This document shows, piece after piece, positions 1-64,000 of a stretch of DNA of 64,000 nucleotides. The stretch covers positions 1-64,000 of the forward strand of contig NZ_JAJSEC010000005.1 of assembly GCF_021272185.1 (NCBI RefSeq). The letters run 5' to 3'. A program made the position numbers and the translations under genes. Positions within the stretch are counted from its first letter, which is position 1, and every line of letters begins with the position of its first letter. Below the pieces are notes generated by a model, which saw only the letters and a list, made by a program, of their open reading frames with translations, was not told the origin of the DNA and searched no databases. The stretch is from Roseivivax sp. GX 12232 (GTDB taxonomy: Bacteria; Pseudomonadota; Alphaproteobacteria; Rhodobacterales; Rhodobacteraceae).

Positions 1-42
1 CCGGACCCCACCAAACATGCCGCTAAACCCGCAAAAACCGCC

Positions 43-3000
43 TCAGAAGTCCACCACGTCCATGATCCCCGAGAGCGACTTGATCGCCCCCTTGATCTCG
101 GGCGTCACCGGGAATTGCTCCTCGAGGCCGATCTCCACCTCGCCGGGCAGCCCGTCGTGGGCGAGGCAGAGGTGCACCGGCCCGCGCCCGGCCTTGGGCA
201 GCTGCTCCGAGGCGCGGCTCAGGACCGAGGCGATCTGCGCGATGGCGCCCTGGTCCTCGATGTAGATCCGCAGCCCCGAGGTTCCGGCGTCGGCCACCGC
301 CACGTCGACCGGCGCGACCGAGCGGCCGAGCAGCTTCAGCTGGTCGCTCTCCATGGTGGCCTCGACGGTGATCACCACCTTGGCGCCGGTCTCGAGGTGT
401 TCGCGCGACTTCTCCAGCGTCTCGGAGAACAGCGTCACCTCGTAGGCGCCGGTCGGATCGGAGAGCTGACAGAAGGCGAAGCGGTTGCCGCGGGCGGACT
501 TGCGCTCCTGCCGGCCGGCGACGCTGCCGGCGAGCTTGGCGACCAGCGCGCCGCCCTCGGCCTTGCGGGTGACCTCTTCGAGGGTCAGCACCCCCTTGCG
601 CTTCAGCGCCGCGAGGTAGTCGTCGAGCGGGTGGCCCGAGAGGTAGAAGCCGATGGCCTTGAACTCCTCGGCCAGCCGTTCGGCGGGCAGCCAGTCGTTG
701 ACCGGCGCGAGCCGCGGCTCGGGCAGGTCGTCGCCCGCCTCGCCGAAGAGCGACACCTGGTTGGAGTTCTTCTGCTCGTGCACCGCCGCCGAATAGGCGA
801 CCAGCGCGTCGAGGCTGTCGAAGACCCGGCGACGGTTCTTGTCGAGCACGTCGAAGGCCCCGGCGCGGGCCATCATCTCGAGCGGGCGCTTGCCAACGCG
901 CTTGAGGTCCACCCGCCGCGCCAGGTCGTAGAGCGTGGCGAAGGGCTTGTCGCGGCCGTTCTCATCCAGGCGTGCCTCGACCACCAGGCGCATCGCCTCG
1001 AGGCCGACGTTCTTCAGCGCGCCGAGGGCGTAGATCAGCTTGCCGTCCTGCACGTCGAAGGCGGCCTGGCTGCGGTTCACGCAGGGCGGCACCCAGGGCA
1101 GTTCGAGGCCCTTCTTCACCTCCTCGAAGTAGATCGCCAGCTTGTCGGTGAGATGGATGTCGCAGTTCATCACCCCGGCCATGAACTCCACCGGGTGGTT
1201 CGCCTTGAGCCAGGCGGTCTGGTAGCTGACCACCGCATAGGCCGCCGCGTGCGACTTGTTGAAGCCGTAGTTGGCGAACTTGTCGAGCAGGTTCCAGACC
1301 TCGACCGCCTTGTCGTCGTCGACGCCGTTCTTCTTGGCGCCCTCGATGAACTTGGGCTTCTCGGCGTCCATCGCCTCCTGGATCTTCTTGCCCATGGCGC
1401 GGCGCAACAGGTCGGCGCCGCCAAGCGAATAGCCCGCCATCTCCTGGGCGATCTGCATCACCTGTTCCTGGTAGACGATGATGCCCTGGGTCTCGTCGAG
1501 GATATGGTCGATCGAGGGGTGAATGCCGGCGCGCTCGCGCTGGCCGTTCTTGACCTCGCAGTAGACCGGGATGTTCTCCATCGGGCCGGGCCGATACAGC
1601 GCCACCAGCGCCACGATGTCCTCGATGCAGGTGGGCTTCATGCGCTTCAGCGCATCCATCATGCCCGAGCTTTCCACCTGGAAGACCGCGACCGTCTTGG
1701 CGCGGGAATAGAGCCGGTAGGTCACCTCGTCGTCGAGCGGGATCTGCCCGATGTCGTTCTCGGCGCCCTCGAAGGGCTCGTAGATGGTGGCGCCGTCGGC
1801 GCCGATGTGCAGGTCGCGGCCGGACTTGTGGATCAGGTCCACCGCGTTCTGGATCACCGTCAGCGTCTTCAGGCCGAGGAAGTCGAACTTCACCAGGCCC
1901 GCCTGTTCCACCCATTTCATGTTGAACTGGGTCGCCGGCATGTCCGAGCGCGGATCCTGGTATAGCGGCACCAGGTGATCGAGCGGGCGGTCGCCGATCA
2001 CCACGCCCGCCGCGTGGGTGGAGGCGTTCCTGAGCAGCCCCTCGACCTGCTGGCCGTAGGTCAGGAGCCGGTCGACGACCTCCTCGGCGCGGGCCTCCTC
2101 GCGCAGGCGCGGCTCGTCGGTCAGCGCCTTCTCGATGGAGACGGGCTTCACCCCTTCGACCGGGATCATCTTCGACAGCCGGTCGACCTGGCCGTAGGGC
2201 ATCTGCAGGACCCGGCCCACGTCGCGCACCGCGGCCTTCGACAGGAGCGCACCGAAGGTGATGATCTGGCCCACCTTGTCGCGGCCATACTTCTCCTGGA
2301 CGTAGCGGATCACCTCCTCGCGGCGGTCCATGCAGAAGTCGATGTCGAAGTCGGGCATGGAGACCCGCTCGGGGTTGAGGAAGCGCTCGAAGAGGAGCTT
2401 GTAGCGCAGCGGGTCGAGGTCGGTGATGGTCAGCGCATAGGCCACGAGCGAGCCCGCGCCCGAGCCCCGCCCCGGCCCGACCGGAATGTCGTGGTCCTTG
2501 GCCCATTTGATGAAGTCGGCCACGATCAGGAAGTAGCCCGGGAAGCCCATGCCCTCGATGATGCCCAGCTCGAAATCGAGCCGCTCCTGGTAGGCCTCGA
2601 CGCTGTCGGCATGGGGGATCACCGCGAGGCGCTTCTGCAGGCCCTCGTTGGCTTGGCGGCGCAGTTCCTCGACCTCGTCGTCGGCGAAGCGCGGCAGGAT
2701 CGGGGCGCGCTTCTCGGCCTTGAAGGCGCAGCGCTTGGCGATTTCGACGGTGTTCTCGATCGCCTCGGGCAGATCGGCGAACAGCGTCACCATCTCCTGC
2801 GGCGACTTGAAGTAATGCTGCGGGGTCAGCCGGCGGCGCGGCTCCTGCTGGTCGACATAGGCGCCGTCGGCGATGCAGATCAGCGCGTCATGCGCCTCGT
2901 ACATCTCGGACTTGGGGAAATAGACGTCGTTGGTGGCGACCAGAGGCACGCCCATCTCGTAGGCCATCTCGACGAAGCCGCGTTCGGTCATGCGCTCGGC

Positions 3001-3555
3001 CTCGGGGGCGCCCTCCTCGCCGGGGTGGCGCTGCAGCTCGACGTAGAGCCTGTCGCCGAAGATCGCGTGCATCCGCACCAGCAGCGCCTGGGCCGCGCCG
3101 CGGCTGCCCTGCCTGAGCAACATGCCCACCGGCCCGTCCGGCCCGCCGGTCAGGCAGATCACCCCCTCGGAATGGGCCTCGAGCTCTTCCACGGTGACAT
3201 GCGCCAGCTCCCCGTCGCCCCGAAGGTAGAGACAGGAGTTGAGCTTCATCAGGTTCTCGTAGCCCACCTCGGATTGCGCCAGCAGCACCACCGGCGCGGG
3301 ATCCTTCGGACGCTCGCCGGTGCCCGGCTCGACGTAGCGCAGATCGACCTGGCAGCCGATGATCGGCTGGATGCCCGCCCCCGAGGCCGTCACCGAGAAC
3401 TCCAGCGCGGCAAACAGGTTGTTGGTGTCGGTCACGGCGACCGCGGGCATCTCCATGCCGGCGCAGAGCCCGGGCAGCTTCTTCAGCCGCACGGCCCCTT
3501 CGAGCAGGGAATATTCGGTGTGAACGCGGAGGTGGATGAATCGGGGATCGGCCAT
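43..3555 (-). CDS. dnaE: DNA polymerase III subunit alpha
   Basis: Catalytic subunit of the replicative DNA polymerase, 1170 aa, about the usual length for DnaE1. The N-terminal PHP domain begins within the first 15 residues (FIHLRVHTEYSLLEGA). The polymerase core carries GPGRGSGAGS and PDFDIDFCMDRR; the aspartates of DFDID correspond to the catalytic metal-binding pair of E. coli DnaE. Helix-hairpin-helix and OB-fold regions follow towards the C-terminus, ending in MDVVDF. I chose the ATG at 3555 because GGGGG lies just upstream; an in-frame GTG at 3564 would add three residues. It is divergent from the small membrane protein at 3681. Long open frames on the opposite strand are GC-rich shadows. 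Confidence 0.97.
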   Translation of the reverse strand: MADPRFIHLRVHTEYSLLEGAVRLKKLPGLCAGMEMPAVAVTDTNNLFAALEFSVTASGAGIQPIIGCQVDLRYVEPGTGERPKDPAPVVLLAQSEVGYENLMKLNSCLYLRGDGELAHVTVEELEAHSEGVICLTGGPDGPVGMLLRQGSRGAAQALLVRMHAIFGDRLYVELQRHPGEEGAPEAERMTERGFVEMAYEMGVPLVATNDVYFPKSEMYEAHDALICIADGAYVDQQEPRRRLTPQHYFKSPQEMVTLFADLPEAIENTVEIAKRCAFKAEKRAPILPRFADDEVEELRRQANEGLQKRLAVIPHADSVEAYQERLDFELGIIEGMGFPGYFLIVADFIKWAKDHDIPVGPGRGSGAGSLVAYALTITDLDPLRYKLLFERFLNPERVSMPDFDIDFCMDRREEVIRYVQEKYGRDKVGQIITFGALLSKAAVRDVGRVLQMPYGQVDRLSKMIPVEGVKPVSIEKALTDEPRLREEARAEEVVDRLLTYGQQVEGLLRNASTHAAGVVIGDRPLDHLVPLYQDPRSDMPATQFNMKWVEQAGLVKFDFLGLKTLTVIQNAVDLIHKSGRDLHIGADGATIYEPFEGAENDIGQIPLDDEVTYRLYSRAKTVAVFQVESSGMMDALKRMKPTCIEDIVALVALYRPGPMENIPVYCEVKNGQRERAGIHPSIDHILDETQGIIVYQEQVMQIAQEMAGYSLGGADLLRRAMGKKIQEAMDAEKPKFIEGAKKNGVDDDKAVEVWNLLDKFANYGFNKSHAAAYAVVSYQTAWLKANHPVEFMAGVMNCDIHLTDKLAIYFEEVKKGLELPWVPPCVNRSQAAFDVQDGKLIYALGALKNVGLEAMRLVVEARLDENGRDKPFATLYDLARRVDLKRVGKRPLEMMARAGAFDVLDKNRRRVFDSLDALVAYSAAVHEQKNSNQVSLFGEAGDDLPEPRLAPVNDWLPAERLAEEFKAIGFYLSGHPLDDYLAALKRKGVLTLEEVTRKAEGGALVAKLAGSVAGRQERKSARGNRFAFCQLSDPTGAYEVTLFSETLEKSREHLETGAKVVITVEATMESDQLKLLGRSVAPVDVAVADAGTSGLRIYIEDQGAIAQIASVLSRASEQLPKAGRGPVHLCLAHDGLPGEVEIGLEEQFPVTPEIKGAIKSLSGIMDVVDF

Positions 3556-3680
3556 GTCCCCCACACTATGTTGCGTGGGCCCGGCCCGAAAGCCACGAAA
3601 GAGGACAATCCGCCCAAGGCGGATCCCAAGCGCCCCTTGCCGCGTTATCCGACCGCAACTGGAAGGAAAGGTGGCCTGCC

Positions 3681-3854
3681 ATGTCCCGTCTGATCGGTCT
3701 TGTCGTCCTGGTCGCGATCGTCATCGCGGTGCTTCTCTATTTCGGCTTCATCGAGCTCAGCCCCGAGGGCGAAGCCGCGCTCGAGGAGACCCAGGACAAC
3801 GTCGGCACCGCGATCGAGAACACCGGCGAGGCGCTGCAGAACAGCGGCAACTGA
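3681..3854 (+). CDS. 57-aa single-pass membrane peptide
   Basis: A small gene coding for 57 aa. Residues 3-23 form one hydrophobic helix (LIGLVVLVAIVIAVLLYFGF). It is followed by an acidic, Gln/Asn-rich tail (EETQDNVGTAIENTGEALQ) that looks like an amphipathic helix. AAGGAAAGG lies about 10 bases upstream of the ATG, a plausible ribosome binding site. It sits between divergent dnaE and downstream xdhA, separated from xdhA by about 180 bases, so it may be its own unit. No family is recognised. The helix-plus-acidic-tail layout suggests a small inner-membrane protein, but its function is unknown. Confidence 0.6.
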   Translation: MSRLIGLVVLVAIVIAVLLYFGFIELSPEGEAALEETQDNVGTAIENTGEALQNSGN

Positions 3855-4033
3855 GCGCCGCAGCTTCGGGCGGCAGGCCCCCGCGTCTCGGCGCGGGGCA
3901 CGATTTTTCTTGCCAAGACCTCGCCCGCGCCCCTAGCCTCCGGGGTCGAAGACACGACCCGGCCCGCCGCCTTCTACGCCGCATCGAGGGCGCGCATTCC
4001 ACGGGCGCGAAGTAACGCGGCGCGAGTTTCACC

Positions 4034-5425
4034 ATGAATATCCGCTTTCTTCTGAATGGAGAGAGTGTCGAGCTGAGGGACGTGGACCCGACGGTCACGC
4101 TGCTCGACTGGCTGCGCGAAGAGCGCGGCCTCACCGGCACGAAAGAGGGATGCAACGAAGGCGACTGCGGCGCCTGCACGGTGATGGTCACCGACGACCG
4201 CTCCGGCGCGCGGGCGCTGAACGCCTGCATTCTCTTCCTGCCCCAGCTCAACGGCCGCGCGGTGCGCACCGTCGAGGGCATCTCCGGCCCCGATGGCGCG
4301 CTGCACCCGGTGCAGCAGGCGATGATCGACCACCACGGCTCGCAGTGCGGATTCTGCACGCCGGGCTTCGTGGTCTCCATGGCGGTGGCCCATGCCAAGG
4401 GCGCCAGCGATTACGACGACGCACTGGCGGGCAACCTCTGCCGCTGCACCGGCTACGCGCCGATCGTGCGCGCCGCCGAGGCCGCGGCCAGCGCCCCGGT
4501 GCCCGACTGGATGACCGAGGCGCTGCCCGCCCCGGGCGGCGCGGGCGTCGAGCCCGGCGCCGAGAGCGGTCGCGTCTTCGCGCCGGAGACCGCCGACGAG
4601 CTGGCCGCCACCTATGCCCGCCACCCCGAGGCGACGCTGATCGCCGGGGCAACCGACGTGGGCCTCTGGGTGACCAAGGACCTGCGCGAGCTTGAAGAGG
4701 TGATCTTCCTCAACCGCTGCGCCGACCTCGCCGAGATCGAGGAGAGCGACAGCCACTTCCGCATCGGCGCGGGCGTCAGCATGGACCGCGTGATGCAGGC
4801 CGTGGCGCCGAGCCTGCCCTCCTACGCCGAGATGATCCGCCGCTACGGCTCGGCGCAGGTGCGCGCCGCGGCGACCATCGGCGGCAATATCGCCAATGGC
4901 TCGCCCATCGGGGACAACCCGCCGGCGCTGATCGCGCTTGGCGCCACGCTGCACCTGCGCGCCGGCGACAACCGCCGCGAGATGCCGCTCGAGGAGTTCT
5001 TCCTCGACTACGGCAAGCAGGACCGCGCCCGCGGCGAATTCGTGGAGGCGGTGAGCTTCCCGAAGACGGCGCCGGACTTCCGGGTCTACAAGCTCTCGAA
5101 GCGCTTCGACCAGGACATCTCGGCGGTCTGCGGCGCCTTCGACGTGACCGTGTCCGAGGGCAGCGTCAGCGCCGCCCGCGTGGCCTTCGGCGGCATGGCC
5201 GGCGTGCCGAAGCGCGCCGCCGCGGTCGAGGAGGCGCTCATCGGTGCGGAATGGAGCGAGGCGGGCATCGCCCCCGCGCTCGAAGCCTTCGAGACGGATT
5301 TCACCCCGATGAGCGACATGCGCGCCTCGGCCGACTACCGGCTCGAGGCCGCGCGCAACATGCTGCGCCGCTACCTGGCCGAGACCAAGGGCCAGCCGGT
5401 GTCGGTGCTGGAGGTGACGGCATGA
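4034..5425 (+). CDS. xdhA: xanthine dehydrogenase small subunit (2Fe-2S/FAD)
   Basis: Electron-transfer subunit of xanthine dehydrogenase, which oxidises hypoxanthine and xanthine to urate; 463 aa. The plant-type [2Fe-2S] domain has Cys40, Cys45 and Cys48 ([14 protein letters not shown]). The second cluster domain has QCGFC and CRCTGYAP. From about residue 185 comes the FAD-binding domain ([26 protein letters not shown]), then the CO-dehydrogenase flavoprotein C-terminal domain. The stop overlaps the xdhB start (ATGA), implying translational coupling. It is first in an xdhABC cluster that runs on into a BMP-type transporter, consistent with purine salvage or catabolism. Confidence 0.96.
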
Positions 5426-7851
5426 GCGTTGCAAAACCCCTGCCCCATGACGCCGCGGCCCTGCATGTGACCGGCGCCGCGCGCTACATCGACGACATCC
5501 CCCTGCCCGCGAACACGCTGCATTTGGCCTTCGGGCTGGCGCCCATCGCCCGCGGGCGGATCACCGCGCTTGACCTCGGGCCGGTGCGGCAAAGCCCGGG
5601 CGTCGCGCTGGTCCTCGAGGCCTCCGACCTCGACCGGCCCGCCGATTGCTCGCCCTCGGCGCATGACGAGCCGCTCCTCTCGGGCCATTCGCTGCGCTAC
5701 TTCGGCCAGCCGGTCTTCGTGGTGGCCGCCGACAGCCATCTGAACGCCCGCAAGGCGGCGCGCCGCGCGGTCTTCAAGACCGAGAAGCGCGACGCGATCT
5801 TCACCGTCGACGAGGCGCTGGAGGGTGACAGCCGCTTCGAGGAAGGCCCAAGGGTCTGGGAAAAGGGCGACGCCGGCGAGGCCATCGACGCCGCCCCGCA
5901 TCAGGTCTCGGGCGAGATCGAGATCGGCGGGCAGGAGCATTTCTACCTCGAGGGCCAGGCCGCCCTGGCGCTGCCGCAGGAAGGTGGCGACATGGTGGTG
6001 CATGCCTCGACCCAGCATCCCACCGAGATCCAGCACAAGGTGGCCGACGCGCTTGGCCTGCCGATGCATGCGGTCCGCATCGAGACCCGCCGCATGGGCG
6101 GCGGCTTCGGCGGCAAGGAAAGCCAGGGCAACGCGCTGGCCGTCGCCTGCGCCGTCGTGGCGGCCAAGACCGGCCGCCCGGTGAAGATGCGCTACGACCG
6201 CGACGACGACATGACGATCACCGGCAAGCGCCACGACCTGCGCATCGAATACCGTGCGGGCTATGACGCCGAGGGGCGGCTCGCGGGCGTGGAATTCACC
6301 CACCTGGTGCGCTGCGGCTGGGCGCAGGACCTGTCGCTGCCGGTCGCCGACCGGGCGATGCTGCATGCCGACAACGCCTATTTCCTGCCCACCGCGCGGA
6401 TCGACAGCCACCGGCTGAAGACCAACACCCAGTCCGCCACCGCCTTCCGCGGCTTCGGCGGGCCGCAGGGCATGATGGGCATCGAGCGGGTGATGGACCA
6501 GATCGCGCATGAGCTGGGGCTCGACCCGCTCGAGGTGCGGCGGCGGAATTACTACGCCGAGAAGCCGGAGGGCGCGGTGCCGCCCGGGCCCGCCGAAGCC
6601 CAAGCCGCGAAGACCGCAGGTGAGGCCGCGCCCCGGCCCGCCGACACGCAGGCCGATCTCGCCTCGCGCGGGGCGGTCGGCAATGCCGCGCCCGGCCCCG
6701 CGCCCGCGCCGACGCCCGGGGCGCAGACCACGCCCTACGGCATGGCGGTCGAGGATTTCGTCCTGGGCGCCATGACCCGGCGGCTCGAGGAGAGCGCCAA
6801 CTACGCCGCGCGCCGCGAGGCCATCGCCGCCTGGAACGCCGAGAGCCCGCATCTCAAGCGCGGCATCGCGCTGACCCCGGTGAAATTCGGCATCTCCTTC
6901 ACGCTGACGCATCTCAACCAGGCGGGCGCCCTGGTGCATGTCTACCAGGACGGCAGCCTGGCCTTGAACCACGGCGGCACCGAAATGGGCCAGGGGCTCT
7001 TCCAGAAGGTCGCACAGGTCACCGCCGAGACCTTCGGGCTCGACGCCCGGGCGGTGAAGATCACCGCAACGGATACCTCCAAGGTGCCGAACACCTCGGC
7101 CACGGCGGCCTCCTCGGGCTCGGACCTGAACGGCATGGCGGCGCGGGCCGCCGCCGAGACCATCCGCGACCGCATGGCGGCCTTCCTGGCCGAGCGCAAC
7201 CAGGCCGAACCGGGCGACGTGCGCTTCGAAGGCGGCCAGGTCACGGTCGGCGGCGAGACGCTGGACTTCGCCGAGGCCGCGAAGCTCTGTTACGAGGGGC
7301 GGGTAAGCCTCTCTTCGACCGGCTACTACAAGACGCCGGGCCTTGCCTGGGACCGGATCAAGGGCCAGGGCAAGCCGTTCTTCTACTTCGCCCATGGCGC
7401 GGCCTGCTCCGAGGTGGTGATCGATACGCTGACCGGCGAGCACCGGATCCTGCGCACGGACATCCTGCACGACTGCGGACGCTCGCTGAACCCGGCCATC
7501 GACATGGGCCAGATCGAGGGCGGCTTCGTCCAGGGCGCGGGCTGGCTGACCACCGAGGAGCTGGTCTGGGACGAAGAGGGCCGGCTGCGCACCCATGCGC
7601 CCTCGACCTACAAGATCCCCGCCTGTTCCGACCGCCCCGACGTCTTCAACGTGGCACTCTGGGACGAGGAGAACCCCGCCCAGACCATCTACCGCTCCAA
7701 GGCGGTGGGCGAGCCGCCCTTCATGCTGGGCATGTCGGTCTTCTTCGCGCTCTCCGACGCGGTGGCGGCGGCCGGGCCGAACTATCCCGCGCTCGACGCG
7801 CCCGCGACGCCCGAGCGGGTGCTCGCGGCGGTGCGGAGGGCCCGGGGGTGA
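5422..7851 (+). CDS. xdhB: xanthine dehydrogenase molybdopterin-binding subunit
   Basis: Molybdenum-cofactor catalytic subunit, 809 aa from the ATG at 5422, which overlaps the xdhA stop. The aldehyde oxidase/xanthine dehydrogenase a/b hammerhead domain begins near residue 15 ([11 protein letters not shown]). Cofactor loops include GGGFGGKES (about residue 228), FRGFGGPQG (about 345) and MGQGLFQKV (about 522). The GEPPFM motif near residue 763 carries the expected catalytic glutamate. Unusually, residues about 381-437 are an Ala/Pro/Gly-rich low-complexity stretch inserted before TPYG, where homologues normally have a short linker. All catalytic motifs remain intact. The gene overlaps the GTG start of xdhC by 4 bases. 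Confidence 0.95.
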
Positions 7852-8792
7852 GCTTCGCGCGCGCCGATCTTGCCCGCCTGGTGGCCGAGAAGGGGCGCAT
7901 CGCCCGGGTCGTGGTGGCCGAGACCGCCGGATCGGCCCCGCGCGAGGCCGGCGCCGCCATGCTGGTCTGGCCCGAGGGCCAGGCGGGCACCATCGGCGGC
8001 GGCACGCTCGAATACGAGGCCGCCCGCGCCGCCCGCGCGGGCCGCTCCGGGCTCAGCCGTCACGCGCTCGGCCCCGACATGGGCCAGTGCTGCGGCGGGC
8101 GGGTCACGCTTCTGACCGAACATTTCGACGCCGAGAACCTCGCCGAAGTGCCCGAAGAGGGCCTGTTCGCCCGCGGTGCCGAGCCCATGCCGCTTGCCGT
8201 CCGGCGCGCGCTCTCCGAGATCCGCGCCGGGCGCGCCGCGCCAACGCCCCGGCTGGTCGAGGGCTGGATGCTCGAGCCCGTGACCGAGGCCCGCCGCCCG
8301 CTCTGGATCTGGGGCGCGGGCCATGTCGGGCGGGCGCTGGTCTCTGTCCTGGCGCCCCTGCCCGAGTTCGCGATCTTCTGGGCCGACACCGGGCCCGAAC
8401 GTTTTCCCGACGACATCCCCCCGGGCGTGACACCCCTGCCCGCCGCCGATCTGCCGCGGCTTGCAGCCAATGCCCCGCGCGAGGCCGCGCATCTGATCCT
8501 GACCTACAGCCACGAGATCGACCTGGCGCTCTGCCACGCGCTTCTGCAGCGCGGCTTCGACAGCGCCGGGCTGATCGGCTCGGCCACCAAGAAGGCGCGC
8601 TTCCGCAAGCGGCTCTCCGGTCTGGGCCACGGCGACGGTGAAATCGCGCGCATCCGCTGCCCGATCGGGCAGAAATCCTTGGGCAAGCACCCTCAGGCCA
8701 TTGCGCTCGGCGTCGCCGCGGAGCTACTTCACACTGAAAAGACAGGGAAACATGTCGATTGGGACAGCCACTTCTCAGCCTCCGGGGCCTGA
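7848..8792 (+). CDS. xdhC: xanthine dehydrogenase accessory protein XdhC
   Basis: Chaperone that binds the molybdenum cofactor, helps insert its sulfurated form into XdhB and is not part of the final enzyme; 314 aa. The N-terminal XdhC/CoxI domain has ETAGSAPREAGAAMLV and GTIGGGTLE, followed by GQCCGGRV, a Cys pair typical of the family. The C-terminal Rossmann-like domain has IWGAGHVGRAL (about residue 155) and GLIGSATKKARF. The start is the GTG overlapping the xdhB stop. The 3' end overlaps the next gene, the ABC ATPase, by 34 bases if that gene starts at its TTG. This links purine oxidation to the adjacent importer. Confidence 0.94.
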   Translation: MSFARADLARLVAEKGRIARVVVAETAGSAPREAGAAMLVWPEGQAGTIGGGTLEYEAARAARAGRSGLSRHALGPDMGQCCGGRVTLLTEHFDAENLAEVPEEGLFARGAEPMPLAVRRALSEIRAGRAAPTPRLVEGWMLEPVTEARRPLWIWGAGHVGRALVSVLAPLPEFAIFWADTGPERFPDDIPPGVTPLPAADLPRLAANAPREAAHLILTYSHEIDLALCHALLQRGFDSAGLIGSATKKARFRKRLSGLGHGDGEIARIRCPIGQKSLGKHPQAIALGVAAELLHTEKTGKHVDWDSHFSASGA

Positions 8793-10282
8793 CCAAGGCC
8801 TATCCCGGCGTCGTCGCCAATGACGACGTCTCCTTCGAGATCGGCCGTGGCGAGATTCACGCGCTGCTCGGCGAAAACGGCGCCGGCAAATCGACCCTGG
8901 TGAAGATGATCTACGGGCTGGTGAAGCCCGACGCCGGGCAGATGGAGATGGCCGGCAGCGCCTTCGCCCCCTCCGAGCCCGCCGAGGCGCGCCGCGCCGG
9001 CGTCGCCATGGTCTTCCAGCACTTCTCGCTTTTCGACGCGCTCTCGGTGGCCGAGAACGTCGCGCTCGGCATGGAGACCCCGGCCAAGACCCGCGACCTG
9101 GCCCGGCAGATTCGCGAGGTCTCGGAGGCCTACGGGCTGCCGCTCGATCCCTATCGCACCGTCGGCACGCTGTCGGCGGGCGAGCGCCAGCGGGTCGAGA
9201 TCATCCGCTGCCTCCTGCAGGACCCGCGCCTCCTGATCATGGACGAGCCCACGAGCGTCCTGACCCCGCAGGAGGTCGAGATCCTCTTCGAGACCCTGCG
9301 CAAGCTGCGCTCCGAAGGGACCTCGATCCTCTACATCAGCCACAAGCTCGAGGAAATCCGCGCGCTCTGCGACACCGCGACGATCCTGCGGCTCGGCCAG
9401 AAGGTCGCCACCTGCACGCCGGCCGAGACCACCGCGCGGGAGCTGGCCGAGATGATGGTCGGCTCGAGCTTCGCCACGCCCGCCGCCAAGACCACCACGC
9501 CCGGCGAGGTGCTGCTCGAGACCCGGCAGCTCAGCCTGCCCGCCCCCGACGCCTTCGCCACGCCGCTGCGCGCGGTCTCGCTGTCGCTGCGCGCGGGCGA
9601 GGTGCTGGGCATCGGCGGGGTCGCGGGCAACGGCCAGGACGAGCTGCTGGCCGCGCTCTCGGGCGAACGGCTGGCGCCGCGCGGCACGATCTTCTTCAAG
9701 GGCGGCGACGTCAGCCGCATGGGCCCGGTGGTGCGCCGCGACGCGGGCCTGCTGTCGGGCCCCGAAGAGCGGCTCGGCCATGCCGCCGCGCCGAACATGA
9801 GCCTTGTCGAGAACGGCGTCCTGACCGCCGCCCGCCGCGAGGGGCTGGTGCGCAACGGCTTCATCGACTGGAGCGGCGCCGCGCGCTTTTCCGAACGGGT
9901 GATCGAACGTTTCGACGTGCGCACCCCCTCGGCGCAGACCGCCGCCCGGGCGCTTTCGGGCGGCAACCTGCAGAAATACGTGATCGGCCGCGAGATCCTG
10001 CAAAACCCCGAGGTTCTCGTGGTCAACCAGCCGACCTGGGGCGTCGATGCCGCCGCCGCCGCCGCGATCCGCCAGGCGCTGCTCGACCTCGCCGCCCAGG
10101 GCGCGGGCATCCTGGTGATCAGCCAGGACCTCGACGAGCTTCTGGAAATCTCCGACCGCTTCGCCGCGCTGAACGAGGGCCGGCTGAGCGAGGCCCGCCC
10201 GGTCGCCGAGCTGACCATCGAAAAGATCGGCCTGATGATGGGCGGCGCCCATGACATGGAGGTGGCCGATGCGCAGCCCTGA
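8759..10282 (+). CDS. ABC transporter ATPase, purine/nucleoside type (system 1)
   Basis: Duplicated ATP-binding protein of the RbsA/YufO type, 507 aa. It energises uptake by the two permeases and BMP-family binding protein that follow. First cassette: Walker A GENGAGKST, signature LSAGERQRVEI, Walker B LLIMDEPTS. Second cassette: a degenerate Walker A (GVAGNGQDE) and signature LSGGNLQKYVIGRE, the usual asymmetry in this family. The first in-frame start is a TTG at 8759 inside the xdhC 3' end. An ATG at 8752 lies one frame off, so the true start, or a one-base indel there, should be checked. Position after xdhABC suggests a purine or nucleoside substrate. Confidence 0.9.
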   Translation: MGQPLLSLRGLTKAYPGVVANDDVSFEIGRGEIHALLGENGAGKSTLVKMIYGLVKPDAGQMEMAGSAFAPSEPAEARRAGVAMVFQHFSLFDALSVAENVALGMETPAKTRDLARQIREVSEAYGLPLDPYRTVGTLSAGERQRVEIIRCLLQDPRLLIMDEPTSVLTPQEVEILFETLRKLRSEGTSILYISHKLEEIRALCDTATILRLGQKVATCTPAETTARELAEMMVGSSFATPAAKTTTPGEVLLETRQLSLPAPDAFATPLRAVSLSLRAGEVLGIGGVAGNGQDELLAALSGERLAPRGTIFFKGGDVSRMGPVVRRDAGLLSGPEERLGHAAAPNMSLVENGVLTAARREGLVRNGFIDWSGAARFSERVIERFDVRTPSAQTAARALSGGNLQKYVIGREILQNPEVLVVNQPTWGVDAAAAAAIRQALLDLAAQGAGILVISQDLDELLEISDRFAALNEGRLSEARPVAELTIEKIGLMMGGAHDMEVADAQP

Positions 10283-10357
10283 GTCCCTGCCCCCGCACCG
10301 GGCCGCCCCGCGCGCCCCCCGGCCCGCCCTGACCCAAGCCGCCACGGAGGCCCGCGC

Positions 10358-11443
10358 ATGATCCGGCTCGAGAAACGCCCCCAGCCCTCGCGGCTCTGGA
10401 CGCTCCTGTCGCCGATCCTGGCGGTCCTGCTGACCATGGTGGTCGGCGGCTTCCTCTTCGCGGTGCTCGGCGCCGATCCCTTCGAGGCGATCCGCACGAT
10501 CTTCTGGGACCCGCTCTTCAATCCGCAGTTCGCCGCCTATTCGCGCCCGCAGCTCCTGGTGAAGGCCGGGCCGCTGATCCTCATCGCCATCGGCCTGTCG
10601 ATCGGCTTCCGGGCGGGGATCTGGAACATCGGCGCCGAGGGGCAATACATCATGGGCGCGGTCGCGGGCGCCGCCGCGGGCCTCGCGCTCTATCCGTCGG
10701 AAAGCCCGCTGATCTTCCCGCTCATGGTGCTGGCCGGCGCGCTCGGCGGCTGGGCCTGGGCGATGATCCCGGCGATCCTGAAAACCCGTTTCGGCACCAA
10801 CGAGATCCTGGTCTCCCTGATGCTGGTCTATGTGGCGGAATCGATCCTCGCCTCGGTCTCCTCGGGCCTTCTGCGCAACCCCGAGGGCATGGGCTTTCCG
10901 GGCAGCCGCAACTTCCGCGAATGGGAGGCGGCGGCCAACCTCGAGATCTTCGCCGACACCGGCATGCACTGGGGCGTGGTCGCGGCCTTCATCGCGGTGA
11001 TCGGCGCCTACGTCCTGATGGCGCGCCACATCCAGGGCTTCAACATCCGCCTTTCGGGCGAGGCCCCGCGCGCGGCGCGCTTCTCGGGGGTGAACCCCGC
11101 GCGGGTGGTGATCTTCTGCCTCGGCACCGCGGGCGCCCTGGCGGGCCTCGCCGGCCTCTTCGAGGTCACCGGCCCCGCCGGGCAGATCTCCATCGACTTC
11201 AACTCGGGCTACGGCTTCACCGCGATCATCGTGGCCTTCCTCGGGCGGCTGCACCCGGTGGGCATCCTGCTCGCGGGGCTCCTGATGGCGCTGACCTATA
11301 TCGGCGGCGAGCTGGCGCAGCTCATGCTGGGGGTGCCCGGCGCCTCGATCCAGCTCTTCCAGGGGATGCTGCTGTTCTTCCTCCTGGGCGTCGACGTCTT
11401 CACCAATTACCGTATCCGCATCGGCCAGGGAGTGGCAGCCTGA
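10358..11443 (+). CDS. ABC transporter permease, BMP/nucleoside type (system 1, first)
   Basis: Inner-membrane permease of the BPD_transp_2 family, 361 aa, with about 8-10 hydrophobic segments. The first is at about residues 17-40 (LLSPILAVLLTMVVGGFLFAV). The conserved signature GIWNIGAEGQYIMGA lies near residue 90, and GEAPRAARFSGV marks the cytoplasmic loop expected to contact the ATPase. It resembles YufP/NupB of nucleoside importers. A 75-base Pro-coding-like gap separates it from the ATPase gene. Its stop overlaps the ATG of the second permease (TGATG), so the two are probably coupled. Confidence 0.93.
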   Translation: MIRLEKRPQPSRLWTLLSPILAVLLTMVVGGFLFAVLGADPFEAIRTIFWDPLFNPQFAAYSRPQLLVKAGPLILIAIGLSIGFRAGIWNIGAEGQYIMGAVAGAAAGLALYPSESPLIFPLMVLAGALGGWAWAMIPAILKTRFGTNEILVSLMLVYVAESILASVSSGLLRNPEGMGFPGSRNFREWEAAANLEIFADTGMHWGVVAAFIAVIGAYVLMARHIQGFNIRLSGEAPRAARFSGVNPARVVIFCLGTAGALAGLAGLFEVTGPAGQISIDFNSGYGFTAIIVAFLGRLHPVGILLAGLLMALTYIGGELAQLMLGVPGASIQLFQGMLLFFLLGVDVFTNYRIRIGQGVAA

Positions 11444-12366
11444 TGGACCTTTCCTCGATCTCGCCCGTCCTGCTGCTCGCCTCGGTCATGGTCTCGGCCA
11501 CGCCGATCCTGCTGGCCGCCATCGGCGAACTGGTGGTGGAGAAATCCGGCGTGCTGAACCTCGGCGTCGAGGGCATGATGATCACCGGCGCGGTGGTGGG
11601 CTTCGCCGTGGCGGTGAACACCGGCTCGCCGGTGCCGGGCTTCCTGGCCGCGGCGCTGGCCTCGGCCATCCTGTCGCTGAGCTTCGGTCTCCTGACCCAG
11701 GTCTTCCTGTCGAACCAGGTGGCGACCGGGCTGGGGCTGACGCTGGTCGGCCTCGGGCTCTCCTCGCTGATCGGCAAACCCTACGAGGGGATGAAATCCC
11801 CGACCCTGCCCCGGCTCGACCTCGGGCCGCTCTCGGACCTGCCGGTCCTGGGGCGCATGGTCTTCTCGCATGACATCATGGTCTATCTCTCGCTGGCGCT
11901 GGTGGCGGCGGTCTGGGCCTTCCTGAAATACACCCGCGCCGGGCTGATCCTGCGGGCGGTGGGCGAAAGCCACGACGCCGCCCATGCGCTGGGCTACAAG
12001 GTGGTGCGCGTGCGGCTCATGGCGATCGCCTTCGGCGGCGCCTGCGCCGGGCTCGGCGGCGCCTACCTGAGCCTCGTGCGCGTGCCGCAATGGACCGAGG
12101 GCATGACCGCCGGCGCCGGCTGGATCGCGCTGGCCATCGTGGTCTTCGCCTCCTGGCGCGCGGGCCGGGTGCTGATCGGCGCCTACCTTTTCGGCGGCGT
12201 GACGGTGCTGCAGCTGAACCTGCAGGCCGCCGGCGCCGCGGTGCCGGTCGCGCTCTTGTCCGCCTCCCCCTACCTGATAACCATTCTCGTGCTCGTGATC
12301 ATCTCGGCGCGGGGAGCCCATGGCGCGCCCGCCTCGCTGGGACGCCCCTTCCACGCCTCGGCCTGA
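11443..12366 (+). CDS. ABC transporter permease, BMP/nucleoside type (system 1, second)
   Basis: Second permease of the heterodimeric channel, 307 aa. I start it at the ATG overlapping the first permease's stop; the open frame extends far upstream but only as a shadow. The conserved SGVLNLGVEGMMITGA near residue 38 and AVGESHDAAHALGY in the EAA-like loop are typical of YufQ/NupC-type permeases. Hydrophobic segments cover most of the chain. It is followed after 41 bases by the binding-protein gene, whose ribosome site lies in that gap. Confidence 0.93.
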   Translation: MDLSSISPVLLLASVMVSATPILLAAIGELVVEKSGVLNLGVEGMMITGAVVGFAVAVNTGSPVPGFLAAALASAILSLSFGLLTQVFLSNQVATGLGLTLVGLGLSSLIGKPYEGMKSPTLPRLDLGPLSDLPVLGRMVFSHDIMVYLSLALVAAVWAFLKYTRAGLILRAVGESHDAAHALGYKVVRVRLMAIAFGGACAGLGGAYLSLVRVPQWTEGMTAGAGWIALAIVVFASWRAGRVLIGAYLFGGVTVLQLNLQAAGAAVPVALLSASPYLITILVLVIISARGAHGAPASLGRPFHASA

Positions 12367-12407
12367 TACGCCCGGGGCGAGATCCAACCACAACAGGGAG
12401 ACCAAAA

Positions 12408-13484
12408 ATGTATCGCAGAACCCTTCTGGCCTCGGCCGCGGCGCTCGCCATGAGCGCGGGCGCTGGCTTCGCCCAGGACGACCCGGTCAAGGTCGGCTTC
12501 ATCTACGTCGGCCCGATCGGCGACGGCGGCTGGACCTATGAGCACAACGAGGGCCGCCTCGCCGTCGAGGAGCACTTCGGCGACCAGGTCGAGACCGTCT
12601 ACCAGGAAAGCGTGCCCGAGGGCGCCGACGCCGAGCGCGCGATCACCCAGATGGCGCTCTCCGGTGCGGACCTGATCTTCACCACCTCCTTCGGCTACAT
12701 GGATCCGACCATGGCGGTGGCCGAGAAGTTCCCGGACGTGAAGTTCGAACATGCCACCGGCTACAAGCGCGCCGACAACGTCTCGACCTATTCCGCGCGC
12801 TTCTACGAGGGCCGGGCGATCCAGGGCCATATCGCGGGCTCGATGACCGAGACCAACAAGATCGGCTACATCGCCTCCTTCCCGATCCCCGAGGTGATCC
12901 GCGGCATCAACGCGGCCTATCTGCACGCCAAGAAGGTGAACCCCGAGGTCGAATTCTCGATCGTCTGGGCCTACACCTGGTTCGACCCGGCGAAAGAGGC
13001 CGACGCGGCCCGCGCGCTGATCGAGAACGGCGCCGACGTGATCCTGCAGCACACCGATTCCACCGCGCCGCAGGCGGCCGCGCAGGAAGCCGGCGGGGTG
13101 ATCACCTTCGGCCAGGCCTCGGACATGGCCGAATTCGGCCCCGAGCCGCGGGTCTCCTCGATCATCGACAACTGGGCGCCTTATTACATCGACCGGGTGC
13201 AGGCGGTGATCGACGGCAGCTGGGAATCGGTCGACACCTGGGACGGCATCGCGCCCGGCATGGTCGAGATCGGCGAGATCTCCGACGCCGTGCCCGCCGA
13301 GGTCAAGGAAGAGGCCCTGGCGCTGAAGGAAAGCATCGCCTCGGGCGAGTACCACCCCTTCACCGGCCCGATCAACAAGCAGGACGGCTCGGTCTGGCTC
13401 GCCGAGGGCGAGACCGCAGACGACGGCACGCTCCTGGGCATGGACTTCTACGTCGAAGGCCTGACCGGCGAGATCCCGAACTGA
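12408..13484 (+). CDS. BMP family periplasmic substrate-binding protein (system 1)
   Basis: Periplasmic receptor for the importer, 358 aa. The N-terminal signal peptide (YRRTLLASAAALAMSAG, cleavage after FAQ) lacks a lipobox cysteine, as is usual for a soluble Gram-negative protein. Mature-domain motifs of the Bmp/PnrA family include VGFIYVGPIGDGGWTYEH near residue 28 and TTSFGYMDP. CAACAGGGAG about 8 bases upstream of the ATG supports the start. It is the last gene of xdhABC-ATPase-permease-permease-BMP and is followed by a rho-independent terminator. A purine, purine nucleoside or related base is the likely ligand from context; the sequence alone does not fix it. Confidence 0.92.
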   Translation: MYRRTLLASAAALAMSAGAGFAQDDPVKVGFIYVGPIGDGGWTYEHNEGRLAVEEHFGDQVETVYQESVPEGADAERAITQMALSGADLIFTTSFGYMDPTMAVAEKFPDVKFEHATGYKRADNVSTYSARFYEGRAIQGHIAGSMTETNKIGYIASFPIPEVIRGINAAYLHAKKVNPEVEFSIVWAYTWFDPAKEADAARALIENGADVILQHTDSTAPQAAAQEAGGVITFGQASDMAEFGPEPRVSSIIDNWAPYYIDRVQAVIDGSWESVDTWDGIAPGMVEIGEISDAVPAEVKEEALALKESIASGEYHPFTGPINKQDGSVWLAEGETADDGTLLGMDFYVEGLTGEIPN

Positions 13485-13532
13485 GGGTGACCGCCTGACC
13501 GAAAGGCCGGGGCCTCGCCCCGGCGCATCGAG

Positions 13533-13568
13533 GCCCCGCGTGCCCCACCCGGCGCGCGGGGCTTTTTT
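13533..13568 (+). terminator. rho-independent terminator after the xdh/BMP cluster
   Basis: GCCCCGCG at 13533-13540 pairs perfectly with CGCGGGGC at 13555-13562 and is followed at once by six T. It lies 48 bases past the BMP stop and faces the + strand, so it closes the roughly 10-kb xdh-transporter cluster. Confidence 0.85.
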
Positions 13569-13722
13569 GTGCCGGGCGCGCGGCAGCCCACTCGGCCGCC
13601 CGCGCGCTCGCCCGCGCCCGCGGCACCTACCTAAACCACCCGCAAGCCACGGCGCTCCCGATCCACCCGCAGCCCCGGCTCCCGCGACCGCGCGCCACCC
13701 AAAAACCATCACCCGACACTAC

Positions 13723-14098
13723 CGCCCCCAAAGCTGCGCGCCCCGCCGAACTGGCCCACGCGTCCCCCTCTCCACCTCCAGACCGGCACCCCCACCGAAC
13801 CGCCGCCCGCAACAAGCCCCCTCTTGCGCATGGCCGGGCCGGAAATACTCCGGGGGTCCGGGGGCAGAGCCCCCGCCGCGGCCCGAAAGGGCCGCGCTTC
13901 GCAACTCAGCAACACACCCAAACGCCCCCAAAGCAGCGCGCCCCGCCAAACTGGCCCACGCGCGCCCCTCTCCACCACCAGACCGGCACCCCCACCGAAC
14001 CGCCGCCCGCAACACGCCCCCTCTTGCGCATGGCCGGGCCGGAAATACTCCGGGGGTCCGGGGGCAGAGCCCCCGCCGCGGCCCGAAAGGGCCGCGCT
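13723..14098 (+). repeat. tandem duplication of a 200-bp hairpin-bearing intergenic unit
   Basis: Two near-identical copies of about 176 bases (13723-13898 and 13923-14098) occur at an exact 200-base period, with a divergent 24-base tail after the first. Each holds the string GGCCGGAAATACTCCGGGGG and two adjacent hairpins: GGGGG-CAGAG-CCCCC (13860-13874 in copy 1), then GCGGCCC-GAAA-GGGCCGC (13878-13895), a perfect 7-bp stem with a GNRA-type tetraloop. Substitutions between copies fall mainly outside these stems. From memory, similar GC-rich motifs are common between genes in Rhodobacteraceae; that was not checked. No convincing gene lies in 13569-14188. Confidence 0.9.
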
Positions 14099-14188
14099 CC
14101 CCGGGCCACCACTCCAAAAAACCAAACCGATGATTTCCCCACCCGCCGCGCTATCATGCCCCGAGCAGGACAACCGAGGAGAGCCCCC

Positions 14189-14776
14189 ATGCGCAAGCTC
14201 CAGGCACAGGGCGTGCATCACATCACCCTGACCGGCGCGGACCGGCAGAGCTCGATCGACTTCTGGGAGGGCGTCCTCGGCATGCCCTTCATCTTCGACC
14301 AGCCCAATCTCGACAATCCCGACGAGGGTCATCTCTACTTCGATCCCGGCGACGGGCGGCTGATCACCATCTTCACCAACGAGAAGCGCAAGGCCCAGCA
14401 TGCGCGCACGCCGACCGATGCGGGCTGCGTGCATCACATCGCCTTCAACGTCTCCAAGGCGGTCTGGTCGCAGGTGGTCGAGCGGCTCGACGAGCGCGGC
14501 ATCACCCATTCGGGCCCCAAGGACCGGGGCTTCATGGATTCGATCTACTTCAAGGACCCGCTGGGGCTGTTGATCGAGCTGGCCTGCTATCGCTTCGAGC
14601 CGCCGATGGGCTGTTCGCATGCCGACGTGATGATCGAGGCGCATCGCATCCGGGTGGCGCGGGGCGATTACAACATCGCCGAGGTCCATCTCGCCGATGC
14701 GATCGAGGCGCTGGTCTCGCGCCGCCAGCAGAGCCTCTCCGAGGACCGCGGCCCGAGGGATCCTTACGGGGGCTGA
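14189..14776 (+). CDS. VOC (glyoxalase/dioxygenase-fold) family protein
   Basis: A 195-aa protein of the vicinal-oxygen-chelate fold. Two modules are visible: VHHITLTGADRQSSIDFWEG at the N-terminus and CVHHIAFNVSK near residue 90. The paired histidines at the start of each module, and the Glu of LLIELACYRFE, are the expected metal ligands. It resembles ring-cleaving dioxygenase/glyoxalase-like proteins, but the substrate cannot be read from sequence. The ATG at 14189 was chosen because CGAGGAGAG lies 8 bases upstream; the frame further upstream runs through the tandem repeat and is not coding. It stands alone between repeat-rich gaps. Confidence 0.82.
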   Translation: MRKLQAQGVHHITLTGADRQSSIDFWEGVLGMPFIFDQPNLDNPDEGHLYFDPGDGRLITIFTNEKRKAQHARTPTDAGCVHHIAFNVSKAVWSQVVERLDERGITHSGPKDRGFMDSIYFKDPLGLLIELACYRFEPPMGCSHADVMIEAHRIRVARGDYNIAEVHLADAIEALVSRRQQSLSEDRGPRDPYGG

Positions 14777-14815
14777 GGCGGTTGGGCCAGGAGAGGGGGG
14801 CTGCTGAAGCGGAGG

Positions 14816-14935
14816 GTGGTGCTGCGGACCTATGGGGTTTGGCGCTTCATCCCGGCCAGGTCAGGGCAAACCTTGAGCCCAACGCGCCACGCACAAGAGC
14901 GCTTGTCCAACGTGCCGGTCCGGGGTGCTTCATGG
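14816..14935 (-). repeat. degenerate copy (A') of the structured intergenic element
   Basis: It aligns with the middle and one side of copy A. It retains GGCGCTTCATCCCGGCCAGGTCAGG (14840-14864), CACAAGAGCGC and GTGCCGGTCCGG. The outer arm is lost on one side, so the 18-bp inverted repeat cannot form. It lies directly beside the intact copy at 14975, giving a head-to-tail pair of one decayed and one intact element. Orientation is assigned with the hairpin end as 5'. Confidence 0.65.
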
Positions 14936-14974
14936 CTATCCTGCGCCCTCCCCCTATCAACCCACACCACCAGA

Positions 14975-15140
14975 GGGCGCGCGCCGGACCGGGGGCCGGC
15001 GCCGCCAACCTCGGAGCTAAGCGCTTTATCCCGGCCAGGTCAGGACTAGAGACGAACTAGGCACACCGCCCACAAGAGCGCCGGCCCAAGGGGCCGGTCC
15101 GGCGCGCGCCCGGCATCTTCGATGCTGTTCGGGCGCAAGG
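14975..15140 (-). repeat. structured intergenic element, copy A
   Basis: Outer arms GGGCGCGCGCCGGACCGG (14975-14992) and CCGGTCCGGCGCGCGCCC (15094-15111) are a perfect 18-bp inverted repeat. Nested arms at 14994-15002 and 15078-15086 add 9 bp. A hairpin GCATC-TTC-GATGC lies at 15113-15125, and the conserved core GCGCTTTATCC...AGGTCAGGA at 15021-15044. The rest of 14777-15363 shows no gene. Transcribed from either strand it could fold into a long stem with an internal loop. Confidence 0.88.
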
Positions 15141-15363
15141 GGCGCGGGGATTTTACGGTGTGCGTAAAATATCCGGTGTCGCGGCTGGGCCGGGTGATCG
15201 GGCGATTGTGCGCGGTGCGATTGGGGGCGATTAGTTGATGCGCCCCTTGAGCGACGGCACAAGCTGCGAAACCCTCCCCAGCCCCCCCAAAACCCAAAAA
15301 ATCTCCCCCCAATCCCCCCGCACCGCTTTCCCTCACCGACCTCCCGGCCCAGATATCTCTCCC

Positions 15364-17808
15364 ATGACCGACCTCCCCGCCCCGCTCCAAACCTGGTTCG
15401 ACGCCCAGGGCTGGCAGATGCACCCGCACCAGCGCGCCATGCTCGACCGGGCCAGCGCGCCCGCGCTCCTGCTCATCGCGCCGACCGGCGGGGGCAAGAC
15501 GCTGGCGGGTTTCCTGCCGAGCCTCGCCGAGCTCGGAGAAACACCCGGCCCGGGGCTGCACACGCTCTACGTCAGCCCGCTCAAGGCCCTGGCCTCGGAC
15601 ATCAAGCGCAACCTGCGCCGCCCGGTCGAGGAGGCCGGCCTCGAGATCCGCATCGAGGACCGCACCGGCGACACCTCGTCCCACGCCAAGAAGCGCCAGC
15701 GCGCCGACCCGCCGCATATCCTGCTGACCACGCCCGAGAGCCTCGCCCTCCTGACCTCCTACGAGGACGCCGCGCGCACCTTCGCGGGGCTCCAGCGGGT
15801 GGTCATCGACGAGGTCCATGCCCTGGCGGAATCGAAACGCGGCGACCAGCTCATGCTGGCGCTGGCGCGGCTGCAGCGGCTGGCGCCGGGGCTCCGGCGC
15901 GTCGGGCTCTCGGCCACGGTGGACGACCCCGAGGCCATCGCGAAACTGGTCGCGCGCCACCCCGACCCCTGCGAGATCCTCGAGGCCGACCCGGGCCCCG
16001 AGCCCGACATCTCCATGCTGCGCACCGAGGAGGCCCCGCCCTGGTCCGGCGGCGGCGCGAAATACGCCATCCCCGCGGTCCTCGAGGCGGTGCGGCAGCA
16101 CCGCACCACGCTGATCTTCCACAACACCCGCGCGCAGGCCGAGATCTTCTTCCACCACCTGTGGCTCGCCAACGAGGACAGCCTGCCGATCGGCATCCAC
16201 CACGGCAGCCTCGACCGCGCCCAGCGCGAAAGGGTGGAGGCCGCCATGGTCGCGGGCCAGCTGCGCGCCATCGTCTGCACCGGCAGCCTCGATCTCGGCA
16301 TCGACTGGGGCGATGTGGACCTGGTGATCCAGGTCGGTGCGCCGAAGAACGTCAAGCGGCTGGTGCAGCGAATCGGCCGGGCGAACCACCGCTACAACGC
16401 GCCCTCGAAGGCGCTCTTGGTGCCCGCCAACCGCTTCGAGGTGGTGGAATGCCTGGCCGCGCTCGAGGCGGTGCGGGCCCGCGACCTCGACGGCGAGCCG
16501 CGCGGGCCGGGGCCGCGCGATGTCCTCTGCCAGCACATCCTGATCGCCGCCGCCGCGGGGCCCTTCGACGCCGACATGCTCTTTGCCGAGATGTCGGCGG
16601 CCGGGCCCTACGCGGGGCTGACCCGGGCCGAATTCGACGCCTGCCTCGATTTCTGCGCCACCGGCGGCTACGCGCTCCGGGCCTACGACCAGTGGCGGCG
16701 CATCCGGCAGCGCGACGACGGCCTCTGGGAGCTGCGCGACCCGCGCTCAGCGGCGCGGATCCGGCAGAACATCGGCACCATCCAGGACACCGACACGCTG
16801 AAGGTGCGGATGCGCGGGCGCGGCGGCAAGCCGCTCGGCGAGATCGAGGAAGGCTTCGCCGCCTCGCTCACGCCCGGCGACACCTTCCTGATCGGCGGGC
16901 AGATCGTGCGCTACGAGGGCCTGCGCGAGATGGTCGTAGAGGTCAGCCGCGACGCCGCGCGCAAGCCCAAGATCGCCACCTTCATGGGCACCAAGTTCGC
17001 CACCTCGACGCAGCTCTCCGAGCGCATCCTGCGGATGTTCCGCGAGAAGGACTGGGCCGCCCTGCCCGATCACACCGCCGACTGGCTGCGCCTGCAGTCC
17101 GAGGTCTCGCGGCTGCCGGAACCCGGGCGGCTCCTGATCGAGAGTTTCCCGCACGACGGGCGCGAGCAGCTGGTGGTCTACGGCTTCGCCGGGCGCAACG
17201 CCATGCAGACGCTGGGGCTTCTGCTGACCAAGCGCATGGAGGAAGAGGGCCTCGCGCCCATGGGCTTCGTCGCCACCGATTACGCCACGCTGATCTGGGG
17301 GCTCGACGCGGTGACCGACCCGCGGCCGCTGTTTGACATCGCGCGGCTGGAGGCGGGGCTCGAGACCTGGCTGACCGGTAACGCGGTGATGAAGCGCACC
17401 TTCCGCGCCTCGGCCAATATCGCGGGGCTGATCGAGCGGCAGGTCGGCGGGCAGCGCAAGTCCGGGCGGCAGGCGACCATGTCCTCGGACATCCTCTACG
17501 ACACGCTGGTGAAATACGACCCCGGCCACCTGATGCTGCAGATCACCCGCGAAGAGGCCATGCGCGGGCTCGTCGATTTCGCCCGCATCCGCGAGATGTG
17601 TCACCGGGTCGGCGACCGGATCGACCTGCACCGGCTGAGCCGGGTGACGCCGCTGGCGGCGCCGCTCTTCCTCGAGCCCGGGCGGGTGCCGATCCGGGGC
17701 AGCGCCGACGACCGGCTGATCGAGGAGGAGGTGACGCGGCTTCTCGACCAGTCGGGCCTGGCCGAGGTCGACGCCTCGGCCAAGCCGGCCTGGCGGGTGC
17801 CCTGGTAG
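15364..17808 (+). CDS. lhr: ligase-associated DEXH-box DNA repair helicase (Lhr-like)
   Basis: Superfamily 2 DNA helicase, 814 aa, of the short Lhr-like group often annotated as the ligase-associated DNA damage response helicase. RecA domain 1 has Walker A PTGGGKTLAGF (about residue 42) and DEVHALAESKRGDQL (about 148). Domain 2 has FHNTRAQAE, CTGSLDLGIDWGDVD and QRIGRANHRYN. A winged-helix region and the Lhr core domain follow. The ATG at 15364 was chosen; upstream in-frame residues are Pro/Ser-rich intergenic translation. pdeM follows on the same strand after about 270 bases, the usual repair partnership. No DNA ligase of that system is in the window. Confidence 0.92.
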   Translation: MTDLPAPLQTWFDAQGWQMHPHQRAMLDRASAPALLLIAPTGGGKTLAGFLPSLAELGETPGPGLHTLYVSPLKALASDIKRNLRRPVEEAGLEIRIEDRTGDTSSHAKKRQRADPPHILLTTPESLALLTSYEDAARTFAGLQRVVIDEVHALAESKRGDQLMLALARLQRLAPGLRRVGLSATVDDPEAIAKLVARHPDPCEILEADPGPEPDISMLRTEEAPPWSGGGAKYAIPAVLEAVRQHRTTLIFHNTRAQAEIFFHHLWLANEDSLPIGIHHGSLDRAQRERVEAAMVAGQLRAIVCTGSLDLGIDWGDVDLVIQVGAPKNVKRLVQRIGRANHRYNAPSKALLVPANRFEVVECLAALEAVRARDLDGEPRGPGPRDVLCQHILIAAAAGPFDADMLFAEMSAAGPYAGLTRAEFDACLDFCATGGYALRAYDQWRRIRQRDDGLWELRDPRSAARIRQNIGTIQDTDTLKVRMRGRGGKPLGEIEEGFAASLTPGDTFLIGGQIVRYEGLREMVVEVSRDAARKPKIATFMGTKFATSTQLSERILRMFREKDWAALPDHTADWLRLQSEVSRLPEPGRLLIESFPHDGREQLVVYGFAGRNAMQTLGLLLTKRMEEEGLAPMGFVATDYATLIWGLDAVTDPRPLFDIARLEAGLETWLTGNAVMKRTFRASANIAGLIERQVGGQRKSGRQATMSSDILYDTLVKYDPGHLMLQITREEAMRGLVDFARIREMCHRVGDRIDLHRLSRVTPLAAPLFLEPGRVPIRGSADDRLIEEEVTRLLDQSGLAEVDASAKPAWRVPW

Positions 17809-18079
17809 CCTGGGGCGGGAGGGCGCTGATGAGGCAAGGCGTGTCGAAGTGCCCGGCGCGGGATCGTCCAGCGCAGCCGTTGCACCGCACCGGCAGGGGT
17901 GAAGCACTGCCCCACCGCCGCGCCGCGCCGCGCGTCGCAGCCCCGTCGCGCCGTGCATCGCAGCCCCTCTGCACCCATCGCCGCCCCGCCGCGCCACCCG
18001 GCGCCTGCGCCCGACCGGTCCCACAGTGACGCCGCGCGCGGGGTTGCGCCTGCCGGCATCGCGGGCCTAAGAACAGGCC

Positions 18080-18742
18080 ATGAACACCCATGGTTTCACC
18101 TTCCGCGGCGCGCGGCTCGCGGCTCTACCCTCCGGGGCGCTCTACTGGGCCGATGAGGACCTGCTGGTCGTCTCCGACCTGCATCTCGGCAAATGCGCGC
18201 GGCTGGTGTCACAGGGCGGGGCCATGCTGCCGCCCTACGACGGGCTCGAGACGCTGGGCCGGCTCGACGCCGACCTCGCCGCGACCGGCGCGCGCGAGGT
18301 GATCTGCCTTGGCGACAGTTTCGACGACGCGGGCGCCAGCGCCGCCCTGCCCGAGGACCAGCAGCTCTGGATCGCGCGGCTGCAGGCCGGGCGGCGCTGG
18401 CTCTGGATCGAGGGCAACCACGACCCGGGCCCCGTCGCGGTGGGCGGCACCCATGCCGCCGAGGCCCGGCGCGGCCCGCTCACCTTCCGCCATATCGCCA
18501 CGCCCGAGGGCGCGGGCGAGGTCTCGGGCCACTACCACCCCAAGGCGCGCATGGCGCTGCGCGGGCGGTCGATCACGCGGGCCTGTTTCCTGGTCGATGC
18601 GGCGCGTCTGATCCTGCCGGCCTACGGCGCCTATACCGGGGGGCTCTGGTCCTCGCATGCCGCGCTCACCGGGCTTATGGCGCGGGATGCCCAGGCGATC
18701 CTGACCGGGCCGCGCCCGCTGGCGATCCCGATGCCGCGCTAG
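18080..18742 (+). CDS. pdeM: ligase-associated DNA damage response endonuclease PdeM
   Basis: Calcineurin-like metallophosphoesterase, 220 aa. The metal-ligand motifs are in the normal order: VVSDLHLGKCARL (about residue 30), LGDSFDD (about 76), EGNHDPG (about 112) and SGHYHPKARM (about 150). The family is found with an Lhr-like helicase and an ATP-dependent ligase in bacterial repair clusters. The gene lies downstream of that helicase on the same strand. The intervening 17809-18079 is GC-rich without a visible gene. The call combines motif order with context; nuclease activity is known for the family, not shown here. Confidence 0.9.
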   Translation: MNTHGFTFRGARLAALPSGALYWADEDLLVVSDLHLGKCARLVSQGGAMLPPYDGLETLGRLDADLAATGAREVICLGDSFDDAGASAALPEDQQLWIARLQAGRRWLWIEGNHDPGPVAVGGTHAAEARRGPLTFRHIATPEGAGEVSGHYHPKARMALRGRSITRACFLVDAARLILPAYGAYTGGLWSSHAALTGLMARDAQAILTGPRPLAIPMPR

Positions 18743-18782
18743 GGGCTTGCGGGCGCGCGCGCCCCATGCCTTGATGCGCGCC

Positions 18783-19196
18783 ATGCAGGACCGCATCCAA
18801 TCCTCCTTCGACCGGCAAAGCCTGATGGCGACGCTCGGCGCGCGGCTCGCGCGGGTCGCTCCGGGCGCGGTGGAGATCACCGTGCCGCTCGCGCCGCATG
18901 TGCTGCAGCAGCAGGGGCTGGCGCACGGCGGGCTGACCTTCTCGATCGGCGACAGCGCGGCGGGTTATTCGGCGCTGACCACGCTGTCCGAGGAGATGGA
19001 GGTGGTGACCTCGGAGATGAAGATCCACTACCTCGCCGCGCCGAAGGGCGTGACGCTGATCGCTCGCGGGCGGGTGGTGAAACCCGGGCGGCGGCTGATC
19101 GTGGTGGCAGCCGATGTGCACGCGGTCGACGCCGAGGGCGCGGAGCGGCATGTGGCGCTTCTGACCGGGACGATGATCCCGGTGCCAACGGGCTGA
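18783..19196 (+). CDS. PaaI-type hotdog thioesterase
   Basis: A 137-aa single-hotdog-fold protein. The core motif GLAHGGLTFSIGDSAAGYSA (from about residue 41) matches PaaI-type acyl-CoA thioesterases, where the GG and the Asp of the helix position and activate the thioester; VTSEMKIHYLAAPKG forms the following strand. It starts 41 bases after pdeM on the same strand; an ATG at 18774 is an equally possible start three residues earlier. Substrate is unknown. It converges on the acyltransferase gene on the other strand. Confidence 0.82.
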   Translation: MQDRIQSSFDRQSLMATLGARLARVAPGAVEITVPLAPHVLQQQGLAHGGLTFSIGDSAAGYSALTTLSEEMEVVTSEMKIHYLAAPKGVTLIARGRVVKPGRRLIVVAADVHAVDAEGAERHVALLTGTMIPVPTG

Positions 19197-19303
19197 GGCG
19201 CGGGCCGGCCCCGAGGCGAGATTTCCATTTTCTGAGAATGGCGCTGCAAGCTGGACCGCGCGCGCGGCCCGAGGCCCTGCCCTGCACCGCGCGCCGCCGC
19301 CCC

Positions 19304-20200
19304 CTAGCGGCTGAGCCCCATGGTCAGCGCCCGGAGCCGGGCGCTCAACTCGCGGCCCTCGGGGGCCAGCTCGGCGATCTCCTCGGGCCCGAGCGGCGCG
19401 CCGACGATCGGCGCCTGGGGGCGCCCGCAGGCCGCCACCACCTCGTGGATCAGGAGCCCCTGGCGCAGCGTCGCGGAGAGCCGGTTGGCCACCTGGTAGG
19501 CCCGCGAGTTCTGCCCCGAGAAGCGGATCGGCACCACCGTCGCGCCCGAGCGCAGCACCATCTTGGCGGTGAAGGGGTTCCAGTCGCGCTCGATCACCGG
19601 CCCGAAGGCGCTGTCGGAGGAGGCCACCACGCCCGAGGGAAACAGCACGATCACCCCGCCCGCCGCCAGGTGATCCATCGCCTCGCGGCGCATCTTCAGG
19701 CTTTGCTGGCGCGCGTCAGGCTCATGCGGGAAGGGCACCGGGATCATGAAGCGCTGAACCTCGTCGACCCCGGTCAGCAGCGACCGGGTGAGGATCTTGT
19801 AGTCGTCGCGCACCCGGCCGATCAGCTCGGCCAGGACCATGCCGTCGACCAGCCCGTGAGGGTGGTTGGCGACCACGATCACCGGGCCCTTGGCGGGGAT
19901 GCGGGCGATTTCCTCGGATGGGGTCTCGAGCGCGATGCCCATGATGTCGAGCGCGCGCTGCCAGAAGGCCTGGCCCTCGACGAGGCCCATGCGTTCGAAG
20001 CGGCGGACCATGCGCAAAAGCGTCAGCTTGCCGGTCAGCCATTCCAGCGCGCGGATCGTGCCGCGCTTCCAGGGGCTCGCGAAGGTATTGGCGTAGCTCA
20101 GCTTGCGCTTGTCGTAGGGGGCCTGGACGGGCGTGACCTCGACCGGGGGCTCGGGCGGATCGCCGGTGCGCCCCGGCGCCTCGAAGAGGTCGGGGCGCAT
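19304..20200 (-). CDS. lysophospholipid acyltransferase family protein
   Basis: Membrane-associated acyltransferase, 298 aa, with the PlsC/LPLAT fold. NHPHGLVDG near residue 111 is the catalytic His...Asp block in the NHPxGGxDG form, with five rather than four residues between the first His and the Asp. That form is typical of LPLAT proteins similar to tafazzin/OlsA rather than canonical PlsC. FPSGVVASS near residue 190 is the glycerol-phosphate-binding block. Its start is 1 base from the HPr stop, so it is the last gene of the chvI-chvG-hprK-rapZ-EIIA-HPr transcript. This suggests envelope-lipid adjustment under that system. Confidence 0.85.
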   Translation of the reverse strand: MRPDLFEAPGRTGDPPEPPVEVTPVQAPYDKRKLSYANTFASPWKRGTIRALEWLTGKLTLLRMVRRFERMGLVEGQAFWQRALDIMGIALETPSEEIARIPAKGPVIVVANHPHGLVDGMVLAELIGRVRDDYKILTRSLLTGVDEVQRFMIPVPFPHEPDARQQSLKMRREAMDHLAAGGVIVLFPSGVVASSDSAFGPVIERDWNPFTAKMVLRSGATVVPIRFSGQNSRAYQVANRLSATLRQGLLIHEVVAACGRPQAPIVGAPLGPEEIAELAPEGRELSARLRALTMGLSR

Positions 20201-20201
20201 G

Positions 20202-20480
20202 TCAGTTGCCCTCGCCGAACCGGTCCGAGACCAGCGCCTCGATGGCGTCGGCCAGGGGCGCCGCGTCGGGCCCCGAGGTCTCGACGTTGATCGTGGCGCC
20301 CTTGGCGGCGGCCAGCATCAACAGCCCCATGATGCTGTCGCCGGCGGCCGACATGCCGTCGCGGCTGACCTCGGCGCGGGCGTCGAAGCCCTCGACCACC
20401 TCGACCAGCTTGGCCGAGGCCCGCGCATGCAGGCCCTTTTCGTTCACGATCTTCATCTCGCGGCGCACGCTGTCGGTCAT
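20202..20480 (-). CDS. ptsH: HPr phosphocarrier protein
   Basis: Small phosphocarrier of the phosphotransferase system, 92 aa. The active-site block KGLHARASAKLVEVV contains the phosphorylated His near residue 17. The regulatory serine region DSIMGLLMLAAAKG near residue 49 is the site used by HPr kinase, whose gene lies upstream in the same cluster. I start at the ATG at 20480 (MTDSVRREMK). No sugar permease (EIIBC) is in the window, so a regulatory nitrogen/carbon-sensing role is likely, as in other alphaproteobacteria. Confidence 0.94.
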   Translation of the reverse strand: MTDSVRREMKIVNEKGLHARASAKLVEVVEGFDARAEVSRDGMSAAGDSIMGLLMLAAAKGATINVETSGPDAAPLADAIEALVSDRFGEGN

Positions 20481-20502
20481 CGGCCCTGCCCTGGCTTTTG
20501 TC

Positions 20503-20919
20503 TCAGGCCGTCTTGGCGGGCGCCACGCCCCCCGGCCCGATGTTCTGGCTGTCGATATACTTGCGCCCGGCCTCGAGCGCGATGCGCACCGCATCCGGCA
20601 CCGCCAGATGGCGGGACTTCGCCAGCTTGATCAGCATCGGCAGATTGGCCCCGTAGAGGATCCGCCGGTTGTCGGGCTGGCAGGCCAGGAGCGACAGGTT
20701 CGAGGGCGAGCCGCCGAACATGTCGGTGACGATCACCACGCCCTGGCCCTGGTCGACCACATCGGCGGCGTCGCAAATCTCGGATTGCTTGGCGGAGCGG
20801 TCATGGTCGGCCTCGATCGCGATGGCCCGGATGCCCGGCTGTTCGCCCACGACATGCACGATCGCCGCGAGATACTCCCGCGCCAATCCGCCATGCGCCA
20901 CGATGACGATTCCGATCAA
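20503..20919 (-). CDS. manX: PTS EIIA, mannose/fructose family
   Basis: A 138-aa EIIA domain of the mannose family. The phosphorylated His is in GIVIVAHGGLA at about residue 9. VIVTDMFGGSPSNLSL (about 63-78) is the family signature around the second conserved loop. It stands without EIIB or EIIC, as in the incomplete regulatory PTS of alphaproteobacteria. The 5' end overlaps the rapZ stop by 4 bases and ptsH follows closely. It probably passes phosphate state to other regulators; the target cannot be read from sequence. Confidence 0.9.
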   Translation of the reverse strand: MIGIVIVAHGGLAREYLAAIVHVVGEQPGIRAIAIEADHDRSAKQSEICDAADVVDQGQGVVIVTDMFGGSPSNLSLLACQPDNRRILYGANLPMLIKLAKSRHLAVPDAVRIALEAGRKYIDSQNIGPGGVAPAKTA

Positions 20920-21845
20920 GGCTGGCTTCCATCCTTTCCGCCGTCGGCGAGCCTGTCGCGGCCCGGGGTGAGGATGCCCCGGCGCTCCAGCTCACGGTGA
21001 CTAATTGACACCTGCCACCCGCTCTCTGCAAGAGCGCCGGCCAGGCTTTCTGTTACGGCAACCGAGCGGTGTTGCCCCCCGGTACACCCGATCCCCACGG
21101 TGACATGGGTCTTGCCCTCCTCGCGATGGGCCGGGAGCAGGAAGCGCAGAAGCCCCCCGATGCGTTCCAGGAAGGGCGCGAGGCGGGCGTCCTCGGCGAT
21201 GTAGTCCTGCACCTGGGCCGAGAGCCCGGTGGCCGAGCGCAGCGCCGTGTCCCAGTGCGGATTGCGCAGGAAGCGGCAGTCGAAGATCATGTCGGCGCCC
21301 TGCGGCAGCCCGCGCTTGTAGGAGAAGGAGACCAGCGACACGGTCAGCCGCGCCTCCTCGGGGGCGGTGAAGCGGCGGGCCACCTCGGCGCGCAGGTCAT
21401 GCGGGCTGGTGGCGCTGGTGTCGATCAGGCTGTCGGCGGCGGCGCGCACCGGGTCGAGCAGCGCGAGCTCCTCGTCGATGCCCTCCTCGGGCGAGGCGTC
21501 CGGCGAGAGCGGATGGCGCCGCCGGGTCTCGGAGAAGCGCCGGATCAGCACCTCGCGGCTGCAATCGACGAAGAGCAGCTCGAGCCGCACGTCTTCCCGC
21601 GCCCGGAGCGCCGCCACGAGGTCGAGGAGCGCGGGCACCGCGAAGTCGCGGTTCCGCACGTCCACGCCCAGCGCGATGCCGCCCGCCCCGATCGGGGCCT
21701 CGAGAAGCCGGGGGATCAGCGAGAGCGGGATGTTGTCGATCGCCTCGACGCCGAAATCCTCGAGCGCGTTGATGGCGGTGGTGCGCCCGGCGCCCGAAGG
21801 GCCGGTCAAAAGGATCACGCGCGGGGTCTGGCTGTCGTCGGTCAT
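20916..21845 (-). CDS. rapZ: RNase adapter protein RapZ / P-loop nucleotide-binding protein
   Basis: RapZ (YvcJ) family, 309 aa. Walker [13 protein letters not shown] at about residue 15. The C-terminal domain has [20 protein letters not shown], the conserved RapZ block. In E. coli it guides RNase E to GlmZ and controls glucosamine-6-phosphate synthesis; in alphaproteobacteria the partner is unclear. The gene sits between hprK and the EIIA gene with 4-7-base spacing, so it shares their message. Arg replaces the usual Lys in the P-loop (GAGRTT), which may weaken nucleotide binding. Confidence 0.92.
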
Positions 21846-21851
21846 CGGGGA

Positions 21852-22310
21852 TCAGTGCTTTCTGCCATGCAGCATATATTGCCGGATCGCCGCTGCGAAA
21901 ACCGCGCGCGAGATGTTGTGAAGGCAGGGCAGCGTGACGCCCGCGATGTGGCGCTCGCGGAAGGGCGGCAGGCGGTCGGTCTCGGGCGTGCCGAGGTCGA
22001 CCACCAGCGCCAGGGCCGCGGGCGGCGCGGCGGGGGCGTTCAAGAGGCCGACGCCCCGCGCCTCGATCAGCCCTGCGATGGCCGCGGGCGCCTCGGCTCG
22101 AAGCGCGTGGCCGTCGCGGCGCAGGATCACCCGGTCGTCGGCGATGAGCCCCGCGCCCAGCGCCAAGAGCTCCAGCGCCAGGGCCGACTTGCCGCTGCCC
22201 GAGGGGCCGAGGATCAGGCAGGCCCGCCCGTCGAAAGCGACGGCCGAGCCATGCACCACCTGAGCGGCGTCGCCTTGGTCCGGGGCGCCCGGGGTCGGGC
22301 TGGCGCACAT
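21852..22310 (-). CDS. hprK: HPr kinase/phosphorylase, short alphaproteobacterial form
   Basis: A 152-aa protein matching only the C-terminal kinase domain of HprK. Walker [18 protein letters not shown] is at about residues 32-48, with [13 protein letters not shown] the following acidic block. The N-terminal domain of Gram-positive HprK is absent, as is usual in alphaproteobacteria. It would phosphorylate the serine of the HPr encoded downstream. It lies 10 bases downstream of chvG, placing PTS control in the same unit as the ChvI-ChvG sensor. Confidence 0.9.
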
Positions 22311-22320
22311 GGCGACCTCC

Positions 22321-24051
22321 TCAGATCGGCAGGCCGACCACGAAGCGCGCCCCCAGGGGTTCGGAGCTGATGTCGGCCTCGGTCGGGCGAATGTTCTCGG
22401 CCCAGATCACGCCGCCATGGGCCTCTACGATCTGCTTGGAGATCGCGAGCCCGAGGCCCGAGTTGTTGCCGAAGTCGCCTTCGGGGCGCTGCGAGTAGAA
22501 GCGCTTGAAGATCTTCGAGAGCGCCTGGTCGGGGATGCCCGGCCCGGTGTCCTCGACCACGACCAGCACGCGGTTGTCACGCTTGCGGGCCCAGACACGG
22601 ATCGCGTCGCCATCCTCGCAGAAGGAGATCGCATTGGTGATCAGGTTCACGAAGACCTGCGCCAGCCGCGCCTCGAGCCCGTGAATCGCGATGGGCCGCG
22701 GCGGCAGGTCTGTGATGAACTCGATCCCCTTCCGGCGCGCGTCCTCGCCCAGGTATTGGGTCAAGTTGCCGACCATCTCCAGGAGGTCGAACTGCTGCTC
22801 TTCCTCTTTCACCAGCTCGCTGTCGAGCCGCGAGGCGTTGGAGATGTCCGAGACCAGCCGGTCGAGGCGGCGCACGTCATGCTCGATCACGTCGAGCAGC
22901 TTGTCGCGGTGTTCGTCCTTCTTGACGATGCGGAGCGAGCCGATGGCCGAGCGCAGCGAGGCGAGCGGGTTCTTGATCTCGTGGGCGACGTCGGCGGCGA
23001 ATTGTTCGTTGCTGTCGATCCGGTCGTAGAGCGCGCCGACCATGCCGCGCAGCGCGCCCGAGAGCCGCCCGATCTCGTCGGGACGGGCGGTCAGGTCGGG
23101 AATGCGGATGCGGCCCGGCTGGGCGCTGCGGCGGTTGCGGTCGCGGCCGATCTCGGCGGCGGCGGCAAGGTCCGAGATCGGGTTGGCGATGGTCGAGGCC
23201 AGCACCAGGCTGAGCCCGATCGAGACCAGCGTGGCGATCACGAACATCTGCAGCACGCGGTCGCGTTCGAGCCGCACCGCGGTGTCGATCTCCTGCGCGG
23301 TGGACACGAGGCCCAAAGTGCCGATCACCTGCCCGCCGCTCTGGATCGGGGTCAGCGCGGTAAAGAGCGTCTCGCCCTGCGCCGAGGTGGTCTGCACCAC
23401 ATGGGTGCCGTCCTGGCCGCGCGCCTCGATGAGCTGGCGGACGCGGTCCTCCTCGGTGATGGCGGGATCGCCCGAGAGGATGTTGAAGACCCCGGCCATG
23501 GCCTGCCAGACCCGGCCCAGGAAATCCGAGATCACCGTGGGCTTTTCCTGCGCGCTTTCGGCGGCCAGCGCGTTGCTGAGCGGCAGGCTGCCCTGCGCCT
23601 CGCCGATCAGGAAGCGTTCGGTGTCGAAGACGAAGAGCCGCGCGCCCTCGCGCAGGTCGAGCCCGGCGAGCGTGTCGGAGACGTCGATGCCCGGCGCCTC
23701 TGCGCCGTCGGTGCCTGTGGCGGCGAGCTGCACCTCGAAGACATCGGCGACCAGCTCGACCTCGGATTCCATCGCCGAGGCGCGCTGGATCGCCAGCGTG
23801 TCGCGCGAGGAATTGAGATAGAGGATGCCCGCGACGAGGATGTTCAACGCGATCAGGTTGAAGATGATGATCTTCCGCGTCAGGGGCGACCGGTTCAGCG
23901 CGAAAAGGCCGCGGCGCGCGCGGCTTTCCTGCAGCTCCTTCTCGACGTTGGCGTCGGGCGCAACCCAGTCGTCGCCCAGCACGACTTCATCGTCGTGCCG
24001 GCCCTGGTCGCGCGACTCCTCGTCCGCATTTATACGCTCGGCAAGCGCCAT
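22321..24051 (-). CDS. chvG: sensor histidine kinase ChvG (ExoS-like)
   Basis: Membrane sensor kinase, 576 aa. TM1 is at about residues 59-79 ([20 protein letters not shown]), then a periplasmic sensor region of about 180 residues. TM2 ([18 protein letters not shown]) lies near residue 262 and leads into HAMP. The phosphoacceptor box is [17 protein letters not shown]. ATPase motifs include [22 protein letters not shown] and [18 protein letters not shown]. ChvG senses acid or envelope change in Agrobacterium and Sinorhizobium. The start lies 6 bases after chvI's stop, so the pair is co-transcribed. Confidence 0.93.
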
Positions 24052-24057
24052 AAGGCG

Positions 24058-24759
24058 TCACTCTTCGTTGTAGCGGTATCCGATACCATAGAGCGTTTCG
24101 ATCGCGGAGAAATCATCGTCGACCGAGCGCATCTTCTTTCTGAGCCGCTTGATGTGGCTGTCGATGGTGCGGTCGTCGACATAGACCTGGTCGTCATAGG
24201 CCACGTCCATCAGCTGGTCGCGCGACTTCACGAAGCCCGGACGCTGCGCCAGCGCCTGCAGCAGCAGGAACTCGGTCACGGTCAGCGAGACGTCGCGGTC
24301 CTTCCAGGTCACCGAGTGGCGCAGCGGGTCCATGGTCAGCGACCCGCGGGTCATCAGCTTGGTTTCCTCGGTCTCGCCGACGGTGTTGGTGGCCAGCGCC
24401 TCCTGGCGGCGCAGGAGCGCGCGGATGCGCTCGACCAGCAGCCGTTGCGAGAAGGGCTTCTTCACGTAGTCGTCCGCGCCCATGCGCAGGCCCAGCACCT
24501 CGTCGATCTCGTCGTCCTTGGAGGTCAGGAAGATGACCGGCATCTTGGACTTCTGGCGCACCCGCTGCAGCAGGTCCATGCCGTCCATGCGGGGCATCTT
24601 GATGTCGAAGACGGCCATGTCGGGCATCTTCTTGTTGAATGCGTCGAGCGCCTGCTGCCCGTCGTTGTAGGTTTCGACCTCGAACCCCTCGGCCTCGAGC
24701 GTCATCGACACCGAGGTCAGGATGTTGCGGTCGTCGTCCACAAGAGCGATCTTGTTCAT
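24058..24759 (-). CDS. chvI: response regulator ChvI
   Basis: OmpR-type regulator, 233 aa. The receiver domain has LVDDDRNIL at the N-terminus (acidic pair), the phosphorylated Asp in [17 protein letters not shown] (about residue 52) and Lys in [10 protein letters not shown]. The C-terminal winged helix contains VTVTEF-type and [15 protein letters not shown] blocks. AAGGA sits about 8 bases upstream of the ATG at 24759, better than the ATG at 24768, which has the same AAGG touching it. It is divergent from pckA, a classic arrangement in this class. A TGCGCA-TTA-TGCGCA palindrome lies just upstream. Confidence 0.94.
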
Positions 24760-24791
24760 CGGAGACATCCTTGTACTGCTCACGTTTTTTC

Positions 24792-24806
24792 TGCGCATTA
24801 TGCGCA
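24792..24806. promoter_or_regulatory. TGCGCA-TTA-TGCGCA palindrome upstream of chvI
   Basis: Two copies of the self-complementary hexamer TGCGCA are separated by TTA. They sit 33 bases upstream of the chvI ATG and next to a run of six T. The symmetry suggests a dimeric regulator site, perhaps for ChvI itself. Binding is inferred only. Confidence 0.4.
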
Positions 24807-24935
24807 CCGCCGGTCGGCGGAACAATTCCAATCTGCGAATCACCCCGGGCACCGTCACAATTTCACCGCAATTTTCGTAACGCGCGGCTTAATGGCCACG
24901 GTTTGCCAGGATGGGTGGATGGCCGCGCAAGATGA

Positions 24936-24964
24936 TTGCGCTAAACCGCTTTTGGTTGCGCTAA
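24936..24964. promoter_or_regulatory. candidate pckA operator: repeated TTGCGCTAA around a LacI-like dyad
   Basis: TTGCGCTAA occurs at 24936-24944 and 24956-24964, exactly 20 bases apart (two helical turns). Between them, TAAACCGCTTTTGG has the AAACCG-CTTT look of a LacI-family operator. It lies about 140 bases upstream of pckA in the chvI-pckA gap (24760-25101), which has no other gene. From memory, pckA in Sinorhizobium is controlled by the LacI-type regulator PckR. The match here is by eye. Confidence 0.35.
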
Positions 24965-25101
24965 CGGACACTTTGGCACCTTTCCGGCCCGGAAAACCGC
25001 GTGTTATGCGATCTGTACCGGGCGCTCCGACGTCCGGCTGCGCGCCGCTGCCGGCGCGCCTCGCCATGCATCACGCAGCAGATGGCCGGAGGAGCCAAGC
25101 C

Positions 25102-26700
<1,599 letters not shown>

Positions 26701-26727
26701 GGCCCACGTCTCTCGACGGATCCCAGG

Positions 26728-26762
26728 CACCCCGGCGGCCCCCGCCGGGGTGTCGCGCTTTT
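26728..26762 (+). terminator. terminator hairpin after pckA
   Basis: CACCCCGGCGG (26728-26738) and CCGCCGGGGTG (26742-26752) form a perfect 11-bp stem with a 3-base loop, 28 bases past the pckA stop. The T-run (TTTT) starts six bases later, so termination may be weaker than for a textbook site. Confidence 0.65.
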
Positions 26763-26811
26763 GAGCCCCCGGGCAATTGACAGCCCCGCCGCGCGCCGCA
26801 CCATTACTGCC

Positions 26812-27342
26812 ATGCGCCCCGCCCTTCTCTGCCTCTGCCTTGCGCCCCTGCCCGCGCCCCTCGCGGCCGAGGTGGCCTATGACCCCGCGCGCTTTGCCAT
26901 CGAACAGGGCGTCTTCTGCGACGTGCCTTCGGTCGGAGAGGTGGCCGCACCCGGCACCGCCGCGGGCAAGATCGAGCTTTTCGACGTCATGCCCGAGTTC
27001 CAGTGGCGGACCGACGTCGTGCCCGCCGTGCCGGACGTGAGCTTCGGGGTGAAAAGCAGCGCGATCGACGGGCAGCTTTACGACGGGGTGATCCTGTCGC
27101 TCGAACATCCGCCCTTCCGCGAAAGCGGCCATACCCGCCAGGCCTATGTGACCGAGCTTGGCGGCAGCGGCACCTCGATCAACGCCTATACCTTCGATCT
27201 GCCCGAGGAGCGGGTGCCCGGCCTCTGGATCATCCGCGCCGAACGGGAGGGAGAGCTGCTCTACGAGGCGCGCTTCCAGGTGGTCCCGGCGGATCTGGCG
27301 CCCGAAATCGCGGCGGTCTGCGGCGGGCTGCCTCTGTCCTGA
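26812..27342 (+). CDS. secreted hypothetical protein (DUF3859-like)
   Basis: A 176-aa protein with a signal peptide: MRPALLCLCLAPLPAPLAA, cleavage likely after LAA. The mature part is beta-rich, with DVVPAVPDVSFGVKSSAIDG, VILSLEHPP and the closing strand YEARFQVVP. Two Cys (about 36 and 170) could form a disulfide. The pattern and size fit the DUF3859 group from memory, but I am not certain. The start at 26812 gives the signal peptide; an upstream in-frame TTG would not. It lies after the pckA terminator and converges on the TauE/SafE gene. Function unknown. Confidence 0.65.
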   Translation: MRPALLCLCLAPLPAPLAAEVAYDPARFAIEQGVFCDVPSVGEVAAPGTAAGKIELFDVMPEFQWRTDVVPAVPDVSFGVKSSAIDGQLYDGVILSLEHPPFRESGHTRQAYVTELGGSGTSINAYTFDLPEERVPGLWIIRAEREGELLYEARFQVVPADLAPEIAAVCGGLPLS

Positions 27343-27382
27343 GCGCGCGAGAGGTTGCAGGGGCGGCCCCGACCGGCCTGCC

Positions 27383-28153
27383 TCAGGCGAAGAACGCCCG
27401 GCGCAACAGGTTCAGCCCCGCGATCAGCAGCACCCAGAGCGTCGCCCGGCGGAACAGCCGCTGGTCGAACCGGTCCTGCACCCGCCCGCCGAGCCACATG
27501 CCCGCCACCGCCGCCGGGATCATCGCCAGCGACAGCCAGACGGTCTGTGCGTTCAAGACGCCCGAGCCCATATGCGCCACGGTCAGCAGCACCGCGCCCA
27601 GCCCGTAGATCACGCCCTGCACGCGGATCTGTTCGGTCTTCTCGGTGTTGAGCGCCATGAGATAGGCCACCGTCGGCGGCCCCCAGACCCCCGAGAACCC
27701 GCCGATGAAGCCCGCGAAGGCGCCGATGCCCACCTCGAAGCGGCGCGAGGGCCCGGCGGGCAGCCGCCCGTCCCAGCCCGCGATCTGCGCCAGCGCGAAG
27801 GCCACGATGGGCACCCCGATCAGCGCCAGCATCAGCGCCACCGGCATCACCGTCACCAGCTGCGCCGAGGCCACCAGCATCACCCCGCCCACGATCAGGA
27901 AGATGCGGAACTTCCGGGTCGACTGCCAGGCCGCCGCGGGACCCTGCCGCAGCGCCTGCATGCCGTTCGACACCAAGGTCGGCAGGATCAGCGCCGCCAG
28001 CGCCAGCTCGGGCGCCAGGACCGAGCCGAGGCCCGAGATCATGATCATCGGCATGGCGAATCCGACCACGCCTTTGACGAATCCGGCGAACAGGGTGACG
28101 GCCAGCGCGCCCGCCCAGGCCAGGGGTGACAAAAGGTCCACGAAGCTCTCCAT
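27383..28153 (-). CDS. TauE/SafE family membrane permease
   Basis: A 256-aa membrane protein with about 7-8 hydrophobic segments in two repeats. The first half has FVKGVVGFAMPMIMI and the second IGAFAGFIGGFSGVWGPP; the Gly-rich GFxxGxxGxGGP-like loop is the TauE/SafE signature. The family exports sulfite, sulfoacetate or related organic anions in the few studied cases. The substrate here cannot be inferred. It stands alone between the hypothetical at 26812 and the divergent mcd. Confidence 0.85.
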   Translation of the reverse strand: MESFVDLLSPLAWAGALAVTLFAGFVKGVVGFAMPMIMISGLGSVLAPELALAALILPTLVSNGMQALRQGPAAAWQSTRKFRIFLIVGGVMLVASAQLVTVMPVALMLALIGVPIVAFALAQIAGWDGRLPAGPSRRFEVGIGAFAGFIGGFSGVWGPPTVAYLMALNTEKTEQIRVQGVIYGLGAVLLTVAHMGSGVLNAQTVWLSLAMIPAAVAGMWLGGRVQDRFDQRLFRRATLWVLLIAGLNLLRRAFFA

Positions 28154-28301
28154 GGGCCCTGTGTTACCAGAGAGGCGCGCGGCAACCAGCGGAATCGGCT
28201 GCGCAACATTTGAACAACTTGCGGTATCCCCGTGTATCTTTGTTGCGCTGCACCTGCGAAGAGGTTATGCCGGGGGCCGAAGTCAGAAAGGGATGCGCAG
28301 C

Positions 28302-29990
28302 ATGGCACATGACGGTCAGGATCCGACACTCTCCGCGGGCAGCACCCTGCCCGATCTTCTCGCGCTGACCGGCGCCGCCCTGGCGCCCGCCGAGGAGGTG
28401 CTGGGCCTGGCCACCGAGCGGCTGCGCGCGCTTGTCACCGAGGGCGAGCGTGTCTCCGGCGCGCGGATCGAGGCACACCAGACCGCCGCCCATGGGCTCG
28501 CCTGGCTCGCCACCTACGTCGAGGCGCTGCGCCAGATGCAGGCCTGGGCCGAGAAGCTCGACGCCGAGGGCGCCTTCGGCGAGGTCGAGGCGCTGATCCA
28601 CCAGATCGCCTTCGGCGAATACCTCTGGCAGATCTACGGTGGCATCCAGATGAACCAGGGCGAGGTGGTGCGCCTGCAGGACATCGGGCTGTCGCAAGAG
28701 GACATGCGCGTCCTCATGGCAGAGCCGGTCATGGCGCTGACCCAGGGCGGCAACACCCAGGCCGCGCGCGAGCGGCTGGTGCAGCTCATGCGCGAGCGCA
28801 ACGCCGAGATCACCGTGGGCAAGACCGGGCTCGACGAGGAGCTCGAGATGATCCGCGAGCAGTTCCGCCGCTACACGCTCGACAAGATCGCGCCTCATGC
28901 CCACGACTGGCACCTCAAGGACGCGCTGATCCCGATGGAGGTGATCGAGGAGCTCTCCGAGATGGGCGTCTTCGGGCTCACCATCCCCGAGGAGTTCGGC
29001 GGGCTGGGCCTCTCCAAGGCCTCGATGTGCGTGGTCTCCGAAGAGCTGTCGCGCGGCTATATCGGCGTGGGCTCGCTCGGCACCCGCTCGGAGATCGCCG
29101 CCGAGCTGGTGATCGCCGGGGGCACGCCCGCGCAGAAGGAGAAATGGCTGCCGGGCCTCGCCTCGGGCGAGATCCTGCCCACCGCGGTCTTCACCGAGCC
29201 CAACACCGGCTCCGACCTCGGCAGCCTGCGCACCAAGGCGCAGAAGGACGACAAGGGCGACTGGGTGCTGAACGGCAACAAGACCTGGATCACCCATGCC
29301 GCCCGCACCCATGTGATGACCGTGCTGGCGCGTTCGGTCCCGGGCACCGACGATTACCGCGGCCTGTCGATGTTCCTGGCCGAGAAGACCCCCGGCACCG
29401 ACGAGGCGCCCTTTGTCGATCCGGGCATCTCGGGCGGCGAGATCGAGGTGCTCGGCTACCGCGGCATGAAGGAATACACCGTCAACTTCGACGACTTCCG
29501 CGTGGCCGGAGAGAACCTTCTCGGCGGCGAGGAGGGCCGCGGCTTCAAGCAGCTCATGGAGACCTTCGAGAGCGCCCGCATCCAGACCGCCGCCCGCGCC
29601 ATCGGCGTGGCGCAATCGGCGCTCGACGAGGGCATGGGCTACGCCGAGGACCGCAAGCAGTTCGGCAAGCCGCTGGTGGCCTTCCCGCGCGTCGCCTCGA
29701 AGCTCGCGATGATGGCGGTGGAGATCATGGTGGCGCGGCAGCTGACCTATTTCTCCGCGCGGGAAAAGGACGAGGGCCGGCGCTGCGACCTCGAGGCCGG
29801 CATGGCGAAGCTCCTCGGCGCGCGGGTCGCCTGGGCGGCGGCCGACAACGCGCTGCAGATCCACGGCGGCAACGGCTTCGCGCTGGAATACGCGATCAGC
29901 CGCATCCTCTGCGACGCGCGGATCCTGAACATCTTCGAAGGCGCGGCGGAGATCCAGGCCCAGGTCATCGCGCGGCGGTTGCTGGCGTAA
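28302..29990 (+). CDS. mcd: acyl-CoA dehydrogenase, probably (2S)-methylsuccinyl-CoA dehydrogenase
   Basis: Flavin-dependent acyl-CoA dehydrogenase of 562 aa, about 170 residues longer than typical members because of an N-terminal helical domain (about residues 1-180, including GEYLWQIYGGIQMNQGE). The catalytic part begins near YTLDKIAPHAHDWHLKD. FTEPNTGSDLGSLRT and TWITHAARTHVM are the FAD/substrate loops, and IHGGNGFALEYAISR the C-terminal signature. This length and layout match methylsuccinyl-CoA dehydrogenase of the ethylmalonyl-CoA pathway in Rhodobacter. Start at 28302 has AGAAAGGG about 10 bases upstream; an ATG at 28293 is possible. Other pathway genes are not in the window. Confidence 0.8.
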   Translation: MAHDGQDPTLSAGSTLPDLLALTGAALAPAEEVLGLATERLRALVTEGERVSGARIEAHQTAAHGLAWLATYVEALRQMQAWAEKLDAEGAFGEVEALIHQIAFGEYLWQIYGGIQMNQGEVVRLQDIGLSQEDMRVLMAEPVMALTQGGNTQAARERLVQLMRERNAEITVGKTGLDEELEMIREQFRRYTLDKIAPHAHDWHLKDALIPMEVIEELSEMGVFGLTIPEEFGGLGLSKASMCVVSEELSRGYIGVGSLGTRSEIAAELVIAGGTPAQKEKWLPGLASGEILPTAVFTEPNTGSDLGSLRTKAQKDDKGDWVLNGNKTWITHAARTHVMTVLARSVPGTDDYRGLSMFLAEKTPGTDEAPFVDPGISGGEIEVLGYRGMKEYTVNFDDFRVAGENLLGGEEGRGFKQLMETFESARIQTAARAIGVAQSALDEGMGYAEDRKQFGKPLVAFPRVASKLAMMAVEIMVARQLTYFSAREKDEGRRCDLEAGMAKLLGARVAWAAADNALQIHGGNGFALEYAISRILCDARILNIFEGAAEIQAQVIARRLLA

Positions 29991-30238
29991 GGGGTTGGGG
30001 CGCGTTTGGGGGTGGTCGGTGCGCTCAGCTGGGGGCATCAGCTGGCGCATCGGCTGAGGTTCGCAGCGGACATCGGCTGAGTTTTGCTGCGGGCATCGGC
30101 TGAGGTTCGACTTCCTAGCTCAGGTCTCCTGGTTCCTGAACGAGCCACCCGCTGGCGCGCCGCAACTGGCCCGGTGTCGGTGCTTCCGAGATCGCGGACC
30201 CCTGCCGCTGTGCCGCCCTCTCACCCCTCCCGAACCCA
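29991..30238. repeat. short tandem repeats in the mcd-tamA gap
   Basis: From 30035 to about 30113 a motif near GCATCGGCTGAGGTTCG recurs. Units begin at 30047, 30070 and 30093 (23-base period), with a diverged GCATCAGCTG at 30035. The remainder up to copy B of the structured element shows no gene. Confidence 0.6.
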
Positions 30239-30403
30239 GGGCGCGCGCCGGACCGGGGGCCGGCGCTGCCGACCTCAGAGCTGCGCGCTTTATCCACGCA
30301 AAGTCAGGACGAGAGGATAGCTGAGCACGCCGTCCCAAGGAGCGCCGGCCCATCGGGCCGGTCCGGCGCGCGCCCGGCACCTTCGGTGCTATTCGGGCGC
30401 AAG
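30239..30403 (-). repeat. structured intergenic element, copy B
   Basis: Perfect 18-bp arms GGGCGCGCGCCGGACCGG (30239-30256) and CCGGTCCGGCGCGCGCCC (30358-30375). The core GCGCTTTATCCACGCAAAGTC lies between. Hairpin GCACC-TTC-GGTGC is at 30377-30389, then TATTCGGGCGCAAG. It lies between mcd and tamA, both on the + strand, with the hairpin end nearer tamA. The following 30404-30863 shows no convincing gene; an open frame at 30445 is Ser/Pro-rich without recognisable features. Confidence 0.9.
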
Positions 30404-30863
30404 AAGGGCGCTTTGGGGAAGGTTGCGCTCTATTCGGAGGTAGAATGGGTTCGGGCAAGGGGTCTTTGTGTGCCCCGCACGATGCTTCTGTTTCGGCGTC
30501 CTTAGTCAGCCTTGGCCAGTGTCTCTACCCAATGCCTTCACGCGGCCGCTACTCAAAGCCACAGCGCAGACGCCACATAAAGACATCACGTAGCCAGCCA
30601 GCGCCCCTTTCCCGGACCCCTCAGCTCGCCCCAAGCTCCTTCCCCATCGCTCGTAACCAAGCACTCCTCAAACCACGCTCCCAACCTCCCCCCGCGTCAC
30701 TTTCCCACGCCGCGCGCCCTTGCCGCGCCCCCTCCCAACCCCAGCTTGCCCTGCGACACATAGCCAGATGTGATCGCTGAGCCGGGTCCCGAGGCTGGAA
30801 GCCCGGAGCCCGCGCCGATAGGCTTCGGGACGATTCCGGGCCAGACCGGCCCAGAGGGGGAGA

Positions 30864-32681
30864 GTGCTCTTGGTGCAGGATTGGGTGAAACGCGCCGCGG
30901 TCTCGGGGCTGGGGCTGATGCTCTGGACGCTGCCGGCGGCGGCGCTCGAGGAGGTCGAGATCCGCGTCGAGGGCCCCTCAGAGGAGGTCGAGACCCGGAT
31001 CGAGACGGCGATCTCCAACCTCTCGCGCCTGACCGTCGCGGTCTCCGAAGGCATCGAGGCGCCCCAGGACGTGGCCGCCGCGGCGCTGGCCGATTACAGC
31101 ACCGCCGTGCAGGCGCTCTACGACGCGGGCTATTACAGCGGCACCGTGGGCATCGCGCTCGACGGCCAGGAGGCCTCGGAGCTGGCGCTCCTGAACCTGC
31201 CGCAGGGCTTCTCGCGGGCGGTGATCCGCATCGACACCGGCCCGCAGTTCCGCTTCCGCGAGGCAGAGATCAGCCCGACCAACAGCCGCACCGAGCTGCC
31301 CGAGGGCTTCGCGCCCGGCCAGCCCGCCGAGACCGGCGTCATCCGCGAGGCGGTCTCGGCCACGATCGAAAGCTGGCGCCAGCGCGGCCACGCCAAGGCG
31401 CGGACCGAAAGCCAGCGCGCGGTGGCCTTCCACGACATCGCCCGGCTCGACGTGGCGGTGGGCATCGACCCCGGCCCGCGGCTCAACTTCGGGCGGATGG
31501 TCGTCACCACCGACAGCAACGTGCGCCAGGCCGCGATCCGGCGCATCGCGGGCTTCCCCGAGGGCGCGCGCTTCGATCCCGACGACGTCGAGCGGGTGGT
31601 CAACCGGCTGCGCCGCACCGGGGCCTTCTCCTCGGTCACCATGACCGAGGCCGAGACGCCCGGCGCCGACGGCAGGCTCGACATGCGGCTCGCGGTCAGC
31701 GACCGCAAACCCCGCCGCATCGGCTTCGGCGCCGAGCTCTCGACCCAGGAGGGCGGCGCGCTCACCGCCTTCTGGCTGCACCGCAACATCTTCGGCGGCG
31801 CCGAGCGGCTGCGCTTCGACGGCGACATTTCCAACATCGGCAGCGCCGAAAGCGGGCTCGACTATTCCATCGCCGGGCGGCTCGACATCCCGGCGGTCTA
31901 CGGCGCCGAGACCGACGGCTACATCCGCGCCTCGCTGTCGCGCGAGGACGAGCCGACCTATCTCTCCAACCGCGCCGAGTTCGGCGTCGGCGCGACCCGG
32001 CGGCTGTCGGACCGGCTGACCTCGGAACTGGGCCTGGGGCTTCGCTACTCCGAGACCGAGGACGACCTCGGCACCCGCGAGTTCCTGCTGCTGACCCTGC
32101 CCGGGACGCTGACCTATGACACCCGCTCGAACGAGCTGAACCCCAAGAGCGGCTATTACGTCACCGCCTCGGCGACGCCCTTCCTGGGGCTGAACAGCAC
32201 CGACAACGGCGTGAAGTTCGACATCGACGCCCGCGGCTACTGGGGCTTCGGCGAAGACGACCCCAATGTCGCGGCGCTGCGCATCCAGCTCGGCTCGGTG
32301 GTCGGGCCCGAGCTGACCGACGCGCCGCCGGACTTCCTCTATACCTCGGGCGGCGGCGGCACCGTGCGCGGCCAGCCCTTCCGCTCGCTGACCGTGGACC
32401 TTGGCGGCGGCGACGAGATCGGCGGGCGCAGCTTCCTCGGCCTCTCGGCCGAATACCGCCGCGACGTGACCGAGAACCTCGGCCTCGTGGGCTTCTACGA
32501 CACCGGCTACATCGGCGCGGAAAGCGCCTATGACGGCTCGGGCCAATGGCACGCGGGCGCCGGCATCGGCGTGCGCTACCAGACCGGGATCGGCCCGATC
32601 CGCTTCGACGTGGCCGGCCCCGCCGGCGGAGAGACCGGCGACGGCGTGCAATTCTACATCGGGATCGGACAAGCCTTTTGA
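30864..32681 (+). CDS. tamA: TamA/Omp85 family outer-membrane translocation protein
   Basis: Outer-membrane protein of the Omp85 superfamily, 605 aa. The signal peptide spans about residues 9-27 (KRAAVSGLGLMLWTLPAAALE). POTRA-like repeats fill about 28-270 (EEVEIRVEGPSEEVETRI, FRFREAEISPTNS, LNFGRMVVTTDSNVRQAAI). The C-terminal half is a 16-strand-type barrel with GGGGTVRGQPFRSL (lid-lock-like RGxPF) and a final strand ending in GIGQAF. The GTG start has GAGGGGGAGA just upstream. The stop overlaps the tamB start, making the TamA-TamB pair translationally coupled. Confidence 0.92.
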   Translation: MLLVQDWVKRAAVSGLGLMLWTLPAAALEEVEIRVEGPSEEVETRIETAISNLSRLTVAVSEGIEAPQDVAAAALADYSTAVQALYDAGYYSGTVGIALDGQEASELALLNLPQGFSRAVIRIDTGPQFRFREAEISPTNSRTELPEGFAPGQPAETGVIREAVSATIESWRQRGHAKARTESQRAVAFHDIARLDVAVGIDPGPRLNFGRMVVTTDSNVRQAAIRRIAGFPEGARFDPDDVERVVNRLRRTGAFSSVTMTEAETPGADGRLDMRLAVSDRKPRRIGFGAELSTQEGGALTAFWLHRNIFGGAERLRFDGDISNIGSAESGLDYSIAGRLDIPAVYGAETDGYIRASLSREDEPTYLSNRAEFGVGATRRLSDRLTSELGLGLRYSETEDDLGTREFLLLTLPGTLTYDTRSNELNPKSGYYVTASATPFLGLNSTDNGVKFDIDARGYWGFGEDDPNVAALRIQLGSVVGPELTDAPPDFLYTSGGGGTVRGQPFRSLTVDLGGGDEIGGRSFLGLSAEYRRDVTENLGLVGFYDTGYIGAESAYDGSGQWHAGAGIGVRYQTGIGPIRFDVAGPAGGETGDGVQFYIGIGQAF

Positions 32682-35600
32682 GACATCTGACCGCCCTCAC
32701 CCTTGCCACAGCGACGGGCTTCGGCCTGGCCGCCCCTGCCCCGCTCATGGCCCAGGGCTCCGACGACCGCGGACGCCTCGAGGCGCTGATCGAGGACAAC
32801 CTCTCGGGCGAAGGCTTCAACGTCGACATCGTGGGCTTCGAGGGGGCGCTCTCCTCGGTGGCCTCGCTGGAAGAGCTGATCATCTCGGACGCCCAGGGCC
32901 CCTGGCTGACCCTGCGCGGGGTCGAGCTGGACTGGAACCGCGCGGCACTTCTGCGCGGGCGGGTCTCGGTCGAGGAGCTGGTGGCCGAGGAAATCCTCAT
33001 GCCGCGCCTGCCCCAGGGCGGCGAGGCGGCCGAAGAGCTGCCCGAGGCCGAGGCCAAGCCCTTTTCCCTGCCCGAGCTGCCCGTCTCGGTCGAGATCGGA
33101 CGGATCGCCGCCGAGCGGGTCGAACTCGGCGCGGAGGTCATGGGCACCGCGGCGGTCATCGCGCTCGAGGGCTCGGCAAGCCTCGCGGGCGGCGAAGGCG
33201 AGGTGGCGCTCTCGGTCGATAGGCTCGACCGCGGGGGCGAGATCTCCCTCGAGGGCTCCTACGCCAACGAGAGCAACACCCTCTCGGTCGACCTCGCGCT
33301 GGACGAGCCCGAAGGCGGCATCGTCGCCGGGCTGATCGGCTTGCCGGGCGAGCCCGCGCTGGCGCTTTCGGTCGAGGGCGAAGGCCCGCTGTCGGATTTC
33401 GCCGCCGACCTGCAGCTTGCCACCGAAGGCCAGGACCGGCTCTCGGGTCGGGTCGCGGTGCGCGCGCTCGAGGGCGAGGCCCCGGGCACCGGCTTCACCG
33501 TCGATCTGGCCGGCGACATCCGCCCGCTCCTGACGCCCGAGAACCGCGCCTTCTTCGGCGCCGACCTCAGCCTCGCGGTGGCGGGCGAGAGCTTGGAAAG
33601 CGGCGCGCTCAACATCGACACGCTGTCGCTGGCCTCCGAGGCGATCAACATCGACGGGCAGATCGCGCTGGGTCCCGACAAATGGCCCCGCCTGATCGAC
33701 CTGACCGGCGACATCGCCGGGCGCGACGGCCAGCCGATCCAGCTGCCGATCCCCGGCGAGGTCACCCGCGTCGACCGCGCCGAGCTGAACGTGCAATACG
33801 ACGCCGAGGCGGGCGAAAGCTGGCGCGCCGACATCCAGGTCGCGGGACTCGACCGCCCGACGCTGGCCGCGGAGGCCCTGCGCCTTGACGGCGACGGCAC
33901 GCTGGCGCGCGGCGACGGCAGCGCCATCGGCCGGGTCGAGGGGCGCTTCGACCTGGGCGCCGAGGCGCTGGCCTTCGCCGATCCCTCGCTGGCCGAGGCC
34001 GTGGGCAGTACGCTCTCGGGGCTGGTGCGCTTCTCCTACCAGGAGAACGAGCCCCTGCGGCTGACCGAGATCGACCTCGACGGCGCCGGGCTGGCGCTGG
34101 CGGGCGCGCTCGACATCTCGGGGCTGACCGACGATCTGAACATCGCCATCGAAGGCGCGCTCGACGTCGAGACCGACGATATCGCGCGCTTCTCCGCGCT
34201 GGCCGGGCGCGAGCTGTCGGGCGGCGCGCGGGCCAGCGTCGAAGGCCGGGTCGAGCCGATCTCGGGCGCTTTCGACGCCGATCTCGACGCCCGGGTCACC
34301 GACCTCGTGACCGGCATCCCCGAGGCCGACCGGCTGCTTGACGGGGAGACCGCGCTCAGCCTCAGCGCCCGGCGCGACGAGGCGGGCATCCTGATCCGCG
34401 CGCTGGACCTTTCGGCGCCCGAGGCCAGCCTCGAGGCCAACGGGCGGCTCGGCGGCGCGACCGGCAACGCCGAGCTGGCGCTGCGCATCGCCGAGATTTC
34501 CGAGATCCTGCCCGAGCTGAGCGGTCCGCTGGAATTCGACGGCACCGCGCGCAACGCCGGCGAGGACTGGCAGATCAGCGGCGACCTCGCGGGGCCCGGC
34601 GGCGCCGAGGCGGTCGTCGACGCGGCGCTGAAGCTGGTCGAGGGGCAGCTCACCACGCTGGGCGGCAGCCTGACCGCCGATGTGGACGACCTTTCGGCCT
34701 ATTCCCGGATCGCCGGGCGCGAGCTGGGCGGCGCCGCGGAGCTGACCGCCGAGGGCAGCGCCGATCTGACCGAGACGGTCTTCAGCCTCAACGCCTCGGG
34801 CGCGGTGACCGACCCGCTGACCGGCGTGGCCGAGGCCGACCGGCTGCTCGAAGGGCGCACGCGCTTCAGCGTCGACGGCACCTATTCCGAGGCGGCGATC
34901 CTTCTGCGGGAGCTGCGCATCGCGGGCGAGCGCATCACCGCCAGCGCCGAGGGCGCCTACCGCGAGAGCGACAGTGCCTTCGACCTCGACCTGCGGCTGA
35001 GCGAGCTGGGCGACGTGCTGCCCGCCATGTCCGGCGCCGCGACCCTGCGCGGCAGCGCGCGGCAGCGGGGCGAGGACTGGGACCTCACGCTCGACGCCGA
35101 CGGGCCGGGCGGGCTTGTGGCCGATCTCGACGGCACCGCGCGGGTCGAGGACCTGGTGCCGCAGTCGGTCATGGGCGAGCTGGCGCTGCGGGTGAACACG
35201 CTGCGCCCCTATGCGGGGCTGACCGGGCAGGCACTGTCCGGCGCGATCGAGGCGCAGGCCTCGGGGAGTTACGACCTCACGACCGGGGCCGCCGATCTGA
35301 CGCTCGACGCCGATGCGACGAGCCTCGCCACCGGCATCGCGCCGGTCGACCAGCTCCTGCGCGGCGGGGTGACGGATCTGTCCTTCACCGGCGGGCGCAC
35401 CGCCGAGGGCAACTTCCGCATCGAGCGGCTGGATCTCGACACGCCGCAGCTCGAGGCCAATGCCAGCGGCACCTATGGCGCCGATGGCGGGCGCATCGAC
35501 TACGACCTGGCGCTGGCGAACCTCGGCCTCTTCGTGCCCGATTTCACCGGCCCGGCCACCGCGCGCGGCAGCGCCGAGACCTCGGGCGGCGACTGGCGCG

Positions 35601-36964
35601 TGGACGCGGCGCTGACCGCGCCGGGCGACACGCGGGCCAATGTCTCGGGCAGCCTGGCGCCCGATGCCTCGCGGGTCGACCTGGACGTGACCGGGGCCGC
35701 GCCGCTGGGGCTGGCCAATCCCTTCCTCGCGCCGAACCTCGTGGGCGGCACCGCCAATTTCGACCTCAGCGTGAACGGCGCACCGGGGCTCGAGGCCGTC
35801 TCGGGCCTTGTCAGCACCCGCGGCGCGCAGTTCACCGTGCCCGCGCAGAACCTCGCGCTCGAGGACATCAACGCCGACATCCGCCTGGGCGGCGGCCGGG
35901 CCGAGATTGACCTTCGGAGCGATGTTTCCTCGGGTGGCGATATCCGGGTGACCGGCCCGGTGACGCTCTCGGCGCCCTTCAACGGCGATCTGAGCGTCAT
36001 CCTCGACGACGTGGTGGCCGCCGATCCGGGCCTCTACCAGACCGACCTCGACGGCAGGCTGCGCCTGAGCGGTCCGCTGGCCTCGACCGCGACGCTCTCG
36101 GGCCGGGTGGAGCTGGACCAGACCGAGGTGCGCATCCCCTCGGGCGGCGGCATCCAGACGCTCGACTTCCCGATCGAGCACCGCAACGCCAACCCCGAGG
36201 TGCGCCGCACGCTGGAACGCGCGGGCCTCGTGGAACGCCCCGAGGAACAGACCCAGAGCGGCGGCGGGCTGAACTACGGGCTCGACCTGGTGATCTCGGC
36301 CCCGAGCCGGATCTTCATCCGTGGCCGCGGGCTCGACGCCGAGGTCGGCGGCGAGCTGCGCGTCGGCGGCACCACGCAAAACGTCGTGCCGCAGGGCCGC
36401 TTCGAGCTGATCCGCGGGCGGCTCGACATCCTGGGCCAGCGCATCGAGCTGGACGAGGCGACGGTCTCGCTCGAGGGCGACTTCAATCCCTTCGTGCGGG
36501 TTGTGGCGCTGACCCAGAGCGGCGACACCCAGATCAGCGTGACGATCGAGGGCGCGGCCTCGGACCCCGAAGTCAGCTTCGCCTCGACGCCCGACCGCCC
36601 GCAGGAAGAGGTGCTGGCGCTGCTGCTCTTCGGCCGCGACCTGTCCGAGATTTCGGCCTTCCAGGCCCTGCGCATCGCCGCGGCGATCAACACGCTTTCG
36701 GGCGGGGGCCCCGGCATCACCGAGACGCTGCGGGCCAATACCGGGCTCGACAACCTCGACCTGCAGACCTCCGAGGACGGCTCCACCGCGGTCAGCGTCG
36801 GGAAATACATTGGCGAGAACGCCTATACCGACGTGACGGTGAACAGCACCGGGGAGACCGAGGTGAACCTGAACCTCGAGATCACCGACTCGGTGACCGC
36901 GCGGGGGACGGTGTCCTCGACCGGGAACACCGGCGTGGGGCTGTATTACGAGCGGGATTATTGA
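32678..36964 (+). CDS. tamB: translocation and assembly module protein TamB
   Basis: Very large envelope protein, 1428 aa. It is anchored at the inner membrane and spans the periplasm as a repetitive beta-taco that supports outer-membrane protein or lipid transfer with TamA. The likely start is a TTG overlapping the tamA TGA (TTGA), giving RHLTALTLATATGFGLAAP as the N-terminal hydrophobic signal. The middle carries many degenerate repeats of the type LxxxxSGxxxxxxR, e.g. AGRELSGGARASVEG. The C-terminal DUF490 region includes GTTQNVVPQGRFELIRGRLD and ends SSTGNTGVGLYYERDY. No frameshift seen. Confidence 0.93.
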   Translation: MRHLTALTLATATGFGLAAPAPLMAQGSDDRGRLEALIEDNLSGEGFNVDIVGFEGALSSVASLEELIISDAQGPWLTLRGVELDWNRAALLRGRVSVEELVAEEILMPRLPQGGEAAEELPEAEAKPFSLPELPVSVEIGRIAAERVELGAEVMGTAAVIALEGSASLAGGEGEVALSVDRLDRGGEISLEGSYANESNTLSVDLALDEPEGGIVAGLIGLPGEPALALSVEGEGPLSDFAADLQLATEGQDRLSGRVAVRALEGEAPGTGFTVDLAGDIRPLLTPENRAFFGADLSLAVAGESLESGALNIDTLSLASEAINIDGQIALGPDKWPRLIDLTGDIAGRDGQPIQLPIPGEVTRVDRAELNVQYDAEAGESWRADIQVAGLDRPTLAAEALRLDGDGTLARGDGSAIGRVEGRFDLGAEALAFADPSLAEAVGSTLSGLVRFSYQENEPLRLTEIDLDGAGLALAGALDISGLTDDLNIAIEGALDVETDDIARFSALAGRELSGGARASVEGRVEPISGAFDADLDARVTDLVTGIPEADRLLDGETALSLSARRDEAGILIRALDLSAPEASLEANGRLGGATGNAELALRIAEISEILPELSGPLEFDGTARNAGEDWQISGDLAGPGGAEAVVDAALKLVEGQLTTLGGSLTADVDDLSAYSRIAGRELGGAAELTAEGSADLTETVFSLNASGAVTDPLTGVAEADRLLEGRTRFSVDGTYSEAAILLRELRIAGERITASAEGAYRESDSAFDLDLRLSELGDVLPAMSGAATLRGSARQRGEDWDLTLDADGPGGLVADLDGTARVEDLVPQSVMGELALRVNTLRPYAGLTGQALSGAIEAQASGSYDLTTGAADLTLDADATSLATGIAPVDQLLRGGVTDLSFTGGRTAEGNFRIERLDLDTPQLEANASGTYGADGGRIDYDLALANLGLFVPDFTGPATARGSAETSGGDWRVDAALTAPGDTRANVSGSLAPDASRVDLDVTGAAPLGLANPFLAPNLVGGTANFDLSVNGAPGLEAVSGLVSTRGAQFTVPAQNLALEDINADIRLGGGRAEIDLRSDVSSGGDIRVTGPVTLSAPFNGDLSVILDDVVAADPGLYQTDLDGRLRLSGPLASTATLSGRVELDQTEVRIPSGGGIQTLDFPIEHRNANPEVRRTLERAGLVERPEEQTQSGGGLNYGLDLVISAPSRIFIRGRGLDAEVGGELRVGGTTQNVVPQGRFELIRGRLDILGQRIELDEATVSLEGDFNPFVRVVALTQSGDTQISVTIEGAASDPEVSFASTPDRPQEEVLALLLFGRDLSEISAFQALRIAAAINTLSGGGPGITETLRANTGLDNLDLQTSEDGSTAVSVGKYIGENAYTDVTVNSTGETEVNLNLEITDSVTARGTVSSTGNTGVGLYYERDY

Positions 36965-37228
36965 GGGGGCTGGGGTTGGTTTGGACTGGTCGGGGTGAGG
37001 GCCGGAAGCAGACTGAATAGCGGGAGCGATAGGCCGGACTTGCACGGCCCGCCGCCTACCCGATCTGCCAGACCTGCGCGGCCTGCTCCCTCCCCCCTGC
37101 CCGTCCCGGGAAGACCCTAACCCTGCGCCCGAAGGCCGTCACCTTGCGCCCAAAGGAGCGGAAACGACCCGCGGCAGACAGCACCACCCGCTCGGCCCTT
37201 CTTAAATCCAGCAACCACCCACGCCACT
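36965..37228. other. tamB-ectR gap, left part: no gene seen
   Basis: GC-rich sequence between convergent tamB and ectR. It holds CTGCGCCCGAAGG and CTTGCGCCCAAAGG, two fragments resembling the start of the structured element's copy C that follows. No gene or clear terminator is seen. Confidence 0.5.
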
Positions 37229-37393
37229 CTTGCGCCCGAATAGCATCGCAGATGCCGGGCGCGCGCCGGACCGGCACCTTGGGCCGGCGCTCCTGGGGAT
37301 GGCGCGCATAGCGGTTCTCTAGCCCTGATCTTGCGTGGATAAAGCGCATAGCTCGGAGGTCGGCAGCGCCGGCCCCCGGTCCGGCGCGCGCCC
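37229..37393 (+). repeat. structured intergenic element, copy C
   Basis: It begins CTTGCGCCCGAATA with hairpin GCATC-GCA-GATGC at 37243-37255. Perfect 18-bp arms are at 37257-37274 and 37376-37393. The core TGATCTTGCGTGGATAAAGCGC is at 37326-37347. It lies between convergent tamB and ectR. To its right, 37394-37653 holds a short tandem repeat (GGGTGGTCGCGCA twice, 37424-37455) but no gene. Confidence 0.9.
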
Positions 37394-37653
37394 TCCGCGC
37401 TTGGGTGGTTGCCGTTGTTCGATGGGGTGGTCGCGCACAAGGGGGGTGGTCGCGCAAAAGGAGCTCGAAGCCTCGCGGTGCTCGCATGATGCGGCGGGCA
37501 TTCTCGGCGCGCATCCTCTGCGCTCAGCTATCAGAGATTGGTTTGATGTTCGGCTGTGTGGCTTGCGGCGTCAGCGCGCAGCGATACGCGGCCTGTCAGC
37601 GGCAAAGCTCCCCCTGCCCGCTCAGCGCCCCGCAGCGGCCCACCGCAAACCCC

Positions 37654-38163
37654 TCAGCTATTCGCGATCTTCCGCCGCGCCGGCGCGGTGTCGTGCCGGG
37701 CGATCTCGCCCATGGCCAGCACCGGCGAGGCGTCGTATTCGCCGTCGTCCAGCATGTTCGCCACGCGCTCCAGCACCGAGACGATCATCGACTGCTCCCA
37801 GTCGGGCATCGCCTCGAACTTCTGCACGTAGCGCTGCTGCAGCGCGTCCGGCGCGGAGGTCAGCCGCTCGGCGCCCTCGGGCGTCACCGTCAGGTCGATC
37901 TGGCGGCGGTCGCCGACCGACTGGTGCCGGGCCAGGACGCCCAGCGCCTCGAGCTTCTTGATGATGACCGAGATCGTCGCCTGGCTGACGCCCATGCGCG
38001 TGGCGATCTCGGAGGGATGGCAATTGCCCTTCTCGGCGACAATCTGCAGGACCCTGAGCTGCACCGCGGTCAGCCCCACGTCGCGCGCGAGGTCGCGACC
38101 GTAAAGCTCGGTCGCACGCAGAATGCGCCTGAGAGCAACGAGACTCGTGTCGGTGCGGTCCAT
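37654..38163 (-). CDS. ectR: MarR-family repressor of ectoine genes (EctR)
   Basis: A winged-helix MarR-type regulator, 169 aa from the ATG at 38163 (MDRTDTSLVALRR). Residues about 25-110 hold the DNA-binding fold: LTAVQLRVLQIVAE, HPSEIATRMGVSQATISVIIKKLEALG (recognition helix) and RRQIDLTVTPEG (wing). It is divergent from ectABC-ask, the standard location of EctR, which represses ectoine synthesis at low salinity in methylotrophs. In-frame ATG codons at 38232 and 38256 would lengthen the N-terminus; the choice is uncertain as no start has a strong ribosome site. Confidence 0.88.
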   Translation of the reverse strand: MDRTDTSLVALRRILRATELYGRDLARDVGLTAVQLRVLQIVAEKGNCHPSEIATRMGVSQATISVIIKKLEALGVLARHQSVGDRRQIDLTVTPEGAERLTSAPDALQQRYVQKFEAMPDWEQSMIVSVLERVANMLDDGEYDASPVLAMGEIARHDTAPARRKIANS

Positions 38164-38262
38164 CGTCAGTTCCGTCTTCGTCCCGCGGCCCCTGTCCTTG
38201 CGTCCAAGCAAGGTGCAGCGCCCCGCGATAGTTTGCATTGCCGGTTCATCGAACATGACAAT

Positions 38263-38277
38263 TAGTTAGGCTTACTA
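38263..38277. promoter_or_regulatory. TAGT-N7-ACTA dyad near the ectR promoter
   Basis: TAGT (38263-38266) and ACTA (38274-38277) are inverted with a 7-base spacer, in an AT-rich patch on the ectR side of the divergent region. The same half-sites, with 2-base spacing, occur in the published EctR1 site of Methylomicrobium (recalled: TATTTAGT-GT-ACTATATA). It may be a second, autoregulatory site. Confidence 0.3.
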
Positions 38278-38444
38278 TGCTTTGCCACAAGATGATTTCG
38301 CCGACAATCTTTGAAAAAACCTATTATCACGGGTTTGTGATCGCTCCGCGGGCGCTTTTTAGCTCGATTTTTTGCTGCCCTACGCCAGCTTTGGCCTGTC
38401 CGACAGGGGTGCGCAGCGCCCTCCGAAGAAAATTACTTAGCAGG

Positions 38445-38486
38445 TTGAAGTATGAGGCAGGCCCTCTATATTTAGCCACACTAAGC
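38445..38486 (+). promoter_or_regulatory. ectA promoter with overlapping EctR-like operator
   Basis: TTGAAG (38445-38450), 16 bases, then TATATT (38467-38472) is a good -35/-10 pair, predicting a start near 38479. TATTTAG at 38469-38475 and CTAA at 38481-38484 form TTAG-N5-CTAA across the -10 and start, close to the recalled EctR1 site TATTTAGT-GT-ACTATATA. Repressor there would block polymerase directly. The intervening 38164-38444 is relatively AT-rich and holds no gene. Confidence 0.55.
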
Positions 38487-38488
38487 AA

Positions 38489-39049
38489 ATGACGAAAGAC
38501 CAGAGGGCCAGACCCGTGCAGAGACTGCAAGACACCGAGACCAAGGGCACCGTGACCTTCCGCAAGCCCGTCCGCGAGGACGGCGCCGCGATATGGGAGC
38601 TCATCCGCGAGTGCAAGCCGCTCGACGAGAACTCGATGTATGCCAACCTCCTGCAGGCAGACCACTTCCGTGACACCTGCGTGGTGGCCGAGCTGGACGG
38701 CGACATCGTCGGCTGGATCTCCGCCTATATCACCCCGCAGGACCCGGATTCGATGTTCGTCTGGCAGGTCGCGGTCTCCGCGAAGGCCCGTGGCATCGGG
38801 CTCGGCACGCGGATGCTCTCGGCGCTGATGGCGCGCGAGGAAGCCTCCGACTGCAAGCGGATGAAGACCACCATCACGCTCGACAACGAGGCGTCCTGGG
38901 CCCTCTTCACCAAGTTCGCGAACAAGAACAACGCGATCCTCGAATCCGAGGCGCATTTCACCCGCGACACCCACTTCAACGGTGAGCACGCGACCGAACA
39001 CATGGTCACGATCACCTTCCGCGAGGCGATCACGCAGAACGCGGCCTGA
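38489..39049 (+). CDS. ectA: L-2,4-diaminobutyrate acetyltransferase
   Basis: Acetylates diaminobutyrate to N-gamma-acetyl-diaminobutyrate, the second step of ectoine synthesis; 186 aa. GNAT fold: VTFRKPVREDGAAIWELI, FVWQVAVSAKARGIGLGTRML (acetyl-CoA loop near residue 98) and TTITLDNEASWALF. First gene of ectABC-ask. The ATG at 38489 has no ribosome site and lies about 10 bases from the predicted transcription start. A GTG at 38516 has AGAGGG 8 bases upstream and would give 177 aa with the whole domain intact; it may be the true start. Confidence 0.95.
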   Translation: MTKDQRARPVQRLQDTETKGTVTFRKPVREDGAAIWELIRECKPLDENSMYANLLQADHFRDTCVVAELDGDIVGWISAYITPQDPDSMFVWQVAVSAKARGIGLGTRMLSALMAREEASDCKRMKTTITLDNEASWALFTKFANKNNAILESEAHFTRDTHFNGEHATEHMVTITFREAITQNAA

Positions 39050-39103
39050 ACCGCGCGCATCCTCGCGACCGAACTGACTCTCTCCCAAGCGAAAGGACGA
39101 GCT

Positions 39104-40396
39104 ATGTCCACCCCGAAGAAAGACATCTTCGCACGCCGCGAATCCGAGGCGCGCTCCTACTGCCGCAACTTCGACACGGTCTTCACCAAGGCCGTGGGCT
39201 CGGAAATGACCGACACCGAAGGCAAGACCTACATCGACTTCCTCGCCGGCTGTTCCTCGCTGAACTACGGCCACAACGACCCCGACATGAAAGAGGCGCT
39301 CGTCGCGCATATCGCCGATGACGGTATCGCGCATGGCCTCGACATGTATTCGGTCGAGAAGGCCAAGTGGCTCGAGGCCTACGAGGACCTGATCCTCAAG
39401 CCGCGCGGCATGGACGACTACAAGATCATGATGACCGGCCCGACCGGCACCAACGCCGTCGAGGCGGCGATGAAGCTGGCCCGCAAGGTCACCGGCCGCC
39501 GCAACATCATCTCCTTCACCAACGGCTTCCACGGCATGACCATGGGCGCGCTCTCGCTGACCGGCAACGCCGGCAAGCGCGCCGGCGCGGGCAACTCCTG
39601 CGGCGGCCTCTGCGGCGTGACGCATCTGCCCTACGACGGTGCCTTCGGCGACGACGTCGACACGCTCAGCCAGATCGAGATGATGCTGAACAACACCTCC
39701 TCGGGCGTCGACAAGCCCGCGGCCTTCATCTTCGAGCCGATCCAGGGCGAAGGCGGCCTGAACGCCGCCTCCAAGGAATGGATCGAGGGCATCGCCCGTC
39801 TCGCCCGCGAGCATGGCGCGATGATCATCATCGACGACATCCAGTCCGGCTGCGGCCGTTCGGGCACCTATTTCTCCTTCGAGGGAATGGACATCGAGCC
39901 CGACATGATCACCCAGGCGAAATCGCTCTCGGGCTTCGGCCTGCCCTTCGCCTGCCTCTTGATCAAGTCGGCGCATGACATCTGGAAGCCGGCCGAGCAC
40001 AACGGCACTTTCCGCGGCAACACCCATGCCTTCGTGACCGGCCGGGTGGCGCTCGAGAAGTACTGGAAAGACGACGCCTTCCAGTCGGAGATCCAGGAAA
40101 AGGCCCTGCTGCTGACCAGCGGTCTGCAGGCCGTGGCCGACCTGATCCCGGGTGCGCGCCTCAAGGGCCGCGGCATGATGCAGGGTGTCGACGTGGGCGG
40201 CGGCGAGCTGGCCTCGGACATCTGCGCCCGCGCCTTCGAGAAAGGCCTCATCATCGAGACCTCCGGCGCCGACGACGAGGTCGTGAAGGTGCTGGTCGCG
40301 CTCAACGTGCCGAACGAGACCCTGCAGAAAGGGCTCGACATCCTGCTCGAGGCCGCGCGCGACGCGGCGGGCGAAACCAAGATCGCAGCGGAGTAA
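39104..40396 (+). CDS. ectB: L-2,4-diaminobutyrate transaminase
   Basis: PLP-dependent class III aminotransferase, 430 aa. It converts aspartate semialdehyde and glutamate to diaminobutyrate, the first committed step. [17 protein letters not shown] near residue 110 binds cofactor phosphate. [14 protein letters not shown] near 245 carries the PLP Asp, and the Schiff-base Lys is in [12 protein letters not shown] near 270. GAAAGGACGAGCT just upstream of the ATG is a good ribosome site. It lies 54 bases after ectA and 5 before ectC. Confidence 0.96.
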
Positions 40397-40401
40397 CCAG
40401 T

Positions 40402-40794
40402 ATGATCATTCGCGACGAAAACAAGCTCTTCGGCACCGACCGCGCGGTGTCCGACGCCCAGTGGACCTCGGTCCGGATGCTGCTGGCGGACGACCAGATG
40501 GGGTTCTCCTTCCACATCACCCACATCAAGGCCGGCTCGGAGCACACGTTCCACTACAAGAACCACTTCGAGAGCGTCTACTGCATCAAGGGCAAGGGCA
40601 CGATCGAGGATCTCGCCACCGGCGAGGTCCACGAGATCTCCCCGGGCGTGATGTACGCGCTGGACAAGCACGACAAGCACACCCTGCGCTGCGAAGAGGA
40701 TTTCGCCTTCGCCTGCTGTTTCAACCCGCCGGTGACGGGCAAGGAGGTTCATCGCGAGGATGGCTCCTACGCCGCGCCGGACGAGGTGGCCTAA
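40402..40794 (+). CDS. ectC: L-ectoine synthase
   Basis: Cupin-fold cyclase that closes the ring of N-gamma-acetyl-diaminobutyrate to give ectoine; 130 aa, the normal length. [29 protein letters not shown]-like blocks (about residues 35-65) contain the cupin motif with the expected Glu and Tyr of the metal site, and [14 protein letters not shown] carries the later His. It starts 5 bases after ectB. No ectoine hydroxylase (ectD) follows it; the next gene is the aspartokinase. Confidence 0.96.
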
Positions 40795-40812
40795 ACCATT
40801 TCGAGGCATCAG

Positions 40813-42246
40813 ATGACTTCCATCGATTTCAAGAACCACACGGTCGAGAAGATCGGCGGCACCTCCATGTCGCGGATCGACGAGCTCCTGCAGCCGCTGT
40901 TCAAGGTGGATGCGCCGGATTACGGCCGGATCTTCGTGGTCTCGGCCTTCGGCGGGATCACCAACCAGCTGCTCGAGCACAAGAAGACCGGCGAGGCGGG
41001 CGTCTACGCCCAGTTCGCCGAGAACACCGAGGAGCACGGCTGGATGGGCGCGCTCTCCAAGGTGGACCGTGCGATGCGCGAGGCGCATGACGCGCTGCTC
41101 GACCACGCCGCCGACAAGAGCGACGCCAACGATTTCGTCCGCGAGCGGATCGAGGGCGCGCGCAACTGCCTGATCGACCTGCACCGGCTGTGCTCCTACG
41201 GGCATTTCCGCCTGTCGCAGCACATGCAGGTGACGCGCGAGCTGCTTTCGGGGCTGGGTGAGGCGCATTCCGCCTATGTCACCTCGCTCCTGCTGCGCCG
41301 CCACGGCATCAACGCGCGTTTCGTGGACCTCTCGGGCTGGCGCGACGAGCGCGAGATGACGCTCGACGAGCGCATCCTCGACGGGCTGACCGATGTGGAC
41401 GTGGACAGCGAGATGCCGATCGTGACCGGCTACGCGCAATGCGCCGAAGGGCTGATGAACAAGTTCGACCGCGGCTATTCCGAGGTGACCTTCAGCCAGA
41501 TCGCGGCGCTGACCAAGGCGCGCGAGGCGATCATCCACAAGGAGTTCCACCTCTCCTCCGCCGACCCCAAGCTCGTCGGCGAGGACAACGTGCGCAAGCT
41601 CGGTCACACCAACTACGACGTGGCCGACCAGCTCTCGAACATGGGCATGGAGGCAATCCATCCGACCGCCGCCAAGGCGCTGCGCCAGGCCGAGGTGCCG
41701 CTGCGCGTGACCAATGCCTTCGAGCCGCATGACCCCGGCACGCTGATCGACGAGGCCGAAGCCGAGAAGGGCGTGGCCGAGATCGTCTGCGGCGTCGATG
41801 TCTTCGCGCTCGAGCTCTTCGAGCAGGACATGGTCGGCGTGAAGGGCTACGACGCCAAGACGCTGCAGGTGCTGACCAAGCACGGGCTGCGGATCGTGTC
41901 GAAAACCTCGAACGCCAATACCATCACGCACTACGTGGACGCGCCCCTGAGCGCCATGCGCTCGGTCGAGAACGAGCTGTCGGAGGCCTATCCGAACTCC
42001 GACATCAACATCCGCTCGACCGCCATCGCCTCGGTGATCGGCCGGGACCTGCGCGGGCTGCACGTACTGGAACGCGGCCTCGCCGCGCTGCGCGAGGGCA
42101 AGATCGACGTCATCTCGGCGCATCAGACCACGCGCACGGTGGACGCCCAGTTCGTCGTCGACCGCGAGGACCGCGACGCCTGCGTGAAGATCCTGCACGA
42201 CACCTTCATGGGAAAGGGCCAGGAAGCCCCGAAGCTGGTGGCCTGA
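40813..42246 (+). CDS. ask: ectoine-specific aspartate kinase
   Basis: Aspartokinase of the Ask_Ect type, 477 aa, which supplies aspartyl phosphate to ectoine synthesis. The kinase domain opens VEKIGGTSMSRIDELL near residue 11, with FVVSAFGGITNQLLEHK following. The substrate region includes GYAQCAEGLMNKFDRGYSE, a longer loop than in housekeeping LysC, a sign of the ectoine-specific clade. Paired ACT-like regions fill the C-terminus (about 330-470). It lies 18 bases after ectC and is followed by a terminator, making ectABC-ask one operon. Confidence 0.93.
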   Translation: MTSIDFKNHTVEKIGGTSMSRIDELLQPLFKVDAPDYGRIFVVSAFGGITNQLLEHKKTGEAGVYAQFAENTEEHGWMGALSKVDRAMREAHDALLDHAADKSDANDFVRERIEGARNCLIDLHRLCSYGHFRLSQHMQVTRELLSGLGEAHSAYVTSLLLRRHGINARFVDLSGWRDEREMTLDERILDGLTDVDVDSEMPIVTGYAQCAEGLMNKFDRGYSEVTFSQIAALTKAREAIIHKEFHLSSADPKLVGEDNVRKLGHTNYDVADQLSNMGMEAIHPTAAKALRQAEVPLRVTNAFEPHDPGTLIDEAEAEKGVAEIVCGVDVFALELFEQDMVGVKGYDAKTLQVLTKHGLRIVSKTSNANTITHYVDAPLSAMRSVENELSEAYPNSDINIRSTAIASVIGRDLRGLHVLERGLAALREGKIDVISAHQTTRTVDAQFVVDREDRDACVKILHDTFMGKGQEAPKLVA

Positions 42247-42376
42247 GACATGGTTAGGGCGTCTTCGCGGCACAGGCCGCGGGGCCGCCCGACCGCAAGT
42301 CCGCCCGAGGGGCGCGGGCGTCAAGATCGCAAACCGCCGGAGCCGGCGGGAGCCGCCCCACACTTGGACTGAGAGC

Positions 42377-42406
42377 CCCCCGTGGTGAGAACCGCGGGGG
42401 TTTTTT
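42377..42406 (+). terminator. terminator of the ect operon
   Basis: CCCCCGTGGT (42377-42386) pairs with ACCGCGGGGG (42391-42400) through nine Watson-Crick pairs and one G-T, with a GAGA loop, then six T. It lies 130 bases past ask. Confidence 0.85.
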
Positions 42407-42426
42407 CTTTTGAGTGGCGCCCTCTC

Positions 42427-42590
42427 CTTGGCCCGAATAGCACCGAAGGTGCCGGGCCCGCGCCGGTCCGGCCCGCCCGGACTGGCGCTCTTTCAACGCT
42501 GGAGCGAGGGGGCGAGGTCTTCCCGACCTTGCAAGATAAACCGCAGACCCCAAACCGAGCAGCGCCAGCCCGCCGGACCGGCGCGGGCCC
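42427..42590 (+). repeat. structured intergenic element, copy F (variant subfamily)
   Basis: It begins CTTGGCCCGAATA with hairpin GCACC-GAA-GGTGC at 42440-42452. The arms are GGGCCCGCGCCGGTCCGG (42454-42471) and CCGGACCGGCGCGGGCCC (42573-42590), again a perfect 18-bp inverted repeat but with two pairs swapped relative to copies A-D. The nested pair is CTGGCGCT (42482-42489) and AGCGCCAG (42561-42568). The core is GACCTTGCAAGATAAACCGC. It lies just after the ect terminator. Confidence 0.9.
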
Positions 42591-42762
42591 TCGGTTGGCT
42601 TTTCGTGGAATCGAAGGGCAAGGCAGCCCGACGGATGCTCAAAGCCCTCAAGTCACCCTGACATATCAGTCCCTGGAACAGTTCGGGTGACACTCCAAGA
42701 GCACCCCGCCCAGTCAGCCCACAGACCGCCCCGCGCCCGCCATCACAGCCCAACGCCCCCTT

Positions 42763-42926
42763 CTTGGCCCGAACAGCACCGAAGGTGCCGGGCCCGCGCC
42801 GGTCCGGCCCCGTCGGACTGGCGCTCTTTCAACGCTGGAGCGAGGGGTCGAACTCGTCCTGACCTTGCAAGATAAACCGCGGACCTCAGACCGAGCAGCG
42901 CCAGCCCGCCGGACCGGCGCGGGCCC
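42763..42926 (+). repeat. structured intergenic element, copy G (variant subfamily)
   Basis: Sister of copy F, in the same orientation 336 bases on. It begins CTTGGCCCGAACA. The 18-bp arms at 42790-42807 and 42909-42926 are identical to those of F. The core is TGACCTTGCAAGATAAACCGC. The 170 bases between F and G and the flank up to 42963 hold no gene. The pair lies between convergent ask and the EamA gene. Confidence 0.9.
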
Positions 42927-42963
42927 TCTGTGGCGCTTCCTGAGGCAGAAGCCCTAGCGTCCC

Positions 42964-43836
42964 CTACCCCGCCTTCTTCGCCCGGGCGAGTTGCACGGCC
43001 AGGATGCCCCCGGCGATCACCACCACGCCCAGCGCATCCCAGAGCGTCAGCGCCTCGTTCAGGAGCGCCCAGGCGATGACCACGCCGAAGAAGGGGTTGA
43101 GGAAGTGGAAGGTCGCCGCCTTGGTCGCGCCGATCCGGTCGACCAGCAGGAACCAGACCAGCGTCGCCAGCACCCCCGGCACCAGCACCGTGTACCAGAA
43201 GGCCACCACCAGCGCCGGGGACCAGGTGACCTCCCAGGTCTCGAGCCAGGCCGCCGGCAGCACCAGCGCGCCCGCGCCCACGAACATCTGCAGGCCGACC
43301 ACCATGAGCACATTGCCGCGCGAGGTGGCGTTGCGCACCATGAGCGTCGCCACGGCGAGCGACAGCGCCGCCAGCACGCAGAGCGCCACGCCGAAAAGAT
43401 CCGCCCCGCCCGAGAGCCGCGCGCCCATGATCAGCGTCACACCAAAGACCCCCGCGACGAGCCCCGCGATGCCCAGCGCCGGCAGCCGCTCGCGCAGCAC
43501 CGCCCAGGAGAGCAGCGCCACGATCAGCGGCATGGCCGAGGCGATGATCGCCGCCAGCGAAGCCTGGACTTCCTGCATGGCGACGAAGTTGAGGCCCAGG
43601 TAGATGGCGTTCTGGCAGAGCCCGAAGACCAGGACCGCGCGCCATTGCACCGCGGTCAGCCGCCAGCTCTGGCCCAGCGCCCGGGCGATGCCCACGGCGA
43701 TGATCCCGGAGATCAGGAAGCGCAGCGCCAGCGTCGTCAGCGGCGGCGCCGCCTGCACGATGACCCGCGCCGAGGTGAAGGCCGAGGACCACATCGCCGC
43801 GAAGGCGAGCCCCATGAGAATGCCGCGAATGTCCAT
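42964..43836 (-). CDS. EamA/DMT family transporter
   Basis: Drug/metabolite transporter superfamily permease, 290 aa. It has ten hydrophobic segments in two EamA repeats (about residues 5-135 and 150-280). Motifs include GLAFAAMWSSAFTSARVIV at the start and FFGVVIAWALLNEALTLW near the C-terminal end, the usual second-repeat block. The ATG at 43836 has GGAAAGGAGC upstream. Substrates in the family range from amino acids to drugs; none can be assigned. It lies upstream of nothing co-directional within 270 bases except ccrM's terminator region. Confidence 0.88.
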   Translation of the reverse strand: MDIRGILMGLAFAAMWSSAFTSARVIVQAAPPLTTLALRFLISGIIAVGIARALGQSWRLTAVQWRAVLVFGLCQNAIYLGLNFVAMQEVQASLAAIIASAMPLIVALLSWAVLRERLPALGIAGLVAGVFGVTLIMGARLSGGADLFGVALCVLAALSLAVATLMVRNATSRGNVLMVVGLQMFVGAGALVLPAAWLETWEVTWSPALVVAFWYTVLVPGVLATLVWFLLVDRIGATKAATFHFLNPFFGVVIAWALLNEALTLWDALGVVVIAGGILAVQLARAKKAG

Positions 43837-43969
43837 GCCCGCTCCTTTCCGGGCCGACCAGAACGCGGGGGCGCGGGAAGGGCAAGGCGAAACCGGGGTT
43901 GCGCGGGGTGCAAGGCTGTGGCCGGGCGCTGTGGCCAGGGCCCGAGCCCAGCCCCTTCACCCGAGAACC

Positions 43970-44002
43970 AAAAAGCCCCGCCGGCACGAAGGCGGGCGGG
44001 GT
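43970..44002 (-). terminator. terminator after ccrM
   Basis: On the minus strand, ACCCCGCCCGCC pairs with GGCGGGGC around a short loop and is followed by five T (seen as AAAAA at 43970-43974 on +). It lies 109 bases beyond the ccrM stop. Confidence 0.7.
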
Positions 44003-44110
44003 CAGTGGCCCGCCGCGCCAGGCACGACGGGCAGGCGGTAAGCCATTCGGTGAACCGGTGCGGCGGGCATCGGCGGCCTCGACCGCCGGTTAGCCGCCCG
44101 CCGAGGGGCC

Positions 44111-45313
<1,203 letters not shown>

Positions 45314-45317
<4 letters not shown>

Positions 45318-45946
45318 AGGCTTGCCTTTTTGCCTTGCCACAAGATCTTGTGGACCGGCGCGAAGGACTTCCTATGGTGTGGGGTCACACCGAGATTTTG
45401 CAGCGCCGCCTTGTGGCTTTTCGACGGGTAGCCCGCGTTGGTCTCCCAGCCGTAGCCCGGAAACTGTTGCGCCAAATCCCGCATGAGCGCGTCGCGCGCG
45501 GATTTCGCCAGGATCGAGGCGGCGGCGATGCTGACCGAGCGGGCGTCGCCCTTGACGATGGCCCGGGCCGGATGCGGGCAGCCCTCGGGGATCATGTTGC
45601 CGTCGATCAGCAGCGCCTCGGGCGGCGCGGGCAGCGCCGCGACGGCGCGCAGCATGGCCAGATGCGAGGCGCGCAGGATGTTGATCTCGTCGATCTCGTC
45701 GACGCTCGCCATGCCGATGCCGAGCTCGGCGGTCTCGCGCAGGGCCAGCGCCAGGGCCTCGCGGCGCTTGGCGGTGAGCCGCTTGCTGTCGGCGAGCCCC
45801 TCCGGCAGCCGCGCGGGGTCGAAGACCACCGCCGCCGCGACCACCGGGCCCGCGAGCGGCCCCCGGCCCACTTCGTCCACCCCCGCCACGCGCTTTGCAC
45901 CGGCGGCGAGCGCCTCCTGCTCGAATGTGTCGTCCGCTTGATCCAT
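45314..45946 (-). CDS. rnhB: ribonuclease HII
   Basis: Removes ribonucleotides from DNA by cutting RNA-DNA hybrids; 210 aa. The active site block [21 protein letters not shown] near residue 19 supplies the DE pair. [13 protein letters not shown] and LLIDGNMIP (third Asp) follow, then [20 protein letters not shown]. The ATG at 45946 gives [10 protein letters not shown]. It lies about 90 bases upstream of ccrM on the same strand, a frequent neighbour pair in Rhodobacterales as I recall, and its stop is inside the GANTC dyad. Confidence 0.94.
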
Positions 45947-46273
45947 GCGGGTGTCTCTAGCCGCGCGGGAGTGGGCGGGGCCAGTGGAAAAGGTGGGGGG
46001 TTGGGGGCACGGATGATCGTGAACCGGAGAGGTATCGCTCTGGGCGCGCGGCTGCCGAGTAACAGGCGACATGACCTTGCAGGAAGTCAGACCAAATGAC
46101 CTTGCAGGACGAAGGTTTGACCAAGCGCGCGAAGCTGCCGGATCTCATACAGTCCTGCGACGCACCGTGTCTTGGCCAAGCCCACGAGACCGCCGGAAAT
46201 CAGCCCCCCGATCCCAAGGCGCGGCAAACACCATCTAACCAGCGCAGGCCCCTCCCCTTCCACGTCCCGCCTC
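45947..46273. other. rnhB-ABC1 gap: no gene; two copies of ATGACCTTGCAGGA
   Basis: ATGACCTTGCAGGA occurs at 46071-46084 and 46096-46109, 25 bases apart. It shares TGACCTTGC with the unpaired core of the structured elements, one of which (copy D) begins 165 bases later. Otherwise no gene is seen. Confidence 0.55.
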
Positions 46274-46460
46274 CTTGCGCCCGAATAGCACCGAAGGTGC
46301 CGGGCGCGCGCCGGACCGGCCCCTTGGGCCGGCGCTCTTGTGGGTGGTGTGCACCGATCATCGCTAGCCCTGACCTTGCTGCCATAAAGCGCCTCGCTCG
46401 GAGGTCAGCAGCGCCGGCCCCCGGTCCGGCGCGCGCCCTCTGGTGCGAGGGGTGAGAGGG
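46274..46460 (+). repeat. structured intergenic element, copy D
   Basis: It begins CTTGCGCCCGAATA with hairpin GCACC-GAA-GGTGC. Perfect 18-bp arms are at 46302-46319 and 46421-46438, with nested arms GGCCGGCGCT and AGCGCCGGCC. The core is TGACCTTGCTGCCATAAAGCGC. A 22-base tail TCTGGTGCGAGGGGTGAGAG (46439 on) is shared with copy E, so the element extends past the inverted repeat. It lies between divergent rnhB and the ABC1 kinase gene. 46461-46718 holds no clear gene. Confidence 0.9.
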
Positions 46461-46718
46461 CGGAGGGGCGTGGGGGCTGGGTCTGGGCGGTGTGTTTTGC
46501 CGTTGGGCTTGGCTTGTGCCTCGCCGGGGGCCCCGCGTTCGGGCGCTAGGACGTGCCCAAGCGCGCGGAAGGCCCCAAAAGCAAACCGCCCGCGCGAAGG
46601 ACCGCCCCCGGACAAAACGCCCGCCCACGCAGTCCCCCTCCTCCCCCCAAGCGACCCCACGCCGCACCCCGCCTTCGCCCCTCTCGCCCACCCTGCCTTG
46701 CGCCCTACCTCCCGCGCC

Positions 46719-48068
46719 ATGAGCGAGCGTGATCCCCGCGCGGTCCCGGTGCCCTCGGGCCGCCTGGCCCGGATGGGCCGCATGGGCCGGCTGGCGACGG
46801 GGGTCCTCTCCCGCGCGGCCGCCGATGGCGCGCGGGCCTATGCCAGCGGGCAGCGGCCGGGCCTTTCGGACCTCGTGCTCAGCCCCGCCAATGCGACGCG
46901 GCTGGCCGAGGAGCTCTCCAAGATGCGCGGCGCGGCGATGAAGCTGGGCCAGCTCCTCTCCATGGAGGCGGGCGAAGTGCTCCCGCCCGAGCTTGCCGAG
47001 ATCCTCGCCCGGCTCCGGGCCGAGGCGCATTACATGCCGCCCGCCCAGCTCAAGCAGGTCCTGACCGAGAACTGGGGCGCCGACTTCCAGCGCCGCTTCC
47101 GGCGCTTCGACGTGCGCCCGATCGCCGCCGCCTCGATCGGCCAGGTGCACCGCGCCGAGACCCGCGCGGGCCGCCGGTTGGCGATCAAGGTGCAATACCC
47201 CGGCATCCGCGCCTCGATCGACAGCGACATCCGCAACCTCGGCAGCCTCTTGCGCTGGTCGGGGCTGCTGCCGCGCGGCCTCGACCTGTCGCCGCTTCTC
47301 GAAGAGGCGCGCCAGCAGCTGCACGAGGAGGCCGATTACACCCGCGAGGCCCGGGCGCTCGCCCGCTTCGGTGATTGGCTCGCGGAGGAACCGGGGCTGC
47401 GGGTCCCGGGGCTCGAGGAGGCCTTCTGCACCACGGACATCCTCGCCATGGACGACGTCGGCGGCTGGCCGATAGAGAGCGCCTTCGAGGCCGACCAGGC
47501 GACCCGCGACGGGCTCGCCGCGCGGCTCCTGACCCTGGCGCTGCGCGAGCTCTTCGAGCTGGGCGCCATGCAGACCGACCCGAACTTCGGCAACTACCGC
47601 TACGACCCGGAAACGGGCGAGATCCTGCTTCTGGACTTCGGCGCGGTGCGGGATTTCGCGCCCGAGCGCATCGCGGATTTCCGCGCGCTTCTGACCGCGG
47701 TGCTTTCGGGCGGGCGCGCGGAGATGCGGCAGGCGGCGGTGCGGGTGGGCTACCTCAGCGCCGACACCGAAGAGACGCAGACCGCGCAGGTGCTCGACCT
47801 CATGGAGATCGCCGCCGCGCCGCTGCGCGCGCCTGGACCCTTCGACTTCCGCTCCGAACGGCTGGCGGCGCGGCTCGCCGAGGCGGGCGAGGCGCTGGCC
47901 CGCGACCGCGATTTCGCGGTGATCCCGCCGGTCGACGCGCTGTTTCTCCAGCGCAAGGCCATGGGGCTCTACCTCCTGTCAGCGCGGCTCGGCGCGCGGC
48001 TCGACCTCGTGGCGCTCCTGGCGCCCTTCGCGGAAGCCTTGGCAAATTCGCACAAATCCTCTGCCTGA
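46719..48068 (+). CDS. ABC1/UbiB-family atypical protein kinase-like ATPase
   Basis: A 449-aa member of the AarF/ABC1/UbiB family. The KxGQ helix is MRGAAMKLGQLLSME near residue 70. The Ala-rich nucleotide loop is IAAASIGQVHRAE near 140, followed by RLAIKVQYPGI with the catalytic Lys. QTDPNFGNYRY and LLLDFGAVRDF (DFG-like) lie near 290-310. Unlike UbiB of E. coli it has no C-terminal membrane helices, fitting the soluble type. The ATG at 46719 was chosen; the upstream frame is intergenic. The family supports ubiquinone or lipid metabolism; the target here is unknown. Confidence 0.9.
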   Translation: MSERDPRAVPVPSGRLARMGRMGRLATGVLSRAAADGARAYASGQRPGLSDLVLSPANATRLAEELSKMRGAAMKLGQLLSMEAGEVLPPELAEILARLRAEAHYMPPAQLKQVLTENWGADFQRRFRRFDVRPIAAASIGQVHRAETRAGRRLAIKVQYPGIRASIDSDIRNLGSLLRWSGLLPRGLDLSPLLEEARQQLHEEADYTREARALARFGDWLAEEPGLRVPGLEEAFCTTDILAMDDVGGWPIESAFEADQATRDGLAARLLTLALRELFELGAMQTDPNFGNYRYDPETGEILLLDFGAVRDFAPERIADFRALLTAVLSGGRAEMRQAAVRVGYLSADTEETQTAQVLDLMEIAAAPLRAPGPFDFRSERLAARLAEAGEALARDRDFAVIPPVDALFLQRKAMGLYLLSARLGARLDLVALLAPFAEALANSHKSSA

Positions 48069-48135
48069 AACGGCCTGTTCGGCGTGGGCGCCCGAGGCTT
48101 AGCTTGGAAGGGCAAGCCCGCGAAGGAGAGCCCCA

Positions 48136-48618
48136 ATGTCCAGCGCCCCGCCCGACACCCGCATCGGCCATGTCCACCTGAAGGTCTCGGACCTGGCACG
48201 GTCCGTCGCCTTCTACCGGGCGGTGATCGGGCTCGAGGTCACGCAGTATTTCGGCGATGAGGCGGCCTTTCTCTCGGCCGGGGGCTATCACCACCACCTC
48301 GGGCTCAACACCTGGATGAGCCGCGGCACCACGCCGGGGCCGAAGCGCCAGCCGGGGCTGTTCCACACCGCCTTCCTCTTTCCCGACCGCGCGAGCCTGG
48401 GCGCGGCGCTGAAGCGCGCCCACGCGTATGGCGTCGAGATCGAAGGGGCCGCCGATCACGGGGTCTCCGAGGCGGTCTATTTCTCCGATCCCGACGGCAA
48501 CGGCATCGAGATCTACCGCGACCGCGCGCCCGAGGACTGGCCGCGCGACGGCGACGGGGGGCTGGCCATGGTGAACGCGCCGCTCGACCTCGAGGCGCTC
48601 CTGGCCGAGGCGGGCTGA
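48136..48618 (+). CDS. VOC (glyoxalase-fold) family protein
   Basis: A 160-aa two-module glyoxalase-fold protein. RIGHVHLKVSDLARSVAFYR carries the first metal His near residue 14. FLSAGGYHHHLGLNTW and LFHTAFLFPDRAS follow, and FSDPDGNGIEIYRDRAPE has the C-terminal Glu. It resembles CatE/ring-cleavage-like VOC proteins. CGAAGGAGAG 8 bases upstream of the ATG supports the start. It lies 67 bases after the ABC1 gene and may share its transcript. Substrate unknown. Confidence 0.86.
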   Translation: MSSAPPDTRIGHVHLKVSDLARSVAFYRAVIGLEVTQYFGDEAAFLSAGGYHHHLGLNTWMSRGTTPGPKRQPGLFHTAFLFPDRASLGAALKRAHAYGVEIEGAADHGVSEAVYFSDPDGNGIEIYRDRAPEDWPRDGDGGLAMVNAPLDLEALLAEAG

Positions 48619-48755
48619 GCGGCTCGGCGGAACGGGCGGTCTTGGTGGGTGCGATATGAGGCCCGCAACCGGGCCCGCCCCGACCGTCTGGCCTTTCCCC
48701 CGCCCCGGCGTTATCGACGGGACCAGCCGACCGAGACGCGACGAAGGAGACCGCC

Positions 48756-49628
48756 ATGGCGACGGGCCGCAACATCCGCACCTATTTCAACGGCACTTGG
48801 CAGCAGGGCGATGTCGCGGTGATGCGCGCCGCCGACCACGGCGCCTGGCTGGGCTCCACCGTCTTCGACGGGGCGCGCTTCGTCGACGGCATGGCGCCGG
48901 ACCTCGACAAGCACTGCGCGCGGATCAACCATTCCGCCCGGGCGCTGATGATCGAGCCGACCCACAGCGACGCCGAGATCCTCGAGATCGCCCGCGAGGG
49001 GCTGAAGGCCTTCCCGCGCGAGGCGCAGGTCTACATCCGCCCGATGTACTGGTCGCTGAACTCCGAGCCCTCGGCGATCATGCCGAAGATCGGCAAGGCC
49101 GAGACCGGCTTCGCGCTCTGCCTCGAGGAGTTCCCGATGCTCGGCCGCGACGAGACGGTGACGCTCGGGCGCACCCGCTTCCGCCGCCCGGTGCTCGAGG
49201 ACAACGTGGTCAACGCCAAGGCGGGCTGCCTTTACCCCAACAACTCGCGGATGCTGGCCGAGGTCAACGCGCGCGGCTTCACCAATGCGCTGGTGGGCGA
49301 CGCCATGGGCAATGTCGCCGAGACCGCGACCTCCAATGTCTTCATGGTCAAGGACGGGGTGGTCTTCACGCCGATCCCGAACGGCACCTTCCTGTCGGGC
49401 ATCACTCGCGCGCGCCACATCGAGAACCTGCGCGCCGATGGCGTCGAGGTCGTAGAGACGGTGCTGAGCTTCGCCGATTTCGAGGCCGCCGACGAGGTCT
49501 TCCTGACCGGCAACCTCAACAAGGTGACCCCGGTCTCGGCCTTCGAGGACGTGCAATACGAGTTCGGCCCGGTGACCCGGCGCGCGCGCGACATCTACTG
49601 GGACTGGGCGGCCTCGGCTGGGGTGTGA
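48756..49628 (+). CDS. ilvE: class IV aminotransferase, branched-chain type
   Basis: PLP-dependent fold-type IV aminotransferase, 290 aa. The Schiff-base Lys is in NVVNAKAGCLYPNNSRM near residue 155. The phosphate-binding Glu region GNVAETATSNVFMVKDG is near 188, and FLSGITRARHI near 212 is the usual IlvE block. The N-terminal YFNGTWQQGDVAVMRAADHG is typical of IlvE-like proteins. Transamination of Leu, Ile and Val is the likely role, though D-amino-acid or related transaminases share this fold. GAAGGAGA precedes the ATG. It has no operon partner. Confidence 0.82.
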   Translation: MATGRNIRTYFNGTWQQGDVAVMRAADHGAWLGSTVFDGARFVDGMAPDLDKHCARINHSARALMIEPTHSDAEILEIAREGLKAFPREAQVYIRPMYWSLNSEPSAIMPKIGKAETGFALCLEEFPMLGRDETVTLGRTRFRRPVLEDNVVNAKAGCLYPNNSRMLAEVNARGFTNALVGDAMGNVAETATSNVFMVKDGVVFTPIPNGTFLSGITRARHIENLRADGVEVVETVLSFADFEAADEVFLTGNLNKVTPVSAFEDVQYEFGPVTRRARDIYWDWAASAGV

Positions 49629-49873
49629 GGCTGGGTCTTCGTGAGGGGCTGAGGGGCCTTTGAGGCCGCGGCCTTTCTGAGGAGAGGCGCGGCGGCTTTC
49701 GGGCAGGATCGGCGGCAGGCTTTGCCGCCGTCTCGACTAAAGGCACGCGCCCCCAGCGCCCTGCCCAGACACCCGCCCGCCTGCCCTGCCACAACCCTGA
49801 GGGCATCCTTTCCGCCCGCGCTTGCCCCGCCTGCGCCCCCCTGCCATGATCCCGGCGAAGGGGGGAGATCGCG

Positions 49874-50329
49874 ATGCGCAAGTTCCTGGTCGTGCTCGAC
49901 GACAGCCGCGAATGCCTCAACGCCATGCGCTTCGCCGCCATGCGCGCCGCGCACACCGGCGGCGGGGTGACGATCCTCTCGGTGATCACGCCCGAGGACT
50001 TCTCGCATTGGGTCGGCGTCGGCGACATCATGCGCGAGGAGGCCCGCGAGCGCATCGAGGCGCATTTCGAGGTCTTCGCCAAGTGGATGCGCGACCGCCA
50101 GGGCATCGAGCCCGAACTGGTGATCCGCGAGGGCGAGCCGGTGCCGCAGATCATCGCCCAGGTGCAGGACGACCCGCAGATCGGCGTGCTGGTGCTGGGG
50201 GCGGGCTCCGGCAAGGGCGGGCCCGGGCCGCTGGTGACCCAGCTCACCCGCAACTCCGGCAGCCTGCCGGTGCCGATCACCATCGTGCCGGGGGACCTCT
50301 CGAAGGAGGAGCTGGAGGGGATTACTTGA
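49874..50329 (+). CDS. universal stress protein family (UspA) protein
   Basis: A 151-aa single Usp domain. MRKFLVVLDDSRECLNAMRFA has the N-terminal strand and Asp of the nucleotide pocket. The C-terminal LVLGAGSGKGGPGPLV, then LPVPITIVPG, matches the GxxGxG-x9-G(S/T) ATP-binding form. GGGGGAGATCGCG precedes the ATG. Neighbours do not suggest a specific pathway. The preceding 49629-49873 has no gene. Confidence 0.87.
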   Translation: MRKFLVVLDDSRECLNAMRFAAMRAAHTGGGVTILSVITPEDFSHWVGVGDIMREEARERIEAHFEVFAKWMRDRQGIEPELVIREGEPVPQIIAQVQDDPQIGVLVLGAGSGKGGPGPLVTQLTRNSGSLPVPITIVPGDLSKEELEGIT

Positions 50330-50602
50330 GGGGCGGCGCGGGCCGGGCTTGGGCGGTTTGTGGGGTATTGGCCGCGGAGGCCGCGCGGGTGGTGGGCCTA
50401 TGGGCTCAGAGCCTGCGCGAGCGGGACCTTAAAACCTGCGCAAGCCGGATCATAGAAAACGCGCCGCGCAATCAACCGGGCACCTTCCACTCATTCTATT
50501 CCAATCCACCGTTCTTAATCCAATTCACCCGAAGACCACATCCTGCGCCGCAAAAGGCCCGGACCTGAGACCCGCCGCACCCCGGCCCCGACAAGCGCCC
50601 TC
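50330..50602. other. uspA-nfuA gap, left part: no gene seen
   Basis: A less GC-rich patch at 50420-50560 with CCAATCCACC and CCAATTCACC. No gene, terminator or RNA could be recognised before copy E. Confidence 0.45.
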
Positions 50603-50789
50603 CTGCGCCCGAATAGCACCGAAGGTGCCGGGCGCGCGCCGGACCGGCCCCTTGGGCCGGCGCTCCTACGAGTGGCGCGCATAGATCGCCCCTAGTCCTG
50701 ACCTTGCATGGATAAAGCGCCTCGCTCGAAGGGCAGCAGCGCCGGCCCCCGGTCCGGTGCGCGCCCTCTGGTGCGAGGGGTGAGAGGGG
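50603..50789 (+). repeat. structured intergenic element, copy E
   Basis: It begins CTGCGCCCGAATA with hairpin GCACC-GAA-GGTGC. Arms are at 50630-50647 and 50749-50766; one base differs (CCGGTGCG) but still pairs as G-T. The core is TGACCTTGCATGGATAAAGCGC. The tail TCTGGTGCGAGGGGTGAGAG after the arm is shared with copy D. It lies between uspA and nfuA, both on +. The following 50790-51026 holds no gene. Confidence 0.9.
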
Positions 50790-51026
50790 GCTTGTGGCGG
50801 GTGGGGCGCTATGCAGGAGGATTGTGGGCGTGTTTCGAGGTGGTGTTGGCGCGGCCGCGCCCTGGAGTGTGCACCTGGCTGGCTTGGTCCGGGCGGTGCC
50901 CGGGCCTCCCGGGCGATCCAAGCGGCATCTGCCCACCCCACCCCCAACTTTAGAACCGTTCCAAACCTTGACCCTCGCGCGGCCAATCCGCATATAGAAG
51001 GTCAACTCGAACGAAAGGCTCCGCCC

Positions 51027-51593
51027 ATGTTCATCCAGACCGAATCGACCCCGAATCCCGCGACGCTCAAGTTCCTGCCGGGCCAGACCGTGCTCGAGGC
51101 CGGCACCGCGGATTTCCCCTCGCCCGAGGGCGCGGGCGACAGCCCGCTGGCCAGCCGCCTCTTCGGCGTGGACGGCGTCAAGGGCGTGTTCTTCGGCAAT
51201 GATTTCGTCACCGTGACCAAGGGCGACGCGGTCGAATGGGACCACATCAAGCCCGCCGTGCTCGGCGCCATCATGGAGCATTTCCAGTCCGGCCAGCCGG
51301 TCCTCAAGGACGAGGCCATGCAGCAGGGCTCCGGCCATGCCGAGCATGACGGCGAGGACGCCGAGATCGTCGGCCAGATCAAGGACCTGCTCGACACCCG
51401 CGTGCGCCCGGCCGTGGCCCAGGACGGTGGCGACATCACCTTCCACGGCTTCGAGCGCGGCGTCGTCTACCTGCACATGCAGGGCGCCTGCGCCGGCTGC
51501 CCCTCCTCGACGCTCACCCTGAAGATGGGCATCGAGAACCTGCTGCGGCACTACATCCCCGAGGTCACCGAGGTGCGCCCCGTTGGGGTCTGA
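51027..51593 (+). CDS. nfuA: NifU-family Fe-S cluster carrier NfuA
   Basis: Iron-sulfur scaffold/carrier, 188 aa. The N-terminal Nfu domain has FIQTESTPNPATLKFLPG (residues 2-19) and GVKGVFFGNDFVTVTK. The C-terminal NifU domain has RVRPAVAQDGGDITFHGF and the cluster-binding CxxC in MQGACAGCPSSTLTLK near residue 155. ACGAAAGG lies upstream of the ATG. Its 3' end overlaps tsaB by 11 bases. The nfuA-tsaB-rimI order is common in this class as I recall. Confidence 0.94.
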   Translation: MFIQTESTPNPATLKFLPGQTVLEAGTADFPSPEGAGDSPLASRLFGVDGVKGVFFGNDFVTVTKGDAVEWDHIKPAVLGAIMEHFQSGQPVLKDEAMQQGSGHAEHDGEDAEIVGQIKDLLDTRVRPAVAQDGGDITFHGFERGVVYLHMQGACAGCPSSTLTLKMGIENLLRHYIPEVTEVRPVGV

Positions 51594-52266
51594 CCCGACC
51601 CTCCTTGCCTTCGACACATCGGCCGCGCATTGCGCGGCCGCTTTGCTGTCGGGCGGTCAGATCCGGGCCATGGCCTTCGATGAGATGGCCCGCGGCCAGG
51701 CCGAACGGCTGATGCCGCTGCTCGAAGAAGTGCTGACCGAGGCGGGCCTCGGCTGGGGCGACCTCGACGCGCTGGGGGTCGGCACCGGGCCGGGCAATTT
51801 CACCGGCATCCGCATTTCCGTCGCCGCCGCGCGCGGGCTGGCGCTGGCGCGCGGGATCGACGCGATCGGGGTTTCGGGCTTCGACGTCTTGCGCGGGCTG
51901 GCCGGGGCGCCCGAGATGGGCGCTCTGGCGGTGCATCTGCCGGGCCCCCGCGACGGACGCTACTGGCAGGATTACCGCAACGGTCTGCCCGAGGGCGCGC
52001 CGCTCTATGAGCGCGAGGGCCGGGCGCCGCCCGAACCCGGTGCGACGCTGCTCGGCCCCGAGGCGGAGCCCCTCGCCCGCGCCTGGGGCGCGGGCCACGC
52101 GGCCCATGACGCGCAGCTGACATGGCCCGAAGCCATCGCCGAGCTCGCCCGGATCGCCGCGCAGCGCGCCGCGACGGGCGCGCCGGGCCCGCGGGCAGCC
52201 CCGCTCTACGTCCGCCCCGCCGATGCGGCGCCTTCGCGCGAGGCGGGCCCCGTCATCCTGACATGA
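51583..52266 (+). CDS. tsaB: tRNA threonylcarbamoyladenosine modification protein TsaB
   Basis: ASKHA-fold partner of TsaD in making t6A on ANN-decoding tRNAs; 227 aa. LLAFDTSAAHCAAAL near residue 7 and VGTGPGNFTGIRISVAAARGLA near 67 are the TsaB signatures. The start is a TTG inside the nfuA 3' end; there is no ATG before the conserved DTS, so a TTG or similar start is needed. The stop overlaps the rimI ATG (ATGA). Translational coupling with both neighbours is likely. Confidence 0.92.
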   Translation: MGSDPTLLAFDTSAAHCAAALLSGGQIRAMAFDEMARGQAERLMPLLEEVLTEAGLGWGDLDALGVGTGPGNFTGIRISVAAARGLALARGIDAIGVSGFDVLRGLAGAPEMGALAVHLPGPRDGRYWQDYRNGLPEGAPLYEREGRAPPEPGATLLGPEAEPLARAWGAGHAAHDAQLTWPEAIAELARIAAQRAATGAPGPRAAPLYVRPADAAPSREAGPVILT

Positions 52267-52700
52267 CGCCCGAGCGGCTCGCGCAGATCATGGCGGCGGC
52301 CTACCGCCACCAGGCCCCCTGGCGCGCCGACCAGATCGCGGCGAGCTGCGAGAGCCCCGGCGCGCTTCTGGTGACGCCGAGCGACGCGGCCCCCGGCTTC
52401 CTCCTGGCGCGCGCGCTGGCCGGAGAGGCCGAGATCCTGGCGCTGGCCGTCGCGCCCGAGGCCCAGCGGCAGGGCCTCGCCGGTGCACTCCTCAAGGACT
52501 TCCACGCCCGCGCCGAGGCCCGGGGCTGCACCCGCGCCTTCCTCGAGGTCGCCGCCCCCAACGCCCCGGCGCGCGCCTTCTACGCCCGGGGCGGCTATGC
52601 CGAGGCCGGGCTCAGACGCGGCTATTACCACCTGCCCGACGGCAGCACGGCGGATGCCGTGGTCATGGCGCGCGACCTCGCGCCGGGCCCTGATATGTGA
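52263..52700 (+). CDS. rimI: GNAT N-acetyltransferase, RimI-like
   Basis: A 145-aa GNAT protein. LALAVAPEAQRQGLAGALLKDF near residue 60 is the acetyl-CoA loop (QxxGxA), followed by FLEVAAPNAPARAFYARGGY and a C-terminal YYHLPDGSTADAVVMARDL typical of RimI. RimI acetylates the N-terminus of ribosomal protein S18 in E. coli. The ATG overlaps the tsaB stop. Identity rests partly on its place after tsaB. Confidence 0.88.
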   Translation: MTPERLAQIMAAAYRHQAPWRADQIAASCESPGALLVTPSDAAPGFLLARALAGEAEILALAVAPEAQRQGLAGALLKDFHARAEARGCTRAFLEVAAPNAPARAFYARGGYAEAGLRRGYYHLPDGSTADAVVMARDLAPGPDM

Positions 52701-52844
52701 CGTTGCGCGATCCCCCGAAGCGCCACGGAAAAGCGGTTGACGCCCGTTCCCACCTTCGGCCTACTTGCAGCGATCATCTCGATCCAACGGCGCGCGGACC
52801 CCGCGGGGCAAAGAAGCGCGCCGCGCCACAACTGGGAGAGCTAC

Positions 52845-53849
52845 ATGACCCTGATGAAATCCATTCTCGGCAGCGCCGCCGCGCTGGCCCTGACGGCCGG
52901 TGCCGCGCTGGCCGATCCGGCGCTGATCTACGACCTCGGCGGCAAGTTCGACAAGTCGTTCAACGAGGCCGGCTACAACGGCGCCGAACGCTGGGCCGAA
53001 GAGACCGGCGGCTCCTATCGGGACATCGAGCTGCAGTCCGAGGCACAGCGTGAACAGGCGCTGCGGCGCTTCGCCGAGGCCGGCTTCAACCCGATCGTGA
53101 CCACCGGCTTCTCGATGTCGACGCCGATCTCCAACGTGGCCGGCGACTACCCCGACACCAAGTTCGTGACCATCGACGGCTTCGTCGACCCCGAGGCCTT
53201 CCCGAACGTGAAGTCGATCCTCTTCGCCGAGCACCAGGGCTCCTACCTGGTCGGCATGCTGGCGGCCATGGCCTCGGAGACGGGCACGGTCAGCTTCGTC
53301 GGCGGCATGGACATCCCGCTGATCCGCAAGTTCGCCTGCGGCTACGCCCAGGGCGTGAAGGCGGTGAACCCCGACGCCACCGTGATCTCGAACATGACCG
53401 GCACGACGCCGGCGGCCTGGAACGACCCGGTGAAGGGCTCCGAGCTGACCCAGGCGCAGATCAGCCAGGGCTCCGACGTGGTCTTCGCCGCGGCCGGCGG
53501 CACCGGCCTCGGCGTGCTGCAGACCGCCGCCGACGAGGGCATCCTGTCGATCGGCGTGGACAGCAACCAGAACTACCTGCACCCCGGCGAAGTGCTGACC
53601 TCGATGCTCAAGCGCGTCGACGTGGCGGTCTTCGAATCCATGGAAGCCGGCCCCGAGCTCGAGACCGGCGTCGAGGTCCTGACGCTGGCCGAGGACGGCG
53701 TGGGCTACGCCATGGACGAGAACAACGCCGAGCTGATCACCGAGGACATGCAGGCCGCGGTCGAAGAGGCCAAGGCGCAGATCATCGCCGGCGATCTCTC
53801 GGTGCATGACTACACCTCGGACGACAGCTGCCCGGCGCTCGAATTCTGA
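52845..53849 (+). CDS. BMP family periplasmic substrate-binding protein (system 2)
   Basis: Periplasmic receptor of a second BMP-type importer, 334 aa. Signal peptide: MKSILGSAAALALTAGAALA. Family motifs: LIYDLGGKFDKSFNEAGYNG near residue 28; VTTGFSMSTPI; AEHQGSYLVGMLAA; SFVGGMDIPLIRKFACGYAQG near 155; and FAAAGGTGLGVLQTA. These match PnrA/BmpA nucleoside-binding proteins more closely than system 1's receptor does. CTGGGAGAGC precedes the ATG. It is first in its operon and is followed by a hairpin before the ATPase gene, a layout that gives excess receptor. Confidence 0.93.
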   Translation: MTLMKSILGSAAALALTAGAALADPALIYDLGGKFDKSFNEAGYNGAERWAEETGGSYRDIELQSEAQREQALRRFAEAGFNPIVTTGFSMSTPISNVAGDYPDTKFVTIDGFVDPEAFPNVKSILFAEHQGSYLVGMLAAMASETGTVSFVGGMDIPLIRKFACGYAQGVKAVNPDATVISNMTGTTPAAWNDPVKGSELTQAQISQGSDVVFAAAGGTGLGVLQTAADEGILSIGVDSNQNYLHPGEVLTSMLKRVDVAVFESMEAGPELETGVEVLTLAEDGVGYAMDENNAELITEDMQAAVEEAKAQIIAGDLSVHDYTSDDSCPALEF

Positions 53850-53870
53850 GCCCACCGACGCGACCTGTGG

Positions 53871-53890
53871 GCGGCTGACCGCCGCTTTTT
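53871..53890 (+). terminator. leaky terminator between BMP and ATPase genes (system 2)
   Basis: GCGGC (53871-53875), loop TGACC, GCCGC (53881-53885) and five T. The 5-bp stem is short, so some read-through to the ATPase gene 65 bases later is expected. Confidence 0.65.
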
Positions 53891-53954
53891 GCCCAGGGGC
53901 CGCCCAGCGCGGCCCCTGATCCCTTCCGAAAGACCAGACCGGGGCTTGCCCTAA

Positions 53955-55553
53955 ATGTCCGACACCGCTCCCGCCATCGAGCTGAAAGGCATCTCCAAGG
54001 CCTTCGGCCCCGTCCAGGCCAACAAGGATATCTCGATCCGGGTGATGCCGGGCACGATCCACGGCATCATCGGCGAAAACGGCGCCGGGAAATCGACGCT
54101 GATGTCGATCCTCTACGGCTTCTACAAGGCCGACCGCGGCGAGATCTTCGTCAAGGGCCAAAAAACCGAGATCCCCGACAGCCAGGCGGCCATCGCTGCG
54201 GGCATCGGCATGGTCTTCCAGCACTTCAAGCTGGTGCAGAATTTCACCGTCCTGGAAAACGTCATCCTCGGCGCCGAGGACGGCGGGCTCCTGAAGCCCT
54301 CGCTGTCGAAGGCGCGCGGCGTGCTCAAGCGCCTCTCCGAGGAATACGGCCTCTCGGTCGATCCCGACATGCCGGTCGAGTCGCTCTCGGTCGGCCACCA
54401 GCAGCGGGTCGAGATCCTGAAGGCGCTCTACCGCCAGGCCGACATCCTGATCCTCGACGAGCCCACCGGCGTGCTGACGCCGGCCGAGGCCGACCACCTC
54501 TTCCGCATCCTCGACAACCTGCGCGCTGAGGGGAAGACGATCATCCTGATCACCCACAAGCTGCGCGAAATCATGGAGGTCACCGACACCGTGTCGGTGA
54601 TGCGCCGCGGCGAGATGACCGCGACCGTGAAGACCGCCGAGACCAACCCCCAGGAGCTGGCCGAGCTGATGGTCGGCCGCAAGGTGCTGCTACGGGTCGA
54701 CAAGGCCCCGGCCCAGCCCAAGGAGGCGGTCCTTTCGGTCAAGAACCTGCGCCACGTCGACGCCGACGGGGTGGAGCGGCTGCGCGGCATCTCCCTCGAT
54801 CTGCGCGCGGGCGAGATCCTCGGCATCGCGGGCGTCGCCGGCAACGGCCAGTCGGAGCTTCTCGAGGTGCTCGGCGGCTACCGCGAGGGCGAGGGCGAGG
54901 TGCTGCTGAACGGCGCGCCGCTGCCGCTCCGGGGCCCCGGCTCCGACGGGCGCGCGCGCCGGGCGGCGGGCATCGGCCATGTCCCCGAGGACCGCCAGCG
55001 CGAAGGGCTGATCATGCCCTATACCGCCTGGGAGAACACCGTCTTCGGCTATCACCACGACCCGGCGATCCAGAACGGCGCCTTGATGAACAATGCCGCG
55101 ATCCGCGCCGAGGCCGCCGGCAAGATGGAGCGCTTCGACGTCCGCCCGCCGGACCCGAACCTCGCCGCCAAGAGCTTCTCGGGCGGCAACCAGCAGAAGA
55201 TCGTCCTAGCGCGCGAGATCGAGCGCAACCCCGACGTGCTGCTGATCGGCCAGCCGACGCGCGGCGTCGACATCGGCGCGATCGAGTTCATCCACCAGGA
55301 AATCGTGCGCCTGCGCGACCTCGGCAAGGCGATCCTGCTGGTCTCGGTCGAGCTCGACGAGATCTTCGCCCTGTCGGACCGCATCGCGGTGATGTTCGAC
55401 GGCCAGATCATGGGCGAACGCAGCCCCGAAGAGACCGACCAGCGCGAGCTGGGCCTGCTCATGGCGGGCGTGACCGAGGACCCGGGCGGCGATGCCATCG
55501 CCGCGGTCGACAAGAGCCTCGACGAAAAGGAACACCGCGCGGCGGGCGAATGA
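53955..55553 (+). CDS. ABC transporter ATPase, purine/nucleoside type (system 2)
   Basis: Duplicated ATP-binding protein, 532 aa, homologous to the system 1 ATPase. Cassette 1: GENGAGKSTLMSILYG near residue 38, LSVGHQQRVEILKALYR and LILDEPTGVLTP. Cassette 2: GVAGNGQSELLEVLGG near 295 and FSGGNQQKIVLAREIERNP near 410. A short acidic, lysine-rich tail (DKSLDEKEHRAAGE) extends the C-terminus. About 170 bases separate it from the first permease. Substrate probably nucleosides or related bases. Confidence 0.94.
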   Translation: MSDTAPAIELKGISKAFGPVQANKDISIRVMPGTIHGIIGENGAGKSTLMSILYGFYKADRGEIFVKGQKTEIPDSQAAIAAGIGMVFQHFKLVQNFTVLENVILGAEDGGLLKPSLSKARGVLKRLSEEYGLSVDPDMPVESLSVGHQQRVEILKALYRQADILILDEPTGVLTPAEADHLFRILDNLRAEGKTIILITHKLREIMEVTDTVSVMRRGEMTATVKTAETNPQELAELMVGRKVLLRVDKAPAQPKEAVLSVKNLRHVDADGVERLRGISLDLRAGEILGIAGVAGNGQSELLEVLGGYREGEGEVLLNGAPLPLRGPGSDGRARRAAGIGHVPEDRQREGLIMPYTAWENTVFGYHHDPAIQNGALMNNAAIRAEAAGKMERFDVRPPDPNLAAKSFSGGNQQKIVLAREIERNPDVLLIGQPTRGVDIGAIEFIHQEIVRLRDLGKAILLVSVELDEIFALSDRIAVMFDGQIMGERSPEETDQRELGLLMAGVTEDPGGDAIAAVDKSLDEKEHRAAGE

Positions 55554-55724
55554 GAGAGACCCCGCAGCCCCTCCGCGCTTCTGAACGATCGGGAACCGAG
55601 ATGAGCCTACCCTTGCGACAGAGACACCCCGCCCCTCCGGGCGTCCACGCGGGCCCGCGTGCCGCGGCCCCCGCCCAAGCCTTCCCTCTGTCACCCCGCC
55701 GCCCCGAGGCCGGAGGTGCCCGTC

Positions 55725-56819
55725 ATGGATAGGATGCCCGCCTGGGCCGACGCGGTCCTCGTCCCGCTCTTCTCGCTCCTGCTGGCCGCGCTGCTCTCGG
55801 CGCTGGTGATCCTCGCCATCGGCGAGAACCCGGTCGAGGCCTTCAACCTCATGGTCGAAGGCGCGCTGATGCGCTCGGCGGGCTGGGGCTACACGCTCTA
55901 TTACGCCACCAACTTCATCTTCACCGGGCTCGCGGTCTCGGTCGCCTTCCACGCCAAGCTCTTCAACATCGGCGGCGAGGGGCAGGCCACGGTCGGCGGG
56001 CTCGGCGTGGCGCTGATCTGCCTTTACATCCCCTGGCCGCATTGGTCGCTGGCGCTGGTGGGCGCCGCCCTTGGAGCGGCGGCCTTCGGGGCGCTCTGGG
56101 CGCTGATCCCGGCCTATCTGCAGGCCAAGCGCGGCAGCCACATCGTGATCACCACGATCATGTTCAACTTCATCGCCGCGGCGCTGCTGAACTACGTGCT
56201 GGTGAACCTTCTGAAGCCCGCGGGCCAGATGGACCCGGCCTCGCCGGTCTTCCCGCCCGCGACGCATCTGCCGACCTTCCAGGACATGTTCGCCACCGAG
56301 GCGGTGCCGCTCTTCCGCGGCGCGCCGGGCAATGTAACCTTCTTCGTGGCGATCCTCGCCTGCCTGCTGGTCTGGCTCCTGATCTGGCGCACCCGGCTCG
56401 GCTACGAGATCCGCGCGCTTGGCCATTCCGAAAGCGCTGCGCGCTACGCCGGCATCTCGCCGGTGAAGATCGTCGTGGTGGCCATGCTGATCTCGGGCGG
56501 GCTGGCCGGTCTGATGGCGGTGAACACCGCCATGGGCGAGGCCGAACGCCTGGTGATGAACGCCACCGAGGGCGCGGGCTTCATCGGCATCGCCGTGGCG
56601 CTCATGGGCCGCAACCACCCGATCGGGGTGTTCCTGGCGGCGATCCTCTTCGGCTTCCTCTACCAGGGCGGCGCGGAGCTGGCGCTCTGGACCAATATCC
56701 CGCGCGAGCTGATCGTGGTCATCCAGGCCCTGGTGATCCTGTTCACCGGGGCGCTCGACAACATGGTGCGGATGCCGCTTGAACGGATCTTCCTCGCCTT
56801 CCGGAAGGAGCGCGCCTGA
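55725..56819 (+). CDS. ABC transporter permease, BMP/nucleoside type (system 2, first)
   Basis: BPD_transp_2-type permease, 364 aa. The first membrane segment is AVLVPLFSLLLAALLSALVIL at about residues 10-30. The signature KLFNIGGEGQATVGG lies near 88 and GHSESAARYAGISPVKIVV near 240. GGCCGGAGG about 8 bases upstream of the ATG at 55725 supports this start over in-frame codons before it. The last base of its stop is the first base of the next gene's ATG. Confidence 0.93.
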   Translation: MDRMPAWADAVLVPLFSLLLAALLSALVILAIGENPVEAFNLMVEGALMRSAGWGYTLYYATNFIFTGLAVSVAFHAKLFNIGGEGQATVGGLGVALICLYIPWPHWSLALVGAALGAAAFGALWALIPAYLQAKRGSHIVITTIMFNFIAAALLNYVLVNLLKPAGQMDPASPVFPPATHLPTFQDMFATEAVPLFRGAPGNVTFFVAILACLLVWLLIWRTRLGYEIRALGHSESAARYAGISPVKIVVVAMLISGGLAGLMAVNTAMGEAERLVMNATEGAGFIGIAVALMGRNHPIGVFLAAILFGFLYQGGAELALWTNIPRELIVVIQALVILFTGALDNMVRMPLERIFLAFRKERA

Positions 56820-57784
56820 TGGATTTCGCAACCCTTCTCCAGGTCCTCGACTCGACCGTCCGCCTGGCCACGCCGCTGCTCCTGGCCTGCCTCGCGGGGC
56901 TCTTCTCGGAACGCTCGGGCGTCATCGACATCGGGCTCGAGGGCAAGATGCTGATCGCCGCCTTCTTCTCGGCCGCCATCGCCGCGCTCACCGGCTCGGT
57001 CTGGATGGGGCTCCTGGCGGGCATCGTCTCCTCGATGCTGCTCTCGGGGCTGCACGGGCTGGCCTCGATCACCTTCCGGGGCAACCAGCTGATCTCGGGC
57101 GTGGCGCTGAACTTCCTGGCGGCGGGCCTGACGGTGCTGATCGCGCAGGACTGGTTCAGCCAGGGCGGGCGCACGCCGTCGCTGATGTCGGGCGGCCGCT
57201 GGGAGGCGATCACCCTGCCCTTCGCGGAAAGCCTGCGCGCGGTGCCGGTGCTGGGGCCGATCTACGCCGAGCTGATCTCGGGCCATTCGATCCTGGTCTA
57301 TGTCGCCTTCCTCTGCGTACCTGCGACCTACTGGGTGCTGTTCCGCACCCGCTTCGGGCTTCGGCTCCGCGCCGTGGGCGAGGCGCCCGAGGCGGTGGAC
57401 ACCGCCGGGGTCTCGGTCATCGGGCTGCGCTACGCGGCGATCGTGATCTGCGGGCTCCTCTGCGGGCTGGCGGGCTCTTACCTGGCGACCGGCCTGCAGG
57501 CGGGCTTCGTGAAGGACATGACGGCGGGGCGGGGCTACATCGCGCTGGCGGCGCTGATCTTCGCCAAGTGGCGGCCCTGGTACGCGCTCATGGCCTGCCT
57601 GCTCTTCGGGCTTCTGCAGGCGGTGGCGCTGCGTTACCAGAACATTGACCTCGGCGGGATCACCATTCCGGTTCAGGTCATGGACGCGCTGCCCTACATC
57701 CTGACGGTGGTGATCCTGGCGGGCTTCGTCGGCCGGGCGATCCCGCCGCGCGCCGGCGGCCAGCCCTACGTGAAGGAGCGCTAG
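56819..57784 (+). CDS. ABC transporter permease, BMP/nucleoside type (system 2, second)
   Basis: Second permease, 321 aa. SGVIDIGLEGKMLIAAFF near residue 36 is the family signature and AVGEAPEAVDTAGVSV near 190 the ATPase-contact loop. The closing membrane segment is YILTVVILAGFVGRAIPPR. It overlaps the first permease (TGATG). It ends the system 2 operon: BMP, ATPase, permease, permease. The following 57785-57948 holds inverted GC-rich runs (CCTTCCGGGCGCGCGG) but no T-run. Confidence 0.93.
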   Translation: MDFATLLQVLDSTVRLATPLLLACLAGLFSERSGVIDIGLEGKMLIAAFFSAAIAALTGSVWMGLLAGIVSSMLLSGLHGLASITFRGNQLISGVALNFLAAGLTVLIAQDWFSQGGRTPSLMSGGRWEAITLPFAESLRAVPVLGPIYAELISGHSILVYVAFLCVPATYWVLFRTRFGLRLRAVGEAPEAVDTAGVSVIGLRYAAIVICGLLCGLAGSYLATGLQAGFVKDMTAGRGYIALAALIFAKWRPWYALMACLLFGLLQAVALRYQNIDLGGITIPVQVMDALPYILTVVILAGFVGRAIPPRAGGQPYVKER

Positions 57785-57948
57785 GCGCCCCTGCGTCCCC
57801 TGCCCCGGACCCTTCCGGGCGCGCGGCACGACGCCCGCGCGCCCGGCCGCCCACCCTGCGGGCCAGAGGCCGCGGGCCCCGCACAAAAGCCACCCCGGCC
57901 CGCCCCGCGCCCGTTGCCAATCGCCCCGCCGCGGCACATGCTTTGCCC

Positions 57949-58857
57949 ATGCAGCTCTACCTTCCCATCGCCGAGGTCTCGGTCAACCTGATCCTGCTTC
58001 TCGGGGTGGGCACGCTGGTGGGCATCCTGTCGGGCATGTTCGGCGTCGGCGGCGGCTTCCTGATCACGCCGCTTCTGTTCTTCATGGGCATCCCGCCCGC
58101 CGTGGCGGTGGCGACCGGCGCCAACCAGATCGTCGCCTCCTCGGTCTCGGGGGTCATGGCGCATCTCAAGCGCCGAACGGTGGATCTGAAGATGGGCACG
58201 GTGCTGCTGGCCGGCGGGCTGGTCGGCTCGGCGGCGGGCGTGGCGCTCTTCAACTACCTCAAGGAACAGGGCCAGGTCGATCTGCTGGTGCGGCTGGCCT
58301 ATGTGGTCTTCCTCGGCGTGATCGGCGGGCTGATGTTCGTCGAGAGCCTGCGGGCGCTGCGCCGCTCGAAATCCGGCGCGCGGCCCAAGCGGCGGAGCCA
58401 CGTCTGGGTGCACGGGCTGCCCTTCAAGATGCGCTTCCGCGCCTCGGGGCTCTATATCTCGGCCATCCCGCCGCTCCTGGTGGGCGCCGCGGTCGGCGTG
58501 CTGGCGGCGATCATGGGCGTTGGCGGCGGCTTCATCATGGTGCCCGCGATGATCTACCTGCTCGGCATGCCGACCAAGGTTGTGATCGGCACCTCGCTCT
58601 TCCAGATCATCTTCGTCACCGGCTTCACCACGCTTCTGCACGCGACGACCACCCGCACGGTCGACATCGTGCTGGCGCTGGCGCTGATCCTGGGCGGCGT
58701 CGTGGGCGCGCAGATCGGCGCGGTGATCGGCGCGCGGCTCCGGGCGGAACAGCTGCGCATCCTGCTCGCGACGCTGGTCCTCGCGGTCTGCTTCAAGCTG
58801 GCGCTCGACCTCTTCCTGACGCCCGACGAGCTTTACGTGATCGCGAGGGCGGGATGA
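57949..58857 (+). CDS. TauE/SafE family sulfite-exporter-like permease
   Basis: A 302-aa membrane protein with about eight hydrophobic segments in two halves. Each half has the signature GMFGVGGGFLITPLL (near residue 30) and AAIMGVGGGFIMVPAMIYLLG (near 185). A hydrophilic Lys/Arg-rich loop (RRSKSGARPKRRSHVW, about 140-155) divides them. The family exports sulfite or sulfoacetate in studied cases. The stop overlaps the start of the TIGR02186-type gene, its usual partner in Rhodobacterales. Confidence 0.9.
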   Translation: MQLYLPIAEVSVNLILLLGVGTLVGILSGMFGVGGGFLITPLLFFMGIPPAVAVATGANQIVASSVSGVMAHLKRRTVDLKMGTVLLAGGLVGSAAGVALFNYLKEQGQVDLLVRLAYVVFLGVIGGLMFVESLRALRRSKSGARPKRRSHVWVHGLPFKMRFRASGLYISAIPPLLVGAAVGVLAAIMGVGGGFIMVPAMIYLLGMPTKVVIGTSLFQIIFVTGFTTLLHATTTRTVDIVLALALILGGVVGAQIGAVIGARLRAEQLRILLATLVLAVCFKLALDLFLTPDELYVIARAG

Positions 58858-59624
58858 TCCGGGCGCTGCTGTCCCTCCTGTTCCTGGCCGTCGCGGCGGC
58901 CCCCGGCGCGCGGGCCGAGGAAAGCGTCGTCCTCGGCCTCAGCCGCAACGCGGTCTCGATCTCGACCAATTTCGACGGCTCCGACATCCTGGTCTACGGC
59001 GCGGTCAAGCGCGAGGTGCCGATCCCCGGCGACAGCGAGCTGGACGTGGTGATCACCGTCGAGGGCCCCTTCGTGCCGCTGACCGTCTACCGCAAGGAGC
59101 GCCGCTTCGGCATCTGGGTGAACACCCAGGCGGTCGAGGTGGACCTCGCGCCCTCGTTCTATGCCATCGCCACCTCGGGCCCTTTCCGCAGCGTGATGAG
59201 CCACGTCGAGGACCTGCGGAACCGCGTCTCCATCCCGCGCGCCATCCGCTCGGTCGGCGCGCCGATCGAGGTCGAGGACGCGCAGGTCTTCTCCGAGGCG
59301 CTGATCCGCATCCGCAGCAACACCGGCCGCTACCAGCTTCTCGAAGGCGAGGTGGCGGTGCGCGAGGAGACGCTGTTCTCCACCTCCGTGCGCCTGCCCG
59401 CCAACCTGACCGAGGGCACCTATCGCACGCGCATCTTCCTGACCCGCGACGGGCGGGTGGTCGGGCAGATCGCCCGCGACATCGAGGTGCGCAAGGTCGG
59501 GATCGAACGCTGGCTCTTCAACCTGTCGCAGAACCAGCCCTTTCTCTACGGTCTCCTGGCCCTGGTCCTGGCGCTGGCCGCCGGCTGGGTGGCCTCCACC
59601 GTCACACGTCTTCTGAGGTCCTGA
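58854..59624 (+). CDS. TIGR02186-type membrane-anchored periplasmic protein
   Basis: A 256-aa protein. An N-terminal signal (MIRALLSLLFLAVAAAPGARA) and a C-terminal membrane helix (about residues 230-250, FLYGLLALVLALAAGWVAS) suggest a periplasmic domain anchored at its C-terminus. Motifs: VVLGLSRNAVSISTNFDGSD near residue 25, VYGAVKRE and VWVNTQAVEV-like GIWVNTQAVEVDLAPSFY. This matches the TIGR02186 family, known mainly by its linkage to the TauE/SafE gene. It overlaps that gene by 4 bases. Probably a partner of the exporter; function untested. Confidence 0.85.
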   Translation: MIRALLSLLFLAVAAAPGARAEESVVLGLSRNAVSISTNFDGSDILVYGAVKREVPIPGDSELDVVITVEGPFVPLTVYRKERRFGIWVNTQAVEVDLAPSFYAIATSGPFRSVMSHVEDLRNRVSIPRAIRSVGAPIEVEDAQVFSEALIRIRSNTGRYQLLEGEVAVREETLFSTSVRLPANLTEGTYRTRIFLTRDGRVVGQIARDIEVRKVGIERWLFNLSQNQPFLYGLLALVLALAAGWVASTVTRLLRS

Positions 59625-60058
59625 TGTCCCGCACGCCCCCGCCCCGCCGCGACGCCTTTCCCGCCTTCGTGCCGATGCAGACGCGCTGGAACGACAACGA
59701 CGAATACGGGCATCTGAACAACGCCACCTATCTCGAGCTATTCGACACGGCGATCACCTACTGGCAGATGGACAACGGCATCGAGGTGCGCGGCCCCGAC
59801 GCCTGGCGCTTCGTGGTGGTCGAGAACGGCTGCACCTATTTCCGCGAGGTCGGCTTTCCCGACCGGCTCTCGGCGGGGCTGCGGATCACCCGGCTGGGGT
59901 CGTCCTCGTATCGGATCGAGGTGGCGCTCTTCCGCGAGGGCGAGGAGGAGGCCGCGAGCCTCGGCTACTTCGTGAACGTGCTGACCGACGCCGAGGCCCG
60001 CCCGACGCCGATGCCCGAGGACCTCAAGGCGCGCTTCGCGCCGCTGGTGGTGGACTAG
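59624..60058 (+). CDS. 4HBT-type acyl-CoA thioesterase
   Basis: A 144-aa hotdog-fold thioesterase of the 4-hydroxybenzoyl-CoA type. TRWNDNDEYGHLNNATYLELFD near residue 20 has the Asp and the HxNN loop of the family. ENGCTYFREVGFPDRLSAGLRI follows. It overlaps the previous gene by one base, so the TauE-TIGR02186-thioesterase trio is probably one unit. Substrate unknown. It converges on uvrC; a 6-bp hairpin without a T-run lies at 60105-60121. Confidence 0.86.
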   Translation: MSRTPPPRRDAFPAFVPMQTRWNDNDEYGHLNNATYLELFDTAITYWQMDNGIEVRGPDAWRFVVVENGCTYFREVGFPDRLSAGLRITRLGSSSYRIEVALFREGEEEAASLGYFVNVLTDAEARPTPMPEDLKARFAPLVVD

Positions 60059-60223
60059 GCGCAGCAGAGGCGATGAGAGGCCACTGTGGTGCGGTGGGCG
60101 CTCCTGAGGGGGCCTCAGGGCGCAGCCGAGGCCGGTAGACACCCACAGGGCGCCGCAGGGCGCACGCGCGGTGGCATGGCGCCGCACATAAGCCAGCCGC
60201 CTCGACGGCGCGCCAGCCGCCCC

Positions 60224-62092
60224 TCACCCCTTCTCGTGGAAATGCCCGTAGATGCGCTCCGCCAGCGCCTCGCTAACCCCTTCCACGGCCTTGAGGTCCG
60301 CGAGATTCGCCCGGCTCACCGCCTTGGCCGAGCCGAAGTGGCTCAGGAGCGCGCGTTTACGCGAGGCGCCCACCCCCTGGATTTCATCCAACGGATTGCT
60401 GCCCATGGACTTCGCCCGCTTGGCCCGATGCGTGCCGATGGCGAAGCGGTGCGCCTCGTCGCGCAGGCGCTGCACGAAATACAGCACCGGGTCGTTGTGG
60501 CGGAGCGCAAAGGGCCGCTGGCCGGTGCGGTAGAACTCTTCCTTGCCGTGGTCGCGGTCGACGCCCTTGGCGACGCCGACCATGGGGATGTCCTCCACCC
60601 CCTGTTCGGCCATGATCTCATGCACCGCCGAGACCTGCCCCGCGCCGCCGTCGATCAGCAGAAGATCCGGCCACATGCCCTTGTCGCGGTCCGGGTCCTC
60701 TTTCTGGAGCCGCTTGAAGCGCCGGGTCAGCACCTCCTTCATCATCCCGAAGTCGTCGCCCGGGGTCAGCTCCTCGCCGCGGATGTTGAACTTGCGATAC
60801 TGGCTTTTCAGAAAACCCTCGGGGCCCGCGACGATCATCGCGCCGACGGCATTGGTGCCCTGGATGTGCGAGTTGTCGTAGACCTCGATGCGCTCGGGCG
60901 GCCCGTCGAGGCCGAAGGCCTCGGCCAGCCCGCGCAAGAGCTTGGTCTGGGTCGCGGTCTCGGACATCTTGCGCGCCAGGCTCTCGCGGGCGTTGCGCAC
61001 CGCGCCCTCGACCAGCTCGGCCTTCTCGCCCCGCTGCGGCACCGAGATCTCGACCTTGCGGCCGAGCTTCTCGGTCAAGAGCTCCTGCATCAGGTCCGGG
61101 CTTTCGATGGCATGGGACAGAAGGATGCGCCGCGGCGGCTCCTTGGTGTCGTAGAACTGCCCGACGAAGGCTTCGAGCACCTCGGCGGCATCCACGTCCT
61201 CGCCGACGCGGGGATAGAAGTCGCGGTTGCCCCAGTTCTGGTTGGCGCGGATGAAGAAGACCTGCACGCAGGCCTGGCCGTGCTCCATGTGCAGCGCGAT
61301 GATGTCGGCCTCGGCGACACCCTTGGGGTTGATGCCCTGCACCGATTGCACCTGGGTCAGCGCCCGGATCCGGTCGCGCAGCGCCGCCGCGCGTTCGAAC
61401 TCCATGGCCTCCGAGGCCTCCTGCATGGCGGCGGCCAGGGTCTCCTGGATCTTGGTGTCGCGCCCAGACAGGAAGCGTTCGGCGTCGCGCACGCTTTCGG
61501 CGTAATCCGCCTCGGAGATGCGGCCCACGCAGGGCGCGGAGCAGCGCTTGATCTGGTGCAGCAGGCAGGGCCGCGTGCGGCTCTCGAAGATCGAATCCGA
61601 GCAATTGCGCAGCAGGAAGACCTTCTGCAGCTGGTTCAGCGTCCGGTTCACCGCGCCCGCCGAGGCGAAGGGCCCGTAGTAAGAGCCCTTCTGCCGCTTG
61701 GCGCCCCGGTGCTTGCGGATCATCGGGTAGGCGTGATCGCCGGTCACCAGGATGTTCGGGAAGGACTTGTCGTCCCGCAGGAGCACGTTGAACTTCGGCT
61801 TGAGCTGCTTGATCAGGTTCTGCTCGAGCAGCAGCGCCTCGGTCTCGGTCCTGGTGGTCAGGAACATCATCGAGGCGGTTTCCGAGATCATCCGCGCGAT
61901 GCGCCGCGAATGCCCCGAGGGCCGGGCATAGTTCGAGACCCGCGCCTTGAGGTTGCGGGCCTTGCCGACGTAAAGCACGCGGCTCTGTTCATCCAGCATC
62001 CGGTAGACGCCCGGAGAGCTGTCCAGCGTCTTCAGATAGCCCTGGATGACCTCGTGGCCGGTGGCGGGGATGTCGTTCTGGCGGTCGCTCAC
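60224..62092 (-). CDS. uvrC: excinuclease ABC subunit C
   Basis: Nuclease subunit of nucleotide excision repair, 622 aa. GIY-YIG domain: [20 protein letters not shown] near residue 20. Cys-rich region: [15 protein letters not shown] near 155. UVR motif: [18 protein letters not shown] near 205. C-terminal RNase H-like domain with [15 protein letters not shown] (catalytic Asp) near 465, and helix-hairpin-helix at the end ([17 protein letters not shown]). The GTG at 62092 with GGAAGAG just upstream is preferred; an in-frame TTG at 62155 would add 21 residues without resemblance to UvrC. Confidence 0.95.
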
Positions 62093-62404
62093 GTCTCTTC
62101 CGTGCCGATTCTCTGTGCCATTGCTGTGATTCTCGATTCGCCCTGTCCAAGGCAATGTAACAGCTCTGTTTCAAGCCAAATTGCATCCACGATTCCTGTG
62201 GACAAACCTTGGGAGAAATCTTGGGTTGGTCGAATTTTCCCTTTGTTTATGACGGTTTCGTTACTTCGCCTAATTTTTAGGCAACCCCAGAATCTATTGA
62301 TTTAAAACGGGATTTTTATGATGTGTGCCATGGCATCCCGGAATGCCCCGCGTTGTTCACGCAACGCCGCGAATGCAGCCGCCGGTGAACAACTGTGCGC
62401 AGAG
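62093..62404. other. uvrC upstream region: no gene seen
   Basis: An AT-rich stretch (62156-62320) in a GC-rich neighbourhood, likely the uvrC promoter. It holds a palindrome GCCTAA-TTT-TTAGGC at 62268-62282. No gene or RNA is recognised. Confidence 0.5.
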
Positions 62405-63193
62405 TCACTCGGTCCCGGCCACGTCGGGGGTCTGCCAGGCCAGGTGCTGGCCCCCGTCGACGCAGAGCAATTGCCCCGTGATACCGGGCGAATCATAGAA
62501 GTATGCCAGCGCGCCCGTGATGTCTTCGGGGTTGGCGCCGCGTTCCAGGATGGTCGCCCGGCGCTGCCGGTCGAAGTGTTCTGCGGACTGGCGTCCGCCC
62601 TGCAGCGTCGGCCCCGGCCCGATGGCATTGACCCGCACCTGCGGCGCCAGCGCCATGGCGGCGGTCTGGGTGAAGGCCCAGAGCCCCATCTTGGCGATCG
62701 TGTAGGACATGAACTCCGGCGTCAGCTTGCGCACCCGCTGGTCGAGCATGTTCACCACCAGCCCCTGGGCCACCGGCTCTCCGGCGGCATCCGCCGTCAC
62801 TCCCGGCACCTGGCCCGCGAAGGCCTGGGTCAGCACGAAGGGCGCGCGCAGGTTGCTCTCGATATGGCGGTCCCAACTCGTGCGGTCGGCGGTCGTGATG
62901 TCGTCATGCTCGAAGATCGAGGCGTTGTTGATCAGGACCGTGAGCGGCCCGCCCAGGGCCTCGGTGGCGCGCGGCACCAGGGTCTCGACCTCATCCTCGT
63001 TCAGAAGATCGGCCTGGAGCGCCACGGCGCGGCCGCCCTGGGCGCAGATCTCCTCGCAGAGGCTCTCTGCCTCCGCGCTGGAGCTGTTGTAATGCACGCC
63101 GATCTCGAGGCCTCGGCCGGCCAGGTACAGCGCCATGGCGCGGCCCAGCCGCTTGCCGGCGCCGGTCACGAGGGCGCGGGGCTGAAGGGACAT
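62405..63193 (-). CDS. short-chain dehydrogenase/reductase
   Basis: A 262-aa SDR enzyme. The nucleotide-binding loop is VTGAGKRLGRAMALYLAG near residue 9, with Arg after the Gly-rich run suggesting NADP preference. NNASIFEH lies near 90, and the catalytic YTIAK near 165 with Ser/Asp-region MLDQRVRKL before it. The pattern resembles FolM/pteridine-reductase-like SDRs (YTIAKMGLWAFTQT), but the substrate is uncertain. AAGGAGG six bases before the ATG at 63193 decides the start. The upstream neighbour is the antiporter on the same strand, 22 bases away. Confidence 0.87.
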   Translation of the reverse strand: MSLQPRALVTGAGKRLGRAMALYLAGRGLEIGVHYNSSSAEAESLCEEICAQGGRAVALQADLLNEDEVETLVPRATEALGGPLTVLINNASIFEHDDITTADRTSWDRHIESNLRAPFVLTQAFAGQVPGVTADAAGEPVAQGLVVNMLDQRVRKLTPEFMSYTIAKMGLWAFTQTAAMALAPQVRVNAIGPGPTLQGGRQSAEHFDRQRRATILERGANPEDITGALAYFYDSPGITGQLLCVDGGQHLAWQTPDVAGTE

Positions 63194-63215
63194 GGTCATC
63201 CTCCTTGCTGATGTC

Positions 63216-64000
63216 TCAGAAGAGCACGAACCCCACATAGGCCAGATAGCCCGCGGTCAATGCCAGGCCCCAGCTCCGGGTGATGTTGCGCCCCATGAAG
63301 ACGAAGGGCGCGAGCAGGAGCGAGGCCCCGAGCATGACCCAGAGGTCGAAGCGCAGGAACTCGGCGTCGACCTCCATGGGGGCGATCAGGCTCGCCACGC
63401 CGATGATGGCCAGGAGGTTGAACATGTTCGAGCCGATGACATTGCCGAGCGCCACATCCGCCTGCCGCCGCAGCGCCGCCGACACCGTGGTCGCGAGCTC
63501 CGGCAGCGAGGTGCCGAGCGCCACCAGCGTCAGCCCGATCACCGTGTCCGAGACGCCGAACCGCTGGGCGATCTCGCGGGCGCTGTCGACCAGCAGGTCG
63601 GCGCCCAGCGGCAGCCCCGCGAGGCCGAGCGCGAGGTAGAGGATGACCTTCCACCAGCGCATGTCCGGGTCGGCCTCCTCCAGCGCCTCGTCGGGCGCCA
63701 CAGCGGGCGCCTCGGCGCTGGCCAGGGCGCCGTTGCGCCGGTGTTTCAGGCTGTCGCGGAAGTTGTCGGCCAGGATCACCGCCAGCACCGCCAGAAGCAT
63801 CGCCCCCGAGACCCAGTCGAAGACCCCGCGCATCGCCAGGAGGATGAACAGCCCCGAGGCCCCGAGCATGATCACGTAGCTCTTGCGGGTGTCGCATTCG
63901 GCGGTGTGCATCACCGCCAAGATCGCCGGCACGCCCAGCACCAGGAGCACGTTGGCGGTGTTCGAGCCCACCACGTTGCCAAGCGCGATGCCGGGCGCCC
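63216..64000 (-). CDS. Na+/Ca2+ exchanger family antiporter (5' end beyond window)
   Basis: CaCA-superfamily antiporter, YrbG-like, with 261 codons visible. The coding frame continues past the window edge, so the N-terminus is missing. The second half of the first alpha repeat (GNVVGSNTANVLLVLG) is at the edge. The second repeat has ALGTSLPELATTVSAALR and NVIGSNMFNLLAIIG, with the paired ion-binding Glu and Asn/Asp sites. A hydrophilic loop (EAPAVAPDEALEEADPDM) divides the halves, and hydrophobic segments fill the remainder. It likely exchanges Ca2+ or K+ for Na+. Confidence 0.9.
   Translation of the reverse strand, partial: APGIALGNVVGSNTANVLLVLGVPAILAVMHTAECDTRKSYVIMLGASGLFILLAMRGVFDWVSGAMLLAVLAVILADNFRDSLKHRRNGALASAEAPAVAPDEALEEADPDMRWWKVILYLALGLAGLPLGADLLVDSAREIAQRFGVSDTVIGLTLVALGTSLPELATTVSAALRRQADVALGNVIGSNMFNLLAIIGVASLIAPMEVDAEFLRFDLWVMLGASLLLAPFVFMGRNITRSWGLALTAGYLAYVGFVLF

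Follow-up and report, generated by a model that had tools for sequence, protein, structure and literature searches.

Small mobile sequences of the ERIC/RU and Correia types are 100-200 bp long and intergenic, with inverted arms and a foldable transcript. The element family described here, compared with them by description only, has different hosts and a different sequence. REPINs, in the portions of Bertels and Rainey 2011 (PMC3116915) consulted here, are hairpin-forming REP doublets with an inter-REP spacing of 71 or 110 bp that are mobilized by RAYT; dependence on RAYT transposases is described in the portions used of both PMC3116915 and PMC8049555. The foot of the REP palindrome carries a GTAG or CGTC tag, according to part of PMC3733652, and BIMEs are introduced in part of PMC2817692 as mosaics of REPs. 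Insertion sequences of the IS200/IS605 group insert into, and exit from, the lagging-strand template (PMC6006769, in part).

The window analyzed is a stretch of 64,000 nucleotides from Roseivivax sp. GX 12232 (contig NZ_JAJSEC010000005.1, positions 1 to 64,000). A first-pass annotation, made from its letters, had proposed seven copies of a structured element and a decayed eighth near 14816. Sequence, alignment, and covariance model R1, which was used to place the 163-nt cores, bear out all seven at their sites, and the eighth is recovered as a partial R1 match. The features are as follows, in window coordinates:

14804-14923, + strand: decayed copy immediately before copy 1; partial R1 match limited to model positions 11-129, at 47.7 bits
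14974-15136, + strand: copy 1, 163-nt core; R1 179.0 bits, own-genome relatives 82-90% identical
14975-14992, + strand: copy 1, outer arm, 5' strand; its partner is 15094-15111
14993-15003, + strand: copy 1, inner arm, 5' strand; pairs with 15077-15087, the innermost pair being a C-A mismatch
15025-15029, + strand: copy 1, TTTAT loop motif, family-wide; 1.67-2.0 bits per position
15077-15087, + strand: copy 1, inner arm, 3' strand
15094-15111, + strand: copy 1, outer arm, 3' strand; its end alternatively pairs with the distal strand of the 3' hairpin
15113-15125, + strand: copy 1, 3' hairpin; the bulge TGTT and CGGGC come next
30238-30400, + strand: copy 2, 163-nt core; R1 177.5 bits
37232-37394, - strand: copy 3, 163-nt core, between convergent genes; R1 179.1 bits, orthologous spacer lacks the element in eight congeners
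42429-42591, - strand: copy 4, subfamily 2; R1 120.2 bits, orthologous spacer in G004 lacks the element
42765-42927, - strand: copy 5, subfamily 2; R1 132.4 bits
46277-46439, - strand: copy 6, 163-nt core, between divergent genes; R1 183.3 bits
50605-50767, - strand: copy 7, 163-nt core; R1 181.0 bits, short orthologous spacers in G006 and G008 lack the element

Read in the sense orientation, the arms of each core are 18 bp (outer) and 11 bp (inner) long and enclose a loop of ~73 nt; a short asymmetric internal loop interrupts their 3' strands, and a 3' hairpin follows. The initially described layout (hairpin, 18-bp outer arm, unpaired core, and matching arms) is retained except for the inner arm, which had been given as 8-10 bp. 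Across 46 own-genome copies, conservation continues ~29 nt upstream and ~10 nt downstream of the core, for a total of ~200 nt, and nearly all of these copies have a bulge of four bases (T, A/G, T, T) on the distal side of the 3' hairpin. The lower stem of this hairpin would need the end of the outer arm's 3' strand. Because the distal hairpin strand can pair with that arm strand, the rod and the full hairpin are mutually exclusive. The sole nearly fixed part of the loop is the motif TTTAT, with 1.67-2.0 bits per position versus a mean of 0.54 for the loop outside positions 50-62 (weighted information content, 87 sequences). Copies 4 and 5, which lie in tandem on the same strand 336 bp apart, form a second subfamily with compensating arm changes. 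In the 46 own copies, no T-run of an intrinsic terminator follows the 3' hairpin, the consensus being AAG and then a purine-rich GGG; nor is a GTAG or CGTC foot tag, as described in the consulted part of PMC3733652, conserved at either end in column counts inspected by eye.

The element shares several features with REPINs as they appear in the consulted portions of PMC3116915. Both are inverted pairs of palindromic units around a spacer, here the ~73-nt loop; both can form a hairpin in single-stranded DNA or mRNA and show compensatory changes; and both are extragenic, present in hundreds of copies, and also clustered. However, there are salient differences. The own genome and 34 of 39 multi-copy genomes have no Y1/RAYT gene, and 10 Y1 loci from relatives have no flanking element. 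The element additionally has a polar 3' hairpin, the near-invariant loop TTTAT, and a strand bias relative to GC skew. It measures ~163-200 nt and, within one bacterial family, occurs in at least half of the genera sampled. As two defining features of the REP-RAYT system, the RAYT gene and RAYT-flanking repeats, are lacking, the element works like a REPIN but is not filed as one. The best explanation, to which we assign a probability of roughly 50%, is a non-autonomous REPIN-like mobile DNA element, probably copied via single-stranded DNA at replication forks with the help of a non-Y1 enzyme.

The structure of the element is under constraint. In 44 own-genome copies (alignment A2, i.e., 44 of 47 extracted copies, three with misplaced starts having been dropped), 98.7% of the arm and hairpin cells are standard pairs and four pairs vary on both sides; hairpin pair 145-151, for example, is C-G in 25 of the 44 and U-A in 17. 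Arm sequences differ between genera while the pairing, which includes G-U, is kept. Alignment A4 holds 87 model-fitted sequences, weak and duplicate loci being omitted through the choice of sources and by a cut at E 2e-8. The proportion of paired cells in A4 is 94.6%, and both sides have changed in 31 of 34 pairs, compared with 16.2 after shuffling and at most 16 after sliding. Alignment A5, made with MAFFT alone and not fitted to structure, covers 56 of the about 87 sequences and gives 92.9% paired cells, with 22 of 29 pairs changed on both sides (12.6 shuffled, at most 11 slid).

Our covariation scan also ranks pairs inside each half of the element, such as 8-29 and 105-132. When the loop is instead flanked by two separate hairpins, 85.6% of cells pair (at most 43.8% slid), and the covariation of this fold is 0.170 (at most 0.055 slid). 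Support for both the rod and the two-hairpin fold means that the four arm segments change together, which is the expectation for an inverted doublet of palindromes.

The family, first described as dispersed and multi-copy, is larger than the window indicated. The organism's genome (G000; 4.12 Mb in 38 contigs) holds 237 matches to a 27-nt hairpin pattern, with up to 2 mismatches allowed, and 229 to a 27-nt pattern of the 5' arm, with up to 3 allowed; as a control, either pattern reversed gives 0. This corresponds to ~230 copies, or ~1 per 18 kb. The covariance search of the same genome yields at least 150 matches, and all 150 listed are full-model.

Gene context and skew were counted with our own simple codon-usage gene caller rather than a standard annotation, in the window and 20 sampled stretches. 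Of 109 R1 matches, the 76 with at least 98 bits were counted as elements; the other 33 are weaker and consist mostly of antisense readings of the same palindromes, together with the decayed window copy and a hairpin-only unit. None of the 76 overlaps a gene, in stretches that are 67-89% coding. With this caller, the window copies are intergenic, lie in both orientations, and have codirectional, convergent, and divergent neighbors, as the first-pass annotation had it. After collapsing tandems, 49 loci comprise 16 convergent, 7 divergent, and 26 tandem gaps (15 elements with the genes, 11 against), as compared with 37, 49, and 102, respectively, among all 188 gaps longer than 100 bp. Convergent gaps are thus somewhat over-represented (p 0.06) and divergent gaps under-represented (p 0.09), neither significantly. 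No constant position or orientation upstream of one gene class, as in a riboswitch, is seen among the 49 collapsed loci, and the flanking genes identified in the window and in relatives are diverse.

Close neighbors are arranged head to tail in 19 of 19 pairs in the own genome and 17 of 17 in G026, while G205 and G216 each have, among the matches listed, a single close pair, whose members lie on opposite strands. The folded single-strand attC sites of integrons, characterized by R boxes and an IntI integrase, likewise occur head to tail. Palindromic units in composite arrays, with spacers of recurrent sequence, are a feature shared with BIMEs, as far as the cited part of PMC2817692 describes them; the head-to-tail arrangement in the own genome and G026 differs from the alternating one of BIMEs.

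The ends of the element are fuzzy in 46 own copies. With such boundaries, and with congener spacers too diverged, no target-site duplication could be defined. An inverted repeat flanking copy 37232 (CAACCACCC / GGGTGGTTG) was considered and set aside, since flank complementarity over 75 copies is 5.85 as against 6.00 for shuffled partners.

Full-length copies in the own genome are 82-90% identical to the query copy, as opposed to at most 76% for the best full-length matches in other Roseivivax genomes, indicating that each species has amplified its own variant. Orthologous sites were compared at three places. Site A (window ~36966-37697) spans ~690-730 nt here, versus spacers of 0, 56, 75, 75, 95, 141, 283, and 297 nt in eight congeners. 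G004 has a 68-nt spacer at site B. At site C, the spacers of G008 and G006 measure 55 and 126 nt, respectively; the remaining congeners have 513 to about 2,600 nt of other DNA there. No element was detected in the 16 congener stretches of sites A-C (best E 0.75). Among the spacers of tandem pairs, 8 of 25 fall into three homologous clusters at unlinked loci, so that units of two elements with their spacer have been copied. Empty orthologous sites, copied two-element units, and species-specific variants together favor the mobile branch. The original argument, which preferred a mobile or repeatedly copied element, or a multi-copy RNA or binding site, to a riboswitch tied to one gene, is supported. 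Sequence comparison demonstrates that the element has been copied within genomes, that it has been gained at sites which are empty in congeners, that two-element units have been copied as well, and that genes are avoided.

Some sites recur. A comparison of flanking genes covered 98 element places, 97 of which had at least one flanking protein (167 proteins in 139 clusters); five places adjoin pheS and four adjoin pheT. Five element loci are associated with pheS-pheT, three codirectional and two opposite, and this difference in orientation suggests separate insertions rather than one inherited copy. By tblastn, at least four element places lie in the rplW-rplB spacer. The pheS-pheT and rplW-rplB spacers look like tolerant landing sites.

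The same features can be read in terms of RNA. A multi-copy structured RNA, such as an element that stabilizes or processes mRNA ends and is cleaved or bound at the unpaired UUUAU, could have spread because it is used. The conserved pairing including G-U, the triloop hairpin with its fixed bulge, the invariant loop motif, and the repeated occurrence inside operons such as pheS-pheT and rplW-rplB would all fit. However, orientation relative to tandem genes is mixed (15 with, 11 against), strand tracks GC skew rather than coding direction (p 0.27; 0.09 in the opposite sense when collapsed), the hairpin has no T-run, and no Rfam family matches; we regard this reading as unlikely, though of some weight.

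A covariance-model search of the own genome and its relatives, the check suggested with the original observation, returns many matches with conserved pairing. R1 matches occur in 18 of 61 genomes, all within Rhodobacteraceae. Model R2 draws on 87 sequences, taken from the window and its relatives. When it is applied to the best 9 candidates per genome, 152 of 295 Rhodobacteraceae genomes, one per genus, have matches at E <= 1e-4 (best E 1.2e-26 to 6.9e-5), and 143 of the 295 have none at this threshold. Copy number ranges from one to more than 150 per genome. A class-wide draw of 289 genomes produced matches only in the own genome and two of the same family. As four family genomes are among those listed in the draw, no match was found in the ~285 alphaproteobacteria tested outside Rhodobacteraceae.

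A degenerate core pattern retrieved 61 stretches in named genomes, all of which we take, from their names and taxonomy, to belong to Rhodobacteraceae in the broad sense; the genera include Thalassococcus, Sediminimonas, Roseivivax, Roseovarius, Leisingera, Thioclava, Tropicimonas, Marinovum, and others. An exact 28-mer of the own variant is absent from the named-genome contigs. Plasmid copies occur in Salipiger sp. CCB-MM3 and Pacificitalea manganoxidans, and the two plasmid copies that were checked against the annotation both lie in stretches with no listed gene. As a plasmid query, the own variant gives only two partial matches, both in one Paracoccus gene. A phage origin was discarded, with no match in phages (own variant as the only query) or in viral contigs (core pattern).

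The identity of the element with a named RNA family, which the first-pass annotation had raised as the counter-case, finds no support in Rfam. The window has 0 matches at gathering cut-offs, and a permissive search of 12 loci gives no match near cut-off over the elements. The nine weak matches that do appear (E 0.065 to 3.4) fail to cover the elements as a class, and we attribute them to chance. No description of the family was found among the openly licensed PubMed Central papers searched, and repeated intergenic elements go unmentioned in the consulted part of a Ruegeria pomeroyi small-RNA study (PMC4809877). In annotation terms, the element makes up a frequent and unnamed part of the intergenic DNA of roseobacters and related bacteria.

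The known driver of REPINs is a RAYT. Y1_Tnp (PF01797) has 0 matches in the own genome, with positive E. coli and Caulobacter controls. The domain was then sought in 39 multi-copy genomes (36 of the 43 with at least nine R2 matches, plus three Roseivivax) and in 15 genomes with no element match, three of which were judged by R1 only. It is absent from 34 of the 39, and its presence in 5 of 39 versus 1 of 15 shows no link to the element (p 1.0). Within 1.5 kb of 10 Y1 loci from relatives no element was found (best E 1.2). RAYT/Y1 as the present driver is rejected on these three counts, i.e., an own genome with no Y1, no tracking of the element, and no flanking elements.

A historical variant of this idea would make the elements relics of a RAYT system, in which a Y1 transposase amplified the REPINs before it disappeared from most genomes. 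The layout matches that of a REPIN, a Y1_Tnp match still persists in the five multi-copy genomes, and a within-genome identity of 82-90% is not fresh. Nevertheless, the presence of Y1 is unlinked to the element and none of the 10 Y1 loci has an element nearby. Furthermore, the species-specific variants imply that amplification outlasted the split of the genera, so that Y1 would have had to be lost afterwards each time. We consider such a relic origin rather improbable.

Genomes with few copies were inspected for other candidates. The Pfam scan of 20 element-adjacent proteins at 12 low-copy loci returned mostly housekeeping functions (PheS, PheT, L2, L23, PurA, LepA, UvrB, TrpA, SHMT, and ClpB), as well as one Mutator-family transposase (L377) and one ParB_N protein (L365), with no recurrent mobilizer candidate among them. 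The statement that no transposase lies near the window copies also holds, with none among the 18 of 51 called window genes that were scanned with Pfam, all flanking genes of the copies included.

A further rival is an ordinary MITE, in which a DDE transposase would move the double-stranded ends of its insertion sequence in trans. Such an origin would account for short, non-coding, intergenic, many-copy elements with inverted arms and empty congener sites, and a gene for a Mutator-family transposase is situated 90 bp from one of the elements in G267. It sits poorly with the polarity of the element (3' hairpin and loop motif), a loop length that is kept across genera, and a strand bias relative to GC skew. 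In addition, no target duplication was found, and no parent element is present in the flanks of the window and low-copy loci. A MITE of this kind is decidedly improbable.

The strand bias would link the preferred REPIN-like reading to replication. In the own genome, element strands occur in blocks, with 40 switches among 131 collapsed loci as compared with 58.5 when shuffled (p 0.0006), and the sense strand of the element is the C-rich strand. Strand balance falls as GC skew rises (rho -0.59, p 0.005, 21 stretches), and likewise with a third-codon skew that is free of gene direction (rho -0.68, p 0.0014, 19 stretches); it shows no correlation with coding direction (p 0.27). Once tandems are collapsed, 24 loci are on + and 9 on - where the skew is negative, compared with 2 on + and 16 on - where it is positive (p 2.8e-5).

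The same sense is found in four further genomes. In G017, which has a sharp skew switch, 16 of 18 elements agree (p 0.0025; 18 of 31 matches used). G026 gives a Fisher p of 0.05 and a rank test of 0.005 (109 of at least 150 matches), G081 a p of 0.07 and a rank test of 0.03, and G216 a p of 0.12; many elements in G081 and G216 run counter to the trend. Pooling G017, G026, G216, and G081 yields an odds ratio of 0.32 (p 1.4e-4). Thus, the bias has one sense in five genomes of five genera, being strong in two and weak in three, and the own genome and G017 are the only ones individually significant by Fisher's test. GC skew, interpolated here from 20-kb samples, serves as a proxy for replication direction. 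The leading strand is generally G-rich. With a C-rich sense strand, this would expose the antisense strand of the element on the lagging-strand template.

A bias of one sense in five genera, a density of ~1 copy per 18 kb, and persistence in 152 of 295 genera could also reflect a polar chromosome element that is useful to the host and preferred in one orientation per replichore, in the manner of short polar chromosome-processing motifs. However, copy number varies from one to more than 150, 143 of 295 genomes have no match, and the bias is incomplete, making a host function of this type very improbable.

IS200/IS605 elements, as described in part of PMC6006769, are among the closest known systems. 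They share with the element subterminal hairpins with bulges, and insertion into and excision from the lagging-strand template would yield a similar strand bias. In contrast to them, the element has no protein, Y1 transposase, or identified cleavage site.

It is hypothesized that the mobile unit is ~200 bp long and consists of two inverted palindromic units, each side comprising an outer and an inner arm, around the ~73-nt loop that bears TTTAT, with the polar 3' hairpin marking one end. At replication forks the element would become single-stranded, fold into the long rod or into two facing hairpins, and spread on one strand. Insertion into intergenic DNA would take place singly or as head-to-tail pairs with the intervening spacer, and mobilization would be provided in trans by an enzyme other than the Y1 (RAYT/IS200) transposase. 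We infer the single-stranded step, the coupling to replication, and the non-Y1 mobilizer. The near-invariance of the loop motif exceeds the needs of a bare REPIN, and the motif may have a role in RNA or as a binding site. More tentatively, Rhodobacteraceae may possess REPIN-like single-strand elements whose mobilizer is not Y1/RAYT and possibly belongs to host replication or repair, with the end hairpin and the loop motif setting the strand used at the fork.

The family-wide structured mobile repeat is real; it is REPIN-like, and its known driver is missing. If the more tentative reading is true, a second enzyme would have given rise to, or taken over, a REPIN-type architecture. The strand bias provides a direct, testable link from the spread of the element to replication. 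A REPIN-like family amplified separately in many genera, mostly with no RAYT gene, would point to a missing mobilizer, and the Rhodobacteraceae are a culturable group in which to seek it.

The element, a hairpin-forming intergenic repeat, recurs in the same intergenic positions in several genera. It is found repeatedly in the pheS–pheT spacer (loci L366, L374, L191, L213, and L227), where it occurs in both orientations, differing among loci, and in the rplW–rplB spacer (L369, L237, L210, and L373). In a single case, in the sampled genome G267, a Mutator-family transposase gene (L377, 805–2019) lies 90 bp away from one element.

The window also harbors repeats of other kinds. An intergenic repeat distinct from the element spans 13723–14098 and consists of two units in tandem, approximately 200 bp apart, that share 97% identity across 176 bp and contain the palindrome GGAAATACTCCGGGGGTCCGGGGGCAGAGCCCCCG; shorter related matches occur in L300, L313, L296, and L309. 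Within genes, a paralogous pair encoding ABC transporter ATPases (8759–10282 and 53955–55553) shares 71–73% DNA identity over its repeats, and a gene for a PnrA-like binding protein (12408–13484) is located nearby. The TamB-like gene (32747–36964), immediately downstream of an Omp85-family gene, harbors three repeats with a spacing of 510 bp (34294–35365).

Partial and composite arrays of the element are observed as well. In L031 (2150–2405; approximately 90650–90905 of contig C1 in the window's own genome, G000), the polar 3′ hairpin of the element is present three times without the rest of the element, with a period of approximately 73 bp, downstream of one full copy. In L300, L302, L303, and L309, elements form tandem pairs separated by spacers of approximately 150 nt. 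Because these spacers are homologous in sequence between unlinked arrays, they may constitute a second repeat unit in their own right.
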